Assembly (NCBI GenBank): GCA_028687585.1
Contig: JAQTZV010000004.1
Location: forward strand, 1-64,000
Length of the DNA stretch: 64,000 bases
Source: Desulfuromonadaceae bacterium
Lineage (GTDB): Bacteria > Desulfobacterota > Desulfuromonadia > Geobacterales > Pseudopelobacteraceae
Reading direction: 5' to 3'
The notes under the pieces are model-generated. The model saw nothing but the letters and a program-made list of their open reading frames with translations, had not been told where the DNA came from and ran no database searches. The translations under genes and the position numbers were made by a program. This document shows positions 1-64,000 of this stretch, piece after piece; within the stretch, counting starts at the first letter, position 1, and every line of letters begins with the position of its first letter.

Positions 1-125
1 AATCCGGAGTTATCTGTCAACCTGCATGAAACAAGGCGTTACTGCATCCGAAGGGCTGCGCTTGCTGTTTCAGGGGAAATTCCCCGACTTTATGAATGTG
101 AAAGAACAGAGTGCTGAATAGTTAC
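1..125 (+). mobile_element. 3' end of an IS66-like insertion sequence (partial)
   Basis: An open frame from base 2 to a TAG at 119-121 encodes about 39 residues (begins IRSYLSTCMKQG, then LRLLFQGKFPDFM) that resemble the C-terminal end of an IS66-family transposase; this is recognition from memory, not a search. The sequence directly after the stop reads TTAC (122-125), which fits the GTAA/TTAC termini of IS66 elements. The element enters from outside the window and ends inside the polymerase gene that runs the other way, so it appears to have cut that gene. Family assignment is moderately supported; the insertion itself is better supported because the opposing gene loses its normal C-terminus here. 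Confidence 0.5.
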
Positions 126-1343
126 TCTTTCATAAAGTTCACCAACAACCAACATTGGCGAGGAACCACCAATGTTCGGCCTAAAACTGTACGTATCCAT
201 CAAAAGAGCCGCATCATAATTATAGTCTAAACTAATTTGTGGACGTACCATTGTAGGTAGCAGATAAAATGCAAATTGCTCCATGTCCGTGAAGCCCCTG
301 TGTGGGAAATTTTCTGGAATTACGCTCATCAGGTATCCCACAGAATGATGGTCACTCAATCGTCTCCCAATAATAGCCCGGCTGATTTCAGATGTTTTTT
401 CGTATTCGATCCGATCATTTTCCGGTGATAATAAAAATTGCGCTGACGATGCTATGCGACTGATAAAAGTACTGTCCAGATTTAATGATGCAGCAATTCG
501 GTACGCTTCAATCGACATTGTGAGAACTGCAAGCAAAAGAATCGAACTAAAAAGCACACTGTATTTAATTTTTGCTAATCTCTCATGTTCGAGAAAGTAT
601 AGAAGCGCTATAACAAGTACCAAGAGCGTATTGACGCGACTTCCGGACGGAAGCATTACTACAAATGGTATAACGATACAAACAGTAGTATAAATCAGGT
701 CTCTTTTTGTTTTTAAATACAGGTAACGTCTAACCTGCAAAATAGTACCTATGTATGATATATAACTCAAGTATCCTATAAAACCGAATGTAGCAGCGTT
801 GCTGAAATTATATTCGTCTATGCCGGTTACATCTTTATGGTAGTACGTCCCAGCCTGAATATAAAATACAACGAGTGGGACGACAACCAACATAAGGGAA
901 ACATTAAACCACACTGGGGTAAGACGTATAGGATGTTTAGTTTTATGCATCTTCTTGCGGCTGTGAACTATGCGTAGTCTGACTATTAAAACGCCAAACA
1001 TAAGTCCCACCATTCCAACCACCATCCCCCAAAGTCCGAGTGGAGTAGTATCCCAGATTGCAGGTTCGATTGCTAAAGATGGAGATGAAAGGGACAATAC
1101 AAGCAATGTGCCTATCGGATAAGCAATGACATGACACAAGGTAAAGATAGTAACAAATGACGTCCACTGATAATGGACCGAGTGCAGAACAAGACCGGCA
1201 GCGATCAGCGATGCCATAACTGGGACGGCATACTTCGAAGTATTGATTTGTCCAAAAGCAAGATAAAGTGCTGTAATAATGACAAACAACCAATACATTT
1301 GTATATTTGCAAGAGAGAAAAAATGCCGTGGTGAAAATCGCAT
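90..1343 (-). pseudogene. Wzy-like oligosaccharide repeat-unit polymerase, 3'-truncated by IS
   Basis: A 417-residue integral membrane protein with many hydrophobic segments along its length, typical of O-antigen or oligosaccharide repeat-unit polymerases, which join lipid-linked repeat units in the periplasm. The motif near the end (NIGGSSPMLVVGELYER) is characteristic of this group, and full-length members normally continue with one or two more membrane spans. Here the frame passes at about base 125 into the end of an IS66-like element and stops after about ten foreign residues, so the protein has lost its C-terminus and is probably inactive. It is the last gene of the minus-strand polysaccharide operon, 5 bp beyond a glycosyltransferase. 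Start ATG at 1343. The polymerase assignment rests on topology, the motif and the context. Confidence 0.65.
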
Positions 1344-1348
1344 ATATT

Positions 1349-2413
1349 TCAGAACTCTCGCTCAATTTTTGTGTACAAGTTCTCCATAACCTTGGCCTTA
1401 TCCTTCCACTGATAGTGCGATAATACAAATTCACGTCCAGCGTTACTCATGCGGTCCCTCAGTCCCGCGTCTGATACCAGCCTGATAAGAGCCATAGCTG
1501 CCTTGGCTGGGTCTCCCTGTGGAATGATAAATCCTGTTTCTCCATCTGTTACTACCTCCGGTAGGCCACCAGCGTCGGAGACAACGACCGGCAACCCGCA
1601 TGCCGATGCTTCCAATACTGCCACCCCGAAGCTTTCGCTGCGTGATAATGCAACATATATTGACATCTTATGCAGCAGTCCAGGCACTTCCTCTTGACTA
1701 ACACCACCTTTAAATTCAATTTGGGCGGATAGACCCAATGAACAGGAAAGCGATTGTAATCTAGACAGTTCTTCACCATCACCAACGATTAGAAGCCGGA
1801 GGGTTTTTTCTGGGAATTCTTTATTCAGTATTGCAAATGCTTTGATCAGGCGATCCACGCCATACAATGCGTCCAGTTTCTTTATGGTGCCGATGACAAT
1901 TTCCTCGGAAGGTTTCTTTATGTTGCTTGGACAATATACGTTACAGTCAATTCCAAAAGGAGTGATGATAAAATTGCGGTTGACATATAATTTGGCCTCT
2001 CTTGCCATTGCAACAGAAGTTGAGCAGAGATAATCAGCTTTCTTCAGTATGAATTTTAAAATATGTCGATGAAATACTGAGACTTTTGGAGCTTGATAGA
2101 CGTCACTTCCCCATAGTGACACCACATAAGGATGGAATCCAGACAAAGCCCCTAACAGGCCATAACCGCCGGCATAATGCGCATGAACTATATTCGGTCT
2201 AATTTCTGACAGCAAATTCCTGATAATAGGCACTACCCATAAATATCGTAACAAACCCGGCAAGGGGCTGTGTAATGTAATTACCTCCACGTTAGCAATC
2301 TGAGCCGCCTCGAACGACAATATAGTTATGGAATATTTACCAGAAAAGTGTACAGCCCAACGTTTTGTGTGAATATTCGAAGCGTTAGCTAAATATATAA
2401 TTTTGGGTTTCAT
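1349..2413 (-). CDS. Glycosyltransferase family 4
   Basis: A 354-residue cytoplasmic GT-B glycosyltransferase. The N-terminal Rossmann half begins KIIYLANASNIHTKRW, and the C-terminal donor-binding half starts near residue 175 (VIGTIKKLDALYGVDRLIKAF). The retaining-enzyme E-x7-E motif is visible as ESFGVAVLEASACGLPVV, followed by GGLPEVV, as in family GT4. It should transfer a sugar from an NDP- or lipid-linked donor to the growing repeat unit; donor and acceptor cannot be read from sequence. It lies in a run of same-strand polysaccharide genes with 5-9 bp gaps, so it is probably cotranscribed with them. Confidence 0.85.
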   Translation of the reverse strand: MKPKIIYLANASNIHTKRWAVHFSGKYSITILSFEAAQIANVEVITLHSPLPGLLRYLWVVPIIRNLLSEIRPNIVHAHYAGGYGLLGALSGFHPYVVSLWGSDVYQAPKVSVFHRHILKFILKKADYLCSTSVAMAREAKLYVNRNFIITPFGIDCNVYCPSNIKKPSEEIVIGTIKKLDALYGVDRLIKAFAILNKEFPEKTLRLLIVGDGEELSRLQSLSCSLGLSAQIEFKGGVSQEEVPGLLHKMSIYVALSRSESFGVAVLEASACGLPVVVSDAGGLPEVVTDGETGFIIPQGDPAKAAMALIRLVSDAGLRDRMSNAGREFVLSHYQWKDKAKVMENLYTKIEREF

Positions 2414-2422
2414 AATAATTTA

Positions 2423-3124
2423 TTAGCTTCGAGTCGCACAGCAATAGATGTTTCTTGTGATCAGAGCGGGCTTTTCACCGTAGAAATGATAATGCAGAAT
2501 AGATATCAATGGCTTAACAAATAAATAATGGACTATCAGATAAGCGATTTTTTTGAATATGTTATGCGGTTGCGTCTCTTTAAATTGAATTGCTCCGGTA
2601 AAACCTGAAGTTCGTAGCATATGTTCAAGAAGTTCAGCAGATACAAGCAATGTATGGTTTAAGTCCCCGTAAAAGGTTGGAAGAACGAATGGGCAAGAAG
2701 GATTAGGTACTCTCATGATCAACTTGCCGCGAGTAGTAAGCTTTTGGCAGGTTGTTTTCAAAATGAGTTCAACCTCAGTAGGAGAAAGATGTTCGAGTAC
2801 ATCCAGTGCAATAATAATATCAAAGCACTCATTGGTATTCGTAATGTAGGTATACCAGTCTGAAACCGCAATGTTTACTCCAAGGATGTCACGCCCGTGG
2901 GAAGCAAGTTGTTGATCGATATCAACACCCTTAACATCAGAAAAGCCTTTATCACGCAATATCTTAAGAAAGCTACCAGAGGCACAACCAATCTCCAATA
3001 TTTTGGCAGAGGTATTCGTAGCAGAAAAAAAGCAGGAAACTGCCTCCAAAGTGCGGTTTCCCTGTTCTCTTGCTTCATCCACAGTAGGAAGGTACCTTGA
3101 AACGTTATATGAAGAATAATCCAT
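2423..3124 (-). CDS. Class I SAM-dependent methyltransferase
   Basis: A 233-residue protein with the SAM-binding motif I ILEIGCASGSFLKIL near residue 40, the following acidic strand GVDIDQQL, and motif DIIIALDVLEHLSP, which marks the Methyltransf_11/23 type of class I methyltransferase. The product probably methylates a sugar or lipid intermediate of the surface polysaccharide, inferred only from its place between glycosyltransferase and methyltransferase genes. A hydrophobic stretch near the C-terminus (IAYLIVHYLFVKPLISIL) suggests membrane association. It is 6 bp from the next upstream gene and 9 bp from the glycosyltransferase downstream, so cotranscribed. Confidence 0.8.
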   Translation of the reverse strand: MDYSSYNVSRYLPTVDEAREQGNRTLEAVSCFFSATNTSAKILEIGCASGSFLKILRDKGFSDVKGVDIDQQLASHGRDILGVNIAVSDWYTYITNTNECFDIIIALDVLEHLSPTEVELILKTTCQKLTTRGKLIMRVPNPSCPFVLPTFYGDLNHTLLVSAELLEHMLRTSGFTGAIQFKETQPHNIFKKIAYLIVHYLFVKPLISILHYHFYGEKPALITRNIYCCATRS

Positions 3125-3130
3125 TCTATT

Positions 3131-3925
3131 TCACACCGAACCTACTTTATTCTTCATATCTGCGGTTACTTGTAATACTGCTGTTGTGGTCCCGTTAATA
3201 TGAATGATACCGCCACCAATTATTGAGTTAAACATTCTTACTGCCTTTGTCACTCCTGCCCAGGGAGCTGAATGTCGATAATCGTGCCACCCAATCCAGC
3301 CTCCATCTTTAACCATCTTGAACGCCACAATTGTATCAGAATACGCAAATTCAAAGTCATGACAGGCATCAACCCAGCAAAAATCAATTTCATTGTACCA
3401 TGGGCTATAATCAAAAAGTGTGCTATCTCCATATAACTGGGTTATTCTTTCGGACTCATCAGTATCGTGATAGAATTCACCTATAATGTGAGGAACTAAT
3501 TTTTGTGGCAAGTCAAGAGTATACACTATAGCGTTCTTCCCTGAGTTAATCGCAATTATTCTCGTCATTCTCCCCACGAATGTCCCGATCTCAAATATTT
3601 TATTAAAACTCATTGCACGACATAGAAAAGCAATACTCGACAGTTCCTTTAGTTGTCGCGTATCACTTGATCTATCTGTATGGTAGTTTCCTATAATTAC
3701 AACGTCCCTAACATTGGCATCTCCAGAACAAATATCATTTATACTTTTACTCTTTAGATGCTTATCCTGCTGGAACAAATCCTTGAGTTCCAAGATCCTT
3801 TCAAGCTGATGATATGTCTCTTTAGGAGTGATAAAGATTCCAAAAGTAATTTGCCAGAGTAGCTTGGGGACAACAACAGTAAATATTCTGGCATATTGCT
3901 TTAAAACAGCCCAATTAGTTGACAT
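3131..3925 (-). CDS. SAM-dependent methyltransferase (Methyltransf_24-like)
   Basis: A 264-residue protein with a class I methyltransferase core in its second half: motif I IFEIGTFVGRMTRIIA, then VYTLDLP, and the DFCWVDACHDFEFAYSD segment typical of the Methyltransf_24 group (CmcI/rhamnosyl O-methyltransferase-like). The N-terminal 60 residues are hydrophobic and basic and may touch the membrane. It overlaps the 3' end of the upstream CgeB-like gene by 11 bp, which implies translational coupling. The substrate is unknown; a polysaccharide sugar is the natural guess from context. Confidence 0.7.
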   Translation of the reverse strand: MSTNWAVLKQYARIFTVVVPKLLWQITFGIFITPKETYHQLERILELKDLFQQDKHLKSKSINDICSGDANVRDVVIIGNYHTDRSSDTRQLKELSSIAFLCRAMSFNKIFEIGTFVGRMTRIIAINSGKNAIVYTLDLPQKLVPHIIGEFYHDTDESERITQLYGDSTLFDYSPWYNEIDFCWVDACHDFEFAYSDTIVAFKMVKDGGWIGWHDYRHSAPWAGVTKAVRMFNSIIGGGIIHINGTTTAVLQVTADMKNKVGSV

Positions 3926-4982
3926 GTGATTCTCTCAGAATAATTTTTATTACCTGTCTGAAACGTTCTGTATAACTGTAACCTTGGTCTTGGCACCTAT
4001 TGTATCCGGCAAGCGCAATTTTTCGACGCAGATCTTCATGCTGCAGATAATACGTGACTTTATCGCGCATTTCCTCTTTGCTATCGAAGAATTCAGCTTC
4101 CTCTCCCTCCTTAAAAAGTGAGAGGTGTTCATCGGTGCGTTCAGCGAGCATGAATGTACCGCACGCCGGTATTTCAACGCTACGTGTAGTCTGTAAATCC
4201 CGGTTCTCTTTTCTCAGAAAGCAGAGATTAATGTCGAAAGCGCATAATGTAGGCGCATAGTCATCACCCCAGGCTGTTCGGCCTTCTACCAACATATTGG
4301 GAGGATACTTGCGGTCCTGCTTCCAAGGCCCCCAGACTCTGACGGGTATGTCGCTTTCAGCAAGGAAAGAGATATATTCATCGCGCTCCTGTTCCCAGAA
4401 CCCGATAAAACCAACATAGGCACCCAGCTTGAGGCGTTGTTCCGGTGTTAGATTAACTGGATTATGGCTACGGCGACAGTAGGAGTTATCCATCATTAAT
4501 ACGCTATGTGCGCCCAGTGATTGCAATTCTTTTACATTATACGTCTTGGTCGTTATGTGGTGATCATAAAGCGGTATGCTATTCAGGTAATGTTCCGTCT
4601 GGTTATTTGGATTCAGCATGTCATCTGGTGAAAATGAAACGAGTATCGTCTGTGGGCAAAATACTTTAATACTTTGAAGAGTCTCGCTGGTTATGGCAAG
4701 CCCCTTGTCAATCCATACGATATCAGGTTTTACCGTTCGTGCCGTGCTGATGACGGCCTTGTTAATTCGGAAAATTTCGAAATCTGGAAAAACTCTACGC
4801 CGCACTTTAAAGCCGAGCTTGATAAGTGGAGAACGGTCCTCTGGTATTCCGGTATCAACGCCTACAACTGAACAGCCCAAGTCCTCAAGTGCCCATTTTC
4901 GCTGGAGACAGGTTCCACCGTACTGCAAAGGTCCGACATACAATATTTTCAGATCAAGTTGTGCATAATTACAAGTTCTCAT
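3915..4982 (-). CDS. CgeB-like glycosyltransferase
   Basis: A 355-residue GT-B type protein related to spore maturation protein CgeB. The N-terminus reads LKILYVGPLQYGGTCLQRKWALEDLG. The C-terminal half carries the group's hallmark segment: a proline-cysteine-glycine turn (IPACGTFMLAERTDE) followed by LFKEGEEAEFFDS and a run of helical residues. It probably adds a sugar during polysaccharide assembly. It overlaps both neighbours (11 bp downstream, 14 bp with the upstream FkbM gene). A second gene of the same kind lies at 7967-9163. Confidence 0.75.
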   Translation of the reverse strand: MRTCNYAQLDLKILYVGPLQYGGTCLQRKWALEDLGCSVVGVDTGIPEDRSPLIKLGFKVRRRVFPDFEIFRINKAVISTARTVKPDIVWIDKGLAITSETLQSIKVFCPQTILVSFSPDDMLNPNNQTEHYLNSIPLYDHHITTKTYNVKELQSLGAHSVLMMDNSYCRRSHNPVNLTPEQRLKLGAYVGFIGFWEQERDEYISFLAESDIPVRVWGPWKQDRKYPPNMLVEGRTAWGDDYAPTLCAFDINLCFLRKENRDLQTTRSVEIPACGTFMLAERTDEHLSLFKEGEEAEFFDSKEEMRDKVTYYLQHEDLRRKIALAGYNRCQDQGYSYTERFRQVIKIILRESHVN

Positions 4983-5802
4983 ATATCGCCAATAATTCTT
5001 GCCTTATCGCAACATAATTCGCAAAAACAAAAGATTCTTGTCTCTGGTCATACTCAGAAAAAATCTCAAGTCTATTTGGATGAAGCCGGCAGATGGTGTA
5101 ACCGCAAGGCACAAATAGATCAAATATTTCAGAGAGATGTGATTTAGAATCAATCCAGGTGCCACCATACTCGAACTGAATAACATCAATTTGTCTTTGT
5201 GAGAGCATCTTGGCAAACCCTCTGATAACTGCGCATTCGTGCCCTTCAGTATCAATTTTAACAAAATCAATATGACTTATACCGTTGTCAACGCAAAAGT
5301 CGTCACCTGTGATCAATTGTATACCTTCGACTTTTTTCTGTTCAAGCCCATAAACGTGGGCGTTTCGTAGGGTAAGAGAATTTGTTCCTGCAAGCGGATT
5401 GTTTTTATCCACAAACATACTTGTTGTTCCGGTGGAATCACTTAGCGCAGCATTGACTGTCTTTGAGTTGATATGAAAGCATTGCAAAGCTAGATTTGAT
5501 GTAAGTTGTGAAAACGTTTCTGGAATAGGCTCAAAAGATATTATCATCAACCGTTCCGACATCCCTGCTGCAAAATGAGCGGTCCATTCTCCTTTGTTGG
5601 CCCCAACGTCAAAAACAACGGCATTGCTGTTGGCAAACTGCGATTTCACCTTTGAAATAAGGTTGTATTCACCATTTGTGAAAGGGTCACCATTGCCTTG
5701 GCCTTTAGAACGATTGAGAATGTATTGCCCTAAACGTTCTTGGGTGTTCTGTGAAATAAAGTTTAATACGCCATGAAGTAAATATTTATATATTGTTTTC
5801 AT
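4969..5802 (-). CDS. FkbM family methyltransferase
   Basis: A 277-residue protein with both FkbM hallmarks: SAM motif I VVFDVGANKGEWTAHFA near residue 63 and IDFVKIDTEGHECAVIRGF near residue 190. FkbM enzymes are O-methyltransferases, often found in surface-polysaccharide clusters where they methylate sugar hydroxyls; the actual substrate here is not visible. The gene overlaps the CgeB-like gene by 14 bp at its 3' end and lies 34 bp from the flippase gene upstream. No strong ribosome-binding site is seen before the ATG at 5802. Confidence 0.85.
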   Translation of the reverse strand: MKTIYKYLLHGVLNFISQNTQERLGQYILNRSKGQGNGDPFTNGEYNLISKVKSQFANSNAVVFDVGANKGEWTAHFAAGMSERLMIISFEPIPETFSQLTSNLALQCFHINSKTVNAALSDSTGTTSMFVDKNNPLAGTNSLTLRNAHVYGLEQKKVEGIQLITGDDFCVDNGISHIDFVKIDTEGHECAVIRGFAKMLSQRQIDVIQFEYGGTWIDSKSHLSEIFDLFVPCGYTICRLHPNRLEIFSEYDQRQESFVFANYVAIRQELLAIYENL

Positions 5803-5836
5803 TTAGATCAATCCAAAACACATGAATTTTATTAAG

Positions 5837-7324
5837 TTACATAATGTGATTAATAATTATCTGCCTAAAGCGTCTTTCCGTAACTGCAACTAGGATAACG
5901 TATTGTATAGTTATCCCTACTCCAAACAAAATAAATCCCAGCCAAGAATTAGGCATAAATCTATAATGGACAAATTTTCCAGCTATCAAAACAATAGTAC
6001 TGATAACGGTAATCTTAAACGCCCCTTTCATGACAGAAATTATACTGTATTTGTGGGTCTTAAGTAGCGCAACTAATTGGACTATCCCGCCACAAATAAC
6101 AGCAATTATCGAGGCAATCACAACACCACTAATACCCCATACTTTGCAAAAAACAATACCTAGCACAGCTTGCAGTGCTGATTCAATTAGCGATGAAATA
6201 GAAGTTATCCTCACGTCCCCATGCGAAAAAACTACATTGTAGGTCGTAATTCGAAGAATTTTTAACAAGCAGTAGATACAAGCCAATATTGTTACACCAG
6301 CCCCAGCATACATGCTGCTACTGGTCCAAAGGCCAACAAAATCCTCGTTTAGTATGAGTACACTACACAAAATACAGCAAGCCATATACCCGGAAACAAG
6401 AAAAAGATTGCTTACAATGGAACGGATTTTTTCTTCCTCATCACTCCCTCTCAAATGTGAAAGCCCTGACATGAAGCTGACCGATAGACGGCCAACAACC
6501 TGCACAGCAATTTCAGAAGCCTTACGCGTCAGATTAAGCATGGTAACGTCGATCGGCTGAAGTATTTTTACTACGATTATGTTATCTACTTGGGAGGTCA
6601 TTGTTTCGGCAAGTTTTGAAGGTCCCAGCCATAAGGCAGCTGCAAAAAATGACTTGGTCATTGCCGGGTTTAATTTCAGCATTGATCCAAATATTAAATG
6701 ATGTAGATTCTTTTTTATGGCGCCTATGTTGATCGGAAGAGCAACCAAAGGGCGCACAAGTGAACCACAGGCTATGGCCAGAATTCCCCAATGTTGAAAC
6801 AGCAAAACCACCGTAACCCCTATACTGGCAGCAGTACCAATAAATACTCCGGCCAAGTGGGCTTCTGGTTTTTGAATGCCAAAGAGAATTGATCCGCTCA
6901 TGCTTACTAGAAGCATCAACATCACGTCTACAGTTGCAAACTGAAAGGCCAGCCTAAGTGTATGAGATTGTTCACCAGCCGCGCCTATCCAGTGGGGGAG
7001 CCAAAAAGAAAGGCCAATTCCGGCTACAAGGATGAACACAGAAACAAGGAGATCGAAGACAATTATGGTGCTGATCAATTCTTTGAGGCTCTTTTTGTCA
7101 TCACGGCCATGAAAAAGCGCGGACTTTTGAACGACAAGACTTGTGACTCCAAGGTCGATCAAGCTGAGCATTGCGACTATGCTTCCCAAAGCCAGCCACT
7201 GACCATACTGAACTGCACCAATATATTTCAAATAGAGTGGTACGAGGACCACCCCCTGGATGATGGCAAGGACCATTAGGCCTTGTGCACCGAAGAATTG
7301 TGTGAGAGCGGAACGGCGCCTCAA
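5837..7324 (-). CDS. Wzx-type polysaccharide flippase (MOP superfamily)
   Basis: A 495-residue polytopic membrane protein with about 12-14 hydrophobic segments across its whole length. The N-terminal pattern FFGAQGLMVLAIIQGVVLVPLYL, then GAVQYGQWLALGSIVAMLSLIDLG, is that of polysaccharide exporters that flip lipid-linked repeat units to the periplasmic face. The start is the TTG at 7324, whose codon overlaps the TGA stop of the acetyltransferase gene; an AAGG box lies about 7 bases upstream, and the next Met (residue 17) would remove conserved sequence. A flippase next to a polymerase and a Wzz protein indicates a Wzx/Wzy-dependent pathway. Confidence 0.8.
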   Translation of the reverse strand: MRRRSALTQFFGAQGLMVLAIIQGVVLVPLYLKYIGAVQYGQWLALGSIVAMLSLIDLGVTSLVVQKSALFHGRDDKKSLKELISTIIVFDLLVSVFILVAGIGLSFWLPHWIGAAGEQSHTLRLAFQFATVDVMLMLLVSMSGSILFGIQKPEAHLAGVFIGTAASIGVTVVLLFQHWGILAIACGSLVRPLVALPINIGAIKKNLHHLIFGSMLKLNPAMTKSFFAAALWLGPSKLAETMTSQVDNIIVVKILQPIDVTMLNLTRKASEIAVQVVGRLSVSFMSGLSHLRGSDEEEKIRSIVSNLFLVSGYMACCILCSVLILNEDFVGLWTSSSMYAGAGVTILACIYCLLKILRITTYNVVFSHGDVRITSISSLIESALQAVLGIVFCKVWGISGVVIASIIAVICGGIVQLVALLKTHKYSIISVMKGAFKITVISTIVLIAGKFVHYRFMPNSWLGFILFGVGITIQYVILVAVTERRFRQIIINHIM

Positions 7325-7962
7325 TGAGTTTCCCTTATTCCATAAGTTTTAGAATAGTGAGTTTGTCTGTACAATGAGCCTCTATCTATGGTTTTAATCG
7401 GTTTGGCCGGCATACCCGCAGCAAACACGTTTGGCGGAATATCACAGGAAACAACACTTCCAGCTCCAATTACGGAATTTCGTCCTATCCGTACGCCGGG
7501 CAGAATAATAACTCGCGATGTTATCCATACATTTTCTCCGATAATTATCTCGTTTGCCAAAACGGTTTTCATGTCACACAAATCATGAGTTGATGTAATC
7601 ACTAGATTCTGAAAAGAAAAACCAACGCCTTTGCCGATATATACATTCGCGTAATCAACAAAAAACGTATCATGCAGGGCGACGTTGTTATCACAGGTAA
7701 TATTTCCATAAAGACAGCGAAATCCTGGGGCAATGACGATATTACTACCGGTTAACTGCCTTTGAACCTGTCTGCGTGCAATACTAGACAATATAGGCAA
7801 ATCCATTTTGTGCAGAGACAACCAAATCCTGAGGAGGTTACTTTTAGTAGGAATAGGGTTATGCGAAGTAAATTTTGATGGCAATGTTTCAACTTCCATT
7901 TCCCGGCCGGTACGGATTAAATCCATTACATGCTTATTACGCTCTAAAGTAAAACAATTCAT
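7321..7962 (-). CDS. Hexapeptide-repeat acyl/acetyltransferase
   Basis: A left-handed beta-helix transferase of 213 residues when started at the ATG at 7962, which has AAGGA 9 bases upstream; the longer frame from 8052 would run well into the neighbouring gene. The C-terminal half holds the isoleucine-rich hexapeptide repeats (for example VIILPGVRIGRNSVIGAGS) and the family's ending VFAAGMPAKPI, as in WcaF/maltose O-acetyltransferase-type enzymes that use acetyl-CoA. It probably O-acetylates a sugar of the surface polysaccharide. It overlaps the flippase start by 4 bp and lies 4 bp after the upstream glycosyltransferase stop. Confidence 0.8.
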   Translation of the reverse strand: MNCFTLERNKHVMDLIRTGREMEVETLPSKFTSHNPIPTKSNLLRIWLSLHKMDLPILSSIARRQVQRQLTGSNIVIAPGFRCLYGNITCDNNVALHDTFFVDYANVYIGKGVGFSFQNLVITSTHDLCDMKTVLANEIIIGENVWITSRVIILPGVRIGRNSVIGAGSVVSCDIPPNVFAAGMPAKPIKTIDRGSLYRQTHYSKTYGIRETH

Positions 7963-7966
7963 TGTC

Positions 7967-9163
7967 TCATATCCTTTCTCTAGAGCTACATTCAAGCAAC
8001 TGCCTAACTCGCAAAGCCCAAGAGTGCCTCTCAATAACTGCTTTCCGTGCATTTTTTCTTATGGTATCGCACCACTCTGGGTTAGCCAAAAGTGCTTTAA
8101 TCTTATCAGCACAATCTGCAAAGCTGGTATAGGTTTCTATTTCGGTTCCTATTAGATATACCTGCTCAAGATCATCGTTGTTACTAGTCAGATAAAGGGC
8201 ACCACAAGAAGGAACTTCAAAATCCCTCCCCTTCAAACACTGATCACTACTTTCCGTCACATAACCAAATCCTAGATTAATTCTACTAGAATTAAATATT
8301 CTGACCAAAGATTCATCTGATTGATAACCATGTTCCCAATCCTTACCGAAACAGTCGACCTTGATGCCTTGACGACGGAGATAGCCTATCAACATCGGTC
8401 TTTGGCCGTACCGCTGGCCACAAAAAGTGACATCATATTCAAAAGGAATTTCAAGTGGCTTGAAATAATCGGGGTTTGCACCTTCGGGCCAGAATAGTGC
8501 ATTTGCCCCTTCGCATCGGTACTTAATCAATGAAGCCCGGGAATTCGTAAGGTTTAAGTCATATGCATTGCAGACTGCAGCAGGGCCAGACCATTGATCA
8601 CCATATTTATAACCATGAAAAAACCTCCTGTCATCAAGATGAAACGAGAAGGTTGGAATGCCCATCTCATTTATCTTCTCAATTGTTTCGTAAGATATTT
8701 GAGCGCCTGAAAGATACGAAAGCATCATATCTATAGGCGACTCTGAATGAGTTTTTGATATAAACTGCGGCAGTAGATCATCTACTCGCTTGCGTACGGA
8801 TGGCCAACCATCATCCAGAGAGATATCATGATCTTTAAGAAAAAAACACGTTACTTTACCCAGTTTAAGCAGTTCAGGAGGGATATTATGAAGTTCCCAG
8901 TTACCAGGGAGAGAGGCGTAAAGTATGTGTATCGGCCTTTGACTTTTCACCGGCGGCCATACAATTCCCCTTTGAGCAAGTCTCGCTTTTAATTGGGCAA
9001 ATGTCTCTGAGATGTTTACAGAACCACTAATGCCATTTTCATTTGCGATTCGCTCATAAAAGGTCTGTTCTTTTTGAATGAATCGGTTTTGTAGAGCATT
9101 TCTTATTTTATGAAGCAGGTAGTAAAATATCCTGTTCTTTTTTAGCTGCTGTTTCCAGTTCAC
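7967..9163 (-). CDS. CgeB-like glycosyltransferase
   Basis: A 398-residue protein of the same broad group as the product at 3915-4982. The C-terminal domain contains DVTFCGQRYGQRPMLIGYL, the FGKDWEHG segment, and the signature EVPSCGALYLTSNNDD followed by a helical CADKIKALL region. The N-terminal part (PIHILYASLPGNWELHNIPPEL) fits a Rossmann fold. Predicted to transfer a sugar in repeat-unit assembly; donor unknown. Starts at a GTG (9163) whose codon overlaps the TGA of the upstream DUF268 gene, indicating translational coupling. Confidence 0.7.
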   Translation of the reverse strand: MNWKQQLKKNRIFYYLLHKIRNALQNRFIQKEQTFYERIANENGISGSVNISETFAQLKARLAQRGIVWPPVKSQRPIHILYASLPGNWELHNIPPELLKLGKVTCFFLKDHDISLDDGWPSVRKRVDDLLPQFISKTHSESPIDMMLSYLSGAQISYETIEKINEMGIPTFSFHLDDRRFFHGYKYGDQWSGPAAVCNAYDLNLTNSRASLIKYRCEGANALFWPEGANPDYFKPLEIPFEYDVTFCGQRYGQRPMLIGYLRRQGIKVDCFGKDWEHGYQSDESLVRIFNSSRINLGFGYVTESSDQCLKGRDFEVPSCGALYLTSNNDDLEQVYLIGTEIETYTSFADCADKIKALLANPEWCDTIRKNARKAVIERHSWALRVRQLLECSSRERI

Positions 9164-9945
9164 GGTAAATCAGCACCAATCGTTTGACTTTTCACAAAAT
9201 GGAACATTCCACAAGCATAATGTTGCCCCACAAAATCAGCAGGATTTTTGTCAATCAAATATTCAACATTGTCTGTTACAACACAAAAGTCCTTAAGTTC
9301 GATACCATTAGAGGCAAACTTGCCCACAATATCTGAAGGGTTCAGAATCCTGTGTGCGTTAAAACAGGTTCTGGATACTCCGACAGGAACAGCGACATAT
9401 AAATCACCCCCTGGCGCAACAACCCGTGATAGCTCATCGATTGCTTTCTGTGTACCTTTGGGATCAATAGGATCGCCGTAACGTCCTAAGCCGATATGTT
9501 CAATTACATGTAAACTTGATATTGATGCCACGGAATTATTGCCAAACGGTAAAGAAAGAATACTTCCCTTTTTGGATGTAAGACCCGGCATGGAAATTTC
9601 TAAAGGGCGTATGTCTATAAATGTAACAGGCTTAACTAAAGACAGAAGAGTGACAAAACCAATTTGCGAGCCAACGTCAATGTGGGCAGGTGCGACAGAA
9701 TTCTTTATTTTCTCAAGGGCCCAATAATTTAAGTATGTATAATGTGAGTCGAACTGAGATTGTCCCGTATTATCAGTCAATATTGGCCAAAAGTCAGAAA
9801 AATGTAATTTTTCTTGAGTTTCTTTATTGACAGCATATTTAATGAACTGATTACAATAAACGGCAAATCTATAAGGGAACAGTATAAGCCGTCTAATATC
9901 TATTAGTTGAGATAAAAATTTATTTATCAGCCGTAACAAGAGCAA
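9160..9945 (-). CDS. DUF268 family protein (methyltransferase-like fold)
   Basis: A 261-residue protein with a SAM-binding-like core: HIDVGSQIGFVTLLS, then TFIDIRPLEI, then the DUF268 signature SSLHVIEHIGLGRYGDP followed by the VVAPGGDLYVAVPVG strand. DUF268 proteins are uncharacterised but occur in polysaccharide clusters; a methyltransferase role is only inferred from the fold. The frame begins at a TTG (9945) with GAGG only two bases away, so the start is uncertain, but no other good start lies nearby. It is the first intact gene of the minus-strand run; upstream lies the decayed wlbA-like gene. Confidence 0.65.
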   Translation of the reverse strand: MLLLRLINKFLSQLIDIRRLILFPYRFAVYCNQFIKYAVNKETQEKLHFSDFWPILTDNTGQSQFDSHYTYLNYWALEKIKNSVAPAHIDVGSQIGFVTLLSLVKPVTFIDIRPLEISMPGLTSKKGSILSLPFGNNSVASISSLHVIEHIGLGRYGDPIDPKGTQKAIDELSRVVAPGGDLYVAVPVGVSRTCFNAHRILNPSDIVGKFASNGIELKDFCVVTDNVEYLIDKNPADFVGQHYACGMFHFVKSQTIGADLP

Positions 9946-10149
9946 TACCTCGTATAATTATGTATATTAATTGCTACATTAGATTCTGAGGGGGGCAGGC
10001 ACCTTTTAATTAAACAACCATTTGATAGACAAAGTTCTTACGCTGCTTTTGTATTGATCTGTCGCTGATGCCGTAATACCGTTTTCCTTGGGGGGCGAGG
10101 GGAAATTAGGTAGAGTGAAATAGTCACGGGAGTCATGTTTTGAATTATC

Positions 10150-10771
10150 ATTTTTAGAGCCACTCGTTACTAAACCCCTCACTTTAAGAGTTTCCTGATG
10201 ATCCACCGTATGCAGATCGGTATAGCCTTCAGAGAACTCGACCTCCTTACCGTCAACAGGAGATCATATACCGGAGGCCACGCGATGTAGTGTGTAAGAT
10301 TACTTCGTGTTGTTCTCTGTCTGGATCTTTCAGCAGAGATTCTTGGAGTGTTTTCAAGGCAGGGTGTACCCTCAAGCAGTATGGTATTAAAGGTGCAGCC
10401 ACTCTCATGCTCCAGTTCCTGAAACGCATCAAAATTCCACGGGGTACGTACCATAGGTTTTTCACTAAATGGCATTAGCTCCAACACGCGGGGCAAAGCG
10501 AATATGAACAACATGCAGATAGTTAGGGGAGCAGACGGTTGCATAAATAGCCTATGTGCATGCTCTCACCTGACGTCACATCTTTTCAACATGACGATCA
10601 AAACGCTCAAATTCAGCAAAAAATGAAAAATCAGGGGAAAAACGATCCAGAGTATCAACCGAATCGTTAAATACAGATCAGCGACAAGATTGTTGCCGGT
10701 GTCCTCTATGGCTTTCAGGTGACGATGCACAAGTGTATCCACCCACTCCAATCATGGCAAAGTTTTTCATG
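10150..10771 (-). pseudogene. wlbA: Decayed Gfo/Idh/MocA sugar dehydrogenase (WlbA/WbpB type)
   Basis: Pieces of one protein can be read in different frames along the minus strand: MKNFAMIGVGGY at the start (ATG 10771), HLKAIEDTGNNLVA, then FAEFERFDRHVEKM, then PWNFDAFQELEHESGCTFNT, RVHPALKTLQESL with HEVILHTTSRGLRYMIS, and finally VDGKEVEFSEGYTDLHTVDHQETL. In this order they match the layout of UDP-N-acetyl-2-amino-2-deoxyglucuronate dehydrogenase, from the NAD-binding start to the C-terminus. There are several frameshifts and stops. The middle third (about 100 residues between the RGLRYMIS and VDGKEVEF pieces) is missing, so there is also an internal deletion. The sequence after about 10,150 no longer resembles the family. 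The intact enzyme would supply a 3-keto uronic acid precursor for a di-N-acetylated sugar. Confidence 0.75.
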
Positions 10772-10918
10772 TGCGATCTCCTGCTATCTCTCTACCAATG
10801 ACAAATATTATGACTAAAACTTGTCATAAGGGTTGGCCGCCCAAGCCACATTTCCAATTTAATAAAAGCCAAAGTAAAAATGTGGCTGTTATAACCGTGC
10901 TCCTTATTGATGTCACGT

Positions 10919-12149
10919 TCATACCTGTTCCCGGCTCCTGAAGCGTTGCGGAAGCGGCAGCACTCTTTGCAGCTCCTGCCACCGCTTACGATCCTCATCA
11001 CTCATCTTCGCACCGAACTCGCGCACAAAAGCCACCAGCACCATCAGAAAGCCGCTCGCAAAAGCAGACATAATCACGATTGAACTCCGCTTCGGCTTGC
11101 TTTTCAGCTCCGGCACAGTGGCTGGCTGCAAGACCTGAAACGGCACAAGATCTTTGGCCTCATTCAGTTTAGTCATTTCATATTGCTTGGTCAGGAGCTC
11201 AACCAAAGATTCCTGGATTTTGAATTCACGCATCAGCCGAAGATACTCTTGGCCCAACTGCGGCATGGCGCCAACACCAGGCATGGATCCAGCGGAACCG
11301 CCACCTTCCATCCTGGCAATCTGCCCGCGTAGATTACCAATGGTAGCCCTGGCAGTTTTGACCGACTGACTTTGATCGGTTAACTGTCGTTTCAATGTTG
11401 CCAGTTGTACCTCCTGTGCAATCAATTGAGCCCGCAGCAGCGCCACCCCTTCCAAGGTCGCCTTGGCCTGGTCGTTAACAGCCACCGCCTTGTTTTTGGT
11501 CTGGAACTTTTTGAGTGTATCTTCTGCGGCTGCCAGGTCGACCTTTGCTTTGGCAAGACGATCTTCCAGAAAGGCCCTGTTATCACCGGCTCCGGTCATG
11601 TTCAGCTTTGCCGCCAGTTTGCCCAACTCCTCCACATATGCATTTGCAATGGCTGCCGCAAGTTTTGGATCTACGTTATCTACAGCGATTGTTATAACTC
11701 CATCTTTTTTGCCAACAGTGATGGTTGAACTATCATCCAGAGTCTTATATGCAGTAGCACGGAACTCAGCTTTATACACATCCATTAGCTTAAAACGATC
11801 TACGATTGGGGCTTCGATCGTTTCACTATTCATCATAGTGATGTAAAGATCTGCCTTAGATGCCCCCCCCCAGTCCTCCGCCGGCAAGGGCCGCCAGACC
11901 TCCCATTTGGGCCATCATGGCACTCATCATTCCTCCGCCATTATCATCCCCCGGCAGAATCATGGTTTTAGCGGTATAAATGTTGGGCATACGCAGGCTG
12001 AGGATGGCAGTAATTACAGCCACTACACATGGCACACCGATTATCATCTTCCAGTTTCTGGCCAGGACAAGAAGAAGATCAAGCAGGTTTATCTCGTCAG
12101 GATCGGGGTTGGGGGCAAGTTCGAGGGTTTTGTCTTCTGTTTGCGACAT
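10919..12149 (-). pseudogene. wzz: Wzz/GumC-type chain-length determinant, frameshifted at a G9 tract
   Basis: Two overlapping frames make one Wzz-like protein. The N-terminal part (11856-12149, 97 residues) has the first membrane span (WKMIIGVPCVVAVITAILSL) and the conserved YTAKTMILP. The C-terminal part (10919-11887) carries the long periplasmic coiled coil (NRAFLEDRLAKAKVDLAAAE) and the second membrane span (SSIVIMSAFASGFLMVLVAF) near the end. They meet at a run of nine G (11863-11871, written as C on the plus strand). With eight G the reading continues GLGGASKADLYITMM as one protein of about 410 residues. Such proteins set polysaccharide chain length in the inner membrane. Either slipped-strand phase variation, a true mutation or a sequencing error explains the shift. 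RBS CGGAG lies before the ATG at 12149. Confidence 0.8.
11863..11871 (-). repeat. Homopolymer G9 tract inside wzz
   Basis: Nine consecutive C on the plus strand (G on the coding strand) lie exactly where the reading frame of the Wzz-like gene breaks. Removal of one base restores a single open frame. Tracts of this length are prone to slipped-strand mispairing in bacteria and also to sequencing error. Confidence 0.85.
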
Positions 12150-12706
12150 TAATAACTCCGTAAATTCAGGTTAACATTTCAGCAAGGAGTTAAGGCAGTT
12201 TTAGTTTCTCAAATCCCCACAATTGTAAACCCACAGGATTATGTTAGACTAAACTGAGGACTTTTCGTGAGGCTGACATGTTAGTCAATTGCACTCAACA
12301 CAGCGCGCAACAACATCAACAAAATAAATACGTTACTACTACACCATCCATTCGAAAACCGATCAGTTGTCGCGTCTGTTTTTTCAATTTGGTGAATTCT
12401 ATTAACATAATTGAGGTGTTTTGTATCCTAATTTGTATGAAATACACCCTGCTAATCCGTCGAGTCATTGTGCGCAGACTGATCACCGGAGTTACCGGTT
12501 TTGTCGTCCACCTCGGGGGTAACACATTGAAGACATTATTACGGCAATTTGAATGTTGATCCAGGCTGATTATCCTGGGGAATAATACGTATATTTCAGG
12601 CAACCCGAGAGGTTTTATGAAAAAATTTATATTGATGTTTTGTGCTTGATTATGCAAAGTAACATCATGTTTATCAGGTTTTTAAAACCACTCAGGTAAT
12701 CAATCC
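12150..12706. other. Intergenic region between divergent wzz and dehydratase genes
   Basis: About 560 bp between divergently read polysaccharide genes; it must contain promoters for both, but no clear -35/-10 pair stands out by eye. A tiny frame at 12617 (MKKFILMFCA then stop, with GAGAGG upstream) looks like the start of a signal peptide and may be a decayed gene remnant. No RNA gene or repeat was recognised. Confidence 0.5.
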
Positions 12707-14632
12707 ATGTTTGCTAAGCGACGCTTTTCAGTTTTTCTCTTAGACACAATCCTTATCGGCCTTGCCATCAGTCTGGCATTTCTGTTGCGCTTCGACTTTT
12801 CAATACCCTCTACAGAATTTCAGCTTTTCTGGCAATGTCTGATAGTGGTGCTTGTCGTCAAGCCACTGGTTTTTATCTCTCTTGGATTTTACAATAGCCT
12901 CTGGCGTTACGCCTCACTGCAAGATGCCATTGAATTATTAAAGGGGACCGCCCTTGCTTCGGTACTCTCTATATTTGTAGTACTGTATATCAGGCAGTTT
13001 ACTCCTGTTCCTCGTTCGATTTTCCTTCTCGACGGCCTCCTGCTTTTAATGCTCGTTGCTGCAAGCCGTTTGATCTGGCGCGTATATCGCGAAACGTACA
13101 TCGTCACGAAGAACTGCGGCGGGCCGCGCACACTTATAGTCGGTGCCGGTGAAGCGGGCAGTCTGCTTTTGAAGGAGATCAGGCGCCAATCTCAGCAACC
13201 CTATAACATTGTTGGGATGGTGGATGATGACCAGGAAAAAAAGGGGATGAAACTGCATGGGGTCCCGGTATTGGGAGGGACGGAACAACTAAAAAGTCTG
13301 ATACTTGCACACGATGTCGAGGATGTGATTATCGCCATGCCGTCTGCTAACAGCAGAATCATACGCTCCATTGTTGACTCGTGCAAGAATGCCAACATAA
13401 AGTACAAAACATTGCCAAACATAAGCGAATTAATCGACGGCACACTTTCGATCTCACAGATTAAAAATGTTGAAATTGAAGACTTACTCGGACGTGATTC
13501 GGTAATGCTGGATCGGGATGAGATAAGAAACTACCTGACAGGAAAACGGGTGTTGGTCACCGGCGCCGGCGGCAGCATCGGCGGTGAGATCTGCCGGCAG
13601 ATAACCAAATTCAGACCCAAAAAGCTGATATTGCTGGATCAGTCAGAGACGCCGCTCTATGAGATTGAAAAAGAACTCGCCGCTAATTTCCCCGACCTGC
13701 TGATTCTGCCATTAATTGCCGATATCCGTGACCGGGAGGGGGTCAACTCACTCTTCGAGGAGTTCTCCCCTGAGGTGGTGTTCCACGCCGCTGCCTATAA
13801 GCATGTGCCAATGATGGAGTATAATCCAGCCCAGGCAGTCCTCAACAACGTCTTCGGCACCAGGAATATTGCTGATGCCGCCCACCGGTTTCATGTGCGT
13901 AACTGCGTGATGATCTCCACCGACAAAGCGGTCAACCCTACCAACGTAATGGGAGCGACTAAAAGGGCGGCAGAGATTTATATTCAGGCACTTGCTTTAA
14001 CAAGCGCAACAAAGTTCACCACCGTTCGGTTCGGCAACGTGCTTGGCAGCAACGGCAGTGTCATTCCGCTCTTCAAGTCTCAGATTGCCAAGGGGGGGCC
14101 GGTGACCGTGACCGACAAGAGAGTTATCCGTTATTTCATGACCATACCCGAAGCAACCCAATTAGTGCTGCAGGCCGGAAGTATGGTACATGCAGGCGAC
14201 ATATTGTTGCTGGATATGGGTGAACCGATACGGATCCTGGACCTGGCCGAGGAGCTGATACGTCTCTCCGGATTGATTCCCTATGAAGAGATAGACATCG
14301 TCATAACCGGTCTGCGTCCGGGTGAAAAGCTCTTTGAGGAACTGCTCATCGAGGGTGAGGGGGTAATTCCCACAACTCACGACAAGATCAAGGCGCTGTC
14401 GCCGGTTCGAATTGATAGTTCTCTGCTGAAAATAGAGTTGGATACGCTTTTTGAAGCCGCGCGGGCAAACAGTGTCGCCGATATTGTTGCCTCGCTGAAA
14501 CGCCTGATCCCCGAGTTTAAACCTACGTATACCTTTAAAGGTGAAGCCCCTGCGACTTTTCAGAGGGTCAGATCGGACCTCTTTCCAAAGGTGCCGGGTC
14601 AAAGAGTTAAAGTTATTCCCTTGCGTAAATGA
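12707..14632 (+). CDS. Membrane nucleotide-sugar 4,6-dehydratase (CapD/WbpM/PglF type)
   Basis: A 641-residue protein. The first ~130 residues contain four hydrophobic spans. A CoA-binding-like Rossmann domain follows (LIVGAGEAGSLLLKEIRR near residue 145), then a short-chain dehydrogenase domain from about residue 282 (VLVTGAGGSIGGEICRQI). The active-site region reads STDKAVNPTNVMGATKR: the usual SDR tyrosine is methionine and the lysine is kept, as is normal for the WbpM/PglF group. Members convert UDP-GlcNAc to the 4-keto-6-deoxy sugar, the first step to QuiNAc, FucNAc or bacillosamine-type sugars. It is read divergently from the wzz/glycosyltransferase operon but clearly serves the same polysaccharide. 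Confidence 0.85.
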   Translation: MFAKRRFSVFLLDTILIGLAISLAFLLRFDFSIPSTEFQLFWQCLIVVLVVKPLVFISLGFYNSLWRYASLQDAIELLKGTALASVLSIFVVLYIRQFTPVPRSIFLLDGLLLLMLVAASRLIWRVYRETYIVTKNCGGPRTLIVGAGEAGSLLLKEIRRQSQQPYNIVGMVDDDQEKKGMKLHGVPVLGGTEQLKSLILAHDVEDVIIAMPSANSRIIRSIVDSCKNANIKYKTLPNISELIDGTLSISQIKNVEIEDLLGRDSVMLDRDEIRNYLTGKRVLVTGAGGSIGGEICRQITKFRPKKLILLDQSETPLYEIEKELAANFPDLLILPLIADIRDREGVNSLFEEFSPEVVFHAAAYKHVPMMEYNPAQAVLNNVFGTRNIADAAHRFHVRNCVMISTDKAVNPTNVMGATKRAAEIYIQALALTSATKFTTVRFGNVLGSNGSVIPLFKSQIAKGGPVTVTDKRVIRYFMTIPEATQLVLQAGSMVHAGDILLLDMGEPIRILDLAEELIRLSGLIPYEEIDIVITGLRPGEKLFEELLIEGEGVIPTTHDKIKALSPVRIDSSLLKIELDTLFEAARANSVADIVASLKRLIPEFKPTYTFKGEAPATFQRVRSDLFPKVPGQRVKVIPLRK

Positions 14633-14704
14633 TGGCAGGCGGGGCCACATTTACGGCGGATACTCTGTTTCACCAACCTTACCACTACCGCAGGAGTTCT
14701 TATA

Positions 14705-16909
14705 ATGCGTAAGGTACTACGGAAGATGATCATTTTGTATATACTGCTCGCTATTGGTGCCGCTCAGGTGGTACAGGCCGAAGGAGCTACCCCATATCCG
14801 GCCGCGCTTTCCCTGCAGGGATTCAGCGGTATTTTGAATACCCCCAGCGCCTTTGTTTTGCCGGTGGGAACTCTGCAGATTATGTATTCTGATCAGGTGG
14901 ATACCAGATGGCAGCAAATTCCCGGTTTTTGGCAGGACAACTATCATGTCGCGGTTGGTTTGTTTGATTTTGCCGAGATCAGCGGGCGGCTGACCAGCGG
15001 GCCGCACTCGATATACGGTGGCGGTGTACGCGACCTGTCCGCCAGTGCCAAATTCTCAACCGCTCCGTTTACCCGCGACTATCCCTGGTTGCCTGCCCTG
15101 GCTGTCGGGATGCAGGATGTGGGGGGCGGTGCCAGTCTTCTACAGAGCAGCTATGCAGTGGCCTCGACGGATCTGTGGCGCTTCAGGCTGTCGGCGGGGT
15201 ATGGTTCTGGTCCTGATCGGATGAAAGGGGTCTTTGGCGGAGTTGAATTGATACTGTTTGACTGGATGCGTCTACTGGGGGAGTACGATACCGATGATAC
15301 AAACGTTGGTATCCGCCTGACCACTCCTCCTCTCCCGCTGGTGCCTGTGTCGCTGCAGCTGACCGGCAAAACAACGGTTTCCGGAAGCCACGCAGGTTCG
15401 GTTGATTTTGCTGCAGGGCTCAGTATTCCACTGGATGTGAAGGAGTGGAACCGGCCTGCAAGGGATCGCACACCGGTACAATCAGCAGATGCCGCTGTAA
15501 TAGCCACCCCCGCTGTACTGCCTGATGCACTCCAGACCACAGCTGCAGCCGTATCGAAAGGTGCCAAGCCTTTGCCGGTAGAAGGGACGCCAGAGCCGGT
15601 TACGGCTGCCACGGATGCAGACGGAAATGCACCACTGCACCGCCTGCAGCAGCAATTGGATGACGCCGGTTTCATCAGGGTCAGAATCGGTATCAAGGGG
15701 ACTAATGAACTGGTGGTGCAGTATGAGAATGTACGTTTTCTGTATAATGAGCTTGATGCATTGGGGCTGATTGCCGGGCTGGTGACTCAATCGGCTCCGG
15801 AACGGTTCGCCAGAGTGACCCTTGTAACTCTGCGTAAAGGGGTTGCCATGACAGCGCTGCAAGCACCCCGCCGGCTGCTGAAGGATTTTATTGATTCTGA
15901 TAATGTCAAGGAGCAGCAGGCCTTACGGGAACTGCGCAAAACGGTGGTGGTGAGTAACAATCCAAAAACGGATGGTGTCCGGTTTCTCACTACGTCAGAG
16001 CGCTCTTGGCTGCCACCGCTGCAGCTTGCCGTGTCGCCCGGCCTGAAGACCCATATCGGAAGTGAAATCGGGGTGTTTGATTACCTGCTCTCAGTGAGGC
16101 CGGAAGTGACAATCAACCCATGGCAGGGGGGTTTGGTCAACATTCGCTGGAATCTGCCGGTTACCTGGAGTAACAACTTTGACACCTACCAGCCGTACGG
16201 CTTTCAGCATCAAAAATCGGGTATCGATCGTCTGCAGTTTACTCAAGCCTTCAAGCTGGTGCCCTCAATGATGGTGAACATTGGTGGCGGCCTGCTGGAT
16301 CAGCACTGGTACGGCACTTTAAACGAGTTGATTTGGCAGTCGGAGTATGGCCGGCACCGGTCGAGTTTCGTGCAAGGATGGGCTGCCGGAGATGAAGAGG
16401 TGAAGGGATGGACTTCCAGACAGAAGCCGGTGGCTGATAAGACGCTGTATCTGGGGTCGTATCGCTACAATTTGCCGGGGCTGGATCTCTCACTGGAGGG
16501 GACCGGTGGCCGCTACTGGAACCAGGATGAGGGGTTCAGTGTCGGGCTGAAGAGGTTTTTTGGTGATGTGGCTGTTTCGGTGTATTACAAGAACGTCAAC
16601 ACGTTGGAAAACAGGCACATACAGGCTGCAGGACTGCAGCTTAGTCTGCCGTTAACGACGCGAAAAAGCCTGAATGTGGGGCCGATCACTGCCGGTGGCA
16701 CCGATGAGTGGAGCTACGCCCAGGAATCGCAGATTGTCGCCTCCGGTGAAGCCAATTACACAAATCCCTACTCCATAGGGATCACTCCGCAGAACTCAAC
16801 TACGCTTGAGCGAAGTTATTATAATAGAGACCGACTTCATGCCGCCTACATCATCAGCCACCTGGAACGGATGCAAGATGCCTGGCGCACGTTTGGAAAC
16901 AGGAAATAG
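14705..16909 (+). CDS. YjbH-like outer-membrane exopolysaccharide protein
   Basis: A 734-residue exported protein: signal peptide ending near QVVQAEG, then LQGFSGILNTPSAFVLPVGTL, the hallmark N-terminus of YjbH (DUF940) proteins, beta-barrel-like outer-membrane proteins tied to capsule or exopolysaccharide production. The C-terminal half has many alternating-residue strands and conserved pieces such as NVGGG-like turns and LTTRKSLNVGPI near the end. A low-complexity alanine/proline/threonine linker lies around residues 255-300. RBS GGAG lies 8-9 bases before the ATG. It follows the dehydratase by 72 bp on the same strand and probably works with the Wzx/Wzy/Wzz system in export or secretion. 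Confidence 0.75.
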   Translation: MRKVLRKMIILYILLAIGAAQVVQAEGATPYPAALSLQGFSGILNTPSAFVLPVGTLQIMYSDQVDTRWQQIPGFWQDNYHVAVGLFDFAEISGRLTSGPHSIYGGGVRDLSASAKFSTAPFTRDYPWLPALAVGMQDVGGGASLLQSSYAVASTDLWRFRLSAGYGSGPDRMKGVFGGVELILFDWMRLLGEYDTDDTNVGIRLTTPPLPLVPVSLQLTGKTTVSGSHAGSVDFAAGLSIPLDVKEWNRPARDRTPVQSADAAVIATPAVLPDALQTTAAAVSKGAKPLPVEGTPEPVTAATDADGNAPLHRLQQQLDDAGFIRVRIGIKGTNELVVQYENVRFLYNELDALGLIAGLVTQSAPERFARVTLVTLRKGVAMTALQAPRRLLKDFIDSDNVKEQQALRELRKTVVVSNNPKTDGVRFLTTSERSWLPPLQLAVSPGLKTHIGSEIGVFDYLLSVRPEVTINPWQGGLVNIRWNLPVTWSNNFDTYQPYGFQHQKSGIDRLQFTQAFKLVPSMMVNIGGGLLDQHWYGTLNELIWQSEYGRHRSSFVQGWAAGDEEVKGWTSRQKPVADKTLYLGSYRYNLPGLDLSLEGTGGRYWNQDEGFSVGLKRFFGDVAVSVYYKNVNTLENRHIQAAGLQLSLPLTTRKSLNVGPITAGGTDEWSYAQESQIVASGEANYTNPYSIGITPQNSTTLERSYYNRDRLHAAYIISHLERMQDAWRTFGNRK

Positions 16910-17066
16910 ACTCTTTGGTCAGGGCAATGATTTTGGTGTTTACTTTAAAATTGCTTAAAAAACTTGCTTTTTGTGATTACTACTGATAACAGCTAGCATC
17001 AAATACTTGGCACAACTGTTGATGATGAGCTTTAGCAAAATACAACCATTCCAGAGGAGGTAGGAA

Positions 17067-17666
17067 ATGAAAAACGTCCGAAATATTTTGGTAGTTGTGT
17101 TGGCAACTGTGGCGTTTGGTATAACGGCTGGTTGCGGTAGTCATAACGACTCGTCCCCCCCCCCAACTGAAACCAAGTCAACAGCCGCAACAGTTGTTGC
17201 GGCACCTGCTGGCAGTCCGGCTGGCTCTGTGGCTACCGCTGCAGCAGTTACTGCACCGGCGTCCAGCGGAGCTACCGCCGTGACTATCCCTGCCGGCACG
17301 GTTATCACTCCCGATTTTGGTGGCACATTGGCGGCCGGTCCCATTACTATTAATGTCACTAACGCCACCAATGGCAGCACTGCTGGCATGAAGACTCCTA
17401 CCGGAAAAATTCTGGCTTCGGCTCTCGGTGCCGTTGACATCAGTATTGCAGGTATTAACGGATTCACCGTTCCTGCCCCCGGTCTCACCGTTAATATTCC
17501 GGTCACCTCCTGTCCTTCAGCCACTGATGTGCCGGTGACAGTTGTCAGGTATGACGGCTCTTCCTCAAACACAACCGGCACATGCAGTAGCAATATTGTC
17601 ACCGTGACCGGCATTACCCAGTTCAGCTCAGTACTTGTATCGCCGGTATTTACAACAGGTTCATAA
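17067..17666 (+). CDS. Small Ala/Thr-rich lipoprotein with C10 tract
   Basis: A 199-residue predicted lipoprotein: basic start, hydrophobic core LVVVLATVAFGITAGC with a clear lipobox (ITAGC), then a low-complexity Ser/Pro/Thr/Ala linker and a beta-rich C-terminal part ending in SSVLVSPVFTTGS. Two cysteines in the C-terminal region (about residues 151 and 171) may form a disulfide. A strong RBS (AGAGGAGG) precedes the ATG. Codons for the run of prolines after DSS lie in a tract of ten C (17155-17164), a possible slippage site close to the start. No family was recognised. It is followed by a good terminator, so it is probably monocistronic. Confidence 0.7.
   Translation: MKNVRNILVVVLATVAFGITAGCGSHNDSSPPPTETKSTAATVVAAPAGSPAGSVATAAAVTAPASSGATAVTIPAGTVITPDFGGTLAAGPITINVTNATNGSTAGMKTPTGKILASALGAVDISIAGINGFTVPAPGLTVNIPVTSCPSATDVPVTVVRYDGSSSNTTGTCSSNIVTVTGITQFSSVLVSPVFTTGS
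17155..17164 (+). repeat. Homopolymer C10 tract near the lipoprotein start
   Basis: Ten consecutive C inside codons 30-33 of the lipoprotein gene, in frame in this sequence. A one-base slip would end the protein just after the lipobox region, so the tract could switch the gene on and off. Confidence 0.85.
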
Positions 17667-17999
17667 CTGCCTAAAGCTGCTGCAGATGCTTGTATTGCGT
17701 ACCCTAAACCCCGTGCCTGTCACGGGGTTTTTTTCCGCCAAATAATCGCTGATTATCTGATACAAGACAACCATATGTGGCGAAGCATAATCCAATAACA
17801 AGAAACCGGGACACGACTGTTCGGTCGCATCCCGGTTCTGTTTAATATCAAGTTGCAATCAAACGATTACGTTGTTGGCTTCGTCGATAGCTCCTCAACG
17901 TACAAATCCTACGCCTCGGTCGCTATTCTCCTCGCCGCCTGGTACTCATTCTGACTGCACCCTGCTATAGTCCGGTCCTCTATTTGAGGGTGTTTAAAG
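17667..17999. other. Convergent intergenic region between lipoprotein gene and gyrA
   Basis: Holds the plus-strand terminator at 17706-17734 and a second hairpin at 17804-17837 (AACCGGGA / TCCCGGTT with inner pairing) which could end gyrA transcription from the other side, though its T tail is poor. The remaining 150 bp next to gyrA contain no gene that can be supported. Confidence 0.5.
17706..17734 (+). terminator. Rho-independent terminator after the lipoprotein gene
   Basis: Perfect 10-bp stem (AAACCCCGTG / CACGGGGTTT) with a five-base loop, followed by a run of T, 40 bp after the stop codon. Confidence 0.85.
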
Positions 18000-20564
18000 C
18001 TAAACCTCTTCTGTACTCTCTTCTACATCCACATCCTCATCCACATCTTCTTCATCCTTCTCGGCCAGACGGGCAACCGCAACAACCTTCTCATTATCCT
18101 CGGTGTTCATAAGGGTGACCCCCTGCGTGTTACGACCGATGACCGAGAAACCGGAGACCGGCACCCGCAGGATTTTACCCTGGTCGGTGATTACCATCAG
18201 GTCGTGATCGTCTGCCACCTGCATGACGTTAACGACAGATCCGTTACGCTCGGTAGTTTTTATGGTAATAATGCCTTTGCCGCCGCGCGACTGATCACGA
18301 TACTCGTCAAGATCGGTGCGTTTACCGAAACCGTTTTCGCAGACAGTAAAAATAGTAGAACCGACGGCGGTATTATCAACGATTTCCATGCCGATCACGC
18401 GATCATCTTTGGCCAGGTTCATGCCGCGTACGCCACGGGTTGCGCGTCCGGTCGGGCGGACATCCTCCTCGTTGAACCGGATGGCTTTACCGTTTCTGGA
18501 AGCAAGGAAAATATCTTTGGTGCCATCGGTCAGGGCCACGGAGATCAGCTTATCACCCTCATCAAGATTGACGGCAATGATGCCGCCGACGCGGACGTTG
18601 GAGTAATCAACCAGAGAGGTTTTTTTGGTAACGCCATTTTGCGTAGCCATAAAAAGGTAGGTATTTTCACTGAACTCTTTGACCGGCAGGATGGTGGTAA
18701 TTTTTTCACCGGCCGAGACGTTGACCAGATTGACAACCGCCTTCCCTTTCGTGGTGCGGCTCCCCTCCGGAATTTCATAGACCTTGAGCCAGTACATACG
18801 TCCGGCATCGGTGAAACAGAGCAGGTAATCCTTGGTCGAAGCGATAAAGAGCTGCTCGACAAAATCCTCCTCTTTGGTCTTCATGCCGGTTTTGCCTTTG
18901 CCGCCCCGGCGCTGTGAGCGGTAAAGATCAACAGCACTCCGTTTGATGTAGCCGGTGTGCGAAATCGTCACCACCATTTCTTCGTCCTCAATGGTGTCTT
19001 CTCGTGAAATATCAGCGCTCTTGTCGGCGATCTCGGAGCGGCGTTTGTCACCAAAGCGGTCCCGGATCTCGGTTAATTCGCCGACGATGATCTTGAGAAT
19101 CTCGGTATCTGATGCCAGGATCTCCCGCAAACGGGCAATCAGTTTCATGATTTCATCATATTCGGCGATGATCTTGTCACGCTCAAGGCCGGTCAGGCGC
19201 TGCAGGCGCATCTCCAGAATTGCCTGAGCCTGAATTTCGGAGAGCTGCACCGAACTTTCAAAACCGACCGGACGCGGCAGGTTAAGCCGTGTCAGGAACT
19301 CCGGATCGGCAAACTTGCCATCCATCAAACCCTGCTTCGCTTCAGGAGGGGTCTTGGACTCACGAATCATCTCAATTACTGAGTCCAGCCAATCCAGAGC
19401 GATCTTGAGGCCTTCCAGAATATGTGCGCGAGCCAGCGCCTTCTTCAGCTCGAAGTTCGTGCGGCGGGTGACGACTTCGCAGCGATGCTCGACGAAACAG
19501 TCCATCATCTCGCGCAGTGTCAGTACCCGGGGACGGTTGTGAACAATTGCCAGCATGATGATGCCGAAAGAGACCTGCAGCTGGGACTGCTTGTAGAGCT
19601 GATTGAGCAGCACCTCGGCATTTTCGTCACGTTTGACCTCGATAACGATGCGCATCCCCTGGCGGTCGGATTCGTCGCGGATCTCGGTGATCCCCTCGAC
19701 CTTCTTCTCCTTGACCAGTTCAGCGATCTTCTCGATCAGCTTCGCCTTGTTGACCTGATACGGTAACTCGGTGACAATAATTGCCTGGCGCTCGGAACGC
19801 TTTGACGCCTCAACATGGGCCTTGGCACGGATCTGGATGATGCCGCGGCCGGTACTGTAGGCATCCCTGATACCCTGGCGGCCATAGATGGTGGCGCCGG
19901 TCGGGAAGTCGGGGCCGGGCACCATTTCCAACAGCTCTTCAAAATCGATCTGCGGGTTCTTAATCACGGCGATGATGCCGTCAATGATCTCGCCCAGGTT
20001 ATGCGGCGGAATATTGGTTGCCATGCCGACCGCAATTCCGGTCGAACCGTTAATCAGCAGATTGGGGAACTTGGACGGCAGCACCGTCGGTTCCAGCATC
20101 TCCTCGTTATAGTTCGGAACCATGCTGACGGTCTCTTTGTCCAGATCGGTCAGCAGTTCGTGGGAAAGCTGGCGCAGGCGGATCTCGGTATAACGCATCG
20201 CAGCCGGTCGGTCACCGTCGACTGAACCGAAGTTACCCTGACCGTCCACCAGCATGTAGCGCAGGGAAAAATCCTGAGCCATACGCACGATAGTATCGTA
20301 CGCGGCGGTATCACCATGCGGGTGGTACTTACCGATAACATCACCGACCACACGGGCAGATTTTTTGTACGGCTTGTTGTAGTCGTTGCTCATGTCGTAC
20401 ATGGCATACAGACAGCGACGATGCACCGGCTTGAGACCATCGCGCACGTCCGGCAGCGCTCGGCCGATGATAACCGACATGGCATAGTCCATGTAGGAGC
20501 GTTTCATCTCATCTTCAATATTTACCGATATCTTGTTGGTTGGGATTTCAGCGGGGATATGCAT
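18000..20564 (-). CDS. gyrA: DNA gyrase subunit A
   Basis: An 854-residue GyrA, the breakage-reunion subunit of the type II topoisomerase that introduces negative supercoils. The N-terminal winged-helix region holds the active-site tyrosine in [10 protein letters not shown] and the quinolone-determining segment [19 protein letters not shown], with Thr at the place of E. coli Ser83 and Asp kept at position 87. The C-terminal beta-pinwheel begins after residue 530 with the GyrA box ([11 protein letters not shown]), which separates gyrase from topoisomerase IV. The tail is very acidic ([18 protein letters not shown]). ATG at 20564. gyrB is not in the window. Confidence 0.97.
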
Positions 20565-20929
20565 TGGTACCTCGTAGCAGTTTTTCTCATCGTTACAACG
20601 AGAAGCGTGTTGTGATTTTTATGTGCTGCAGTAATGAAATTGCACCGGTTACATTGGAATATTTCAGAGATAAATACCCGAAAAGCAAGCGGGTGAATGT
20701 ATCACAATTTCTCCGGCAAGTGAACCCTATAAATACGGCACCCGGGCTTGTGGTATTCGTATGCCTCCAATGTACTGCCCGGTGCGGGACTGAGTTGTTA
20801 ATAAAGCAGGTATCGCCGTTAAAGCCTACTGTACATGATTTCAGATTAGCCGACGCTTACAATAAATATGTTGCTATTTTTAAGATGACTTTGATATGGT
20901 TCGCGTCAGCAATACGAATTGCGACTGTA
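20565..20929. other. Divergent intergenic region, gyrA / riboswitch leader
   Basis: About 365 bp that must contain the gyrA promoter (minus strand) and the promoter of the riboswitch leader (plus strand). A plus-strand frame runs through it but shows no recognisable domain and no ribosome-binding site. The TTGCTA and ATATGG boxes near 20,870-20,900, about 17 bp apart, are a weak sigma-70 candidate for the leader. Confidence 0.4.
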
Positions 20930-21012
20930 GGTAAACGATAATACTAAACCGCCCGTGAGGGTGGGACGGAAAGCCTAAAGGGTCTCTTTGAGACAGCCGG
21001 GTTGCCGAAATA
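20930..21012 (+). ncRNA. GEMM-I riboswitch, copy 1 (cyclic dinucleotide; likely cGAMP-type)
   Basis: Conserved GEMM-I core: TAAACC at 20944-20950, a stem-loop (CGCCCGTGAGGGTG), GGGACGGAAAGCC, a second stem-loop, then GACAGCCGGGTTGCC. Aligning to Vc2 numbering, the base three positions before the AAACC block (position 20) is A instead of the G of c-di-GMP-specific aptamers. That change defines the GEMM-Ib class in Geobacter that responds to 3',3'-cGAMP. The 3' arm overlaps a terminator, so ligand binding should allow read-through. It is followed 134 bp later by a second copy. Confidence 0.85.
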
Positions 21013-21043
21013 TCTGACGATATGCGGCCCCGGCTGTTTTTTT
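20994..21043 (+). terminator. Intrinsic terminator of riboswitch 1
   Basis: CAGCCGGG plus GCCG and ATATC form the left arm; GATATGCGGCCCCGGCTG is the right arm; then seven T. The left arm is also the 3' side of the aptamer, so aptamer folding and terminator folding exclude each other. Confidence 0.8.
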
Positions 21044-21063
21044 GCGGGCGGCACATAACCCGA

Positions 21064-21145
21064 GATGCACGATAATACTAAACCGCCCGCGAGGGTGGGG
21101 CGGAAAGCCTATAGGGTCTCACCGAGACAGCCGGGTTGCCGAAAT
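21064..21145 (+). ncRNA. GEMM-I riboswitch, copy 2 (cyclic dinucleotide; likely cGAMP-type)
   Basis: Near-identical to copy 1: ACGATAATACTAAACC, a hairpin, GGGGCGGAAAGCC, a second hairpin and GACAGCCGGGTTGCC. The specificity base is again A. Two complete aptamer-terminator units in series should give tighter or more digital control of the gene at 21285 than a single unit. Confidence 0.85.
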
Positions 21146-21179
21146 ATCTCTACCGATATTCGGCAGCCCGGCTTTTTTT
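21129..21179 (+). terminator. Intrinsic terminator of riboswitch 2
   Basis: Long stem AGCCGGGTTGCCGAAATATC / GATATTCGGCAGCCCGGCT with a six-base loop and seven T. It shares its left arm with the aptamer and lies about 105 bp before the L,D-transpeptidase start codon. Confidence 0.85.
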
Positions 21180-21284
21180 ATGGGCAGTTGCAACGGGACC
21201 GGTTCCAGAGATGCAGCAGCGGAACAGCTGTTCCGGAAATCAAACGGGGGAGGTTTACATTATTGAAAGGACCAAAAGTTACCC

Positions 21285-22613
21285 ATGCGCCGAATCATTA
21301 AGCTGATAACCGTATCCAATACGCTTCGACTTATCGCTCTTTTTACCGTCATCGGATCTCTCAATGGATGCAGTACGGCAATGATACGAGCTCATGAGGA
21401 AGAGCAGCTTCCTCCTAAATATGTATATGCGGAAGAAAATTTTGAACGAAATGAGTTTTCCGTTGCAAAAGGGGATGATGTCATTGGTCAGTTGCGGTTC
21501 ATCACTCTTGAAAAGGGGGATACGCTACCGGATATTGCACGGCACTTCAGCCTGGGACTCAATGGAGTCAGTGCAACTAACCCGGGAGTGGATATATGGG
21601 TGCCCGAGCCCGGAAAACGTATCATGCTGCCCGTAAGTTTTATCCTGCCGGACGCTCCCAGAAAGGGCATCGTGATCAACCTGGCTGCAATGAGGCTTTT
21701 TCAATTTAAAGGAAATAGCCAGTCACTGACAGTGTTGACCTACCCGGTAGGTGTCGGTACCGAAGAACGTCCCTCTCCCCGAGGTCTTATGCGTGTGGAG
21801 CGCAAAGTGTACCGGCCGACCTGGCATGTACCGGCCTCAATTGCCAAGGATCATCTGAAAAAGGGAGATCCTCTGCCCGCTTCAGTCCTGCCGGGACCTC
21901 AAAATCCCCTGGGAGAATACGCGCTCTATTTAAGTGCGCCGAGTTATTTGATCCATGGCACGAATAAACCTGCCAGTATCGGTCTCAGGGCAACCAATGG
22001 CTGCATACGACTTTATCCGGAAAGCGTTAAAAAACTATATGAGAACACTCCGGCTAAAACAGCGGTAAGCATGGTTAACCAGCCATATCTCCTCGGTCAA
22101 AGCGATGGAGTGGTTTACCTGGAAGTCCATGCGTCAACGGAAGAGTCAGACAGTGCAGAGTTTGACAAGATCTATGCAAAATTGAGAACTATTGAAAAAG
22201 AATCGGGGCGCCCGCTTGACTGGAATAAAGTAAAGAACGTATTAGCCGAGGCCCGCGGGATTCCCGTTCCCATATTCGAGATCAGCCCAGGAAGTGGAAA
22301 GGTGGTTGCGGAACCCGTGGAAGTCAAGCATCCAGGCGAATTATATGGCAAACCGAAAATACCGGAACTGAAAACAGATGCGTGGTCTGTTTTGGCTGCT
22401 GATCTGCGTGACGAGAATGATGCGATGAGGCTCGCCGCCATTATCAACCACCAGGGCCCGCAAATTCCGGCACGGGTGATATCAAAAGACGCTGGCTACC
22501 GTGTTGTCGCCGGCCCTTTCGATGATATCAAAGAGGCCAAAGATGCAATCAAGCGCTTGAAAATTGATTTGGAAATAGATGGCAGGTTGATTGGACCTGT
22601 CAAAAATAGATAG
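21285..22613 (+). CDS. L,D-transpeptidase (YkuD) lipoprotein with LysM and SPOR-like domains
   Basis: A 442-residue predicted lipoprotein (hydrophobic segment, then lipobox SLNGC near residue 29). A LysM-like peptidoglycan-binding segment follows (FITLEKGDTLPDIARHFSLG), then a YkuD catalytic domain at about residues 125-270 with SYLIHGTNKPASIGLRATNGCIRL. The His and Cys of the active site are visible; the usual Ser-His before Gly-Cys is Thr-Asn. The C-terminal 70 residues (AWSVLAADLRDENDAMRLAA) resemble a SPOR peptidoglycan-binding domain. YkuD enzymes make 3-3 crosslinks or attach lipoproteins to peptidoglycan. Two riboswitches precede the gene. The stop codon abuts a 177-bp repeat element. 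Confidence 0.85.
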   Translation: MRRIIKLITVSNTLRLIALFTVIGSLNGCSTAMIRAHEEEQLPPKYVYAEENFERNEFSVAKGDDVIGQLRFITLEKGDTLPDIARHFSLGLNGVSATNPGVDIWVPEPGKRIMLPVSFILPDAPRKGIVINLAAMRLFQFKGNSQSLTVLTYPVGVGTEERPSPRGLMRVERKVYRPTWHVPASIAKDHLKKGDPLPASVLPGPQNPLGEYALYLSAPSYLIHGTNKPASIGLRATNGCIRLYPESVKKLYENTPAKTAVSMVNQPYLLGQSDGVVYLEVHASTEESDSAEFDKIYAKLRTIEKESGRPLDWNKVKNVLAEARGIPVPIFEISPGSGKVVAEPVEVKHPGELYGKPKIPELKTDAWSVLAADLRDENDAMRLAAIINHQGPQIPARVISKDAGYRVVAGPFDDIKEAKDAIKRLKIDLEIDGRLIGPVKNR

Positions 22614-22788
22614 TTTCCGTCCGGAAAAGGTGCTTTTTCCCCCTGGCGGCGTCAATCTTCGGCTTTGCTTGTGCGGCGTACCGGTGTACGCCTCCGCGCA
22701 ACTCCTTGATTTCCTTGCCAGGAGAAAAAATCCCCGCTTTCCAAATCGGAAACCAGCAGTTTCTGTCCGGAGTTTCCGGACAGAAACT
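22612..22788 (+). repeat. 177-bp MITE-like element, copy 1
   Basis: Ends in 16-bp near-perfect inverted repeats (AGTTTCCGTCCGGAAA and the complement of TTTCCGGACAGAAACT). Inside is a perfect palindrome GGCGTACCGGTGTACGCC and another inverted pair (CCCCCTGGC / GCCAGGAG). It is flanked on both sides by AGAT, a possible 4-bp target duplication. A second copy of exactly the same length lies at 26504-26680 in the same orientation. It encodes no protein. It starts inside the stop codon of the transpeptidase gene. Confidence 0.85.
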
Positions 22789-22815
22789 AGATTGTTGAGA
22801 GAGGAGGTGATAACG

Positions 22816-23181
22816 ATGAAGAGGAATCTTTTGGTGATTGCAATGATGCTTGTTTTTGCTGGTACTTTGGGAGGTTGTGCGACAACAGGTGACCTTGAGA
22901 AAGTTCAGTCTCAGCAGATGATGACCGGCGCGAAAGCAGATCAGGCTGCGCAGGATGCGCAGGCTGCCAAGACGGCAGCTGATGCCGCCACGGTAAAGGC
23001 GGAGGCTGCTGCAACCCGGGCAGAAAATGCTCTGAAGATGGCAGAAGAAAGGGCGAAGATCGCAGATGAGAAGTCGAAGATCGCAGACGAGAAGTCGAAG
23101 ATAGCAGATGAAAGGGCGTATATCGCAGATGAAAAGGCGAAGAAAGCTGACGACGTTTTCCGCAAATCAATGAGGAAGTAA
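22816..23181 (+). CDS. Braun-type alanine-zipper lipoprotein (Lpp-like)
   Basis: Start at the ATG at 22816, which has the ideal ribosome-binding site GGAGGTGATAACG; the longer frame runs through the repeat element and is rejected. The 121-residue product has a lipoprotein signal (MLVFAGTLGGC) and then a long helix with Ala every few residues. The C-terminal part is built of seven-residue repeats (AKIADEK, SKIADEK, SKIADER, AYIADEK), ending FRKSMRK. The C-terminal Arg-Lys matches E. coli Braun lipoprotein, where the last Lys is joined to peptidoglycan by L,D-transpeptidases; such enzymes flank this gene on both sides. It probably tethers the outer membrane to the cell wall. Confidence 0.75.
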   Translation: MKRNLLVIAMMLVFAGTLGGCATTGDLEKVQSQQMMTGAKADQAAQDAQAAKTAADAATVKAEAAATRAENALKMAEERAKIADEKSKIADEKSKIADERAYIADEKAKKADDVFRKSMRK

Positions 23182-23234
23182 GTCAGAGTTATGCGGAGCT
23201 GTTACGTTGTTGATGAGTGCTCCGCAAAGGAAGT

Positions 23235-23262
23235 GGCAGGGTAGTGATACCCTGCCGCTCCC
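23235..23262 (+). terminator. Hairpin after the Lpp-like gene, possible terminator
   Basis: Perfect 9-bp stem GGCAGGGTA / TACCCTGCC with a four-base loop; the T tail is weak (CTCCCTTTAT). A second hairpin (GCGGAGC / GCTCCGC) lies just before it. Confidence 0.45.
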
Positions 23263-23318
23263 TTTATGCTTAAACCGTTCGGTAAAATGCTTTGGATATA
23301 TCAGAAAGAGGAAGAGGA

Positions 23319-24287
23319 ATGGTTCTGCGATCATCAAGCGTATTCTTTGTCTGCATCATACTGGTGCCAATGCTGATATGTGGATGTAGTCACTTTAATG
23401 ATGGATTTCAGGCCAAGTCAGCCTTCAGGGAAGCGAATAATTTATTCAGCCAGGGAAACTACAATGCCTCGCTGGCCACATATCAGCAGATTATTGAAAA
23501 AGAGCCCACGGCTGGAGACAGGGCTCTTTTCGAGATGGCTATTATTTATGCGTACCCAGGGAATGTGCAAAAAGATTATCTGAAATCTCAGGAATGTTTT
23601 CAGAAAATCATCAAGGATTATCCGGAGAGCGGCTACAAAAAAGACAGTGAGATTATGCTGTTTAATATCAACAATGTCATTGCTAAAGATACAACGATTG
23701 CTACGCAGCAGGCACAGATTGAGGCGCTCCGACAAGAGGTTCAAGGAAGAGGGAATGAGAGTGTTGCCCTGCAAAAAAAGATTAAATCGCTCGAACAAGA
23801 GGTTACGAGCAAAGAGAATGAGATTGTTGCGCTGAAAAATGAGGTTTATGCAATCCGGAAGGGACCGGCAGACAAGGTTCTGATAGCAAAGAAAGAGCGA
23901 CGATTGACGTTGATCTCCAAGGGCACGGTGCTCAAAACCTACCAGATTGCCTTGGGGGGAAACCCGATTGGTCCAAAAGAACGGCAGGGCGATAACAAAA
24001 CCCCGGAAGGAACCTACGTCATCGATGCAAGAAACAAAAACAGCCGGTATCACCAATCACTTCATATTTCCTATCCAAACGAGAACGATAAAAAAAGAGC
24101 AAAAGAGCGTGGTGTTGCTCCGGGCGGAGATATCATGATCCACGGCATTAAGAACGGATTCTCGTGGGTTGGTGATTTGCACAGAGAAGCTGACTGGACG
24201 AAAGGGTGCATTGCCGTTACGGACGAAGAAATAGAGGAAATTGACACGTTAGTGCCTAATGGGACGATCGTTGAGATACGGCCATGA
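23319..24287 (+). CDS. L,D-transpeptidase (YafK/YkuD-like) lipoprotein with coiled coil
   Basis: Started at the ATG at 23319 (AGAGGAAGAGGA upstream); a TTG 27 bases earlier is less likely. The 322-residue product has a lipobox (LVPMLICGC), a TPR-like helical part (ANNLFSQGNYNASLATYQQI), a coiled coil at about residues 130-175 (KKIKSLEQEVTSKENEIVAL), and a C-terminal YkuD domain with IMIHGIKNGF and the active-site motif DWTKGCIAVTDEE. It is a second peptidoglycan L,D-transpeptidase, of the YafK type; the E. coli YafK (DpaA) member releases Braun lipoprotein from the wall, so this one could oppose the enzyme at 21285. That last point is inference. Confidence 0.8.
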   Translation: MVLRSSSVFFVCIILVPMLICGCSHFNDGFQAKSAFREANNLFSQGNYNASLATYQQIIEKEPTAGDRALFEMAIIYAYPGNVQKDYLKSQECFQKIIKDYPESGYKKDSEIMLFNINNVIAKDTTIATQQAQIEALRQEVQGRGNESVALQKKIKSLEQEVTSKENEIVALKNEVYAIRKGPADKVLIAKKERRLTLISKGTVLKTYQIALGGNPIGPKERQGDNKTPEGTYVIDARNKNSRYHQSLHISYPNENDKKRAKERGVAPGGDIMIHGIKNGFSWVGDLHREADWTKGCIAVTDEEIEEIDTLVPNGTIVEIRP

Positions 24288-24304
24288 AGACTTCTCTGAA
24301 AAGG

Positions 24305-24688
24305 TCATCCTTCTCGAAAATCTTCAGCTAATCGCCGCAGATATTTTTTGTGCTCAACCACTGCCATATCGACTTCCGAAGATAGCATTTCCAGCATGAC
24401 ATCAAGGCGGGTCTCGGTTTCGCTGTCATATGCAACGAACTTTATTCCGGCCATACCAAAGGTAATATTCACCAGTTCGGCACTGAAATGAAGGGGAAAT
24501 TCTTCCCCATCAAGATAAACCGACAAATCATATTCACTTCCCTTCGGAAAATACGTGCCAGGTTCCAGGCGAACCAAAGCTCCGCTCTTGGATATGTTTT
24601 CCAGTTGTCCATGATGGATGATGTTATTTTGGCTTAAAATGGTTCGTGTAGAAAGCTTTACTCGGTGAAATTTCCTTTTTTCTGTCAT
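24305..24688 (-). CDS. PilZ domain protein (c-di-GMP receptor)
   Basis: A 127-residue single-domain protein. The c-di-GMP-binding signature is present: RKFHRVKL (basic RxxxR stretch) at the N-terminus, then ENISKSGALVRL (the D/NxSxxG element) about 25 residues later, then a beta-barrel with AELVNITFGMAGIKFVAY. It should bind c-di-GMP and act by protein contact. RBS GAGGAGATGAA precedes the ATG. It is convergent with the transpeptidase gene (17 bp apart) and downstream of the cardiolipin synthase gene on the same strand. Confidence 0.85.
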   Translation of the reverse strand: MTEKRKFHRVKLSTRTILSQNNIIHHGQLENISKSGALVRLEPGTYFPKGSEYDLSVYLDGEEFPLHFSAELVNITFGMAGIKFVAYDSETETRLDVMLEMLSSEVDMAVVEHKKYLRRLAEDFREG

Positions 24689-24742
24689 TTCATCTCCTCA
24701 TCCTCTTTAATTGATACTGCAAGATGATTCCGCTCAATTATT

Positions 24743-26176
24743 TCAGAGATATGGTGAAAAGAGCCGGGCCAGGTTATCCCGGAGTTTCAGTCGCAGCGGA
24801 CGTTGCTCAACCTCCTGAAGCGTCATTTCGTGGGAACAGGCAAAAGCCAGTTCAAAATGCCGGTGTATGGTCGCTGAGAGTTCGACGTCAAACACGCTCA
24901 AATTAAGCTCAAAATTCAGCCGCAAGCTGCGTGTGTCCAAATTGGCAGATCCAATGAGTGACCATATGTTGTCTGCCAGCAGCAGTTTTGTATGGACAAA
25001 AGGTGGGGGTTGATAAAATACCCTGATACCGCTGGCTTGTAGTTCCCACAGCATGGCGCGACTTGCCCAGTCAACAAAGGGGAGGTTGTTGTTCCCGGGA
25101 AGAACGATACGAATGTCAACGCCTCGAAGTTTGGCAGTAACAAGGGCTGATATTATTTCGCGGTCAGGAATAAAGTACGGGGTCATGATATACACATTTT
25201 TTTTTGCGCAAGAAAGGGCCCCTATAATGATCTGTTCAATCTTGCGGAATTCCCGGTCCGGTCCATCTGAAACACAGCATGCCAGTGCGTTCCCGCTCGG
25301 CTCGATCACCGGGAAAAAACAATGGTTATGCAATTTCTCACCGGTTACAAAATACCAGTCTCCCAAAAAAGTCCCCTGAAGATCGGCAACCACAGGACCT
25401 GTTACGCTGAAATGCACATCATGAATGGAATCAATTACTGATGAAGAGGCATGAAGGTGGCGGCTGCGAATATTCATACCGCCGGTGAACGCTTCTTGCC
25501 CGTCAACAATCAGAAGTTTTCTATGGTTGCGTAAGTTGATGTATGCGCCGTGGCGGAGCGGCAGATAGCGAACAAGCTGTACCTGTGTGCCTCGAAAAGC
25601 CATGCGTGGTGATCTGCGGCTGTACTTCTCACCCAGTGAATCGATGATGACCCGTACTTCGACTCCGCGATCAGCCGCCTCTATCAGGTGTTCTACAAAT
25701 TCCGCCCCGATGCCGTCAGCATCAAAGATGTAACTCGACAGGTTAATGGTTTCCTGAGCACGCCGAATGGCAACCAGCATGGCAGGGTAGGCTGATTCAC
25801 CGCCTATCAGAGCGACAATACGATTTCCTTCATGCTGGCGAGTAGTGGAAATTCTCTCTTCAATATGGAGAAGGTCCGATAGATGCACGGCGCAATCCGG
25901 AAGCTGTGGTTTGAAACGTATTTGATCTTCCGGGGGAAATATTTCAGTCCGGCTCAGCCAACGGCCACTTTCCTGCCAACTTCTGGCCCGCCGGGAGATG
26001 CGGTTTATCCCCATGCACCAATAACAGATTGGGCCGACCAACGGCATAGTCAGGTTCAGGCTCACCCATACGAGGGCCGAACGGGAATCGCGCTTATAGA
26101 GCAGCGCATGACCTGCTGCAGTGAGTGACAGCAGGAGGGAAAAGGCAACAACAAGTGCGATCAGAAGGTGATCCAA
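24743..26176 (-). CDS. cls: Cardiolipin synthase (phospholipase D family)
   Basis: A 477-residue protein with two N-terminal membrane spans (LLIALVVAFSLLLSLTAAG and LVWVSLNLTMPLVGPICYW) and two PLD catalytic motifs: HRKLLIVDGQEAFTGGMN around residue 220 and VHTKLLLADNIWSLIGSANLD around residue 395, both complete HxKxxxxD. It condenses two phosphatidylglycerol molecules to cardiolipin at the inner membrane. The frame begins with TTG (26176), three bases after the stop of the Rieske gene, so the two are probably cotranscribed. Confidence 0.93.
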   Translation of the reverse strand: MDHLLIALVVAFSLLLSLTAAGHALLYKRDSRSALVWVSLNLTMPLVGPICYWCMGINRISRRARSWQESGRWLSRTEIFPPEDQIRFKPQLPDCAVHLSDLLHIEERISTTRQHEGNRIVALIGGESAYPAMLVAIRRAQETINLSSYIFDADGIGAEFVEHLIEAADRGVEVRVIIDSLGEKYSRRSPRMAFRGTQVQLVRYLPLRHGAYINLRNHRKLLIVDGQEAFTGGMNIRSRHLHASSSVIDSIHDVHFSVTGPVVADLQGTFLGDWYFVTGEKLHNHCFFPVIEPSGNALACCVSDGPDREFRKIEQIIIGALSCAKKNVYIMTPYFIPDREIISALVTAKLRGVDIRIVLPGNNNLPFVDWASRAMLWELQASGIRVFYQPPPFVHTKLLLADNIWSLIGSANLDTRSLRLNFELNLSVFDVELSATIHRHFELAFACSHEMTLQEVEQRPLRLKLRDNLARLFSPYL

Positions 26177-26179
26177 GAA

Positions 26180-26479
26180 TCAGCCCAGATCTACCAGAAT
26201 AGCATCTCCGTTCAGTTGCACCGGAAATGTTGCCAGTACCAATTCCGGGTGTTCGGCGCAATGACCGTCTTTCAGGTTAAAACGGTAGCCGTGCCGCGGA
26301 CAGGAGATAAAGCCATCCTTCACTATTGCAGCAGCCAGCGGGCTTCCCTGATGGGGACACTCATTTTCAACGGCATAAATGGTTCCTTTGACGTTGACCA
26401 GCAAAATCTCCCTGCCTGAGACAGAAACAACCTTTTTCCCGAAATTGGGAACTTCACTGACTGTTGCGACGGTATCCAT
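26180..26479 (-). CDS. Rieske-type [2Fe-2S] ferredoxin
   Basis: Started at the ATG at 26479 (GAGGGGG six bases upstream); the longer frame would run into the repeat element. The 99-residue product has the Rieske cluster ligands CPHQGSPL and CPRHGYRF separated by about 16 residues, giving two Cys and two His, as in small NirD-like or dioxygenase-type ferredoxins. It is soluble (no signal or membrane span) and probably carries electrons to an unknown oxidoreductase. Its promoter region is occupied by the second MITE-like copy, 24 bp upstream of the start codon. Confidence 0.9.
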   Translation of the reverse strand: MDTVATVSEVPNFGKKVVSVSGREILLVNVKGTIYAVENECPHQGSPLAAAIVKDGFISCPRHGYRFNLKDGHCAEHPELVLATFPVQLNGDAILVDLG

Positions 26480-26503
26480 GCAATCCCCCTCTGACCAGTA
26501 GTT

Positions 26504-26680
26504 AGTTTCCGTCCGGAAAGGGTGCTTTTTCCCCCTGGCGGTGTCAATCTTCGGCTTTGCTTGTGCGGCGTACCGGTGTACGCCTCCGCGCAAATCCTTG
26601 ATTTCCTTGCCAGGAGAAAAAATCCCCGCTTTCCAAATCGGTAACCGGCAGTTTCTGTCAGGAGTTTCCGGACAGAAACT
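26504..26680 (+). repeat. 177-bp MITE-like element, copy 2
   Basis: Same length and orientation as the element at 22612-22788 and nearly identical to it, with only scattered substitutions. It has the same 16-bp inverted ends and the same central palindrome. The flanks are AGTT on the left and GGTT on the right, so a target duplication is possible but imperfect. It lies immediately upstream of the Rieske gene. Confidence 0.85.
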
Positions 26681-27031
26681 GGTTACGATCGTAAAACTAC
26701 CCGAAAGCACCATCACCGTCAATTGCTCATATTTACCTGGATTTGGGAAGAAGTTATTAAAACGGCAGGTATGCCTAATAAATAATCACAACCAGGGTGC
26801 TTACTGTCTGCAATAACCATATAAAAAAATATCTAAAAAGTATAACTAGCTGTAATTTTATGGTTATTTAGTTTTGGCATACTCTCTGCTGATTGGAATA
26901 GTAATTCTGAAGAACTAACTAATGAGCGGTTACAACTAACAACAGTCAACTTCAACAGAACGTGCAGTGATGGAATCAACGAAGCTTTCATCTGATCACC
27001 GTTCAAAATCAACGATGAAAAGGAGAAGAAG
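26681..27031. other. Intergenic region with sigma-54 promoter and leader
   Basis: Holds the sigma-54 promoter at 26874-26891 and a leader of about 130 nt for the outer-membrane protein gene. The AT-rich 100 bp upstream of the promoter could bend or bind an activator. Half-sites GCACC (near 26,708) and GGTGC (near 26,800) recall NtrC boxes but do not form a proper palindrome. Confidence 0.5.
26874..26891 (+). promoter_or_regulatory. Sigma-54 promoter for the outer-membrane protein / glnK region
   Basis: TTGGCATACTCTCTGCTG: GG and GC separated by exactly ten bases, with TTGGCA at -24 and TGCT at -12, close to the consensus TTGGCAC-N5-TTGCWT. Transcription should begin near 26,902. Confidence 0.75.
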
Positions 27032-27766
27032 ATGAAAAGTTTGAAATTGGTAGCAGTAGCGGCAGCACTCGTGGCACTGGCAAGCAGTTCGGCAATGGCA
27101 ACGTTCTCAGGGCAGGTCTGGATTCCTTCAACTGACGTTAAGGGTTTTAAAGAGGTCAACGTTAGTATTGACAACTACGCCCGGGTGTCAAACGCTTCCG
27201 ACGCGTTGGCGAACTATTATGATGTCGGCGTCACAGCAGGTATTCTCCCTCTCGAAAAATTCAAGATGGAGGTAGGTGTAGATTATTTAACAGATAATGT
27301 TCCCGGAAGCGCTGCTTCAAAAAACCCCGCATATTTCAACGTCAAAGGCGGCGTTCCTGAAGATGCTTTTTTTGCCGGGATGCCTGCAGTCGCAGCAGGT
27401 ATGTACAGTATGAACAGCGCAAGCCAAGCCCTTTCTGCAAATGTCGCATATGGATTGATTGCAAAGACTTTCCCGGTTGTCGGCCGATTGTCTGTCGGTG
27501 GCTACAACGGTGCTGAAAGTGTTTTGGGAGTAAATCAGAATACCGGTTTACTGCTGTCATGGGACCGTGCCATGAGTGAAATTTCCGAGAATCTCTGGAT
27601 GGCCGTTGATTATCAGAGTGGTAACAACTTTCTTGGAGCGACCAGTGTCGGTGCCTCATGGGCTTTTTCCAAGCAGGTATCACTTCTCGTTGGCGCTAAT
27701 TTCTATAATAAAATTGCTACTGGCGGTAAGACAACCATTACCACCCAGCTCGATATCAATTTCTAG
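27032..27766 (+). CDS. Predicted outer-membrane beta-barrel protein of the nitrogen locus
   Basis: A 244-residue exported protein with a typical signal peptide (LVAVAAALVALASSSAMA) and a mature part of alternating hydrophobic residues and glycine turns, ending in phenylalanine (ITTQLDINF), the usual outer-membrane sorting end. No exact family was recognised. It lies between a sigma-54 promoter and the glnK-amtB genes, so it may be a nitrogen-regulated channel for ammonium or another N source; this is inference from position. RBS AAAGGAGAAGAAG precedes the ATG. A strong terminator follows it. Confidence 0.7.
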   Translation: MKSLKLVAVAAALVALASSSAMATFSGQVWIPSTDVKGFKEVNVSIDNYARVSNASDALANYYDVGVTAGILPLEKFKMEVGVDYLTDNVPGSAASKNPAYFNVKGGVPEDAFFAGMPAVAAGMYSMNSASQALSANVAYGLIAKTFPVVGRLSVGGYNGAESVLGVNQNTGLLLSWDRAMSEISENLWMAVDYQSGNNFLGATSVGASWAFSKQVSLLVGANFYNKIATGGKTTITTQLDINF

Positions 27767-27783
27767 CTGTTCCTCCTGTAATC

Positions 27784-27823
27784 CGGGGGCGGCGTGGGAT
27801 GCCTCCCGCCCCCGACTTTTTTT
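27784..27823 (+). terminator. Terminator between the outer-membrane protein gene and glnK
   Basis: Stem CGGGGGCGG / CCGCCCCCG with inner pairing, then a run of seven T. If the sigma-54 promoter also serves glnK, this terminator must be read through, a possible point of antitermination control. Confidence 0.8.
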
Positions 27824-27833
27824 AGTAAGTTAG

Positions 27834-28277
<444 letters not shown>

Positions 28278-28312
28278 TAACGCAGACTACAGACTTTAGA
28301 CGGAGGAACATC

Positions 28313-29782
28313 ATGAAAATTAAATTTTATCTTGCATCATTGATGCTGATTATTATCACCGGCCTGATGCCGCTTGCTGCCATGGCTGAAGAAAAGAAGG
28401 AAGAAGCGGCTGGTGTCGCTGCTCCTGCCGCAGCCGCTCCAGCAGCAGATGCTGTAACTGCTGTGGCGCCTGCCGCTGCAGCGACTCCGGCACCTGCGCC
28501 GGCTGCAGATGCAAAAAAACCACTTACGGCAGATGATGTCCAGACTAATCTCAATTTTGTCTGGACCCTGATTGCAGCGTTTCTCGTATTCGTCATGCAG
28601 GCCGGATTTGCCATGGTAGAGATCGGCTTCACCCGCGCCAAAAACGCCTGTAACATCCTGATGAAAAATATGATGGATTTTTCAGCCGGCGCCATCGCCT
28701 ACTGGGCGGTCGGATTCGGCCTGATGTTCGGCGTCAGCAACGGCTTCTTCGGTACGACACACTTTTTCTTCTCCGGTGTCGGCGAAACTGACCAACCCTG
28801 GAATTATGCCTTCTGGATGTTCCAGGTGGTCTTCGCCGCTACCACCGCCACCATCATCTCCGGTGCTGTCGCAGAGCGTACCAAGTTCAGTGCCTACATC
28901 GCATATTCATTCGTTGTGTCCGCGGTAATCTACCCTATCTTCGGCTCATGGGCATGGGGCAATCTGTACAAAGGCGCGGGCTGGTTGGCCAGCATGGGTT
29001 TCATCGATTTTGCCGGATCAACTGTTGTTCACTCCATGGGTGGCTGGCTCTCCCTTGCAGGCGCAATCATCGTTGGACCACGTATCGGCAAATATGACAA
29101 AAACGGCAACATGAGACCGATTCCCGGTCATAACATTCCGCTGGCCGGTTTGGGTGTGTTCCTCCTCTGGTTCGGCTGGTACGGCTTCAACCCCGGCTCA
29201 ACGACAACCGGTAACAACACTATTGCCATCATCGCCGTAACGACTACCCTTGCAGCCGCAGCAGGCGCCAATGCCGCTATGTTCCTGACCTGGTTCAAGT
29301 TCGGCAAACCTGATGTCGGCATGACCATGAACGGAGCTTTGGCAGGACTTGTTGGCATAACAGCCGGCTGTGCCAATGTCTCGGCGCTCTCTGCAGTAAT
29401 CATCGGCCTCGTTGCCGGCGTGCTTGTTGTTCTTTCGGTCATGTTCTTTGACAAGATCAGAGTTGATGATCCGGTCGGCGCGGTTTCTGTTCATGGCGTC
29501 TGCGGCGCATGGGGAACCCTGGCTGCCGGTCTTTTTAACAGCAGCGGCTTTACTATGAAACAGGTTGGTGTACAGTTGATCGGTATGGGTGCTTGCTTTG
29601 CCTGGGCATTCGGCTGCGGCCTGATCCTCTTCAAGGTCATCGACATGGTTATCGGCATGAGGGTCTCCAAGGAAGAAGAGATGGCAGGACTTGACATGGC
29701 CGAACATGGCGCATCAGCGTATCCCGATTTCCAGACGGTCCACTATGGCTCGATGTTCAATCCCGATGAAGGCAGCAAATAA
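28313..29782 (+). CDS. amtB: Ammonium transporter AmtB, first copy
   Basis: A 489-residue channel: signal peptide (LMLIIITGLMPLAAMAEE), then an unusual Ala/Pro-rich linker of about 50 residues, then 11 membrane spans beginning LNFVWTLIAAFLVFVMQAGF. The two pore histidines are in STVVHSMGGWLS and AVSVHGVCGAWG; the substrate-recruiting region GFAMVEIGFTRAKN is standard. The cytoplasmic tail (EEEMAGLDMAEHG) is the usual end. It imports ammonium and is blocked by GlnK, encoded just upstream. RBS GGAGG. Confidence 0.95.
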   Translation: MKIKFYLASLMLIIITGLMPLAAMAEEKKEEAAGVAAPAAAAPAADAVTAVAPAAAATPAPAPAADAKKPLTADDVQTNLNFVWTLIAAFLVFVMQAGFAMVEIGFTRAKNACNILMKNMMDFSAGAIAYWAVGFGLMFGVSNGFFGTTHFFFSGVGETDQPWNYAFWMFQVVFAATTATIISGAVAERTKFSAYIAYSFVVSAVIYPIFGSWAWGNLYKGAGWLASMGFIDFAGSTVVHSMGGWLSLAGAIIVGPRIGKYDKNGNMRPIPGHNIPLAGLGVFLLWFGWYGFNPGSTTTGNNTIAIIAVTTTLAAAAGANAAMFLTWFKFGKPDVGMTMNGALAGLVGITAGCANVSALSAVIIGLVAGVLVVLSVMFFDKIRVDDPVGAVSVHGVCGAWGTLAAGLFNSSGFTMKQVGVQLIGMGACFAWAFGCGLILFKVIDMVIGMRVSKEEEMAGLDMAEHGASAYPDFQTVHYGSMFNPDEGSK

Positions 29783-29798
29783 TTCATTTCACCCACAA

Positions 29799-29826
29799 TC
29801 GGCTGTTACCACCGGGTAACAGCCGA
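29799..29826 (+). other. Strong hairpin between the two amtB genes
   Basis: Perfect 12-bp stem TCGGCTGTTACC / GGTAACAGCCGA with a four-base loop, 17 bp after the first amtB stop. There is no T run, so it is more likely an RNA stabiliser, processing site or weak attenuator than a full terminator. Confidence 0.6.
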
Positions 29827-29864
29827 ATAGTTTACGTTAACTGACCTGTCAAAGGAGATACGAG

Positions 29865-31394
29865 ATGAAGGCACAAAGATGTCTTTCAAACACCGAACGA
29901 ACCTCACCGTTCAAACGATTTATCCCTGGATTGATAATTACGGCCCTTGCGCTCTTCACCCTGCTCCCCTTGACAGCAATGGCAGACGAGAAAAGTGAAA
30001 CTGCTCCAGCGGTAACCGCTTCTGCACCATCCACTCCGGCAGACACATTCAAAACAACCGAATCCGCTGCTGCAAAAACTCCTGACACACCAGCAACGCC
30101 CCCTGATGTCAAGCCGGTTCTGAATACCGGCGACACCGCATGGATGCTGGTTTCATCGGCACTGGTGCTGCTGATGATTCCCGGCCTTGCCCTCTTTTAC
30201 GGCGGTATGGTCCGTCAGAAGAACGTGCTCTCGACCTTCATGCACTCGTTCGTCGCCATGGGTATCGTCGGTGTACAGTGGGCTGTTGTCGGCTATTCGC
30301 TCGCTTTCGGTGCTGATTTTGGCGGCATGGGTTTTGTCGGGGACTTCAGCAAAGTGATGCTGAACGGCCTGGTCATCATGAAAGATGCCGCCAGCGGCAC
30401 CGTCGACTGGGCGCTGTTCCAGAACTACACCAAGGAACCGGGCGCAATTCCGGAACTGGTTTTTGCCATGTATCAGTGCATGTTCGCCATTATTACCGTC
30501 GCACTTATCTCCGGAGCGATGGCCGAACGCGTCAAATTTTCCGCCTACTGCATCTTTGTGCTCCTCTGGACAACACTTGTCTATGATCCGCTTGCCCACT
30601 GGGTCTGGATGGCCGACGGCTGGCTGTTCAAGATGGGAGCACTCGATTTCGCCGGCGGCACGGTTGTTCACCTCTCATCCGGTATTTCAGCACTGGCTTT
30701 CCTGATGTTCCTCGGGAAACGGCACGGATTCCCGCACGAGCGGATGGCGCCGCATAATCTGCCGCTTACGCTGCTGGGCGTCGGATTGCTCTGGTTCGGT
30801 TGGTTCGGCTTCAATGCCGGCTCGGCAATTGTCGGAGTTAACAATTCAGACGCTGCCGGTGGTCTGGCCGGTCTCGCCTTTGCCACCACGACTATCGCCC
30901 CTGCTGCAGCCGGTCTCTCCTGGATGATTGCTGAATGGATCCACTCCGGCAAGCCGAGCGCTCTCGGTTTTGGTTCCGGTGTCGTTGCCGGCCTGGTTGT
31001 TATTACTCCTGCCGCCGGTTTTGTACAGCCGGGCGCCGCGCTTCTGATGGGTCTGATGGCCGGTGTTGTCTGTTACGGCGGCATCATGCTGAAAGCAAAG
31101 CTGAAATATGACGATTCTCTGGATGCCTTCGGCGTGCATGGTATCGGCGGGACGTTCGGTGCGATCATGACCGGTGTTTTTGCCACAGTTGGCGCTACCG
31201 GTCTGCTGGCTGGAAACTTCAAACAGCTCATGACTCAGTTGATAGCAGTTGTCGCAGCGGGAGCGTATGCATTCATTGTAACCGTAATACTCGCCTTCGT
31301 CCTCGACAAGACCATCGGTCTGCGTGTTGATAAAGAAGATGAAATCATGGGTCTCGACCAGACGCAGCATTCCGAATCAGGGTACAATATGTAG
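29865..31394 (+). CDS. amtB: Ammonium transporter AmtB, second copy
   Basis: A 509-residue ammonium channel, with a signal-like N-terminus (IITALALFTLLPLTAMA), a Thr/Ala/Pro-rich linker and the 11-span core starting GDTAWMLVSSALVLLMIPG. Pore histidines: GTVVHLSSGISA and AFGVHGIGGTFG. It is clearly a different subtype from the first copy (PGLALFYGGMVRQKN instead of QAGFAMVEIGF), so the pair is not a recent duplication. Two channels with one PII gene may differ in affinity. RBS AAAGGAG. Followed by a terminator. Confidence 0.95.
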   Translation: MKAQRCLSNTERTSPFKRFIPGLIITALALFTLLPLTAMADEKSETAPAVTASAPSTPADTFKTTESAAAKTPDTPATPPDVKPVLNTGDTAWMLVSSALVLLMIPGLALFYGGMVRQKNVLSTFMHSFVAMGIVGVQWAVVGYSLAFGADFGGMGFVGDFSKVMLNGLVIMKDAASGTVDWALFQNYTKEPGAIPELVFAMYQCMFAIITVALISGAMAERVKFSAYCIFVLLWTTLVYDPLAHWVWMADGWLFKMGALDFAGGTVVHLSSGISALAFLMFLGKRHGFPHERMAPHNLPLTLLGVGLLWFGWFGFNAGSAIVGVNNSDAAGGLAGLAFATTTIAPAAAGLSWMIAEWIHSGKPSALGFGSGVVAGLVVITPAAGFVQPGAALLMGLMAGVVCYGGIMLKAKLKYDDSLDAFGVHGIGGTFGAIMTGVFATVGATGLLAGNFKQLMTQLIAVVAAGAYAFIVTVILAFVLDKTIGLRVDKEDEIMGLDQTQHSESGYNM

Positions 31395-31426
31395 TCGCGT
31401 TACGTACGGATTTACCCCACACCACA

Positions 31427-31457
31427 GAAGCCGCCCCATTGTGGGCGGCTTCTTCCT
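31427..31457 (+). terminator. Terminator after the second amtB
   Basis: Stem GAAGCCGCCC / GGGCGGCTTC with a short loop, followed by a T-rich tail (TTCCTT). It overlaps a longer upstream reading of the next gene, supporting the later start chosen for the kinase. Confidence 0.75.
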
Positions 31458-31474
31458 TACCTTCCGGAGCATCT

Positions 31475-32218
31475 ATGAAAGATTCAGCTGGCAGGCATAG
31501 CGGTGGCGCTATCATCACCACAGATCTGCTGCGACAGTTGGCCTATAACGAGAAAATGGCCGAACTGGGCAAGATTTCTGCCGGTGTCGTGCATGAACTG
31601 AATGCTCCGCTCTCAGTCATAGTTTCGGCATCCCAGATGATTCTGCGTGAGGAGGGTGTGCCGGAGGTCGTACAGGAGATGATTTCCCGCATTAGTTCCG
31701 AAGCGCAGCGCCTGTCGCAGCTGACCAAAGGGCTGCTTAACTTCAGCAGTCACGACGAAACCGTCAGTGACGTGGATCTCAACCTCACCGTCGATTTTAT
31801 TCTCAACTTCCTGAACTTCGAAGCCGCCCGTCGTGCGGTAATTGTCCTGAAACAGCTCGATTATACGCTGCCAACTATCCGTCTGGACGGTAATCTGCTG
31901 AAGCAGATTCTGCTCAATATCATCATGAACGCCCTGCAGGCCATGGAAGAAGGTGGAGGCAAACTCCTCGTCGAAACTGCGCCCGGGGCGACTGATACCG
32001 TTTGTTTCATCGTCACCGACAATGGTCCGGGAATCCCGGTCGAAACTATTGATCGGATTTTTGATCGCTATTTCACCACGAAAAAACCGGGTGTCGGTAC
32101 GGGACTGGGGCTGTTTGTCACGAAGAGTCTGGTGGAAAGCATGGGTGGGGAGATCAAGGTCACCAGCCGTATCGGCGGAGGCACAACATTTACGGTTACG
32201 CTGCCGGTACAGCAATGA
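31475..32218 (+). CDS. Soluble histidine kinase without sensor domain
   Basis: Start at the ATG at 31475 (CCGGAG upstream), because the earlier start lies in the terminator. The 247-residue product consists of little more than a transmitter: H-box KMAELGKISAGVVHELNAPL, N-box NIIMNALQAM, G1 DNGPGIP, and GTGLGLFV. There is no membrane span or PAS domain, so it probably takes its signal from a partner. Its place after glnK-amtB-amtB and opposite the nif operon suggests a role in nitrogen control, similar in position to NtrB-like kinases; no response regulator gene adjoins it. Confidence 0.85.
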   Translation: MKDSAGRHSGGAIITTDLLRQLAYNEKMAELGKISAGVVHELNAPLSVIVSASQMILREEGVPEVVQEMISRISSEAQRLSQLTKGLLNFSSHDETVSDVDLNLTVDFILNFLNFEAARRAVIVLKQLDYTLPTIRLDGNLLKQILLNIIMNALQAMEEGGGKLLVETAPGATDTVCFIVTDNGPGIPVETIDRIFDRYFTTKKPGVGTGLGLFVTKSLVESMGGEIKVTSRIGGGTTFTVTLPVQQ

Positions 32219-32271
32219 ATTGTTTGTTCAAAAGCGGTAAATTCTATCCAATATTCATAATTTGTATCACA

Positions 32272-33066
32272 TCAAATCGTACACATAACCTGCCGTACAC
32301 GATACTCCCCCCCGATGACGAGGTACTCACCTTCGCCCTTCATAATGCTGCCGGGCAGCAGGTCATTGTAGAAAAACACCTTGCACAGCGGAACCATGAC
32401 TTTCCAGACCGTCGAACCGAATTCCCAGGCCCGCTCCTCGTCTGAGGTGAACGAAACCAGGTTGTTGAGGCGGACGATCTGCGTCCGCTTGTCGATCTGC
32501 TCGATAACGTCATGTTCGCTGGCGTCGTAGGTACCGCGATAGAGGGGAATTATGGAGGAGAGTGGATATTTGCGGGACAGCTCAAACTGGCAGTATTCGT
32601 AAAGGATATCGAGCTGTGATTGAATGGCGTTGGTGCGGGCGCTCCCCTTCATAACATCCACCGAGTAGTCAAAATACGCCTCGCTGTGAATGCCTTTGAT
32701 GCGCGCCCGATGAAAGGATGGTGTAATGCCCATACGACTTTCTACCCAGCGCTTGAGGACAGCACCTTCAATGGAGTTTGAGTCCATCATCCAACCGCGC
32801 AGATAGCGGAGATAACTGTTCTTGATGCTTTTCCGGGCGGTATCGGTCTGATCCTGCCACTGATGCAGCTGAAATTTTACCGACATGTAATCATTAAAGA
32901 TCATGGCACGATCTTCCTGACTGTCTACTGTTGTCAGTCGGTCAAAGAGGAAGCGGTTGCCATCCTTGACCCCCTGTATTTCGAGCATCTGGGGATTGTC
33001 ATTGAAATGGCGCGAGGCGATGACCCAGGGCGGCAGGTTGCAGTTGTTGTAGGAACCGTTGTGCAT
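32272..33066 (-). CDS. draT: NAD+-dinitrogenase-reductase ADP-ribosyltransferase DraT
   Basis: A 264-residue DraT. The ADP-ribosyltransferase R-S-E pattern is visible: IIPLYRGTYDASEHDVI (Arg), VSFTSDEERAWEFG (Ser-x-Ser region) and EGEYLVIGGEYRV (Glu-x-Glu region). The enzyme ADP-ribosylates NifH to switch nitrogenase off when ammonium or darkness/energy stress appears; in other bacteria GlnB/GlnK and AmtB control it, and both are encoded 1-5 kb away. No draG is in the window. It is last in the minus-strand nif accessory operon. Confidence 0.92.
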   Translation of the reverse strand: MHNGSYNNCNLPPWVIASRHFNDNPQMLEIQGVKDGNRFLFDRLTTVDSQEDRAMIFNDYMSVKFQLHQWQDQTDTARKSIKNSYLRYLRGWMMDSNSIEGAVLKRWVESRMGITPSFHRARIKGIHSEAYFDYSVDVMKGSARTNAIQSQLDILYEYCQFELSRKYPLSSIIPLYRGTYDASEHDVIEQIDKRTQIVRLNNLVSFTSDEERAWEFGSTVWKVMVPLCKVFFYNDLLPGSIMKGEGEYLVIGGEYRVRQVMCTI

Positions 33067-33095
33067 GACGGGTCATCACCTCGTTGTGAATGCGT

Positions 33096-33157
33096 GTAGG
33101 GGCGATCCTTGTGGTCGCCCGCAACTTGGGCTGGGCGAATACAAGATTCGCCCCTAC
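33096..33157. repeat. GTAGGGGC palindromic repeat, copy A
   Basis: About 60 bp bounded by GTAGGGGCGA and TCGCCCCTAC, with an inner GGTCGCCC / GGGCGA pair. Its TAG gives the stop codon of the NifX/NifB-like gene at 33154. Confidence 0.7.
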
Positions 33158-33483
33158 AGAATTTTTGCCAGCTCCACCAGCGTTGTCTTGATAGGACCGA
33201 TGGTTACAAACGGCTCGACGCCGAGCTTTTCCAGCTCACCTTTCGGGTGTTCCCCCATCTGTGCAGTCACAACGGCACGGCAACCGTCGAGAGCTTCGGC
33301 AATGCTGCGCAGCAGGTGCCCGCGCAAGGGGTGCTCCGGATCAAAACTGCAATACCGCTCAACCAATCGCTCATCAACCAGTGTTGCATCACCATTTTCA
33401 ACATCGTAAATAAGAAAGCGCTCGGCATGGCCAAAGTGCTGGTTTATTTCCTTACCATCTTTTGAAGCAACGGCAATCAGCAT
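33154..33483 (-). CDS. NifX/NifB-like iron-molybdenum cofactor protein
   Basis: A 109-residue member of the dinitrogenase cofactor-binding superfamily (NifX/NafY/NifB C-terminal): MLIAVASKDGKEINQHFGHAERFLIYDV at the start, and later VVTAQMGEHPKGELEKLGVE. These proteins bind NifB-co or FeMo-co during transfer to nitrogenase. It lies between the nif ferredoxin gene and draT. Its stop codon is supplied by a palindromic repeat. A good RBS (AGGAGGTATCAC) precedes the ATG. Confidence 0.85.
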   Translation of the reverse strand: MLIAVASKDGKEINQHFGHAERFLIYDVENGDATLVDERLVERYCSFDPEHPLRGHLLRSIAEALDGCRAVVTAQMGEHPKGELEKLGVEPFVTIGPIKTTLVELAKIL

Positions 33484-33495
33484 GTGATACCTCCT

Positions 33496-33554
33496 GTAGG
33501 GGCGGTCCCGTGTGACCGCCCATCATCAGAGCAACCACGCGGGGTTGCCCCTAC
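33496..33554. repeat. GTAGGGGC palindromic repeat, copy B
   Basis: About 59 bp bounded by GTAGGGGC and GCCCCTAC, with an inner GGGCGGTC / GACCGCCC hairpin. Its TAG is the stop codon of the ferredoxin gene at 33551. Confidence 0.7.
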
Positions 33555-33814
33555 GCGACAACCGGCTCGAACGCGAAACATTTTTTTGAACAGGTTCGTT
33601 CACAGGCCTGACAGCCGATGCAGTTGCCGGGAGAAGCCACCCGCATGAACATCTTGGCGGAATCTTCGCCATCCAGCTCTTCAAACGCCAGAACATCGTG
33701 GGTACATACTTTGAAACAGCGGCCACAGCCGATGCAAAGCTCCTCATCTATCGAGACAATGAACTGCGGGGTCCACTCCTTCCTGTCGCGTGTTAATCCG
33801 GTAATGTAAGCCAT
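33551..33814 (-). CDS. fdxB: Nif-type ferredoxin, 2[4Fe-4S]
   Basis: An 87-residue ferredoxin with two cluster motifs: CIGCGRCFKVCTHDV and CIGCQACERTCSKKC. The start MAYITGLTRDRKEWTPQFI is that of 'ferredoxin III, nif-specific' proteins, which feed electrons to nitrogenase or its cofactor assembly. RBS AAAGGAGAAAGATC precedes the ATG. Cotranscribed with the NifX-like genes; the name fdxB follows common use for this type. Confidence 0.88.
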   Translation of the reverse strand: MAYITGLTRDRKEWTPQFIVSIDEELCIGCGRCFKVCTHDVLAFEELDGEDSAKMFMRVASPGNCIGCQACERTCSKKCFAFEPVVA

Positions 33815-33869
33815 GATCTTTCTCCTTTTGTTGTTTGTTGTGTGAGAATGAGCCTAGAAAAAGCAGTCA

Positions 33870-33979
33870 TCCACGAAAAGCACGAAATACACGAACGAAA
33901 TCAGAAAAATAAACAACTTCACGGAGTAACCTGCTTGGTGAATTACTGTAATGCTTTAATTTTTCGTGCTTTTCGTGGA
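33870..33979. repeat. Inverted-repeat element with CACGAAAAGCACGAAA arms
   Basis: TCCACGAAAAGCACGAAA (33870-33887) is repeated inverted at 33961-33979, with about 70 bp between, inside the nif operon between the ferredoxin and nifX genes. Similar A/G-rich inverted elements lie at 38989-39136 and 53341-53477. Confidence 0.75.
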
Positions 33980-33999
33980 CTCAAAAGCCGTTTTTAGGT

Positions 34000-34386
34000 T
34001 TAGTCGTCGAGAAATGACGACGCGGTTCCCTTGTTCATCGCCTTCCTCAGCCAGGGGGGCGGATTGCCGCGCAGCACTTCCTGGAATCGTTCCACGGTAT
34101 CTTTCAGGTTGACCGCACTGGTGGTCTTCATGGGATGGATCCTGTGTGCCACCAGCTTTGCCGCTGCCGGTCCGCCGATCTGCATGGTGTACACGATGGC
34201 ACAATCGGTCAGCACCTTGGCCCGGGCAGCGATGCGATCCTCTTCGTCTGTCCCATGTTCCGCGACGCTGACAGCTTCCAGGAAAACGGCCGCATCCGGT
34301 CCGACCTCCCAAATGTGAAAACTCTGACATTGGCCGAAATGCTGATCGATACTTTCGCCCGTCGATGTGGTAAATGCGATTTTCAT
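34000..34386 (-). CDS. nifX: NifX-like nitrogen fixation protein
   Basis: A 128-residue protein of the NifX group: MKIAFTTSTGESIDQHFGQCQSF at the start and IVYTMQIGGPAAAKLVAHRIHP in the middle, followed by FQEVLRGNPPPWLRKAM, which is the usual NifX ending. NifX carries FeMo-co precursors during nitrogenase maturation. It is the first gene of the operon: a sigma-54 promoter lies about 110 bp upstream and a terminator-like hairpin lies in the leader. No nifHDK, nifB or nifEN genes are in the window. Confidence 0.85.
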   Translation of the reverse strand: MKIAFTTSTGESIDQHFGQCQSFHIWEVGPDAAVFLEAVSVAEHGTDEEDRIAARAKVLTDCAIVYTMQIGGPAAAKLVAHRIHPMKTTSAVNLKDTVERFQEVLRGNPPPWLRKAMNKGTASSFLDD

Positions 34387-34419
34387 ACCTGCCCCCTGTC
34401 TGACTAATTACTGATGCGA

Positions 34420-34463
34420 CACAATAAAACGGCGCCACTCCCCGCATGGAGAATGGCGCCGTT
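34420..34463 (-). terminator. Terminator hairpin in the nifX leader (possible attenuator)
   Basis: Read on the minus strand: AACGGCGCCA / TGGCGCCGTT, a 10-bp perfect stem with extra pairing in the loop (TCTCC / GGGGA), then TTTATTGT. It lies between the predicted start of transcription and the nifX ATG, so the operon can be expressed only if it is read through. Confidence 0.75.
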
Positions 34464-34494
34464 GCCAGAAATCAAGATATTATGAACAACTCGC

Positions 34495-34512
34495 TAGCAC
34501 AGGGTGTGCCAA
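34495..34512 (-). promoter_or_regulatory. Sigma-54 promoter of the nif accessory operon
   Basis: Minus strand TTGGCACACCCTGTGCTA: near-perfect -24 (TTGGCAC) and -12 (TGCT) boxes with GG and GC ten bases apart. Start of transcription expected near 34,485. No TGT-N10-ACA NifA site is found in the 190 bp upstream. Confidence 0.85.
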
Positions 34513-34744
34513 CAGCTATATGGCTGAAATAACTGGACACAGAGGCTGCCGGGGGGCGCGATGCGGGTAACGGCAGGGAGGGAAAGCCTAATTTTTAAAC
34601 AGATGAACAGCATAACTGCTTATTGAACATCCAATGCCAATAGGTTTAAACTATTTCTTATGGGACTATTTACAAACGGGGTATTGACGATACAATTCTT
34701 CGCAGACGAATAGAAATTGAGAAAAAACTGCAAGGGGAAAAGGG

Positions 34745-37192
34745 ATGGCGTTGATGTTCCGTTTCAGCCTGAAAACCAAGATATCAATTGCCGTTTCCCT
34801 GCTGGTGGCACTGCTCATGGCCGGGATGGCTTTTTGGTTCATCTCCAATTTCAACAGACACTTCAGAAAAAACATGGCAGCCCAGCAGTTTGCCCTGATA
34901 AGCGAAATGGCTCATGAATTGGACGAGACCATCCGGGAATCTGAGGCGGTGATCATAGCCAAAGCCGAGGAGTTCTCCGCCATAAACATGATGACCCCTG
35001 CCCGGGCGCTGTACGAACTCAAAAGCGACCCCGACCTTGCGGCTCTCTTCGACCACGGCATCTTCATCTTCTCTCCCGCCGGCGATCAGATCGCCGAGTA
35101 TCCAAATCTGCACAGGCTGGGACAGAACTTCACCTACCGCGACTACTATAATAAGCCTATGGAAACCGGCAAGCCCTATATCTTTCTCTCCACGAAAGAG
35201 AATAACCATCCGGTGATCATGTTCGTCGCCCCTGTCATCGGAAAAAACGGGGCGATCATTGCCATACTGGCGGGGAGCAGCGATCTGTTGCGTGATAATT
35301 TTCTCGGCCATGGCAACCAGTTTAAAATCGGCAAAAGCGGGTACGCATACCTGTTTAACAAAGCCGGGACCATCATAATGCCCCCGGACCAAAACAGGAT
35401 ACTGACACAGACCCTGCATCCGGGAGCTAACAAGGTTTTGGACAAGGGTCTGTCAGGGTTTGAGGGGACCGAGGAGAGCGTTGATGCCAAAGGACTCCCC
35501 GTCCTGACCACTGTTAAACGTCTGAATTCAGTAAACTGGATCATGGGAGCCGATTATCCGCTCGCAGAGGCCTATGCCCAGATTCGGGAGAGTACCCGCA
35601 GCTCGATCGTCGCGGTGCTTGTCGGGGTAATGCTCGCGGTACTGCTGGTCTGGTGGGGGACGCATATTCTTACCAGGCCCTTGATGCTGCTGATCATGCA
35701 TATCAGAGGAATCTCCGAGCAGAGCGGTATCGGAGAGGAGTTCAGGATCGACTCCTCTGATGAAGTCGAGGAGCTGGCAACCTCCTTCAACAAGATGATG
35801 CGGACGATCACCGCCGAAAAGGTGCAGTTACAGAAGCTCTCCAGCGCCGTCGAGCAGAGCGCCAGCCTGGTGGCGATTACCGACATTAGCGGCGATATAG
35901 AATATGTCAACCCCAGTTTCTGCGCACTGACCGGCTACAGCTCCAACGAGGTGATTGGTCAAAACCCGCGTATTCTACAATCTGGTCAAATGCCAAAGGA
36001 GTTTTACCGGGAGCTCTGGGAGACCATTGCCTCCGGCAGGGAATGGCAGGGAGAGTTTCATAACAAAAAAAAGAATGGTGAGCTGTTCTGGACGTTTGTT
36101 ACGATCTCTCCGATCAAGAACGATCGAGGGGAAATTACCCATTATTCCTGCGTTCAGGAAGATATTACCGAACGGAAACGCGCGCAAGAGGTTCTGGAGG
36201 AGTCCAACCGCAAGCTTGAAGCCTTGAGCATTACTGACGGCTTAACGGGAATAGCCAACAGAAGGCGTTTTGACGATGTGCTGGCTCAGGAACATGCCCG
36301 ACATGCCCGTTCAGGAGCAGAGCTCTCTTTGATCCTGTTTGACATAGACTATTTTAAATTGTTTAATGACAGTTATGGGCATGTCATGGGTGATGAATGT
36401 CTGCGCCAGGTTGCCGGGGTCGCAAAGGAGTGCATGGCTCGTCCTGCCGATCTGGCCGCCCGGTATGGTGGAGAAGAATTTAGCTGCATCCTGCCGGAGA
36501 CTGATAGCTATGGCGCCGTTGTCATTGCCGAGAAGATCCGTAGCGGCATACTGGCCCTCGCTATCCCGCATAAGGGGTCGAACGTGGCAGAATACGTTTC
36601 CGCCAGCTTTGGTGTTGTAACGGTACGGTGCAGCACCAATGAATCGGCAGTTGACATGGTTGCAAAGGTTGATAAACTGCTCTACCATGCCAAATCCTCC
36701 GGTCGCAACAGGGTGGAGTTCGCAGCCGAACACATTGATGCGTTGACATCTGCGGTAGACAACAGGGGCACCCTTGTGCAGTTGGTCTGGAAAAACAACT
36801 TCTGTTGCGGCAACAAGCTGATTGACTCACAGCACCACGCACTCTTTCAGATTGCCAATAATCTTCTGGAAAAAGTGCTCTCCGGAGGCTCCCCCGCGGA
36901 ACTTGCCGAGATCATTACGCGGTTGCTTGACGATGTCGGACAACATTTCCGCGATGAGGAAATAATCCTTGAATCGGCAGGTTTCCCTGGCCTGTGTCAG
37001 CACGCCGCAGAGCATGCCAGGCTGCTTGCAAAGGGTGTTGAATTGTCGCAGTCGTTCACCACTTCCACTCTCACGGTAGGAGAAGTATTTCAGTTTCTGG
37101 TATACGACGTTGTTATGCTGCATATGCTCGGAGCGGATCGGCAGTTTTTTTCATTTATCGGCGATGTTGCCTCTGAAGAATGGGATCACTGA
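34745..37192 (+). CDS. Cache-HAMP-PAS diguanylate cyclase fused to hemerythrin
   Basis: An 815-residue membrane sensor. Order: membrane span at about 13-33, extracytoplasmic double Cache domain to ~285 (YRDYYNKPMETGKPY), second span (IVAVLVGVMLAVLLVWWG), HAMP, PAS with FCALTGYSSNEVIGQNPRIL, GGDEF domain with active site YGGEEF near residue 573 and the inhibitory RxxD five residues before it. The FNDSYGHVMGD segment keeps Asn and Asp, the guanine contacts of true c-di-GMP cyclases. The last ~130 residues are a hemerythrin with its di-iron ligands (DSQHHALF, HFRDEE, HAAEH, HMLGAD). It should couple an extracellular ligand and O2, NO or redox state to c-di-GMP. Confidence 0.92.
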   Translation: MALMFRFSLKTKISIAVSLLVALLMAGMAFWFISNFNRHFRKNMAAQQFALISEMAHELDETIRESEAVIIAKAEEFSAINMMTPARALYELKSDPDLAALFDHGIFIFSPAGDQIAEYPNLHRLGQNFTYRDYYNKPMETGKPYIFLSTKENNHPVIMFVAPVIGKNGAIIAILAGSSDLLRDNFLGHGNQFKIGKSGYAYLFNKAGTIIMPPDQNRILTQTLHPGANKVLDKGLSGFEGTEESVDAKGLPVLTTVKRLNSVNWIMGADYPLAEAYAQIRESTRSSIVAVLVGVMLAVLLVWWGTHILTRPLMLLIMHIRGISEQSGIGEEFRIDSSDEVEELATSFNKMMRTITAEKVQLQKLSSAVEQSASLVAITDISGDIEYVNPSFCALTGYSSNEVIGQNPRILQSGQMPKEFYRELWETIASGREWQGEFHNKKKNGELFWTFVTISPIKNDRGEITHYSCVQEDITERKRAQEVLEESNRKLEALSITDGLTGIANRRRFDDVLAQEHARHARSGAELSLILFDIDYFKLFNDSYGHVMGDECLRQVAGVAKECMARPADLAARYGGEEFSCILPETDSYGAVVIAEKIRSGILALAIPHKGSNVAEYVSASFGVVTVRCSTNESAVDMVAKVDKLLYHAKSSGRNRVEFAAEHIDALTSAVDNRGTLVQLVWKNNFCCGNKLIDSQHHALFQIANNLLEKVLSGGSPAELAEIITRLLDDVGQHFRDEEIILESAGFPGLCQHAAEHARLLAKGVELSQSFTTSTLTVGEVFQFLVYDVVMLHMLGADRQFFSFIGDVASEEWDH

Positions 37193-37225
37193 AAAGAAGC
37201 CTGCATATAAGGGGGGGAAGTCAAG

Positions 37226-38074
37226 ATGACATTGGATTGTCGCAGCTGGAAGATACTGCTTTACCTGTTGATTATTGTGACGCTGTTGGCCGGCGGAGCG
37301 TTTCCGGCGACAGCGCAGACGGAAACCATCATCAAGATCGGCGGTACCGGCAGCGCCTTGGGAACAATGAAGCAACTTGCCTCGGCGTATGAAAAATCCC
37401 ATCCGGGCGTCAGCATCCGGATACTGCCGAGCCTTGGCAGTACCGCCGGCATCAAGGCTGTATCAGGCGGAGGACTCGATCTGGGGCTTGCCAGTCGGCC
37501 TTTGACGGAGAGTGAGCGGCAGCTGGGAGTGGTGGCCGTTGAATTTGCCCGCTCCCCCTTCGTATTTATCACCAACCGCAAGGTTAACAAAAAGAATGTC
37601 TCCCTTCGGGAGCTTGAAAGTTTTTACAGCAATCCTGAGGCGAAATGGCCTGATGGCAGCCGCATCCGGCTGGTCATGCGGCCGGAAAAGGATATTGACA
37701 CAAAACTGCTGCGCAATCTCTCGCCGGGGATGGAGAGTGCGGTGAAAGCCGCCCAAGTCCGTTCCGGAATGATCAGAGCGATTACCGATCAGGAATCCAC
37801 CGATGCTCTGGTCAGGACACCCGGCGCGCTGGGGTGCGCCACACTGGGCGAGATCATCAGTGAAAACCGGCCGGTAAACATCCTCTCATTCAACGGCGTG
37901 AAGCCGGGCATCAAGACGGCAGCCGACGGCTCCTATCCTCTGGTCAAGTCGATCTATCTGTTAACAACGGCAAAGACACCTGCAGCGGCCCGGCAATTCG
38001 CCGAATTCGTTCGATCTCCGGCCGCCGGCACAATCCTGACTAAGAACGGCAACTTGGCCGTCAACGTACAGTAG
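37226..38074 (+). CDS. PstS-like periplasmic solute-binding protein (orphan)
   Basis: A 282-residue exported protein: signal peptide (LLYLLIIVTLLAGGAFPATA), then IKIGGTGSALGTMKQLASAY, a phosphate-binding-like P-loop region (RILPSLGSTAGIKAVSGG), LGLASRPLTESE and the hinge-region segment SIYLLTTAKTPAAARQFAEFV. This is the PBP-like fold of phosphate ABC transporter receptors. No permease or ATPase gene adjoins it; a membrane protein of sensor type follows 11 bp later, so it probably delivers a ligand signal rather than transport. RBS weak: GGGGGG then AAGTCAAG. Confidence 0.8.
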   Translation: MTLDCRSWKILLYLLIIVTLLAGGAFPATAQTETIIKIGGTGSALGTMKQLASAYEKSHPGVSIRILPSLGSTAGIKAVSGGGLDLGLASRPLTESERQLGVVAVEFARSPFVFITNRKVNKKNVSLRELESFYSNPEAKWPDGSRIRLVMRPEKDIDTKLLRNLSPGMESAVKAAQVRSGMIRAITDQESTDALVRTPGALGCATLGEIISENRPVNILSFNGVKPGIKTAADGSYPLVKSIYLLTTAKTPAAARQFAEFVRSPAAGTILTKNGNLAVNVQ

Positions 38075-38085
38075 GAGCGCCAGAG

Positions 38086-38805
38086 ATGTATGACAGACAA
38101 ATAATAGTCGGTATTACCACCTGGATTGCCGGCATTGTGGCTGTTGCGGTGGCGCTTATCCTCCCGCTTGGCTATTATGCCGTTTCATATCAGCATATCA
38201 CCGGAAGTCTGGAGACCGAAGCGGAGCTGACCAGCCACATCGTTACCGATTTGATCAACAGCAATCCGGAGTTGTGGCAATTTGAGCAGTTGCGTCTGGA
38301 GGAGCTGCTGGCGCGGCAGATGCGCGTCAGCCATCCGGAAACGAGGCGAATCCTTGATCGGCAGAACAGACTGGTTGCGGAGAGTGTTGCTCCGTTACAG
38401 TCCCCCTTGATAACGCGCAGGTTCAACCTGATGGATGCGGGAGCGCCTGCCGGCACCCTTGAAATCAGCTCTTCCCTGTTCCCGCTCCTCCTCCGGTCTT
38501 CCTTTGTAGCGCTGTTCGGGCTCACTTGCGGAGTGGTGATCTTTGTTACGCTCCGCGTCCTGCCGCTGCGTGCCGTGGAGCAGGCGGAAAAATCCCTGCG
38601 TAAAAGCGAAGAGGAGTTGACGGTCAAGGTCGCGCAGTTGGAGGCCGCCCTTGTCACGGTGAAGCAGCTCGAAGGCATTATTCCGATCTGCATGTACTGT
38701 AAAAAGATTCGGGACGACAAGGAGAGCTGGCAGCAACTTGAAGAGTACATATCCGGTCATTCCGAAGCGCACTTCAGCCATGGAATTTGTCCGGAATGTT
38801 ACTAG
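38086..38805 (+). CDS. Membrane sensor-like protein with C-terminal Cys4 module
   Basis: A 239-residue protein: span 1 (GIVAVAVALILPLGYYA), an extracytoplasmic part of ~110 residues, span 2 (SFVALFGLTCGVVIFVTL), a short coiled coil (SLRKSEEELTVKVAQLEAAL), then the module PICMYCKKIRDDKESWQQ...HFSHGICPEC. That last module, with two CxxC pairs likely binding a metal, is found at the ends of various bacterial signalling proteins. There is no catalytic domain. A TAG stop directly follows CPECY, but the same frame continues (KATSEYLAELEMLKDKKAS) to 38865 as in longer relatives, so the stop may be recent. Pairs with the upstream PstS-like protein. Confidence 0.65.
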   Translation: MYDRQIIVGITTWIAGIVAVAVALILPLGYYAVSYQHITGSLETEAELTSHIVTDLINSNPELWQFEQLRLEELLARQMRVSHPETRRILDRQNRLVAESVAPLQSPLITRRFNLMDAGAPAGTLEISSSLFPLLLRSSFVALFGLTCGVVIFVTLRVLPLRAVEQAEKSLRKSEEELTVKVAQLEAALVTVKQLEGIIPICMYCKKIRDDKESWQQLEEYISGHSEAHFSHGICPECY

Positions 38806-39195
38806 AAAGCAACCAGTGAATATCTGGCGGAACTCGAAATGTTGAAAGACAAGAAAGCCTCTTGAAAAGACCCGTAGATACTGTTTTAACCACTTCTGCA
38901 AGATCGTAATCCCCCCCCAGACGTTTTCTACCCCCCAACTTGCATTACCCCTGAACTACGCTAGAATTACCCTAAAACCTGCAAACCTCACCACGGAGAC
39001 TCGGAGACACGGAGAACACGTAGTAAAACCGGATGGTTACAGAAACTATAAGAAGCTTTGTGGTTCACACAAAAGGTATTTTTTGTTTTAGACCATAAGC
39101 CTTTTATTTCTCTGTGTTCTCCGTGTCTTCGTGGTGAACTGCTTTTTCTGTCTGGGGCAAAGGAACGGGAAAATATCGGTGGACAGGAGATCATC
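38806..39195. other. Intergenic region with inverted-repeat element
   Basis: The first 60 bp are the in-frame continuation of the preceding gene after its TAG. The rest holds the inverted-repeat element at 38989-39136 and the ribosome-binding site of the kinase. A C8 run lies near 38,913. No other gene is supported; the frame from 39058 into the kinase is read through the repeat and rejected as its start. Confidence 0.5.
38989..39136. repeat. Inverted-repeat element with CACGGAGAACAC arms
   Basis: CACCACGGAGAC...ACGGAGAACACG (38989-39020) is matched inverted by 39111-39136; the left arm has an extra 8 bp. About 90 AT-rich bases lie between. Same architecture as the elements at 33870 and 53341. 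Confidence 0.75.
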
Positions 39196-42100
39196 ATGAA
39201 CTGGTATGGAAATTTGAAAATACGAAACAAGCTGATTTCGGGATATGCCGTCATCGTCATATTCAGCTGCCTGATCGGCTATTTCGGCATAAGCGGCATG
39301 AGGGATCTCAAGGCGATGCTCGATGATACCCATGACAATCTGATCCATTCGATCATCATCGCCACTGACGCTGACCATCATGCACAGCAGCATAAACGCG
39401 AACTCCTCCATTATCTGCTTGCGCCAGACACCGGCTCCCGTCAGGAAATTCTTGCCGGGATCACACGTGAAGAAGTTCAGGTGAAAGAATCGCTGAACGA
39501 ACTTGAAAAAATGCCGCTTATGCAGAAGGAACGACAACTTCTCTCGTCGATCCGCTTGTCATGGAATGTATACCGTGAGGCGGCAGAGCGCGTGATGACG
39601 GTTGCGGATGAGAAAAAAACCGACAATGTGTGGGAGATGGTGAAATTGCAGGTCGTTCCGCTGTTCAAGGAGATGGAAGCGCTCAACAGTCAGATGCGCT
39701 CTTTCAATGTTGACGAGGTGGAAACGCACTATGCCGACGGCGGACGGACGTACAAAGAGTTAACTCTCTGGACGATCTGGCTCAGTATTGCCGTTGTCTT
39801 TATATCTGTGGTGACCGCAATTCTCATTACGCGGAGCGTGACCGCTCCTTTGAGCAGAGGGATTGAAGTGGTCAAGTCACTGGCGGAAAGAGGTGAAGAA
39901 AAGGCCGCCCTGACCGAGGCGATAGCAAATGGCGATCTCAGCCGGGACATATCACTGTCGGAACCGCTCAATATTAATATCGCCAGCTTGACCAGCGACG
40001 AATCCGGAACGTTGCTTCGCTCGCTGGTCAGCATGAGTGAAACGCAAAGCATGCTTGATAAGGCCTTTGCCCGGATGACCGAAGCGCTGCGCCGGAGCCG
40101 TGATACCGAACAGGCACGCGACTGGCTGAAAACGGGGCTTAACGAATTAAATTTGCTGATGCGGGGAGAGCAGAACACGGAGGAAATTGCCGACAAGGTT
40201 CTGACCTTTCTGGCCGGGTATCTCGGGGCAGGTACGGGCGCTTTCTACCGGTATGACGACAAGGAGCAGGCCCTGGAACTTGTGGCAACATTCGCCTTTT
40301 CCCGGCGTAAGAACCTGAGTTACCGTTTCCGCCTCGGCGAAGAGCTGATCGGCCAGGCTTCCCTAGAAAAAAAGGTTATCTGCCTGTCGAATATCCCTCC
40401 GGATTACCTCCGGATCGGCTCCGCCCTCGGCGAATCCGTGCCGCAAAACATTGTCGCACTCCCGCTCGTCCATAACGGGCAACTCGTGGCGGCACTGGAA
40501 CTCGGCACCTTCAAGCTGTTCAGCGATAGTGAACTCGATTTTCTGAATCAGGCCATGGAGGGGATCGCTATCGGCCTTGGCGTAGCGCACTCACGCCAGC
40601 GGATAAATGAGCTTCTTGAACAGACCCAGCAGCAGACGGAAGAGCTCAGGGTACAGCAGGAAGAGCTGCAGCAGACCAACGAAGAGCTTGAAGAGCGCGC
40701 CGAGATGCTTGATAAGCAGAAACTGCAGATACAGACAAAGAACCTGGAGATCGAGACGGCGAGCGCCGAAATGCGGCTCAAAGCGACCGATCTTGAGAAG
40801 GTCAGCTCCTACAAGTCGGAATTTCTCGCCAACATGTCCCATGAACTCCGCACCCCGCTCAACAGCATGCTGATCCTTTCAGGACTTCTGATGGAGAACA
40901 GGGAAGAAACACTGACGGAGAGGCAGCGGGAGTTTGCCACGACGATACACAGCGCCGGCATGGCTCTGCTGAACCTGATCAATGACATCCTCGATCTTTC
41001 AAAAGTTGAGGCCGGACGGCTTGAGCTGCTTTATGAAGATGCCCCGGTCAGCGAGCTGAGCGAGAGTATCGAAGAGCTGTTCGGGCCGCAGGCGGAACAG
41101 AAGGGGCTTGATTTCACCATCGTTGTGGAGGAGGGCGTTCCTGCAACGATACGGATCGATGAGCAGCGCACCGAGCAGGTTTTGAAAAACCTGCTCTCCA
41201 ATGCCGTGAAGTTCACGGAAAACGGTGCGGTTCTCTTTACCATATCAGCCCCGGACGGCACGGCAAATCCTTTATCGGTACCGGCGATAGCCTTCTCTGT
41301 CAAAGACACCGGAATCGGTATAGAGAAGGAAAAGCACGAACTGATCTTTCAGGCGTTCCAGCAGGTTGACGGCAGCACCAGCCGCAAGTTCGGCGGCACC
41401 GGACTGGGGCTCTCCATATCGATGCAACTTGCCCGGCGGATGGGGGGATGCATCGCGCTTGAGAGCGAGAGGGGTGAGGGGAGCACCTTTACCCTCTATC
41501 TGCCGCAGGCCGGAAGCAGCGGGGACGAGCCGGTGAAAGTGCCGACAGTGCTGAAAACAGCGTCTGCCGGTAGCGGCACCGTGCAATGCGCCGCTACGCC
41601 CCCGCTTCCGGATGACAGGGAGAGCGTGGTCAAGGGGGGCAAAAGCATCCTGGTAATTGAGGACGATCTCAATTTTGCCCGGACCCTGATGGGCCTGGTC
41701 AGGGAAAAAGGGTTCGACTGTATTGTGGCTGCTGACGGCCCAAGCGGCATTCATTGTGCCGACCTGTATGCTCCAAACGCAATCATACTCGATGTGATGC
41801 TGCCCGGCATGGACGGCTGGAGCGTCATGCGCTGCCTCAAGGACAATCCCGCCACCCGTCACATCCCGGTACATTTCATTACCTGCCTCAATGAACGCCA
41901 GAAGGGGATGGCTATGGGCGCTGTCGGCTACTTTACCAAACCGGTCACACCCGGCCAGCTCGAAGAGCTGTTCAGCACCATCGAGAAGAGCGTGGCGGAG
42001 AGCATGCGGCGACTGCTCATCATCGAGGACAACAGGGTCGAGGCCGAAAGCCTGACCAGCCTGCTCCGGGAGCGCAACCTTGAAATCAGTGTCGCCGGCA

Positions 42101-42858
42101 GCGGCGCTGAAGCCATCGATATCCTCGGGCGGGAACAGATGGATTGCGTTGTCCTTGATATGGGGCTTCCGGACATGTCGGGGTTTGATCTTCTGGAACA
42201 TATCCACCGGAGTGAGAAGCTCCGCTCCATCCCGGTCATCATTCACACCGGCCGCGACCTTTCCCATGAAGAAGAGGCAAAGCTGCAGCATTATGCAAAG
42301 AGCATCATCATCAAGGGGGCAAAAGGGCCGGAACGCCTGTTGAATGAGGTCGCCCTCTTTCTTCATCAGGTGGAGAGAGACCTCCCCCGTGAAAAACAGA
42401 AAATGATTCGTGCCGCTCTTGACAAGGAGGCGATGCTCGACGGCAAGAAAGTGCTGCTGGTTGATGACGACATGCGCAATATCTTTTCCATCCTGAGCGT
42501 ACTGAATGATAAAAATATGGTCGTGATCGAGGCGGAGAACGGCAGGGAGGCATTGGCCCGCATACGGGAACATCCTGATGTCGATATCGTACTCATGGAT
42601 ATCATGATGCCGGAAATGGACGGGTACGAAGCGATAGGCGCCATTCGCCGTGACCCGCGTTTCAGGACGCTTCCCATCATAGCCATGACCGCCAAGGTAA
42701 TGCCGGGCGACCAGGAAAAATGCCTGCAGGCGGGTGCCAATGACTATATTTCCAAGCCGATAGATATTGAAAAGCTCTTGTCGCTGCTGCGGGTCTGGTT
42801 ATATCGGCAGGCCTCCCCTCCCTTGACGGACCCTCTGGGGCCTAAAGGAGGGGATTGA
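39196..42858 (+). CDS. Hybrid histidine kinase with GAF and three receiver domains
   Basis: Started at the ATG at 39196 (ACAGGAG upstream), giving 1220 residues. Order: span (LISGYAVIVIFSCLIGYFGI), four-helix-bundle sensor, span (TIWLSIAVVFISVVTAILI), HAMP-like linker, GAF at about 320-470 (LTFLAGYLGAGTGAFYRYDD), coiled coil, HisKA with His ~549 (NMSHELRTPLNSML), ATPase with DTGIGIE and GGTGLGLS, then receivers with Asp in ILDVMLPGMDG, VLDMGLPDMSG and LMDIMMPEMDG. It is the main phosphotransfer hub upstream of the coil-tail proteins. Its last residues (LTDPLGPKGGD) are encoded by a 21-bp repeat also found at 53352. Confidence 0.92.
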   Translation: MNWYGNLKIRNKLISGYAVIVIFSCLIGYFGISGMRDLKAMLDDTHDNLIHSIIIATDADHHAQQHKRELLHYLLAPDTGSRQEILAGITREEVQVKESLNELEKMPLMQKERQLLSSIRLSWNVYREAAERVMTVADEKKTDNVWEMVKLQVVPLFKEMEALNSQMRSFNVDEVETHYADGGRTYKELTLWTIWLSIAVVFISVVTAILITRSVTAPLSRGIEVVKSLAERGEEKAALTEAIANGDLSRDISLSEPLNINIASLTSDESGTLLRSLVSMSETQSMLDKAFARMTEALRRSRDTEQARDWLKTGLNELNLLMRGEQNTEEIADKVLTFLAGYLGAGTGAFYRYDDKEQALELVATFAFSRRKNLSYRFRLGEELIGQASLEKKVICLSNIPPDYLRIGSALGESVPQNIVALPLVHNGQLVAALELGTFKLFSDSELDFLNQAMEGIAIGLGVAHSRQRINELLEQTQQQTEELRVQQEELQQTNEELEERAEMLDKQKLQIQTKNLEIETASAEMRLKATDLEKVSSYKSEFLANMSHELRTPLNSMLILSGLLMENREETLTERQREFATTIHSAGMALLNLINDILDLSKVEAGRLELLYEDAPVSELSESIEELFGPQAEQKGLDFTIVVEEGVPATIRIDEQRTEQVLKNLLSNAVKFTENGAVLFTISAPDGTANPLSVPAIAFSVKDTGIGIEKEKHELIFQAFQQVDGSTSRKFGGTGLGLSISMQLARRMGGCIALESERGEGSTFTLYLPQAGSSGDEPVKVPTVLKTASAGSGTVQCAATPPLPDDRESVVKGGKSILVIEDDLNFARTLMGLVREKGFDCIVAADGPSGIHCADLYAPNAIILDVMLPGMDGWSVMRCLKDNPATRHIPVHFITCLNERQKGMAMGAVGYFTKPVTPGQLEELFSTIEKSVAESMRRLLIIEDNRVEAESLTSLLRERNLEISVAGSGAEAIDILGREQMDCVVLDMGLPDMSGFDLLEHIHRSEKLRSIPVIIHTGRDLSHEEEAKLQHYAKSIIIKGAKGPERLLNEVALFLHQVERDLPREKQKMIRAALDKEAMLDGKKVLLVDDDMRNIFSILSVLNDKNMVVIEAENGREALARIREHPDVDIVLMDIMMPEMDGYEAIGAIRRDPRFRTLPIIAMTAKVMPGDQEKCLQAGANDYISKPIDIEKLLSLLRVWLYRQASPPLTDPLGPKGGD
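42828..42848. repeat. 21-bp direct repeat, copy 1
   Basis: GGACCCTCTGGGG followed by CCTAAAGG occurs here at the 3' end of the hybrid kinase gene and again at 53352-53372. In this copy it lies in a longer C/G-rich stretch (CCTCCCCTCCC and GGAGGGGATTGAGGGG) typical of dispersed intergenic repeats. Confidence 0.8.
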
Positions 42859-42948
42859 GGGGTGGGTGAAGCTGCTACGGAGTTATGCCTGGCCAATTTC
42901 CCCACCCCCTGACCCCCTCCCGCAAGGGGAGGGGGAAAAGGAGCACCA

Positions 42949-43638
42949 ATGACTGAAATAGACAAAATTCCCTTTCTGCTGGTTGACGACCGGCCGGAAA
43001 ACCTGATTGCCCTCGAAAGTCTTCTTGAAGATATGAACCTCGATATTTTCAAGGCAACATCAGGGAACGAGGCGTTGAGCCTATCGCTGAAGCATGATTT
43101 TGCACTGGTTCTCATGGATGTTCGCATGCCGGATATGGACGGTTTTGAAACAGCCGAGATGATGCGGGTATACCCGAAAACCAGCCGCCTGCCGATCATA
43201 TTTGTCTCCGCAGTCATGAAAGACACGATGCATCAGTTCAAAGGGTATGAGAGCGGCGCGTTCGACTATCTGTTGAAGCCGATCGATCCGACTATCCTGC
43301 GGAGCAAGGTCAGGGTCTTTTGTGACCTGTTTCAACAGCGCCAAATGCTGGAGATGCATGGACAGCAGCTTGAAACGCTGGTCAGAGAGCGCACTGCCGA
43401 ACTGAGAGAGGCCAATGAGCAGTTGCACATTGAACTCACAGAGCGCAAGCGGGCAGAGGAGGCGCTTAACCGGCTCAACGATGAGCTTGAACAACGGGTC
43501 GGGGAGCGCACCAAAGAGCTGGAACGGAGAAATCATGAGCTTGAACAGATGAACAAGGCATTTGTCGGGAGGGAACTGAAGATGGTGGAGCTGAAGGGGC
43601 GGATCAGGGAATTGGAGGAACTGCAGAAAAACGCCTGA
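42949..43638 (+). CDS. Receiver protein with C-terminal coil tail (coil-tail protein 1)
   Basis: A 229-residue protein: receiver domain at 8-125 (FLLVDDRPENLIALESLL; phosphoacceptor Asp in LVLMDVRMPDMDGFE; YLLKPID), then a long coiled coil (QQLETLVRERTAELREANEQ) ending in EQMNKAFVGRELKMVELKGR. No DNA-binding or enzymatic output domain. Its Asp is probably phosphorylated by the hybrid kinase encoded 90 bp upstream. The C-terminal signature is shared with seven other proteins in the window. Preceded by a C/G hairpin and the RBS AAAGGAG. Confidence 0.88.
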   Translation: MTEIDKIPFLLVDDRPENLIALESLLEDMNLDIFKATSGNEALSLSLKHDFALVLMDVRMPDMDGFETAEMMRVYPKTSRLPIIFVSAVMKDTMHQFKGYESGAFDYLLKPIDPTILRSKVRVFCDLFQQRQMLEMHGQQLETLVRERTAELREANEQLHIELTERKRAEEALNRLNDELEQRVGERTKELERRNHELEQMNKAFVGRELKMVELKGRIRELEELQKNA

Positions 43639-43719
43639 CTGGCGTACAAACTCACGATGCTTCGAGTCACCTCGCCGCTTGCCGCAGTGGGGTACGCTTG
43701 CAGCAGAAAGGATTTCCAT

Positions 43720-44568
43720 ATGCGAAACTTAACCATAGGGGTCATTCGTTGCGCACTGCCTGCCCTGCTTGTTTTCGTCATGGGCACTCCTTCATTTGCC
43801 GCTCAGGGGAAAGTCTATACCCTTGCCGTGATCCCGTCGGCTCCGCCGGTTGCCCTGCACAAACAGTGGACCCCTTTTGTGGAACAGCTCTCCCGTGACA
43901 CCGGCCTTGCATTCAGGCTCATAATGTACGAACGGATGGCCGAATTTGAGCGGGATATCTGGAACGGCGTTCCCGACTTTATCTTTGCGTCGCCGATCCA
44001 GACGGTGGTGGCCCACGCGGAAAAAGGGTATGTGCCGCTGGTTCGCGGCGGCAAGGATATCGCCGTCGGTCTCTTCGTGCGCAAGGGCTCTCCCTACCGG
44101 AGTATTAAAGATCTGAACGGCAAAACAATTTCTTTTGTCGGCAACAAGAATCTCTGCAGCGTCTTTGTCCAGCATCTGCTGGGCGAACATAAGGACAAAG
44201 TTTCCTTCACCAGGGAATATGCCGGTTCAACCAGAAACGTGATCATTAACGTACTGCTGGGCAAGAGTGCCGCCGGAGCGGTATTCATTCCGGAACTGGC
44301 ACGGGAATCAGAAGATACCCGCTCGCAGCTTCGCGAGATCCTGGTGACGCCTGAAATAGCACCGCATCCGCTCAGTGCCCACCCGCGCGTGCCCCGGGCG
44401 GCACAAGAGGCGGTGAAAAAGGCAGCGCTTGCCATCGCGGCGACCGTTGACGGCGCGGAGTTGCTTAAAACTCTCAGGATGGCGGCTCCGGTCGCAGCAG
44501 ATTACGGACGGGATTACCGGTCACTGGAAGTGATCGACATCAAGGGGCTCACCAATTGGGGAGAATGA
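43720..44568 (+). CDS. PhnD-like periplasmic solute-binding protein (orphan)
   Basis: Started at the ATG at 43720 (GAAAGGATTTCC upstream); 282 residues. Signal peptide (CALPALLVFVMGTPSFAAQG), then VYTLAVIPSAPPVALHKQWTPF, the typical start of phosphonate/phosphite-type binding proteins, then PDFIFASPIQTVVAHAEKGY and DLNGKTISFVGNKN. The two-lobe PBP-II fold is likely; the ligand is unknown. It has no transporter partners and ends one base before the membrane sensor gene, so it probably presents its ligand to that sensor. Confidence 0.85.
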   Translation: MRNLTIGVIRCALPALLVFVMGTPSFAAQGKVYTLAVIPSAPPVALHKQWTPFVEQLSRDTGLAFRLIMYERMAEFERDIWNGVPDFIFASPIQTVVAHAEKGYVPLVRGGKDIAVGLFVRKGSPYRSIKDLNGKTISFVGNKNLCSVFVQHLLGEHKDKVSFTREYAGSTRNVIINVLLGKSAAGAVFIPELARESEDTRSQLREILVTPEIAPHPLSAHPRVPRAAQEAVKKAALAIAATVDGAELLKTLRMAAPVAADYGRDYRSLEVIDIKGLTNWGE

Positions 44569-44569
44569 C

Positions 44570-45853
44570 ATGGCGCTGCAGCCTCACAGACTGAATACCC
44601 GCATAATTTTGATCGTCTCATGTGTCCTGCTTGTCACCGGCGTAACATCCGGCTGGCTGACCGCCAGGAATCAGACGAACAGCCTCCTGGCAGGCATGCG
44701 CGCCAATTCGACGGTCATGGCCAGAAACTTTGCCGAAAGCTGCGCCCGCTATCTGCTGGTTCAGGATTATGCCGAGCTGGAAACCTTTCTCCTCAAATCG
44801 GCAGAGCTGGCCGACATCCGGCGCCTTCAGGTCTGTGAACCGGGCGGTGCTCTGATCTGGGATGTCGAACATAGCCCCGACAGGCCCCCTTCTGCAAAAA
44901 CGGGCATCGCCCGCCTCACTCCGCCATTATCCCGCACTGCAGAGATCACCACCGAAAACAACCAGCTGGTCATCTGGCAGCCGATCGTGGCGGGAAATAT
45001 GCTCGGCTGGCTCAGGGCCGACTTCAGCCTGACCGCCATCCACGAAGCGCAAGCAAGAACCTGGGAAAACAATCTCCTCCTCGCCATGGCCTGGGTCGTA
45101 TGCAGCGCGTTCCTGATAGTTCTGGTGCTGCGCCCTTTCGTGCGCTCGATCGCCCGACTGACCGCATTTTCCAAACAGCTCGACGAGCATAAGGGCGCGC
45201 AGATTTCAGTCGCCGGTCAACCGCTTGAAATCGTCGAACTGGGAGAATCCCTGAACGAGGCCTCCATAAAGTTGCTTTCGACGGAACGACAGATTCTTAA
45301 GGAACAGGAACGGCTGCGCAGAAGCGAAGAAAATTATCGGCGGCTGCTTGATACGATTCAGGAAGGTATCTGGGTTATCGATGCGGATGCGGTAACTACT
45401 TTTGTCAATCCGCGCATGGCCGAGATCCTGGGGTATACGACTGATGAAATGATCGGCAGGCATCTGTATTCGTTCATGGATGAACAGGGGAAACAGCGTG
45501 CCGATGACAGTATTGAACGACGCAAGCAGGGGATAAAGGAACAGCACGACTTCGAATTTATCAGAAAAAACGGCGAGCGGATTTATACAAGGCTCGAAAC
45601 CGGGCCGATATTCGATGAATCTGGACAGTATGCCGGATCAATCGCCGCCGTTGCCGACATTACCGAACGGAAGCAGGCCGAAGAGGAGATTCGACAACTT
45701 AACGAAGAGCTCGAACAGCGGGTGACGGAGCGGACAGCCGAGTTGGAGGTGAAGAATGCGGAGCTCTACAAGATGAACCGGCTGTTCGTCGGCAGGGAAC
45801 TGCGGATGGTGGAGCTGAAGGAGCGGATCAGGGAACTTGAAGGTGGGAGGTAA
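44570..45853 (+). CDS. Membrane PAS sensor with coil tail (coil-tail protein 2)
   Basis: A 427-residue protein: span 1 (IILIVSCVLLVTGVTSGWL), an extracytoplasmic segment of ~130 residues, span 2 (NLLLAMAWVVCSAFLIVLVL), HAMP-like linker, PAS at about 250-370 (IQEGIWVIDADAVTTFVNPR; GYTTDEMIGRHLYSFMD), coiled coil and the tail KMNRLFVGRELRMVELKERI. No kinase or cyclase domain follows the PAS, so it must signal through a partner. It starts one base after the PhnD-like gene; the two likely form a receptor pair. RBS GGGGAGAA. Confidence 0.88.
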   Translation: MALQPHRLNTRIILIVSCVLLVTGVTSGWLTARNQTNSLLAGMRANSTVMARNFAESCARYLLVQDYAELETFLLKSAELADIRRLQVCEPGGALIWDVEHSPDRPPSAKTGIARLTPPLSRTAEITTENNQLVIWQPIVAGNMLGWLRADFSLTAIHEAQARTWENNLLLAMAWVVCSAFLIVLVLRPFVRSIARLTAFSKQLDEHKGAQISVAGQPLEIVELGESLNEASIKLLSTERQILKEQERLRRSEENYRRLLDTIQEGIWVIDADAVTTFVNPRMAEILGYTTDEMIGRHLYSFMDEQGKQRADDSIERRKQGIKEQHDFEFIRKNGERIYTRLETGPIFDESGQYAGSIAAVADITERKQAEEEIRQLNEELEQRVTERTAELEVKNAELYKMNRLFVGRELRMVELKERIRELEGGR

Positions 45854-45860
45854 TGGGGTA

Positions 45861-47111
45861 ATGCCGACAAAACATGCTTCACATAGACACTCCTCAGGGA
45901 AAACGGGGATGGCGCCCGGGAGCGATAAATCGGAAATCGACGCCCTGAAGCAGGCGCAACAGGCATTGACCCGGGAGAAAGAATTCAGCCGCTGCCTGCT
46001 TGAGAGCATGGCTGACGGTGTGGTCGCCTGTGATGCGGACGGCATCCTGACGCTGTTTAATCGTTCTGCGCGGGAGTGGCACGGGCTTGATCCATTGCGG
46101 CTCCCCCCTGAAGAATGGGCTCGGCACTTCGACCTGTTCCGCGCCGACGGGATCACTCCGCTTCCGACGGATGAGGTGCCGCTTGCCCGTGCCTTCAGGG
46201 GGGAGATCGTCAGGGACGCGGGAATGGCGATCAAGGCGAAAGACCGGCCGATCCGGTTCATCCTCGCCAACGGCAGTGTGATACGGGACGAGGACGGCAA
46301 CAAACTCGGAGCGGTTGTTGTCATGCGCGACGTTACCGAGTTCAGACGTCTCGAGCTGGAACTCCGCACGGCGAACGAGGAGCTTGAACAGCGGGTGGAG
46401 GAGCGCACCGAGGAGTTGCGAAAGACGGCCGGAGATCTGAACGAAGCCCAGCGTATTGCTCATATAGGGAGTTGGGAACTGGATCTGCTTACAAATCGGC
46501 TCTTCTGGTCGGATGAGATCTATCGCATTTTCGAAATCAATCCGAATGAGTTCGGCGCTTCGTATGAGGCTTTTCTGCAGGCGATTCATCCCGATGACCG
46601 GGAGGCCGTCAACGCCGCATATACCAATGCAGTCAGAAACCGTGCCTCCTACTCCATTGAGCATCGCCTGCTGCTGGCCGGAGGCCGGATAAAGCATGTC
46701 CATGAACATTGTGAAACATTCTATGCGCATGACAAGCCGATCCGGTCGGCAGGAACCATTCAGGACATTACCGAGCGCAAGCGTACCGAAGAGGCATTGT
46801 ATCTTCAGGCGGAGGAGCTTGAAGAAGAGGTGACCGAGCGTCAGATGGCGCAGGAGAATCTTCAGGAAAAGGCGCTGCTGCTGGAAGAGGAGATCGAAAA
46901 GCACCAAAAAGCGCAGGAAGCGCTGGAACAGTTGAATGTGACACTTGAATTGCGTGTCAAGGAGCGCACGACTGAGCTGGAAGAGAAAATCGCGGAGCTG
47001 CACAGGATGAACAAGCTATTTGTTGGCCGGGAGCTGCGGATGGTGGAGCTGAAGGAGCGGATCAGGGAGCTGGAAAACGTATCCGAAAAAAGAAGTGATC
47101 AAAATGACTGA
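45861..47111 (+). CDS. Soluble double-PAS protein with coil tail (coil-tail protein 3)
   Basis: Started at the ATG at 45861, seven bases after the previous stop; a TTG at 45837 would overlap the previous gene. 416 residues: PAS 1 (MADGVVACDADGILTLFNRS), a coiled coil with the EQRVEERTEELRKT pattern, PAS 2 (RIAHIGSWELDLLTNRLFWS with YEAFLQAIHPDDRE), a long coiled coil (QEKALLLEEEIEKHQKAQEA), and the tail RMNKLFVGRELRMVELKERI. No membrane spans. Its C-terminal 100 residues closely resemble those of the protein at 49076, pointing to module exchange. Confidence 0.85.
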   Translation: MPTKHASHRHSSGKTGMAPGSDKSEIDALKQAQQALTREKEFSRCLLESMADGVVACDADGILTLFNRSAREWHGLDPLRLPPEEWARHFDLFRADGITPLPTDEVPLARAFRGEIVRDAGMAIKAKDRPIRFILANGSVIRDEDGNKLGAVVVMRDVTEFRRLELELRTANEELEQRVEERTEELRKTAGDLNEAQRIAHIGSWELDLLTNRLFWSDEIYRIFEINPNEFGASYEAFLQAIHPDDREAVNAAYTNAVRNRASYSIEHRLLLAGGRIKHVHEHCETFYAHDKPIRSAGTIQDITERKRTEEALYLQAEELEEEVTERQMAQENLQEKALLLEEEIEKHQKAQEALEQLNVTLELRVKERTTELEEKIAELHRMNKLFVGRELRMVELKERIRELENVSEKRSDQND

Positions 47112-49089
47112 CAGTAACGGGCTCGAAAAGCGCTCTTGCAGTGATAGCGAGGAACGGTACCGGCTGCTCATCCGGAAGATCCGGACCGCCATCGTGCTCC
47201 ATGACGCTCAGGGGCGCATCCTGGACAGCAACCCTATGGCACAGGAGCTGCTCGGGCTCTCTGCGGAACAGCTCGCAGGCCGAGCCCTGATCGACACGGA
47301 ATGGCATTTTCTGCGGGAAGACGGCTCCGTGTTGCCGGTCGCCGAATATCCGGCACACCTGGTGCTCTCCAGTCGGCAGCCGCTCAGGGACTTTGTGACG
47401 GGAATCAGCCGGCCGGACAGGGATGCAGTCATGTGGGTGCTGGTAAACGGCGAACCGGAGTATAACGATGCCGGAGAAATAACAATGGTCATCGTTTCCT
47501 TTGTGGACATCACCGAGCGCAAGCGGGTGGAGGAGGAGCTTCGGACCTCGGAGGCCAAGTATCGCATCGTGGCCGATAATACCTATGACTGGGAATTCTG
47601 GACGGACGCGAATGATCACTATGTGTATATCTCTCAATCCTGCCAGCGAATTACCGGTTTCCCTGCTGTGGCGTTTAAGGCGAATCCTGCTCTGTTGGAT
47701 TCGATTATTCATCCAGACGATTGGCAGAGCTACAGAAACCATTTAATGGAGACAAAAGCCGGACAATCGTTGGGCAGCGTTGAATTTCGCATCCTCGATA
47801 AAGACGGACGGGTCCGCTGGATCGAGCATTTCTGTCAACCAGTATTCGACGAGGCAGGAACATGGCTTGGCACACGCGGCAATAATCGCGAGGTTACGAA
47901 GCGGAAAGAGGCTGAACACCTCAAACAACTGACCACGTCAATCCTGGCTATTCTTAACGAGTCCACTGACTTGACTGCATCCATCAATCGTGTTCTGGAA
48001 ATCATTAAACAGGGAATCGAATTTGATGCCATCGGGATACGCCTGCAAAGCGGCGCAGACTTCCCCTATTTTGCATCTGCCGGTTTCCCGGATGATTTTC
48101 TGATCGCGGAGAACTCGTTGGTTGTCCCAGACAGGAAAGGTGGATTATGCAGGGATTGCGACGGCAACGTCTGTCTGGAATGCACCTGCGGCCTGGTTAT
48201 CTCCGGCAAGAGCGACCCGGCCAATCCTCTTTTCACCCCCGGCGGCAGCTGCTGGACCAACAATTCATTACCACTATTAGACCTTCCGCTCGATCAGGAC
48301 CCCCGGCTTAATCCAAGAAATCTCTGCATTCATAAAAACTTTTTTTCTGTTGCGCTGATACCCATCCGCGCGAATCACAAGATTATTGGGCTGTTACAAC
48401 TCAACGACCACAAAAAGGACCGTTTAAGCAGCGATATGGTCGCCTGTTTTGAAGATGTCTGCACAAGTATCGGTCTTTCTCTGATGAAAAAGCAGGCCGA
48501 AGAGGCGCTGAAGACCAGCGAAGCCCGCTTCCGGCGCCTGGCCGAGAATGCGAAGGACGTCATATTTCGCATGGCGCTGCCCGACGGCGTCTACGAGTAC
48601 ATCAGCCCCGCAGCGATGGAACAGTTCGGCCACGCGCCTGAGGAGTTTTATGCCGCTCCGGATCTGCTGCGTAAGCTCATCCACCCCGACTGGCATGCCT
48701 ATTTCGATACGGAATGGGAAAAACTGCTGCACGGAGAGATGCCCCCCGACTACGAGTACCAGATTGTCCATAAATCGGGCAAGGTCCGCTGGATAAACCA
48801 GCGCAATATCCTGGACCGGGATGAAGAGGACCGGATCGTCGCCATCGAGGGAATCGTCACCGACGTCACCGAAAGGAAACAAGTTGAGGAAGAGCTCCGC
48901 GAGCTTAATGCCGAACTCGAACATCGAGTGACGGAGCGGACAAAGGAACTGGAACGAAGGAATCATGAGCTGGAACAGATGAACAAGGCATTTGTCGGCC
49001 GTGAATTGAAGATGGTTGAGTTGAAGGAGCGGATCAGGGATCTGGAAAACAATCCCGAAAAAAGAGGTGATCAAAATGCCCGACAGTAA
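47104..49089 (+). CDS. PAS-PAS-GAF-PAS protein with coil tail (coil-tail protein 4)
   Basis: ATG at 47104 (AGAAGTGATCAAA before it) preferred over GTG at 47095; it overlaps the previous stop by 8 bp. 661 residues: PAS (RKIRTAIVLHDAQGRILDSN), PAS (YDWEFWTDANDHYVYISQSC), GAF-like region (DSIINRVLE-type start near STDLTASINRVLEIIKQGIE, with a Cys-rich CRDCDGNVCLECTCG stretch at about residues 350-365 that could bind a metal), PAS (DVIFRMALPDGVYEYISPAA), coiled coil and tail QMNKAFVGRELKMVELKERI. The first ~145 residues are nearly the same as those of the next gene. Confidence 0.86.
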   Translation: MTDSNGLEKRSCSDSEERYRLLIRKIRTAIVLHDAQGRILDSNPMAQELLGLSAEQLAGRALIDTEWHFLREDGSVLPVAEYPAHLVLSSRQPLRDFVTGISRPDRDAVMWVLVNGEPEYNDAGEITMVIVSFVDITERKRVEEELRTSEAKYRIVADNTYDWEFWTDANDHYVYISQSCQRITGFPAVAFKANPALLDSIIHPDDWQSYRNHLMETKAGQSLGSVEFRILDKDGRVRWIEHFCQPVFDEAGTWLGTRGNNREVTKRKEAEHLKQLTTSILAILNESTDLTASINRVLEIIKQGIEFDAIGIRLQSGADFPYFASAGFPDDFLIAENSLVVPDRKGGLCRDCDGNVCLECTCGLVISGKSDPANPLFTPGGSCWTNNSLPLLDLPLDQDPRLNPRNLCIHKNFFSVALIPIRANHKIIGLLQLNDHKKDRLSSDMVACFEDVCTSIGLSLMKKQAEEALKTSEARFRRLAENAKDVIFRMALPDGVYEYISPAAMEQFGHAPEEFYAAPDLLRKLIHPDWHAYFDTEWEKLLHGEMPPDYEYQIVHKSGKVRWINQRNILDRDEEDRIVAIEGIVTDVTERKQVEEELRELNAELEHRVTERTKELERRNHELEQMNKAFVGRELKMVELKERIRDLENNPEKRGDQNARQ

Positions 49090-50647
49090 CAGGCTCGAAG
49101 AGCGCTCTTGCAGTGATAGCGAGGAACGGTACCGGCTGCTCATCCGGAAGATCAGGACCGCCATCGTGCTCCATGACGCTCAGGGGCGCATCCTGGACAG
49201 CAACCCTATGGCACAGGAGCTGCTCGGGCTCTCTGCGGAACAGCTCGCAGGCCGAGCCCTGATCGACCCGGAATGGCATTTCCTGCGGGAAGACGGTTCC
49301 GTGTTGCCGGTCGCCGAATATCCGGCACACCTGGTGCTCTCCAGCAGGCAGCCGCTCAGAGACTTTGTGGCGGGAATCAGCCGTCCGGACAGGGACGACG
49401 TCATGTGGGTGCTGGTAAACGGCGAACCGGAATATGCGGATGATGGAGAGATAGCGCAGGTTATCGTTTCATTTGTGGACATCACCGGGCGCAGGCGCAT
49501 GGAAGATGCCCTGTTTTTCGTTGCGCAACGCGGCTGGCTGGTCGGTGCAGAAAACTTTTTCGATGCTCTTGCGCAGTATCTTGGCAAAACCTTCGATGTG
49601 GATTACGTCGTCATCGACAGGATAGATGAAGACCCGGCCGTAGCAGAGACGGTTGCATTATATGCCAAAGGCGCAATCGTACCGAACATGCGCTACACAC
49701 TCAAGGGGACGCCATGCGAAAATGTTATGGGGCGGCGGCTCTGCGTGTATCCGCAGGGAGTTCAGCAACTGTTTCCTGAAGACACATTGCTGGCCGAAAT
49801 GGGAGTGGATAGTTATATCGGCATCCCGCTGTGGGATTCCTCAGGGCGTCCGATAGGATTGATCGCCCTCATGGACAGCAAGCCGCTTCATGACGCCGCA
49901 TCCACCACCCAACTGCTGCAGCTGGTAGCGACTCGTGCTGCAGCCGAACTGGCCCGCGAGCGAAGCGACCGCATTCTGCGGACGCGCGAGCATGAATTCC
50001 GCACCCTGGCGGAGAGTTTACCGGACAACATCATCCGCTACGATCGGGAAGGACGGACCATGTACGTCAACCCAGTGATCGAAAAAACATTGGGCGCTGC
50101 CGCCGCAGATATGATCGGCAAGCAGGTCCGGGAAATCTATCTCGATGGGAGTTACGAGGTCTATGCACAACTCCTGGACGCGACCCTCGCCAGCGGTGTG
50201 AACGGCGAAATCGAGTTTATACTGCCCGTCACGAGCAAGGAACCGATTGTTCATCAGATACGCATGATTGCCGAGCGCGACGATCATGGCGAAGTGACCG
50301 GCGTACTCGCAATTGGTCGCGACATTACCGAGCGCAGGCGTGCCGAGGAAACGATGCAACTCCAAGCTGTCGAGCTTGAAGAAGAGGCGGTAGAACGCCG
50401 GATGGCGCAGGAGAATCTTCAGGAAAAGGCGCTGCTGCTGGAAGAGGAGATCGAAAAACGTCAAAAAGCGCAGGAAGAACTGGAACGGTTGAATGAGCGA
50501 CTTGAACACCGTGTCAAGGAGCGCACGACTGAGTTGGAGCAGAAGAACACGGAACTGCACAAGATGAACCGGCTGTTTGTCGGTCGCGAATTGAAGATGA
50601 TTGAACTGAAGGCACGGATCAAGGAGCTGGAAACGAAAATCCCATAA
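49076..50647 (+). CDS. PAS-GAF-PAS protein with coil tail (coil-tail protein 5)
   Basis: ATG at 49076 with AGAGGTGATCAAA; overlaps the previous gene by 14 bp. 523 residues: PAS almost identical to that at the start of the protein at 47104, a GAF domain (NFFDALAQYLGKTFDVDYVV; VDSYIGIPLWDSSGRPIGLI), a PAS (FRTLAESLPDNIIRYDREGR), coiled coil (QEKALLLEEEIEKRQKAQEE), and tail KMNRLFVGRELKMIELKARI. Its GAF type (SYIGIPL) can bind a small ligand or act as a scaffold. No output domain. The next gene is a PBP-fused hybrid kinase. Confidence 0.86.
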   Translation: MPDSNRLEERSCSDSEERYRLLIRKIRTAIVLHDAQGRILDSNPMAQELLGLSAEQLAGRALIDPEWHFLREDGSVLPVAEYPAHLVLSSRQPLRDFVAGISRPDRDDVMWVLVNGEPEYADDGEIAQVIVSFVDITGRRRMEDALFFVAQRGWLVGAENFFDALAQYLGKTFDVDYVVIDRIDEDPAVAETVALYAKGAIVPNMRYTLKGTPCENVMGRRLCVYPQGVQQLFPEDTLLAEMGVDSYIGIPLWDSSGRPIGLIALMDSKPLHDAASTTQLLQLVATRAAAELARERSDRILRTREHEFRTLAESLPDNIIRYDREGRTMYVNPVIEKTLGAAAADMIGKQVREIYLDGSYEVYAQLLDATLASGVNGEIEFILPVTSKEPIVHQIRMIAERDDHGEVTGVLAIGRDITERRRAEETMQLQAVELEEEAVERRMAQENLQEKALLLEEEIEKRQKAQEELERLNERLEHRVKERTTELEQKNTELHKMNRLFVGRELKMIELKARIKELETKIP

Positions 50648-50708
50648 TACAGATGCATGACTCCAACGAGCTGAGTCAATCAAAAATTGACCGCAGAGGT
50701 GACGACAG

Positions 50709-53336
50709 ATGAGAGCCTTCAACAAAAACTTCATCCCATTGACAATAGCCAAATCCAAACCGCTCTTTGTCTTTGTCGTAACGATCGCCATGCTTCTTGC
50801 GTCAGCCCCGGTGGTCGCCCGTGCCGGGTCTCCGGTTCATGGGCGCGACAACGTCCTCGTCCTCCACTCTTACAGCCCGGACTACACGTGGACGCGTTCG
50901 CAGCAGAACGGCATCGACGCCGTCTTTGAGCCGCTTGCCGCCGAGTACGCCGTGCGCATTGAGTACCTGGACGCGGTACACCACCCGGCGCTGCTGAAAG
51001 GGCCGCTCGTCCTCGACCTCCTCCGTGCCAAGTTTGCGGATCAGCGCTTCCGGGTGGTGCTGACGTCGGACAACGCCGCGTTCGACTTCGCCCGCGAGCA
51101 CCGCAGCGAGCTCTTTCCGGGCGTGCCGATCGTGTTCATGGGTGTGAACGGGTACGAGGAGTCGATGCGCGCCGAGGGGGGCATCACCGGGGTGGCCGAG
51201 GACCCCGACATGCCCGGCACGCAGAAGCTGCTGCTGCAGCTTGCGCCGCTGACGAAGCGCATCGTCTTCCCCGGGATGGCGGACGACCCGAGCTATCGCG
51301 CCAACCGCGCCACGGCCGCCAAGAGCCTGACGGCGCTCCCCCCGCAGGTCACGGCTGAGTTCCCCGAGTATCCCGACGTGGACGCGGCCCTCGCGGCCCT
51401 CCGGACGCTCCCGAACGATTCGGCGATAGTCGTCATGGCCAACATGCATACGAAGGGGGGCGAGGGGATCAGCAGCCAGCGTGTCGTCGAGCTCGTCTCG
51501 GCAGCCGCGCCGGTTCCCGTCTTCACAAACTGGGACTTCGCGGTCGGCCAGGGCGCCGTGGGGGGGAGCGTCATCAGCGGTGTCGAGCAGGGGCGCCTGG
51601 CGGCTGAGATGGCGGTGCGGATCCTTCGCGGTGAGCGCCCGGAGTCCATACCGGTGCATCGCGGGGCGGGGAAGACCTTCCTCTTCGACTACCGGCAGCT
51701 TGCCCGGTTCGGGATTCCGGCATCGCTGCTGCCTCCGAAAAGCACCGTCATCAACCAGCCTCCGGTACAGCAGTTGCCGGTGTGGGTCACCTACTCCACG
51801 GCTCTTGTTATCTTCTTCATGACCATAATCGTTGTCATCTTGTACCGGCATCGGAAGAACCTCCAGGAACTGGTCAAGGAACGCACGATCCAGCTGGAGG
51901 CGGCCAAGGACCAGGCGGAGAGAGCCAACCGTGCCAAAAGCATCTTCCTGGCCAACATGAGCCATGAACTGCGCACACCTCTGAATGCAGTGCTGGGGTT
52001 CTCACAGGTGATGAAGAACTCGCGGGATGTCACGGTGGAGCAGATGCAGAGCCTGAACATCATCACCCGCAGCGGAGAACACCTGTTGCACCTGATCAAC
52101 AACGTGCTGGACATTTCCAAGATTGAAGCCGGCCGGACGGGACTGGAAGAGTCGCCTCTGGATCTGCATCAGATGGTGCAGGAGGTCAAGTCGTTGATGT
52201 ACGTGCGGGCAAAAGAGAGAGGGCTGGAATTCACGCTGGAGCAGGCCGCAGACCTCGTGCGACATGTCGCCGTCGATGGGGGGAAGCTGCGTCAGGTGCT
52301 GATCAACCTGGTCGAAAACGCCATAAAGTATACGCCTAGCGGCGGTGTCGTCCTTCGGGCCATGCCGATCAAACAGGAGAATTCCGGGCTGTCGCGGGTG
52401 CGGTTCGAGGTTGAGGACACCGGTCCCGGCATCCGGCCGGAAGAACGGGAACGGATATTCCATCCGTTCGTGCAGTTGGGCGAACAGTTGACCGCCGGGG
52501 CCGGAACCGGCCTCGGACTCGCCATCTCCCGGCAGTATGTGGAGATCATGGGGGGGAGGATCGATGTTACGGACGGGGGGGAGGGGAGAGGCTCGCTCTT
52601 TTATTTCGAGATACCGGTAACTCTGCTCCCGTCGGGGGAAATTGCCGCAGCGCCGCGTCGCGGCCGCGTCCTCGGGCTGGCAGACGGAGAACCGCGCCGG
52701 CGTATCCTTATCACCGAAGACCAGCCGGATAATCGTCTGCTGCTCCGGACTCTGCTTGAGCCGCTCGGGTTCGATCTCCGGGATGCGGAGAACGGACGGG
52801 AGGCGGTTGCCATCTGCGCTGAGTGGTGTCCCGACCTGGTCTTCATGGACATCCGGATGCCGGTCATGGACGGGCTGGAAGCGACCCGTCGCATCAAGTC
52901 AGCAGATGCCGGCGCCCGTGCGAAGATTGTCGCCGTCACCGCCCACGCCCTGGAGGAGGAGCAGCGCGAGATCCTGGCGGCAGGGTGCGACGATTTCATT
53001 CGCAAACCCTATGAATATGCCGATATCCTCGATGCGTTGACAAAAAACATCGGCGCACGTTTTGTCTACGAGGATGAGCCGGAGACCGTTCCCATTGCAG
53101 TGCAATTGGATGCGGCGGCCCTGGCCGATCTGCCGCAAGAGCTTCTGAACGAGCTGGAGCAGGCGCTTAGCCGGATCGATGTCGAGGCGGTCGGGCGCGC
53201 GATCAAAGAGATCCGCGCTCATGATTCCGCTTTGGCGGATGCATTGGCGGTAGAAGCACGGGATCTTCAATTCGGCCGGATATTGCGGTTGGTGAGAGGC
53301 GAGGTAATTACTCCGCACACTGCAAAATCTTTTTAA
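50709..53336 (+). CDS. Hybrid histidine kinase with ABC-type substrate-binding sensor
   Basis: An 875-residue sensor: signal peptide (FVVTIAMLLASAPVVARA), an extracytoplasmic PF04392-like substrate-binding domain at about 40-340 (VLVLHSYSPDYTWTRSQQNG; FTNWDFAVGQGAVGG), span (VTYSTALVIFFMTIIVVILY), HisKA with His ~419 (NMSHELRTPLNAVLGF), ATPase (DTGPGIRPEE; GTGLGLAIS), and a receiver with Asp ~713 (FMDIRMPVMDGLEATRR). A C-terminal helical extension follows but lacks the Hpt histidine. The sensor part is visibly richer in G+C and codon-biased compared with the kinase part, suggesting a mosaic origin. RBS AGAGGTGA. Confidence 0.92.
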   Translation: MRAFNKNFIPLTIAKSKPLFVFVVTIAMLLASAPVVARAGSPVHGRDNVLVLHSYSPDYTWTRSQQNGIDAVFEPLAAEYAVRIEYLDAVHHPALLKGPLVLDLLRAKFADQRFRVVLTSDNAAFDFAREHRSELFPGVPIVFMGVNGYEESMRAEGGITGVAEDPDMPGTQKLLLQLAPLTKRIVFPGMADDPSYRANRATAAKSLTALPPQVTAEFPEYPDVDAALAALRTLPNDSAIVVMANMHTKGGEGISSQRVVELVSAAAPVPVFTNWDFAVGQGAVGGSVISGVEQGRLAAEMAVRILRGERPESIPVHRGAGKTFLFDYRQLARFGIPASLLPPKSTVINQPPVQQLPVWVTYSTALVIFFMTIIVVILYRHRKNLQELVKERTIQLEAAKDQAERANRAKSIFLANMSHELRTPLNAVLGFSQVMKNSRDVTVEQMQSLNIITRSGEHLLHLINNVLDISKIEAGRTGLEESPLDLHQMVQEVKSLMYVRAKERGLEFTLEQAADLVRHVAVDGGKLRQVLINLVENAIKYTPSGGVVLRAMPIKQENSGLSRVRFEVEDTGPGIRPEERERIFHPFVQLGEQLTAGAGTGLGLAISRQYVEIMGGRIDVTDGGEGRGSLFYFEIPVTLLPSGEIAAAPRRGRVLGLADGEPRRRILITEDQPDNRLLLRTLLEPLGFDLRDAENGREAVAICAEWCPDLVFMDIRMPVMDGLEATRRIKSADAGARAKIVAVTAHALEEEQREILAAGCDDFIRKPYEYADILDALTKNIGARFVYEDEPETVPIAVQLDAAALADLPQELLNELEQALSRIDVEAVGRAIKEIRAHDSALADALAVEARDLQFGRILRLVRGEVITPHTAKSF

Positions 53337-53340
53337 TTTA

Positions 53341-53477
53341 ACAGGGATGAAGGACCCTCTGGGGCCTAAAGGTATACAGGGGATAACGGCAATAAAAAAG
53401 ATATAACCTTTTTGAGGTCAATACCAATTCTTATGGTTTTTAATTGGTTTAATCCCCTTCATCCCTTTTATCCCTGT
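53341..53477. repeat. Inverted-repeat element with ACAGGGATGAAGG arms
   Basis: ACAGGGATGAAGG (53341-53353) and the inverted CCCCTTCATCCC plus TTATCCCTGT (53454-53477) bound about 100 bp. The left part also contains the 21-bp repeat shared with 42828. Confidence 0.7.
53352..53372. repeat. 21-bp direct repeat, copy 2
   Basis: Identical to 42828-42848; here in the gap after the PBP-fused kinase gene, inside the inverted-repeat element. Confidence 0.8.
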
Positions 53478-53542
53478 AAAAATGCCTTTTGGTTTTTGTA
53501 GTTCGTTACGCGCACAGCAAAAACAGGCTCGGAGGACGAAAC

Positions 53543-55120
53543 ATGAACGAAGAAACGACTGACAGGCACTCCGGCCGGATACTGGTGGTGGACGATACCA
53601 CCGCCAATCTCCAGCTCTTGACAAAGCTGCTGACCGGGCACGGCTATGCCGTGTATCCGGCCTCGGATGGCGGATTGGCCCTGGAGTTCGTCCGAACCAC
53701 ACTTCCGGATCTCATCCTGCTCGACATCCGGATGCCGGGGATGGACGGCTTCGAGGTCTGCCGACGGCTCAAGGAGGATGCGAGGACTCGTGCTGTTCCG
53801 GTCATCTTCATCAGCATCCTGGAAGACGAGCGCGACAAGGTACAAGGCTTTCGGGCCGGCGCCGTGGACTACATCACCAAGCCGTTCCAACCGGAGGAGA
53901 TCCTGGCTCGCATTCAAACCCACCTGCGGTTGCGGGAATTGACCGAGCGGCTGGAACAGAAGGTCGCGGAGCGAACCAAAGCGCTGGAGAGCATGAACAT
54001 GGCACTCGAAGAGGAAATACGGGAACGTCGGCGCGCCGAGGAGTCGCAGCGCCGCTTGAACCGGGAGTTGCGGGCCATAAGCAACTGTAATCAGGTGCTG
54101 GTGCGGGCCGAGGACGAACAGAGCCTGCTCGGCGAGATCTGCCGTATTGTCTGCGATGAGGCCGGCTACCGCATGGCTTTTGTGGGGTATGCCGAAAATG
54201 ACGAGGGAAAAACAATCAGACCGGTATCTTGGGCAGGGGTTGAGGATGGCTATCTCTCAACCGCAAACTTAACCTGGGGCGATACGGAGCGTGGCCGAGG
54301 CCCGAGCGGGATATCGATTCGGAACGGCACGAGTTCCTGCATACAGGACTATGCCAGTGATCCCCAAGTCGCCATCTGGCGGGAGAATGCGTTACAGAGG
54401 GGGTATCGCTCGTCCATCTCGCTCCCGCTCAAGAACGAAAAAGCTGAAGCCTTCGCCACTCTCTCCATCTATTCCTCGGAGGCAAATACCTTCACCCCGG
54501 ACGAAATCCGGCTCCTGGAGGAGCTGGCGGGCGATATCACCTTTGGTATCCAGGCCCTGCGCAACCGCAGGGCCCGCAGGGAGTCCGAGCGGAGTGTCAC
54601 GCTCCTCAGTTTCGCCCTGAACAACGTGCGCGAGTCCGCCTTTCTGATCGACGAACAGGCCCGCTTTCATTACGTGAATGAAGAGTCGTGCCGGATGCTG
54701 GGGTACAGCCGCGATGAACTGCTCACCCTCAGCGTGACCGATGTGGACCCCGATTTTTCATTGGAGCGCTGGCCCGCCCATTGGGCCGAGTTGAAAAGCC
54801 GTCATTCGCTCACCTTTGAATCACACCACAAGACACGGGACGGGCGGTTTTTCCCGGTCGAGCTCAGCGCCAACTATCTGGAGTATGACGGTCAGGGTTA
54901 TAATCTGGCGCTGGCGCGCGACATCACTGATCGCAAACGGGCCGAGGAGGAACTCCGGTTACTCAATGCAGAGCTGGAACAGCGGGTGATTCAGCGGACT
55001 GCCGAACTGGAAGCCAAGAACACGGATCTGCAAAAGATGAACAAGGTCTTTGTCGGTCGGGAGCTGAAGATGGTGGAGTTGAAGGAACGGATCAGGGAAC
55101 TGGAGGAAAAGCCGGCATGA
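53543..55120 (+). CDS. Receiver-GAF-PAS protein with coil tail (coil-tail protein 6)
   Basis: Started at the ATG at 53543 with GGAGGACGAAAC; 525 residues. Receiver at 10-130 (ILVVDDTTANLQLLTKLL; Asp in ILLDIRMPGMDGFEVC; YITKPFQ), a coiled coil, GAF-like domain (DEQSLLGEICRIVCDEAGYR; GYRSSISLPLKNE), PAS (FALNNVRESAFLIDEQARFH; GYSRDELLTLSVTDVDPD), coiled coil and tail KMNKVFVGRELKMVELKERI. It can integrate phosphorylation by a kinase with its own ligand sensing. No output domain. The likely donor kinase is the one encoded upstream. Confidence 0.88.
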   Translation: MNEETTDRHSGRILVVDDTTANLQLLTKLLTGHGYAVYPASDGGLALEFVRTTLPDLILLDIRMPGMDGFEVCRRLKEDARTRAVPVIFISILEDERDKVQGFRAGAVDYITKPFQPEEILARIQTHLRLRELTERLEQKVAERTKALESMNMALEEEIRERRRAEESQRRLNRELRAISNCNQVLVRAEDEQSLLGEICRIVCDEAGYRMAFVGYAENDEGKTIRPVSWAGVEDGYLSTANLTWGDTERGRGPSGISIRNGTSSCIQDYASDPQVAIWRENALQRGYRSSISLPLKNEKAEAFATLSIYSSEANTFTPDEIRLLEELAGDITFGIQALRNRRARRESERSVTLLSFALNNVRESAFLIDEQARFHYVNEESCRMLGYSRDELLTLSVTDVDPDFSLERWPAHWAELKSRHSLTFESHHKTRDGRFFPVELSANYLEYDGQGYNLALARDITDRKRAEEELRLLNAELEQRVIQRTAELEAKNTDLQKMNKVFVGRELKMVELKERIRELEEKPA

Positions 55121-55169
55121 TAGACATGACAGCCGTTTGACTTATGAGGCCCTTGAAAGGAGGTTCGAT

Positions 55170-55808
55170 ATGAACGACCAGAAAGAGGAAATCGGCAGGG
55201 GGTTTGCAGAAGCAATTCCGGAATGTCATCACCTGTGTCTGATCTATGACAGCGAGGAACAGCGTCGCAAAATAGTTTCCGAATATCTGGCTACCGGGCT
55301 TAAACAGGGAGAGCTGGTGCGCTATTTTACGGACACGACTTCTGCGCAAGAGCTCCGCGCCTGGATCCTGGATACCGGTATCGACCTTCCCAAGGCCGAG
55401 GAAAATGGCGCTTTCGCTATCCTCAAAGCCGAGAGCTCTTACTGCCCGAGCGGACGATTCGTGCCGCAGGAAGTGATCAAGAAAATGGTGTCCCGTTACG
55501 CTGCGGCCAGGGATGCGGGATATCATGGTTCCCGGGCCTGTGGCGAGATGAGCTGGACGCTGCGCGATATTCCCGGCGCTGAAAATTTCCTGGAGTATGA
55601 AGTTCGCATCAATATGATCACCGAGACGTTTCCCTATATCGGGATGTGCCAATATGACTCCCGTCTTTTTGACGGCGCCACGTTGTTCAACGTACTCCAG
55701 GTACATCCTTTCATGATCGCCCAGGGACAGATCGTCAGGAATCCGTTTTACCTTAAGCCGGAGGAATTCCTGGCAAAGTTGGAAGCGAGCAGAAAAAATC
55801 ATGCGTGA
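55170..55808 (+). CDS. MEDS-domain sensory protein
   Basis: Started at the ATG at 55170 with the strong RBS AAAGGAGGTTCGAT; 212 residues. The whole length matches the MEDS (DcmR-like sensory) domain: HHLCLIYDSEEQRRKIVSEYL, then GLKQGELVRYFTDTTSAQEL, SYCPSGRFVPQEVIKKM, GSRACGEMSWTLRDIPG and YEVRINMI. This domain, a RecA/ATPase-like fold, is thought to sense hydrocarbon derivatives in methylotrophs and archaea. The gene overlaps the next (GAF-coil) by 8 bp, so the two products are probably made in equal amounts and interact. Confidence 0.85.
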   Translation: MNDQKEEIGRGFAEAIPECHHLCLIYDSEEQRRKIVSEYLATGLKQGELVRYFTDTTSAQELRAWILDTGIDLPKAEENGAFAILKAESSYCPSGRFVPQEVIKKMVSRYAAARDAGYHGSRACGEMSWTLRDIPGAENFLEYEVRINMITETFPYIGMCQYDSRLFDGATLFNVLQVHPFMIAQGQIVRNPFYLKPEEFLAKLEASRKNHA

Positions 55809-56529
55809 GAAAGAGCGACAGCAAGATAATCCGAAGCAGGATTGGCAAAAGGCGGATGCCCGTATTCTGGGACAGTTACTCGTAGCGCAAAACATCTTGT
55901 TTGTCTTGCATGACGAAGCACGGATCGCGGAGTATTTTTCTCAAGCCCTCAGTAGCGTACCTGGCGTAATTTCATGTTTTGTATGCCTGGGAAATCTGAC
56001 GGCTCCGCCCCGATTTGCACAAGAAGTTTGCAGCGGTTGTACTGCTCTGCGAAAAAATGAATACGGATCGTTGCCCATGCCCGACAATTTCTCGTGCGGA
56101 TTAGCGGCAAAACAGGGGATGCGGGCAATACCGCTTCAGACAAATGAACATGCCTTCGGTTTGTTTATTTTTCAAACGGACTCGACAACAGCTTTTGAAC
56201 CATATTGGCCCTTTCTAAGCAATCTGGCTAACTATGTAGCACTTACTCTCGAAACCAGGATTCAGAAGCGCTCTCTGGAGAAGTCTCGCGATGAGCTGGA
56301 AATGAGGGTGAAGGAACGAACGGAGGAATTATGGCGGATGAACACCGAGCTCGAACAGCGGGTAAAACAGCGGACAGCCGAACTGGAAGAGAGGAATGCG
56401 GAGTTGCATAAGATGAACCGGCTCTTTGTGGGGCGGGAATTGCGGATGGTGGAGCTGAAGGAGAAGATCCGGGAGCTGGAGGGAAAATCTCTGACAACTA
56501 ACTACGCAGTGGATCCGGATGATTATTGA
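55801..56529 (+). CDS. GAF-like protein with coil tail (coil-tail protein 7)
   Basis: A 242-residue protein: N-terminal GAF-like segment (LLVAQNILFVLHDEARIAEY; later GMRAIPLQTNEHAFGLFIFQ) with a Cys pair CSGC that may hold a metal or cofactor, then a double coiled coil (DELEMRVKERTEELWRMNTE), and tail KMNRLFVGRELRMVELKEKI, followed by a 14-residue extension (SLTTNYAVDPDDY). The two ERTxEL repeats show that the linker itself has been duplicated. Overlaps both neighbours: the MEDS gene (8 bp) and the binding-protein gene (11 bp). Confidence 0.82.
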   Translation: MREKERQQDNPKQDWQKADARILGQLLVAQNILFVLHDEARIAEYFSQALSSVPGVISCFVCLGNLTAPPRFAQEVCSGCTALRKNEYGSLPMPDNFSCGLAAKQGMRAIPLQTNEHAFGLFIFQTDSTTAFEPYWPFLSNLANYVALTLETRIQKRSLEKSRDELEMRVKERTEELWRMNTELEQRVKQRTAELEERNAELHKMNRLFVGRELRMVELKEKIRELEGKSLTTNYAVDPDDY

Positions 56530-57658
56530 GATCAGGAGAGTGACATTGAAAAACAAGCCGTTCTTGACAGGGATAATAGTCGGGATCGCCGCCGCACTGC
56601 TGTACAACCTGGCGGTTGCGCAGGATTCATTCGTTGCCGAGGCGAAGCGCTACACCGCCCTCGTTTCCAGGCACAATCCTCCCTGGGACGGGCCAACCAG
56701 CGGGCCGCCCGCCCAACGGGGCAAGTCGGTCATTTATGTCTCCTCCGGCCAGGAAAACGGCGGGGCGCGCGGAGTCGGTCAGGGCGCTGCAGAGGCGGCA
56801 AAGGTCATCGGCTGGGATTTCGACCTGATTGATGGTCAAGGCACGGCGTCAGGCAGAAGGAATGCTTTGCTGCAGGCGGTCAGTCTCAAGCCGGATGGCA
56901 TCATACTCGGGACTATCGATGCCGTGGAGCAGGCGGATGTGATCAGGGAGATAGCGTCAAAGGGGATCAAGATCGTGGGGTGGCATGCCCTGGGGAAGCC
57001 GGGCCCTGACCGTGATCACTCGATCTTCACCAATCTTGCCACTGAACCGAAAGATGTCGGCAAAGCCGCCGCGATGTATGCCGTGGCAGACTCCAATGGC
57101 ACGGCGGGAGTGATCCTCTTCAGCGATTCCATCTACGCAATCGCCAACGTCAAGATAAACGCCATACTCGACGTTTTTCGCACATGCGCTGGATGCAGTG
57201 TGCTAAGTGTTGAAAATATCCATCTGAAGGATATCCCGGCAACCATGCCGCAACGTACCGCATGGCTGTTGCAGCGCTATGGCAAAAAATGGACGTATAC
57301 CATAGCGGTCAATGATCTCTGGATTGATGCCATGCCGCCTACCTTTATTGCCGCCGCAATTCCCGGCAACGGTTATCCAAGGAGCATATCCGCCGGAGAT
57401 GGCAGTGTGTCGGCGTTCGAGCGGATTCGCAAGAACCGTTACCAGTTCGGGACGGTCGCCGAACCACTCCGCCTTCATGGCTGGCAGGCCATCGATGAAC
57501 TCAACCGCGCCTTTGCCGGGCAGAAGGATAGCGGCTATTCGGCCCCGGTTCACCTGGTGACACCCGCCAATATCAAATTCGACGGCGGCCGGAACAACGA
57601 GTACGACCCGGATAACGGTTACCGGGACAGATACAGGAAAATATGGGGAGTGAAATAA
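56519..57658 (+). CDS. Sugar-type periplasmic binding protein (Peripla_BP_4, orphan)
   Basis: A 379-residue exported protein: signal/anchor (LTGIIVGIAAALLYNLAVAQ), then VIYVSSGQENGGARGVGQGA, DGIILGTIDAVEQADVIREI, IKIVGWHALGKPGP and FERIRKNRYQFGTVAEP, the pattern of sugar (ribose/LacI-like) binding proteins. No ABC permease is near; the next gene, 6 bp on, is a membrane hybrid kinase, so this is probably its periplasmic co-receptor. ATG at 56519 overlaps the previous gene; GTG or TTG at 56540-56546 behind AGGAGAG is an alternative start. Confidence 0.83.
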   Translation: MIIEIRRVTLKNKPFLTGIIVGIAAALLYNLAVAQDSFVAEAKRYTALVSRHNPPWDGPTSGPPAQRGKSVIYVSSGQENGGARGVGQGAAEAAKVIGWDFDLIDGQGTASGRRNALLQAVSLKPDGIILGTIDAVEQADVIREIASKGIKIVGWHALGKPGPDRDHSIFTNLATEPKDVGKAAAMYAVADSNGTAGVILFSDSIYAIANVKINAILDVFRTCAGCSVLSVENIHLKDIPATMPQRTAWLLQRYGKKWTYTIAVNDLWIDAMPPTFIAAAIPGNGYPRSISAGDGSVSAFERIRKNRYQFGTVAEPLRLHGWQAIDELNRAFAGQKDSGYSAPVHLVTPANIKFDGGRNNEYDPDNGYRDRYRKIWGVK

Positions 57659-57664
57659 ACTGCC

Positions 57665-60541
<2,877 letters not shown>

Positions 60542-60565
60542 ATGATTGCTCAAGAAAACCAACTA

Positions 60566-60838
60566 CTACAAACGGTCGCCAATCTCATCATAAACACGAC
60601 TGCAGTGTTTGATGGCAAACACGATTACCTCGGCACCGCGAATTGCGTACACTACGCGCCAATCACCCACCCGCAATTTCCAGTATCCGGCCAGGGTGCC
60701 GCGCAACGGCTTGCCATACAGAGTTGGTTCGCTTGTCAGGCGGGTATCAATGGCGTTTCTTATCCGTTCGCGGATAGCTTTGGCAATGTCAGAGGCATCA
60801 TCCTTAACCGATGGATGGAATATAACGGCAAAATTCAT
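60566..60838 (-). CDS. RelE/ParE-type toxin
   Basis: A 90-residue protein with the RelE superfamily pattern: AVIFHPSVKDDASDIAKAI at the start, then PTLYGKPLRGTLAGYWKLRVGDWRVVYAI and a final beta-strand VIVFAIKHCSRVYDEI. These toxins cleave mRNA on the ribosome or block gyrase. The start overlaps the stop of the antitoxin gene by one base. It lies on the strand opposite to all surrounding signalling genes, which marks the pair as a separate, probably mobile, unit. Confidence 0.87.
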   Translation of the reverse strand: MNFAVIFHPSVKDDASDIAKAIRERIRNAIDTRLTSEPTLYGKPLRGTLAGYWKLRVGDWRVVYAIRGAEVIVFAIKHCSRVYDEIGDRL

Positions 60839-61065
60839 CAGCCGAAAACCTGGTCGGCAGTCAGGGCGGCAGCGTGGTTAAATCCGGCGGCACGTTTGTC
60901 GGCAACCTTCGCCAAGGCTATGTCCTCGCGCAGTTCCAGTGATTCCAGCAAGAGATCATGTGCAACCGATGACAATGAAGCGTGATCGCGGGCGGCAATT
61001 TCGGCAATAGCTCCATACAGGGACTTTTCACAGACAACATTGATGCGCGGATTAGTTGAAGGCAT
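60838..61065 (-). CDS. Antitoxin partner of the RelE-type toxin
   Basis: A 75-residue protein upstream of and overlapping the toxin gene: PRINVVCEKSLYGAIAEIAA, then LSSVAHDLLLESLELREDI and an acid/alanine-rich tail. The N-terminal part suits a ribbon-helix-helix DNA-binding fold with autoregulation of the pair; the tail would wrap the toxin. RBS AAGGAGACC precedes the ATG. Confidence 0.8.
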   Translation of the reverse strand: MPSTNPRINVVCEKSLYGAIAEIAARDHASLSSVAHDLLLESLELREDIALAKVADKRAAGFNHAAALTADQVFG

Positions 61066-61197
61066 GATGGTCTCCTTATTTTTTTGCCAAGTGTGTCATA
61101 AGTGTGTCGCCGATAAAAAAGAAAACAGGTGGCCGAAAATATATTTTCGCGTTACCGGTGGGAAACAAGAACAAGCCTGATAAGGGAGAATATATTT

Positions 61198-61857
61198 ATG
61201 AATAACCGGGGCACCATACTAGTTGTAGATGATACAGCCGAATCACTGCGGGTACTGACCGGGATTCTTCAGCCGGAAGGATACACGGTCAGACCTGCCA
61301 ATAGCGGAATGCTTGCATTGGCATCAATTGCCGCGCAACCGCCCGACCTGATCCTTCTTGATATCCGTATGCCCGATCTTGACGGTTTCGAGGTCTGCCG
61401 CCGTCTGAAGGGCGCGGAGGCCACCCGGAACATACCGGTCATCTTCCAAAGCGCTGCCACCGACCTGGCCGACCGCCTGGAGGGTTTCCGCCTGGGCGCC
61501 GTGGATTACGTCACCAAACCGTTCCAGCGCGAGGAGCTTCTGGCGCGGGTGAGAACCCATCTGGAACTCGCTTTTTTGCGCGGAAATCTGGAGGTAGTCG
61601 TTAAGGAACGGACCGAGCAACTGGAATCTGAAATCGCAGAGCGTAAACGGGCCGAAGATGAACTGCGCGCAATGAGCGAGGAACTGGAAAAGCGTGTAGA
61701 GCAGCGCACGGTCGAACTGGCGGCCAGGAACGCCGACCTGGAGAAGATGATCAAGGTGTTTGTCGGCCGGGAGCTGAAGATGGTGGAGCTGAAGGAGCGG
61801 ATCAGAGAGCTGGAGAAACAATATCTTCGTAAGAAAACAGAAATATCCCAGGCATAA
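61198..61857 (+). CDS. Receiver protein with coil tail (coil-tail protein 8)
   Basis: Started at the ATG at 61198 behind AAGGGAGAA; 219 residues. Receiver at 5-125 (ILVVDDTAESLRVLTGIL; Asp in ILLDIRMPDLDGFEVC; YVTKPFQREEL), then coiled coil (VVKERTEQLESEIAERKRAE) and tail KMIKVFVGRELKMVELKERI, ending RKKTEISQA. Its domain plan equals that of the protein at 42949, but the receivers are quite different in sequence. Separated from the kinase at 57665 by the toxin-antitoxin pair; likely once adjacent to it. Confidence 0.88.
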   Translation: MNNRGTILVVDDTAESLRVLTGILQPEGYTVRPANSGMLALASIAAQPPDLILLDIRMPDLDGFEVCRRLKGAEATRNIPVIFQSAATDLADRLEGFRLGAVDYVTKPFQREELLARVRTHLELAFLRGNLEVVVKERTEQLESEIAERKRAEDELRAMSEELEKRVEQRTVELAARNADLEKMIKVFVGRELKMVELKERIRELEKQYLRKKTEISQA

Positions 61858-62076
61858 ATAACCCCTCTATACTTGCGCTGCGCGCACCCACCTGCCTCTC
61901 CTTTCACGCAGTTTTCCATTTTAAAAAACTTTTTTATTAGCACCATTGACAGCGTGAAATTCTGCGATAAGCTTTTTTTCTGTTCCAATAGGTACAAAGC
62001 GACCGGCTTCGCCGGGAGCATAAGCAACTGCGCACTATTTGTATTTTTACCTACTGACAACCATCCGGAGATAGCT

Positions 62077-63039
62077 ATGGCAACGTCGGAAATTTTATTG
62101 GAAACAGGCACCAACGAGCTGGAAATACTTGAGTTTTATGTTGACGAAACCAGTGCTGCCGGGGAGCAGGAGCGGGTCTATTTCGGCATGAACGTCGCGA
62201 AGGTGATGCAGGTGATCGAGAATCCGAACCTTGCCCCATGCGATTATGCGCAGCATCCGTCGTTTCTGGGAGTCATTCCGCTTCGCGAGCATATTCTGCC
62301 GATAATCGACCTGAGCGTCTGGTTGGGTATGGCTCGAACGAACAGCAATTTTGACCTGATCATCGCCACCGAGTTCAGCCAGGCGGTCAACGGTTTTCTG
62401 GTCTCCGGTGTTACAGAGATTCTCCGGGTAGGCTGGGGTCAGGTCAAACCGCCCGGCACGTTTTTGTCGAAATTTGCCAAAGCAGCCATCATCGGCACGG
62501 TCGAGCATAATAACCGCTTCATCCAACTGCTTGACATGGAGAGCATCATTTCCGATCTCGATCCAAATATGATGAAGGATGCCGGGTTCAGCGAAGTGCG
62601 TGCCAAACAGCAGTATCCGGTACTTGTCGCCGATGATTCCCAGACGATACTCGACATGGTCACCCGGAATCTGCGAGCAGCCAACTTCATGCCGATAACC
62701 GCTTCGAACGGCCAGGAAGCATGGGATCTGCTCTGTCAACTTCGAGAACGTGCCGAGAATGAGCATCTGGATATCCATGATCTGGTGCGTATCGTGATCT
62801 CCGATATCGAGATGCCGATGCTTGACGGATTCACCCTGACCAAGCGTATCAAGGAAGATCCGCTGCTGGGCACAATTCCGGTCATCCTCTATTCATCCAT
62901 CATCACCGACGAACTTCGCCACAAGGGTGAATTCGTCAAGGCTGACGATCAGGTGTCAAAGCCGGAACTGCATGAAATGGCCCGGCGGGCAATTGATCTT
63001 ATTGAAGCGGCAGCAGCGGCAGCGACGGTAACCGTATGA
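62077..63039 (+). CDS. cheV: CheV-like chemotaxis coupling protein (CheW + receiver)
   Basis: Started at the ATG at 62077 with CCGGAG upstream; 320 residues. CheW-like domain at about 10-170 (NELEILEFYVDE; YFGMNVAKVMQVIENPNLAP; LREHILPIIDLSVWLG) and receiver at about 185-305 (PVLVADDSQTILDMVTRNLR; Asp in VISDIEMPMLDGF; Lys in QVSKPEL). CheV couples chemoreceptors to CheA and tunes it by phosphorylation. It overlaps the next (Hpt) gene by 4 bp, so it probably works with it. No other che genes are in the window. Confidence 0.88.
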   Translation: MATSEILLETGTNELEILEFYVDETSAAGEQERVYFGMNVAKVMQVIENPNLAPCDYAQHPSFLGVIPLREHILPIIDLSVWLGMARTNSNFDLIIATEFSQAVNGFLVSGVTEILRVGWGQVKPPGTFLSKFAKAAIIGTVEHNNRFIQLLDMESIISDLDPNMMKDAGFSEVRAKQQYPVLVADDSQTILDMVTRNLRAANFMPITASNGQEAWDLLCQLRERAENEHLDIHDLVRIVISDIEMPMLDGFTLTKRIKEDPLLGTIPVILYSSIITDELRHKGEFVKADDQVSKPELHEMARRAIDLIEAAAAAATVTV

Positions 63040-63443
63040 AGAGAATCGACCATGAATTGCTTGCGTCATTTGCAGAGGAATCCGCTCTCCGCCTGACCAG
63101 GATAGCTGACAAACTGGAGCTTCTTGCCGGCACAAGACCGGTAGACATGGAGCTGCTGCACGCTATCTTCAGAGACACGCATTCCCTGAAAAGCGCGGCA
63201 AACCTGCTTACGCTCGGGGCGGTGGAGCAGATCGCCCATAAGCTCGAAGATATACTGGAGTCGCTCCGCATCGGGCAGGATCTGCCCGATGAACAACTCA
63301 TCGACATCCTGAGCGCCGGTTACACCCGAATTGAGCAGCTTTTGAAAAACACGCACGTGTTGCCGTTGATAGACTCGGGCAAAGAAATAGCCGCCATTGA
63401 CGCCAGGCTCCTTGCCCGCCGTATAAAAAATCAGGATGCGTGA
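63036..63443 (+). CDS. Hpt (histidine phosphotransfer) protein
   Basis: A 135-residue stand-alone Hpt domain: MKRIDHELLASFAEESALRL and the phosphorylation motif IFRDTHSLKSAANLLTL with His near residue 49, very like the CheA P1 domain. It can shuttle phosphoryl groups between the hybrid kinases' receivers and CheV or the receiver-coil proteins. ATGA overlap with cheV. It gives the locus a full phosphorelay set: kinases, receivers, Hpt. Confidence 0.88.
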   Translation: MKRIDHELLASFAEESALRLTRIADKLELLAGTRPVDMELLHAIFRDTHSLKSAANLLTLGAVEQIAHKLEDILESLRIGQDLPDEQLIDILSAGYTRIEQLLKNTHVLPLIDSGKEIAAIDARLLARRIKNQDA

Positions 63444-63497
63444 CATCAGGTAACTGCTTGGACATCGCATCAATTAAACGAATGGAGGATTGGCATT

Positions 63498-63677
63498 ATG
63501 AAACTGGAAGAGATCAAGGCAATCGCGCAACAGCACAGTATCAAGGTGGGCAAGATGAAGAAAACGGAACTGGTGCGGGCCATCCAGAGCGCCGAGGGAA
63601 ATGAACCCTGTTTTGAGGCCGGAAAATTGGCGTCCTGCGGTCAGGCCGGCTGTAGTTGGCGTGGAATCTGTTCGTAG
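63498..63677 (+). CDS. Small SAP-like / Rho-N-like protein with four cysteines
   Basis: A 59-residue protein: KLEEIKAIAQQHSIKVGKMK then KTELVRAIQSAEGNEPCF, a helix-turn-helix of SAP or Rho N-terminal type, followed by ASCGQAGCSWRGIC. The four Cys in the second half may bind a metal. RBS GGAGG lies 10-11 bases before the ATG. Similar small proteins are common in Geobacter as far as I recall. Role unknown; nucleic-acid binding is likely from the fold. Confidence 0.75.
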   Translation: MKLEEIKAIAQQHSIKVGKMKKTELVRAIQSAEGNEPCFEAGKLASCGQAGCSWRGICS

Positions 63678-63714
63678 GTAGCTGGGCGATAAATCCATAT
63701 CGAAAGGAAAGCTT

Positions 63715-64000
63715 ATGAATAAAACCTGTATGACTTCCTGGTTGATAATGTTTCTTCTGGCCCTGGCGAGCTTTGCCGACCCGGTGTTTGCGACGCATCC
63801 CGATCTTGTCGTACCGGAGAAAGTCTCTTCAACTCATAAAGCGTGTCAGGAAATCATGCGTATCGGAAAGAAGTATCAGGTCGAGGGTCTGTTCTCCAAG
63901 GAGTTCGCCCTAGGGCAATGTCAACTCGCCCGGCTGGATGTAGCGGTAGCGGTGCAGCTGTTGACCGAAAAGATGGCCGAAAAGGCTGCCAAGGAAGGCG
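63715..64000 (+). CDS. Exported protein of unknown function (3' end outside window)
   Basis: A partial frame of 95 residues starting at the ATG at 63715 (GAAAGGAAAGCTT upstream). Signal peptide WLIMFLLALASFADPVFA, then a helical region (ACQEIMRIGKKYQVEGLFSK; LARLDVAVAVQLLTEKMAEK). The arrangement recalls the N-terminal SLH-like part of some Geobacter outer-membrane channel proteins, but this cannot be decided from the fragment. Confidence 0.6.
   Translation, partial: MNKTCMTSWLIMFLLALASFADPVFATHPDLVVPEKVSSTHKACQEIMRIGKKYQVEGLFSKEFALGQCQLARLDVAVAVQLLTEKMAEKAAKEG

Follow-up and report, generated by a model that had tools for sequence, protein, structure and literature searches.

Background

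In many prokaryotic genomes there are PAS, GAF, Cache and receiver proteins that have no visible output domain, and the targets of these proteins are often unknown. Chemoreceptors are numerous, interchangeable receptors that likewise have no output of their own, but share one conserved cytoplasmic tip and serve one kinase (CheA/CheW). In RetS-GacS, one sensor protein alters another kinase through contact at the DHp, RetS itself being kinase-like. TorT/TorS is a three-component system with a periplasmic binding protein. According to the available part of the paper on the signaling helix (S-helix), this helix lies almost always between two signalling domains, and Geobacter is named there among the genomes with expansions (Anantharaman, Balaji and Aravind 2006, PMC1592074).

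Here we analyzed a window of 64,000 nucleotides from a Desulfuromonadaceae bacterium (assembly GCA_028687585.1, contig JAQTZV010000004.1, positions 1 to 64,000), in which eight sensor or receiver proteins end in a common segment, the tail. The S-helix coil was already known; what is new is a second, tail-matching segment, NILED, found in kinases. Like chemoreceptors, the tail sensors lack output, are interchangeable, share a common segment and, as proposed below, would feed one kinase, but the eight proteins have no MCP signalling domain and the kinases are of the HisKA type with NILED, not CheA. Cross-control by contact at a kinase DHp, as proposed for the tail proteins, resembles that of RetS-GacS, whereas the tail proteins contain nothing of a kinase and rely on one short segment that all of them share. 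Binding-protein genes next to the sensors recall TorT/TorS, although in the present case the sensor is a chain apart from the kinase, and a dedicated pair of helices would join the two. Ahead of the tail core, the coil is S-helix-like in its ERT signature, with Arg at heptad position 'd', and in following PAS, GAF or REC domains; compared with the S-helix as presented in the available part of that paper, it differs in terminating the protein, a conserved core replacing the catalytic domain (PMC1592074). Neither the tail core nor NILED is met in that part of the paper.

The cluster of eight tail proteins

All eight open reading frames exist, and each encodes the C-terminal segment as first described, with the core FVGREL[KR]M[VI]ELK; ORF analysis, alignment, profile and motif scan agree on this point (Table 1). 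For five genes, the initial annotation placed the start downstream of the first in-frame start codon. The profile match stops 0–12 residues before the C-terminal end. A motif scan of the whole window in six frames found these eight tails and none besides, and a profile search of the 5.47-Mb genome gave eight strong matches, all within this cluster, the next-best matches covering the coil half only or less.

Pfam assignments bear out the differing inputs and the lack of output domains. REC was found in proteins 42949, 53489 (plus GAF and PAS) and 61129, and PAS in 44570, 45837, 47095 and 49067, two of which also have GAF; the N-terminal part of 55801 has no Pfam match. None of the eight has a Pfam match to an output domain, HisKA or the MCP signalling domain. 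In the AlphaFold2 model of the 42949 protein, residues 114–228 form an unbroken helix.

Table 1. Tail proteins, their tails and other genes of the cluster. Starts given in the initial annotation are in parentheses where they differ; NILED is the kinase segment described in the text.
Feature	Position	Strand	Basis
Hybrid kinase 4HB_MCP-GAF-HisKA-HATPase-REC3, no tail, no NILED	39058..42858	+	domain and motif search
REC, signaling-helix coil, tail; 229 aa	42949..43638	+	ORF, Pfam, motif, AlphaFold2
Tail of 42949 protein	43489..43635	+	profile match, E 1.2e-26
Phosphonate-type periplasmic binding protein	43657..44568	+	domain search
Output-less PAS protein, tail; 427 aa	44570..45853	+	ORF, Pfam, motif
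Tail of 44570 protein	45713..45850	+	profile match, E 3.7e-27
Double PAS, tail; 424 aa from first start codon (45861)	45837..47111	+	ORF, Pfam, motif
Tail of 45837 protein	46947..47108	+	profile match, E 1.8e-27
Multi-PAS, weak GAF, tail; 664 aa (47104)	47095..49089	+	ORF, Pfam, motif
Tail of 47095 protein	48919..49077	+	profile match, E 5.2e-29
PAS-GAF-PAS, tail; 526 aa (49076)	49067..50647	+	ORF, Pfam, motif
Tail of 49067 protein	50504..50644	+	profile match, E 1.9e-27
Hybrid kinase ABC_sub_bind-HisKA-HATPase-REC, no tail, no NILED	50709..53336	+	domain and motif search
REC-GAF-PAS, tail; 543 aa (53543)	53489..55120	+	ORF, Pfam, motif
Tail of 53489 protein	54977..55120	+	profile match, E 9.9e-29
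Unnamed N-terminal part, tail; 242 aa	55801..56529	+	ORF, no Pfam family, motif
Tail of 55801 protein	56353..56514	+	profile match, E 3.8e-29
Peripla_BP_4 binding protein	56519..57658	+	domain search
Hybrid kinase dCache-PAS-HisKA-HATPase-REC, no tail, no NILED	57665..60541	+	domain and motif search
REC, coil, tail; 242 aa (61198)	61129..61857	+	ORF, Pfam, motif
Tail of 61129 protein	61687..61845	+	profile match, E 4.3e-27

Conservation and identity of the tail

The last ~50 residues of the eight proteins include 21 invariant alignment columns, FVGREL.M.ELK among them, and the core is better conserved than the surrounding coil. Recent duplication, raised initially as a possible source of this conservation, is ruled out by a mean pS of 0.53 against a mean pN of 0.06 in the 19 core codons; the mean pN of the adjoining coil is 0.22. 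The ERT signature in the coil before the core has R at position -21 (72%) and T at -20 (76%), in register 'd'/'e', and hydrophobic residues outside the heptad core occupy -4, -2, 2 and 5.

The initial annotation knew of no named domain for this segment, and none was found. No Pfam match spans the tail in the eight proteins. NCBIfam likewise gave no model of the tail core for the eight (for three of the proteins with REC and one PAS protein, among the best 25 matches), and the matches extending into this stretch represent coil portions of models built for other families. Against PDB chains, the tail profile gave weak matches only (15 up to E 10), mostly to its coil half or to short helices; the sole match spanning the core is a viral coil (E 0.31). 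A literature string search, with wider searches at title level, found no paper containing tail or NILED strings.

Tails in other genomes

Output-less sensors with this tail at their end occur in Geobacteraceae, Bacteroidota, Patescibacteria and archaea, in many cases with a histidine kinase nearby. All 132 tail ORFs of a genome scan end within 35 aa past the tail, and 30 of the 132 are followed directly downstream by another tail gene; in this set some loci overlap and a few genes are counted twice. In 21 ORFs from more distant classes, chosen mostly for large frames, five tails are internal: two precede a PocR-HisKA hybrid kinase, and three, from one genus, a V4R-type end. A strictly C-terminal tail is thus a property of the close class and does not extend to the superfamily as a whole.

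For domain counts we took complete ORFs from 62 loci, no more than two from each, which gave 85 tail proteins; one of these, over-long, was left out. Neither HisKA/DHp nor the MCP signalling domain appears among the best 25 of 55 Pfam families in the remaining 84. To be counted, a neighbor had to be complete, share the strand and lie no more than 200 bases away; the best 25 families were taken per side, and repeats of contigs already sampled were excluded from the tail-protein set and both neighbor sets. Of the 55 upstream neighbors two, and of the 56 downstream neighbors one, were left out for length or because they were listed on the other side; these three look like kinases by motif, so kinase counts among neighbors are slightly low. 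Binding-protein genes recur next to tail genes in further genomes, as do genes of ~200 aa in some Patescibacteria.

Tails are also present in genomes of 0.5–1.9 Mb; in the 20 regions mapped there, a kinase is among the linked genes, frequently together with a single receiver. The genomes concerned are small ones of Patescibacteria and archaea, and the 20 mapped regions showed no MCP motif, so a chemotaxis-specific role is unlikely.

A second segment, NILED, in kinases

Kinases near tail genes carry in their signaling helix the segment [QR]xALxN[IL][LVM]EDL (NILED; consensus near LExxQxALLNILEDLxEExxELE), whose core is more conserved than the coil around it and which has no PDB match up to E 10. 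Of 176 non-redundant kinases from the tail loci sampled to that point, 61 have the pattern ahead of the DHp. In a Patescibacteria tree set it occurs in 12 of 15 tail-linked kinases, being absent from the other three, versus one of 24 unlinked kinases (p 1.4e-6), the latter taken from the top of the HisKA match list, which may favor one kinase type in the tree; the kinase model, built from one sequence, misses HisKA_2, HisKA_3 and weak HisKA kinases. Beside tail genes, NILED is likewise present in kinases of the HisKA_2 and HisKA_3 types and in SpoIIE phosphatases.

The distance from the NILED Asn to the His is 28, 35, 42, 49, 56 or 63 in 49 of 50 cases (up to 75 residues, no domain between), and when the sequences are grouped into clusters under 60% identity, 20 of the 21 clusters have a distance divisible by seven. 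Since the plain ERT coil of other kinases follows the same rule (12/12 in one phase), this spacing indicates an in-phase coil, not docking. The 36 longer distances (77–551) have no common phase, save for further copies in kinase L211. Three kinases, L146 (270 aa), L207 (320 aa) and L211 (379 aa), are encoded directly after a tail gene and have NILED in a short N-terminus, Pfam finding only HisKA and HATPase; L211 contains five NILED copies at 21-residue spacing. In L219 and L224, NILED and the tail are in one chain.

The genome of the window has eight tails and, at a threshold of E 1e-3, one NILED match, in a 531-aa kinase (contig C3:79645-81240; HisKA E 7e-22, HATPase_c E 2e-21). Its gene sits 18 kb past the cluster, outside the window and not adjacent, and overlaps a single-domain receiver gene. 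The model of this kinase resembles solved kinases, with RetS, GacS and their co-complex among the fold matches by title. In both AlphaFold2 models, each of a single chain, the tail or NILED segment lies within one long helix, an arrangement that speaks neither for nor against docking.

Co-occurrence and linkage of tail and NILED

Tail and NILED coincide in genomes far beyond chance. In Fisher tests, which treat genomes as independent and ignore kinship, both occur in 26 of 191 Patescibacteria (29 tail, 27 NILED; p 1e-27), 26 of 297 genomes of the window's own phylum (42 tail, 31 NILED; p 1e-21) and 11 of 294 of an archaeal phylum (15 tail, 12 NILED; p 6e-16). Because the definition of NILED rests on kinases in the vicinity of tail genes, these values are partly circular, and held-out counts were therefore made on genomes unsampled before its definition, where overlap with contigs sampled earlier is possible: both occur in 6 of 150 Patescibacteria (6 tail, 6 NILED; p 7e-11), 12 of 278 of the own phylum (23 tail, 17 NILED; p 2e-11) and 10 of 293 archaea (14 tail, 11 NILED; p 1e-14). 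NILED segments from 20 newly sampled regions are at most 85% identical to profile rows. No NILED was detected in 23 tail genomes (Patescibacteria 3/29, own phylum 16/42, archaea 4/15), and seven NILED genomes have no tail (1, 5 and 1, respectively). HisKA presence, in one group and among the HisKA matches listed, relates to the tail with a p of only 0.012. Within 6 kb of a HisKA were 33 of 86 tails versus 4.3 expected, 31 on the same strand and 24 with the kinase downstream.

A proposed two-part connector

We consider it likely, from sequence comparison, that the tail is the sending half and NILED the receiving half of a connector through which separate sensors feed one kinase in trans. A sensor, for example PAS, GAF, Cache or REC, would drive a parallel signaling-helix coil that ends in the tail core and not in a catalytic domain; the receiving NILED lies, in many kinases, within a continuous helix entering the DHp. 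Both segments have a heptad core, extra hydrophobic positions outside it and near-invariant polar residues (Arg/Glu in the tail, Asn/Asp in NILED), and we therefore propose that tail dimers pack on NILED helices, probably as a four-helix bundle. The sensor would then shift the kinase coil in register with the phospho-acceptor histidine. Such docking would let interchangeable sensors share one kinase in trans; in the present genome, this would be the 531-aa kinase, serving all eight tail proteins. If true, this gives a testable rule, readable from sequence, that wires output-less sensors to a named kinase in Geobacter, Patescibacteria and Methanoperedens, and an interchangeable connector for sensor building.

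The initial annotation had suggested a specific device by which interchangeable inputs plug into a common partner. Its C-terminal place in output-less proteins, the interchangeable inputs and, in kind, one common partner encoded elsewhere are supported, but the partners named, the cluster's hybrid kinases, CheV or Hpt, are not. In favor of these, no signalling genes lie closer, class A clusters repeatedly have hybrid kinases next to them, and several of these clusters also border on MCP-like genes; however, all three hybrids lack NILED, the genome's only match being outside the window, and in the mapped regions of the small genomes tails are linked to a kinase, frequently to a single receiver as well, and to no MCP motif, which makes such partners very improbable. 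An oligomerising cap, homotypic or mixed, with the NILED kinase reached only via a third protein or array formation, would suit the runs of tail genes, the single chains L219 and L224, and the binding-protein and ~200-aa genes that recur alongside. We regard it as unlikely, since, of the features tested, NILED alone follows the tail closely across three groups, which HisKA presence (one group) does not, and NILED kinases without a Pfam sensor domain come directly after tail genes.

Patchiness (30 genera out of 198 in the window's own phylum) and clustering fit gene transfer, and both segments could be ordinary coiled-coil motifs hitch-hiking in mobile signalling clusters without contact. Yet both cores are better conserved than the flanking coil, and co-occurrence persists where tail and NILED are on different contigs (e.g. 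G273 and G187), so we find this quite improbable. Least credible, to the point of being nearly negligible, is the reading of the tail as a degenerate H-box helix that would serve receiver or ATPase domains as a decoy: hhalign does align VGRELR with MSHELR, register included (GRELR/SHELR), but with a probability of 0.5% over 8 columns, and a plain coil control scores higher, leaving descent of the tail from the HisKA H-box unsupported.

For the two-part connector we lean, by a little, towards a broad reading, in which bacteria and archaea share this undescribed device; its effectors would be HisKA, HisKA_2, HisKA_3, SpoIIE and perhaps HD-GYP proteins, it could be repeated within a kinase and chained via relays that carry both segments, and one kinase per genome would integrate many sensors. 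Within the cluster, the hybrid kinase at 39058..42858 is a possible phospho-donor for the REC-tail proteins.

The shared C-terminal tail

The eight products that the initial annotation singled out (starting at window positions 42949, 44570, 45861, 47104, 49076, 53543, 55801 and 61198) are genuine open reading frames, and all share the ending described for them, a coiled coil with the core FVGREL[KR]M[VI]ELK; another 10–22 residues come after the core. Their aligned tails contain 21 invariant columns. A six-frame motif scan of the window revealed no copies besides these eight, which are also the eight strong matches to the tail profile across the genome's 5,465,263 bases and 60 contigs; the next-best matches cover the coil half only. 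Pfam recognized REC in the N-terminal parts of three proteins and PAS or PAS plus GAF in four others, matched no family in the 55801 protein and, as had been claimed, showed no output domain in any of the eight. No model for the tail was present among the NCBIfam matches listed, which for some of the proteins are the best 25.

Across 19 core codons, about half of the synonymous sites differ among the eight tails (mean pS 0.53), against 6% of the non-synonymous sites; in the preceding coil the mean pN is 0.22. These values rule out recent duplication as the origin of the likeness; the core is maintained by selection.

With the invariant Arg taken as position 0, the heptad core in 160 tails under 80% identity falls at -24, -17, -10, -7, -3, 4, 7, 11 and 14, with Arg at -21 and 0 both in 'd' places; positions -4, -2, 2 and 5 are additionally hydrophobic. 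The Arg/Glu columns at 0/1 are inflated because the anchor fixes them, as are those of REL[RK]M[VI][EA]LK, the pattern by which part of the set was found. The first half of the tail corresponds to the S-helix of Anantharaman and co-workers, with ERT and Arg at 'd' (PMC1592074). Of 227 unique tails, 84 come after a PAS end motif. In 66 of them this motif lies at a distance of 46, 67 or 88 from the tail Arg, all in one phase of seven; in 13 the distance is 35, 63 or 91. An AlphaFold2 model of the 229-aa REC-tail protein has a single helix from 114 to 228.

Distribution and position of the tail

The tail profile matched in 23 of 58 genomes at E 1e-3 (own genome included), some matches being coil only. 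In several relatives true tails are again C-terminal and clustered on one contig, near hybrid kinase and MCP-like genes. A wider scan of 84,980 species genomes gave at least 476 relatives, of which the best 80, in 74 loci, come by record titles from Geobacteraceae, Nitrospirae, Bacteroidota, Ignavibacteriae, Treponema, Methanoperedens, Woesearchaeota and many Patescibacteria. Within the phylum of the window's genome, 42 of the 297 genomes have the tail, as do 30 of the 198 genera.

Restriction of the tail to C-termini holds for the best loci, where all 132 tail-bearing ORFs (a few counted twice, as some loci overlap) stop within 35 residues of it. However, 20 regions from the own-phylum search, chosen mostly for large frames, yielded 21 tail ORFs, of which 16 are C-terminal (33 residues or less after the tail) and five have it inside the protein; the tail can therefore be internal in distant classes. 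Three of the five carry about 194 residues after the tail, recognized in L201 as V4R by Pfam, the ends in L202 and L204 (same genus code) being nearly like it; in the other two a PocR-HisKA hybrid kinase follows. Pfam found PAS, HAMP, GAF, Cache, REC, MASE3, MEDS, PocR, TPR and others in 84 tail proteins from the best loci; of the 55 families matched, the first 25 include no kinase, cyclase or HTH. The tail was absent from kinase ORFs in two sets (0/136 and 0/43).

Kinases near tail genes

With other tail genes skipped, kinases are the most frequent neighbours, both downstream (HATPase_c 20 and HisKA 18, n=55) and upstream (9 and 7, n=53); periplasmic binding proteins also recur. HisKA lies within 6 kb of 33 of 86 tails (4.3 expected), on the same strand in 31 and downstream in 24. 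It occurs in 27 of 28 tail-bearing genomes reached via 30 loci, and four of the 27 have a single HisKA for 8, 3, 2 and 1 tails. In a tree of 39 kinases, 11 of 15 tail-linked ones fall in one branch of 13, with 5 label changes against 12.1 in shuffles (0/500 as low), although the unlinked kinases, being the top of the HisKA match list, may favour one kinase type.

In Patescibacteria cassettes, proteins of ~200 aa, one of five scanned having a weak V4R match in Pfam, lie between tail gene and kinase and may be a further partner.

The NILED segment

The shortest kinases directly after tail genes (loci L146, L207 and L211) share the motif ALLNILEDL. Of 176 non-redundant kinases (78,098 aa), 61 have the derived pattern, [QR]xALxN[IL][LVM]EDL (NILED), ahead of the DHp domain; in other proteins, totalling 614,920 aa, it turns up 18 times. 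In the Patescibacteria set it is found in 12 of 15 tail-linked versus 1 of 24 unlinked kinases. Pfam was run on ten proteins, the candidate partner kinase described below and nine missed by the kinase model; the nine gave HisKA_2 (one), HisKA_3 (two), weak HisKA plus HATPase (three), SpoIIE (two) and PAS only (one).

Of the 50 distances of up to 75 from the NILED Asn to the phospho-acceptor His, 49 are multiples of seven, spread over six lengths; at the level of clusters under 60% identity, the rule holds for 20 of 21. Plain ERT coils in kinases without NILED are phased too (12/12), so the phasing locates the segment in the signalling coil and is no demonstration of docking. The 36 longer distances have no common phase, except for further copies in L211 (five in all, at 21-residue spacing), and some include an intervening PAS domain (L156, L163).

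Twenty further NILED regions contained 21 NILED-bearing ORFs, 17 fitting the kinase model; the NILED segments of these regions are 41–85% identical to the nearest profile row. One ORF (L225) is truncated at a contig end, with its H-box present; a 724-aa protein (L234) has an HD-GYP-like motif (by pattern only), and its gene overlaps a tail gene. In two proteins (L219, L224) NILED is combined with a C-terminal tail, an arrangement that would suit relays of a signalling chain.

Co-occurrence of tail and NILED

With the thresholds fixed at E 1e-5 for the tail and E 1e-3 for NILED, the two segments coincide in genomes far above chance, also after removal of genomes whose sequence was fetched before the NILED profile was built. 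HisKA, found in 155 of the 191 Patescibacteria genomes, gives p 0.012 against the tail by presence alone. A single NILED match per genome is usual (26/27, 25/31 and 9/12 NILED genomes in Patescibacteria, own phylum and archaea).

Genomes with tail and NILED; p values ignore shared ancestry
Set	Genomes	Tail	NILED	Both	Both by chance	p
Patescibacteria class	191	29	27	26	4.1	
Own phylum	297	42	31	26	4.4	
Archaeal phylum of genome G084	294	15	12	11	0.6	
Patescibacteria, held out	150	6	6	6		7e-11
Own phylum, held out	278	23	17	12		2e-11
Archaea, held out	293	14	11	10		1e-14

The best reading of tail and NILED together is a split receptor-kinase, whose docking we infer. Sensors would dimerise via their S-helices, their tails would pack onto the NILED stretch of the kinase dimer, and the sensor would set kinase activity by rotating or bending the joint bundle. 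Three of the eight tail proteins have receivers, through which the cluster's hybrids may feed in by phosphorylation. We propose a likeness to chemoreceptors with CheA, in that many receptors serve one kinase, but there is no sign of relatedness by descent. Points against docking are the 23 tail genomes in which no NILED was detected, the seven NILED genomes without tail over the three groups, and the fact that the co-occurrence statistics ignore shared ancestry. Our searches of open-licence papers met no description of either segment.

Candidate partner kinase and other genes

The window's genome has one NILED match, in a 531-aa kinase; the pattern is absent from the cluster's three hybrid kinases. 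A 133-aa single receiver gene overlaps the kinase gene, followed by a 716-aa receiver-kinase hybrid. The AlphaFold2 structure of the 531-aa kinase (mean pLDDT 77) comprises an N-terminal alpha/beta part, one helix (225–310) bearing NILED and H293, and a catalytic part like solved kinases. Regions from the genomes G003, G009, G011, G013, G022, G042 and G052 also encode kinases with this motif. In relatives, genes sized like the nearby B12-binding/URO-D pair (sizes only) adjoin this kinase.

Features in the window, its genome (contig C3 of G000) and fetched loci
Feature	Position	Strand	Remark
NILED kinase, 531 aa	C3:79645-81240 (L057:17646-19241)		17.8 kb past last tail gene
NILED match	C3:80383-80481		E 6e-14
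B12-binding/URO-D pair	C3:75821-77520 (L057:13822-15521)		near NILED kinase
Nitrogenase component 1 type protein, 961 aa	C3:83889-86774 (L058:3890-6775)	-	near NILED kinase
Hybrid kinase	window 50709-53336	+	own sensor part matches ABC_sub_bind; cluster also has separate binding proteins
Stand-alone MEDS-domain protein	window 55137-55808		flanked by two tail genes
90-aa ORF	window 60566-60838	-	presumably resembles RelE/ParE-type toxin
~200-aa cassette proteins	L139:2905-4123; L143:4555-7050; L144:7244-7840		between tail gene and kinase
Tail gene of G160	L157:4088-4674		seemingly split over two frames, upstream of its kinase
NILED plus tail proteins	L219:1053-2942; L224:3841-5133		
PocR-HisKA-REC-REC-Hpt hybrid kinases	L196:3728-8188; L197:2397-6035		tail-like segment inside

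The last two proteins represent a natural tail-kinase fusion; in L197 the tail-like segment lies near the N-terminus.
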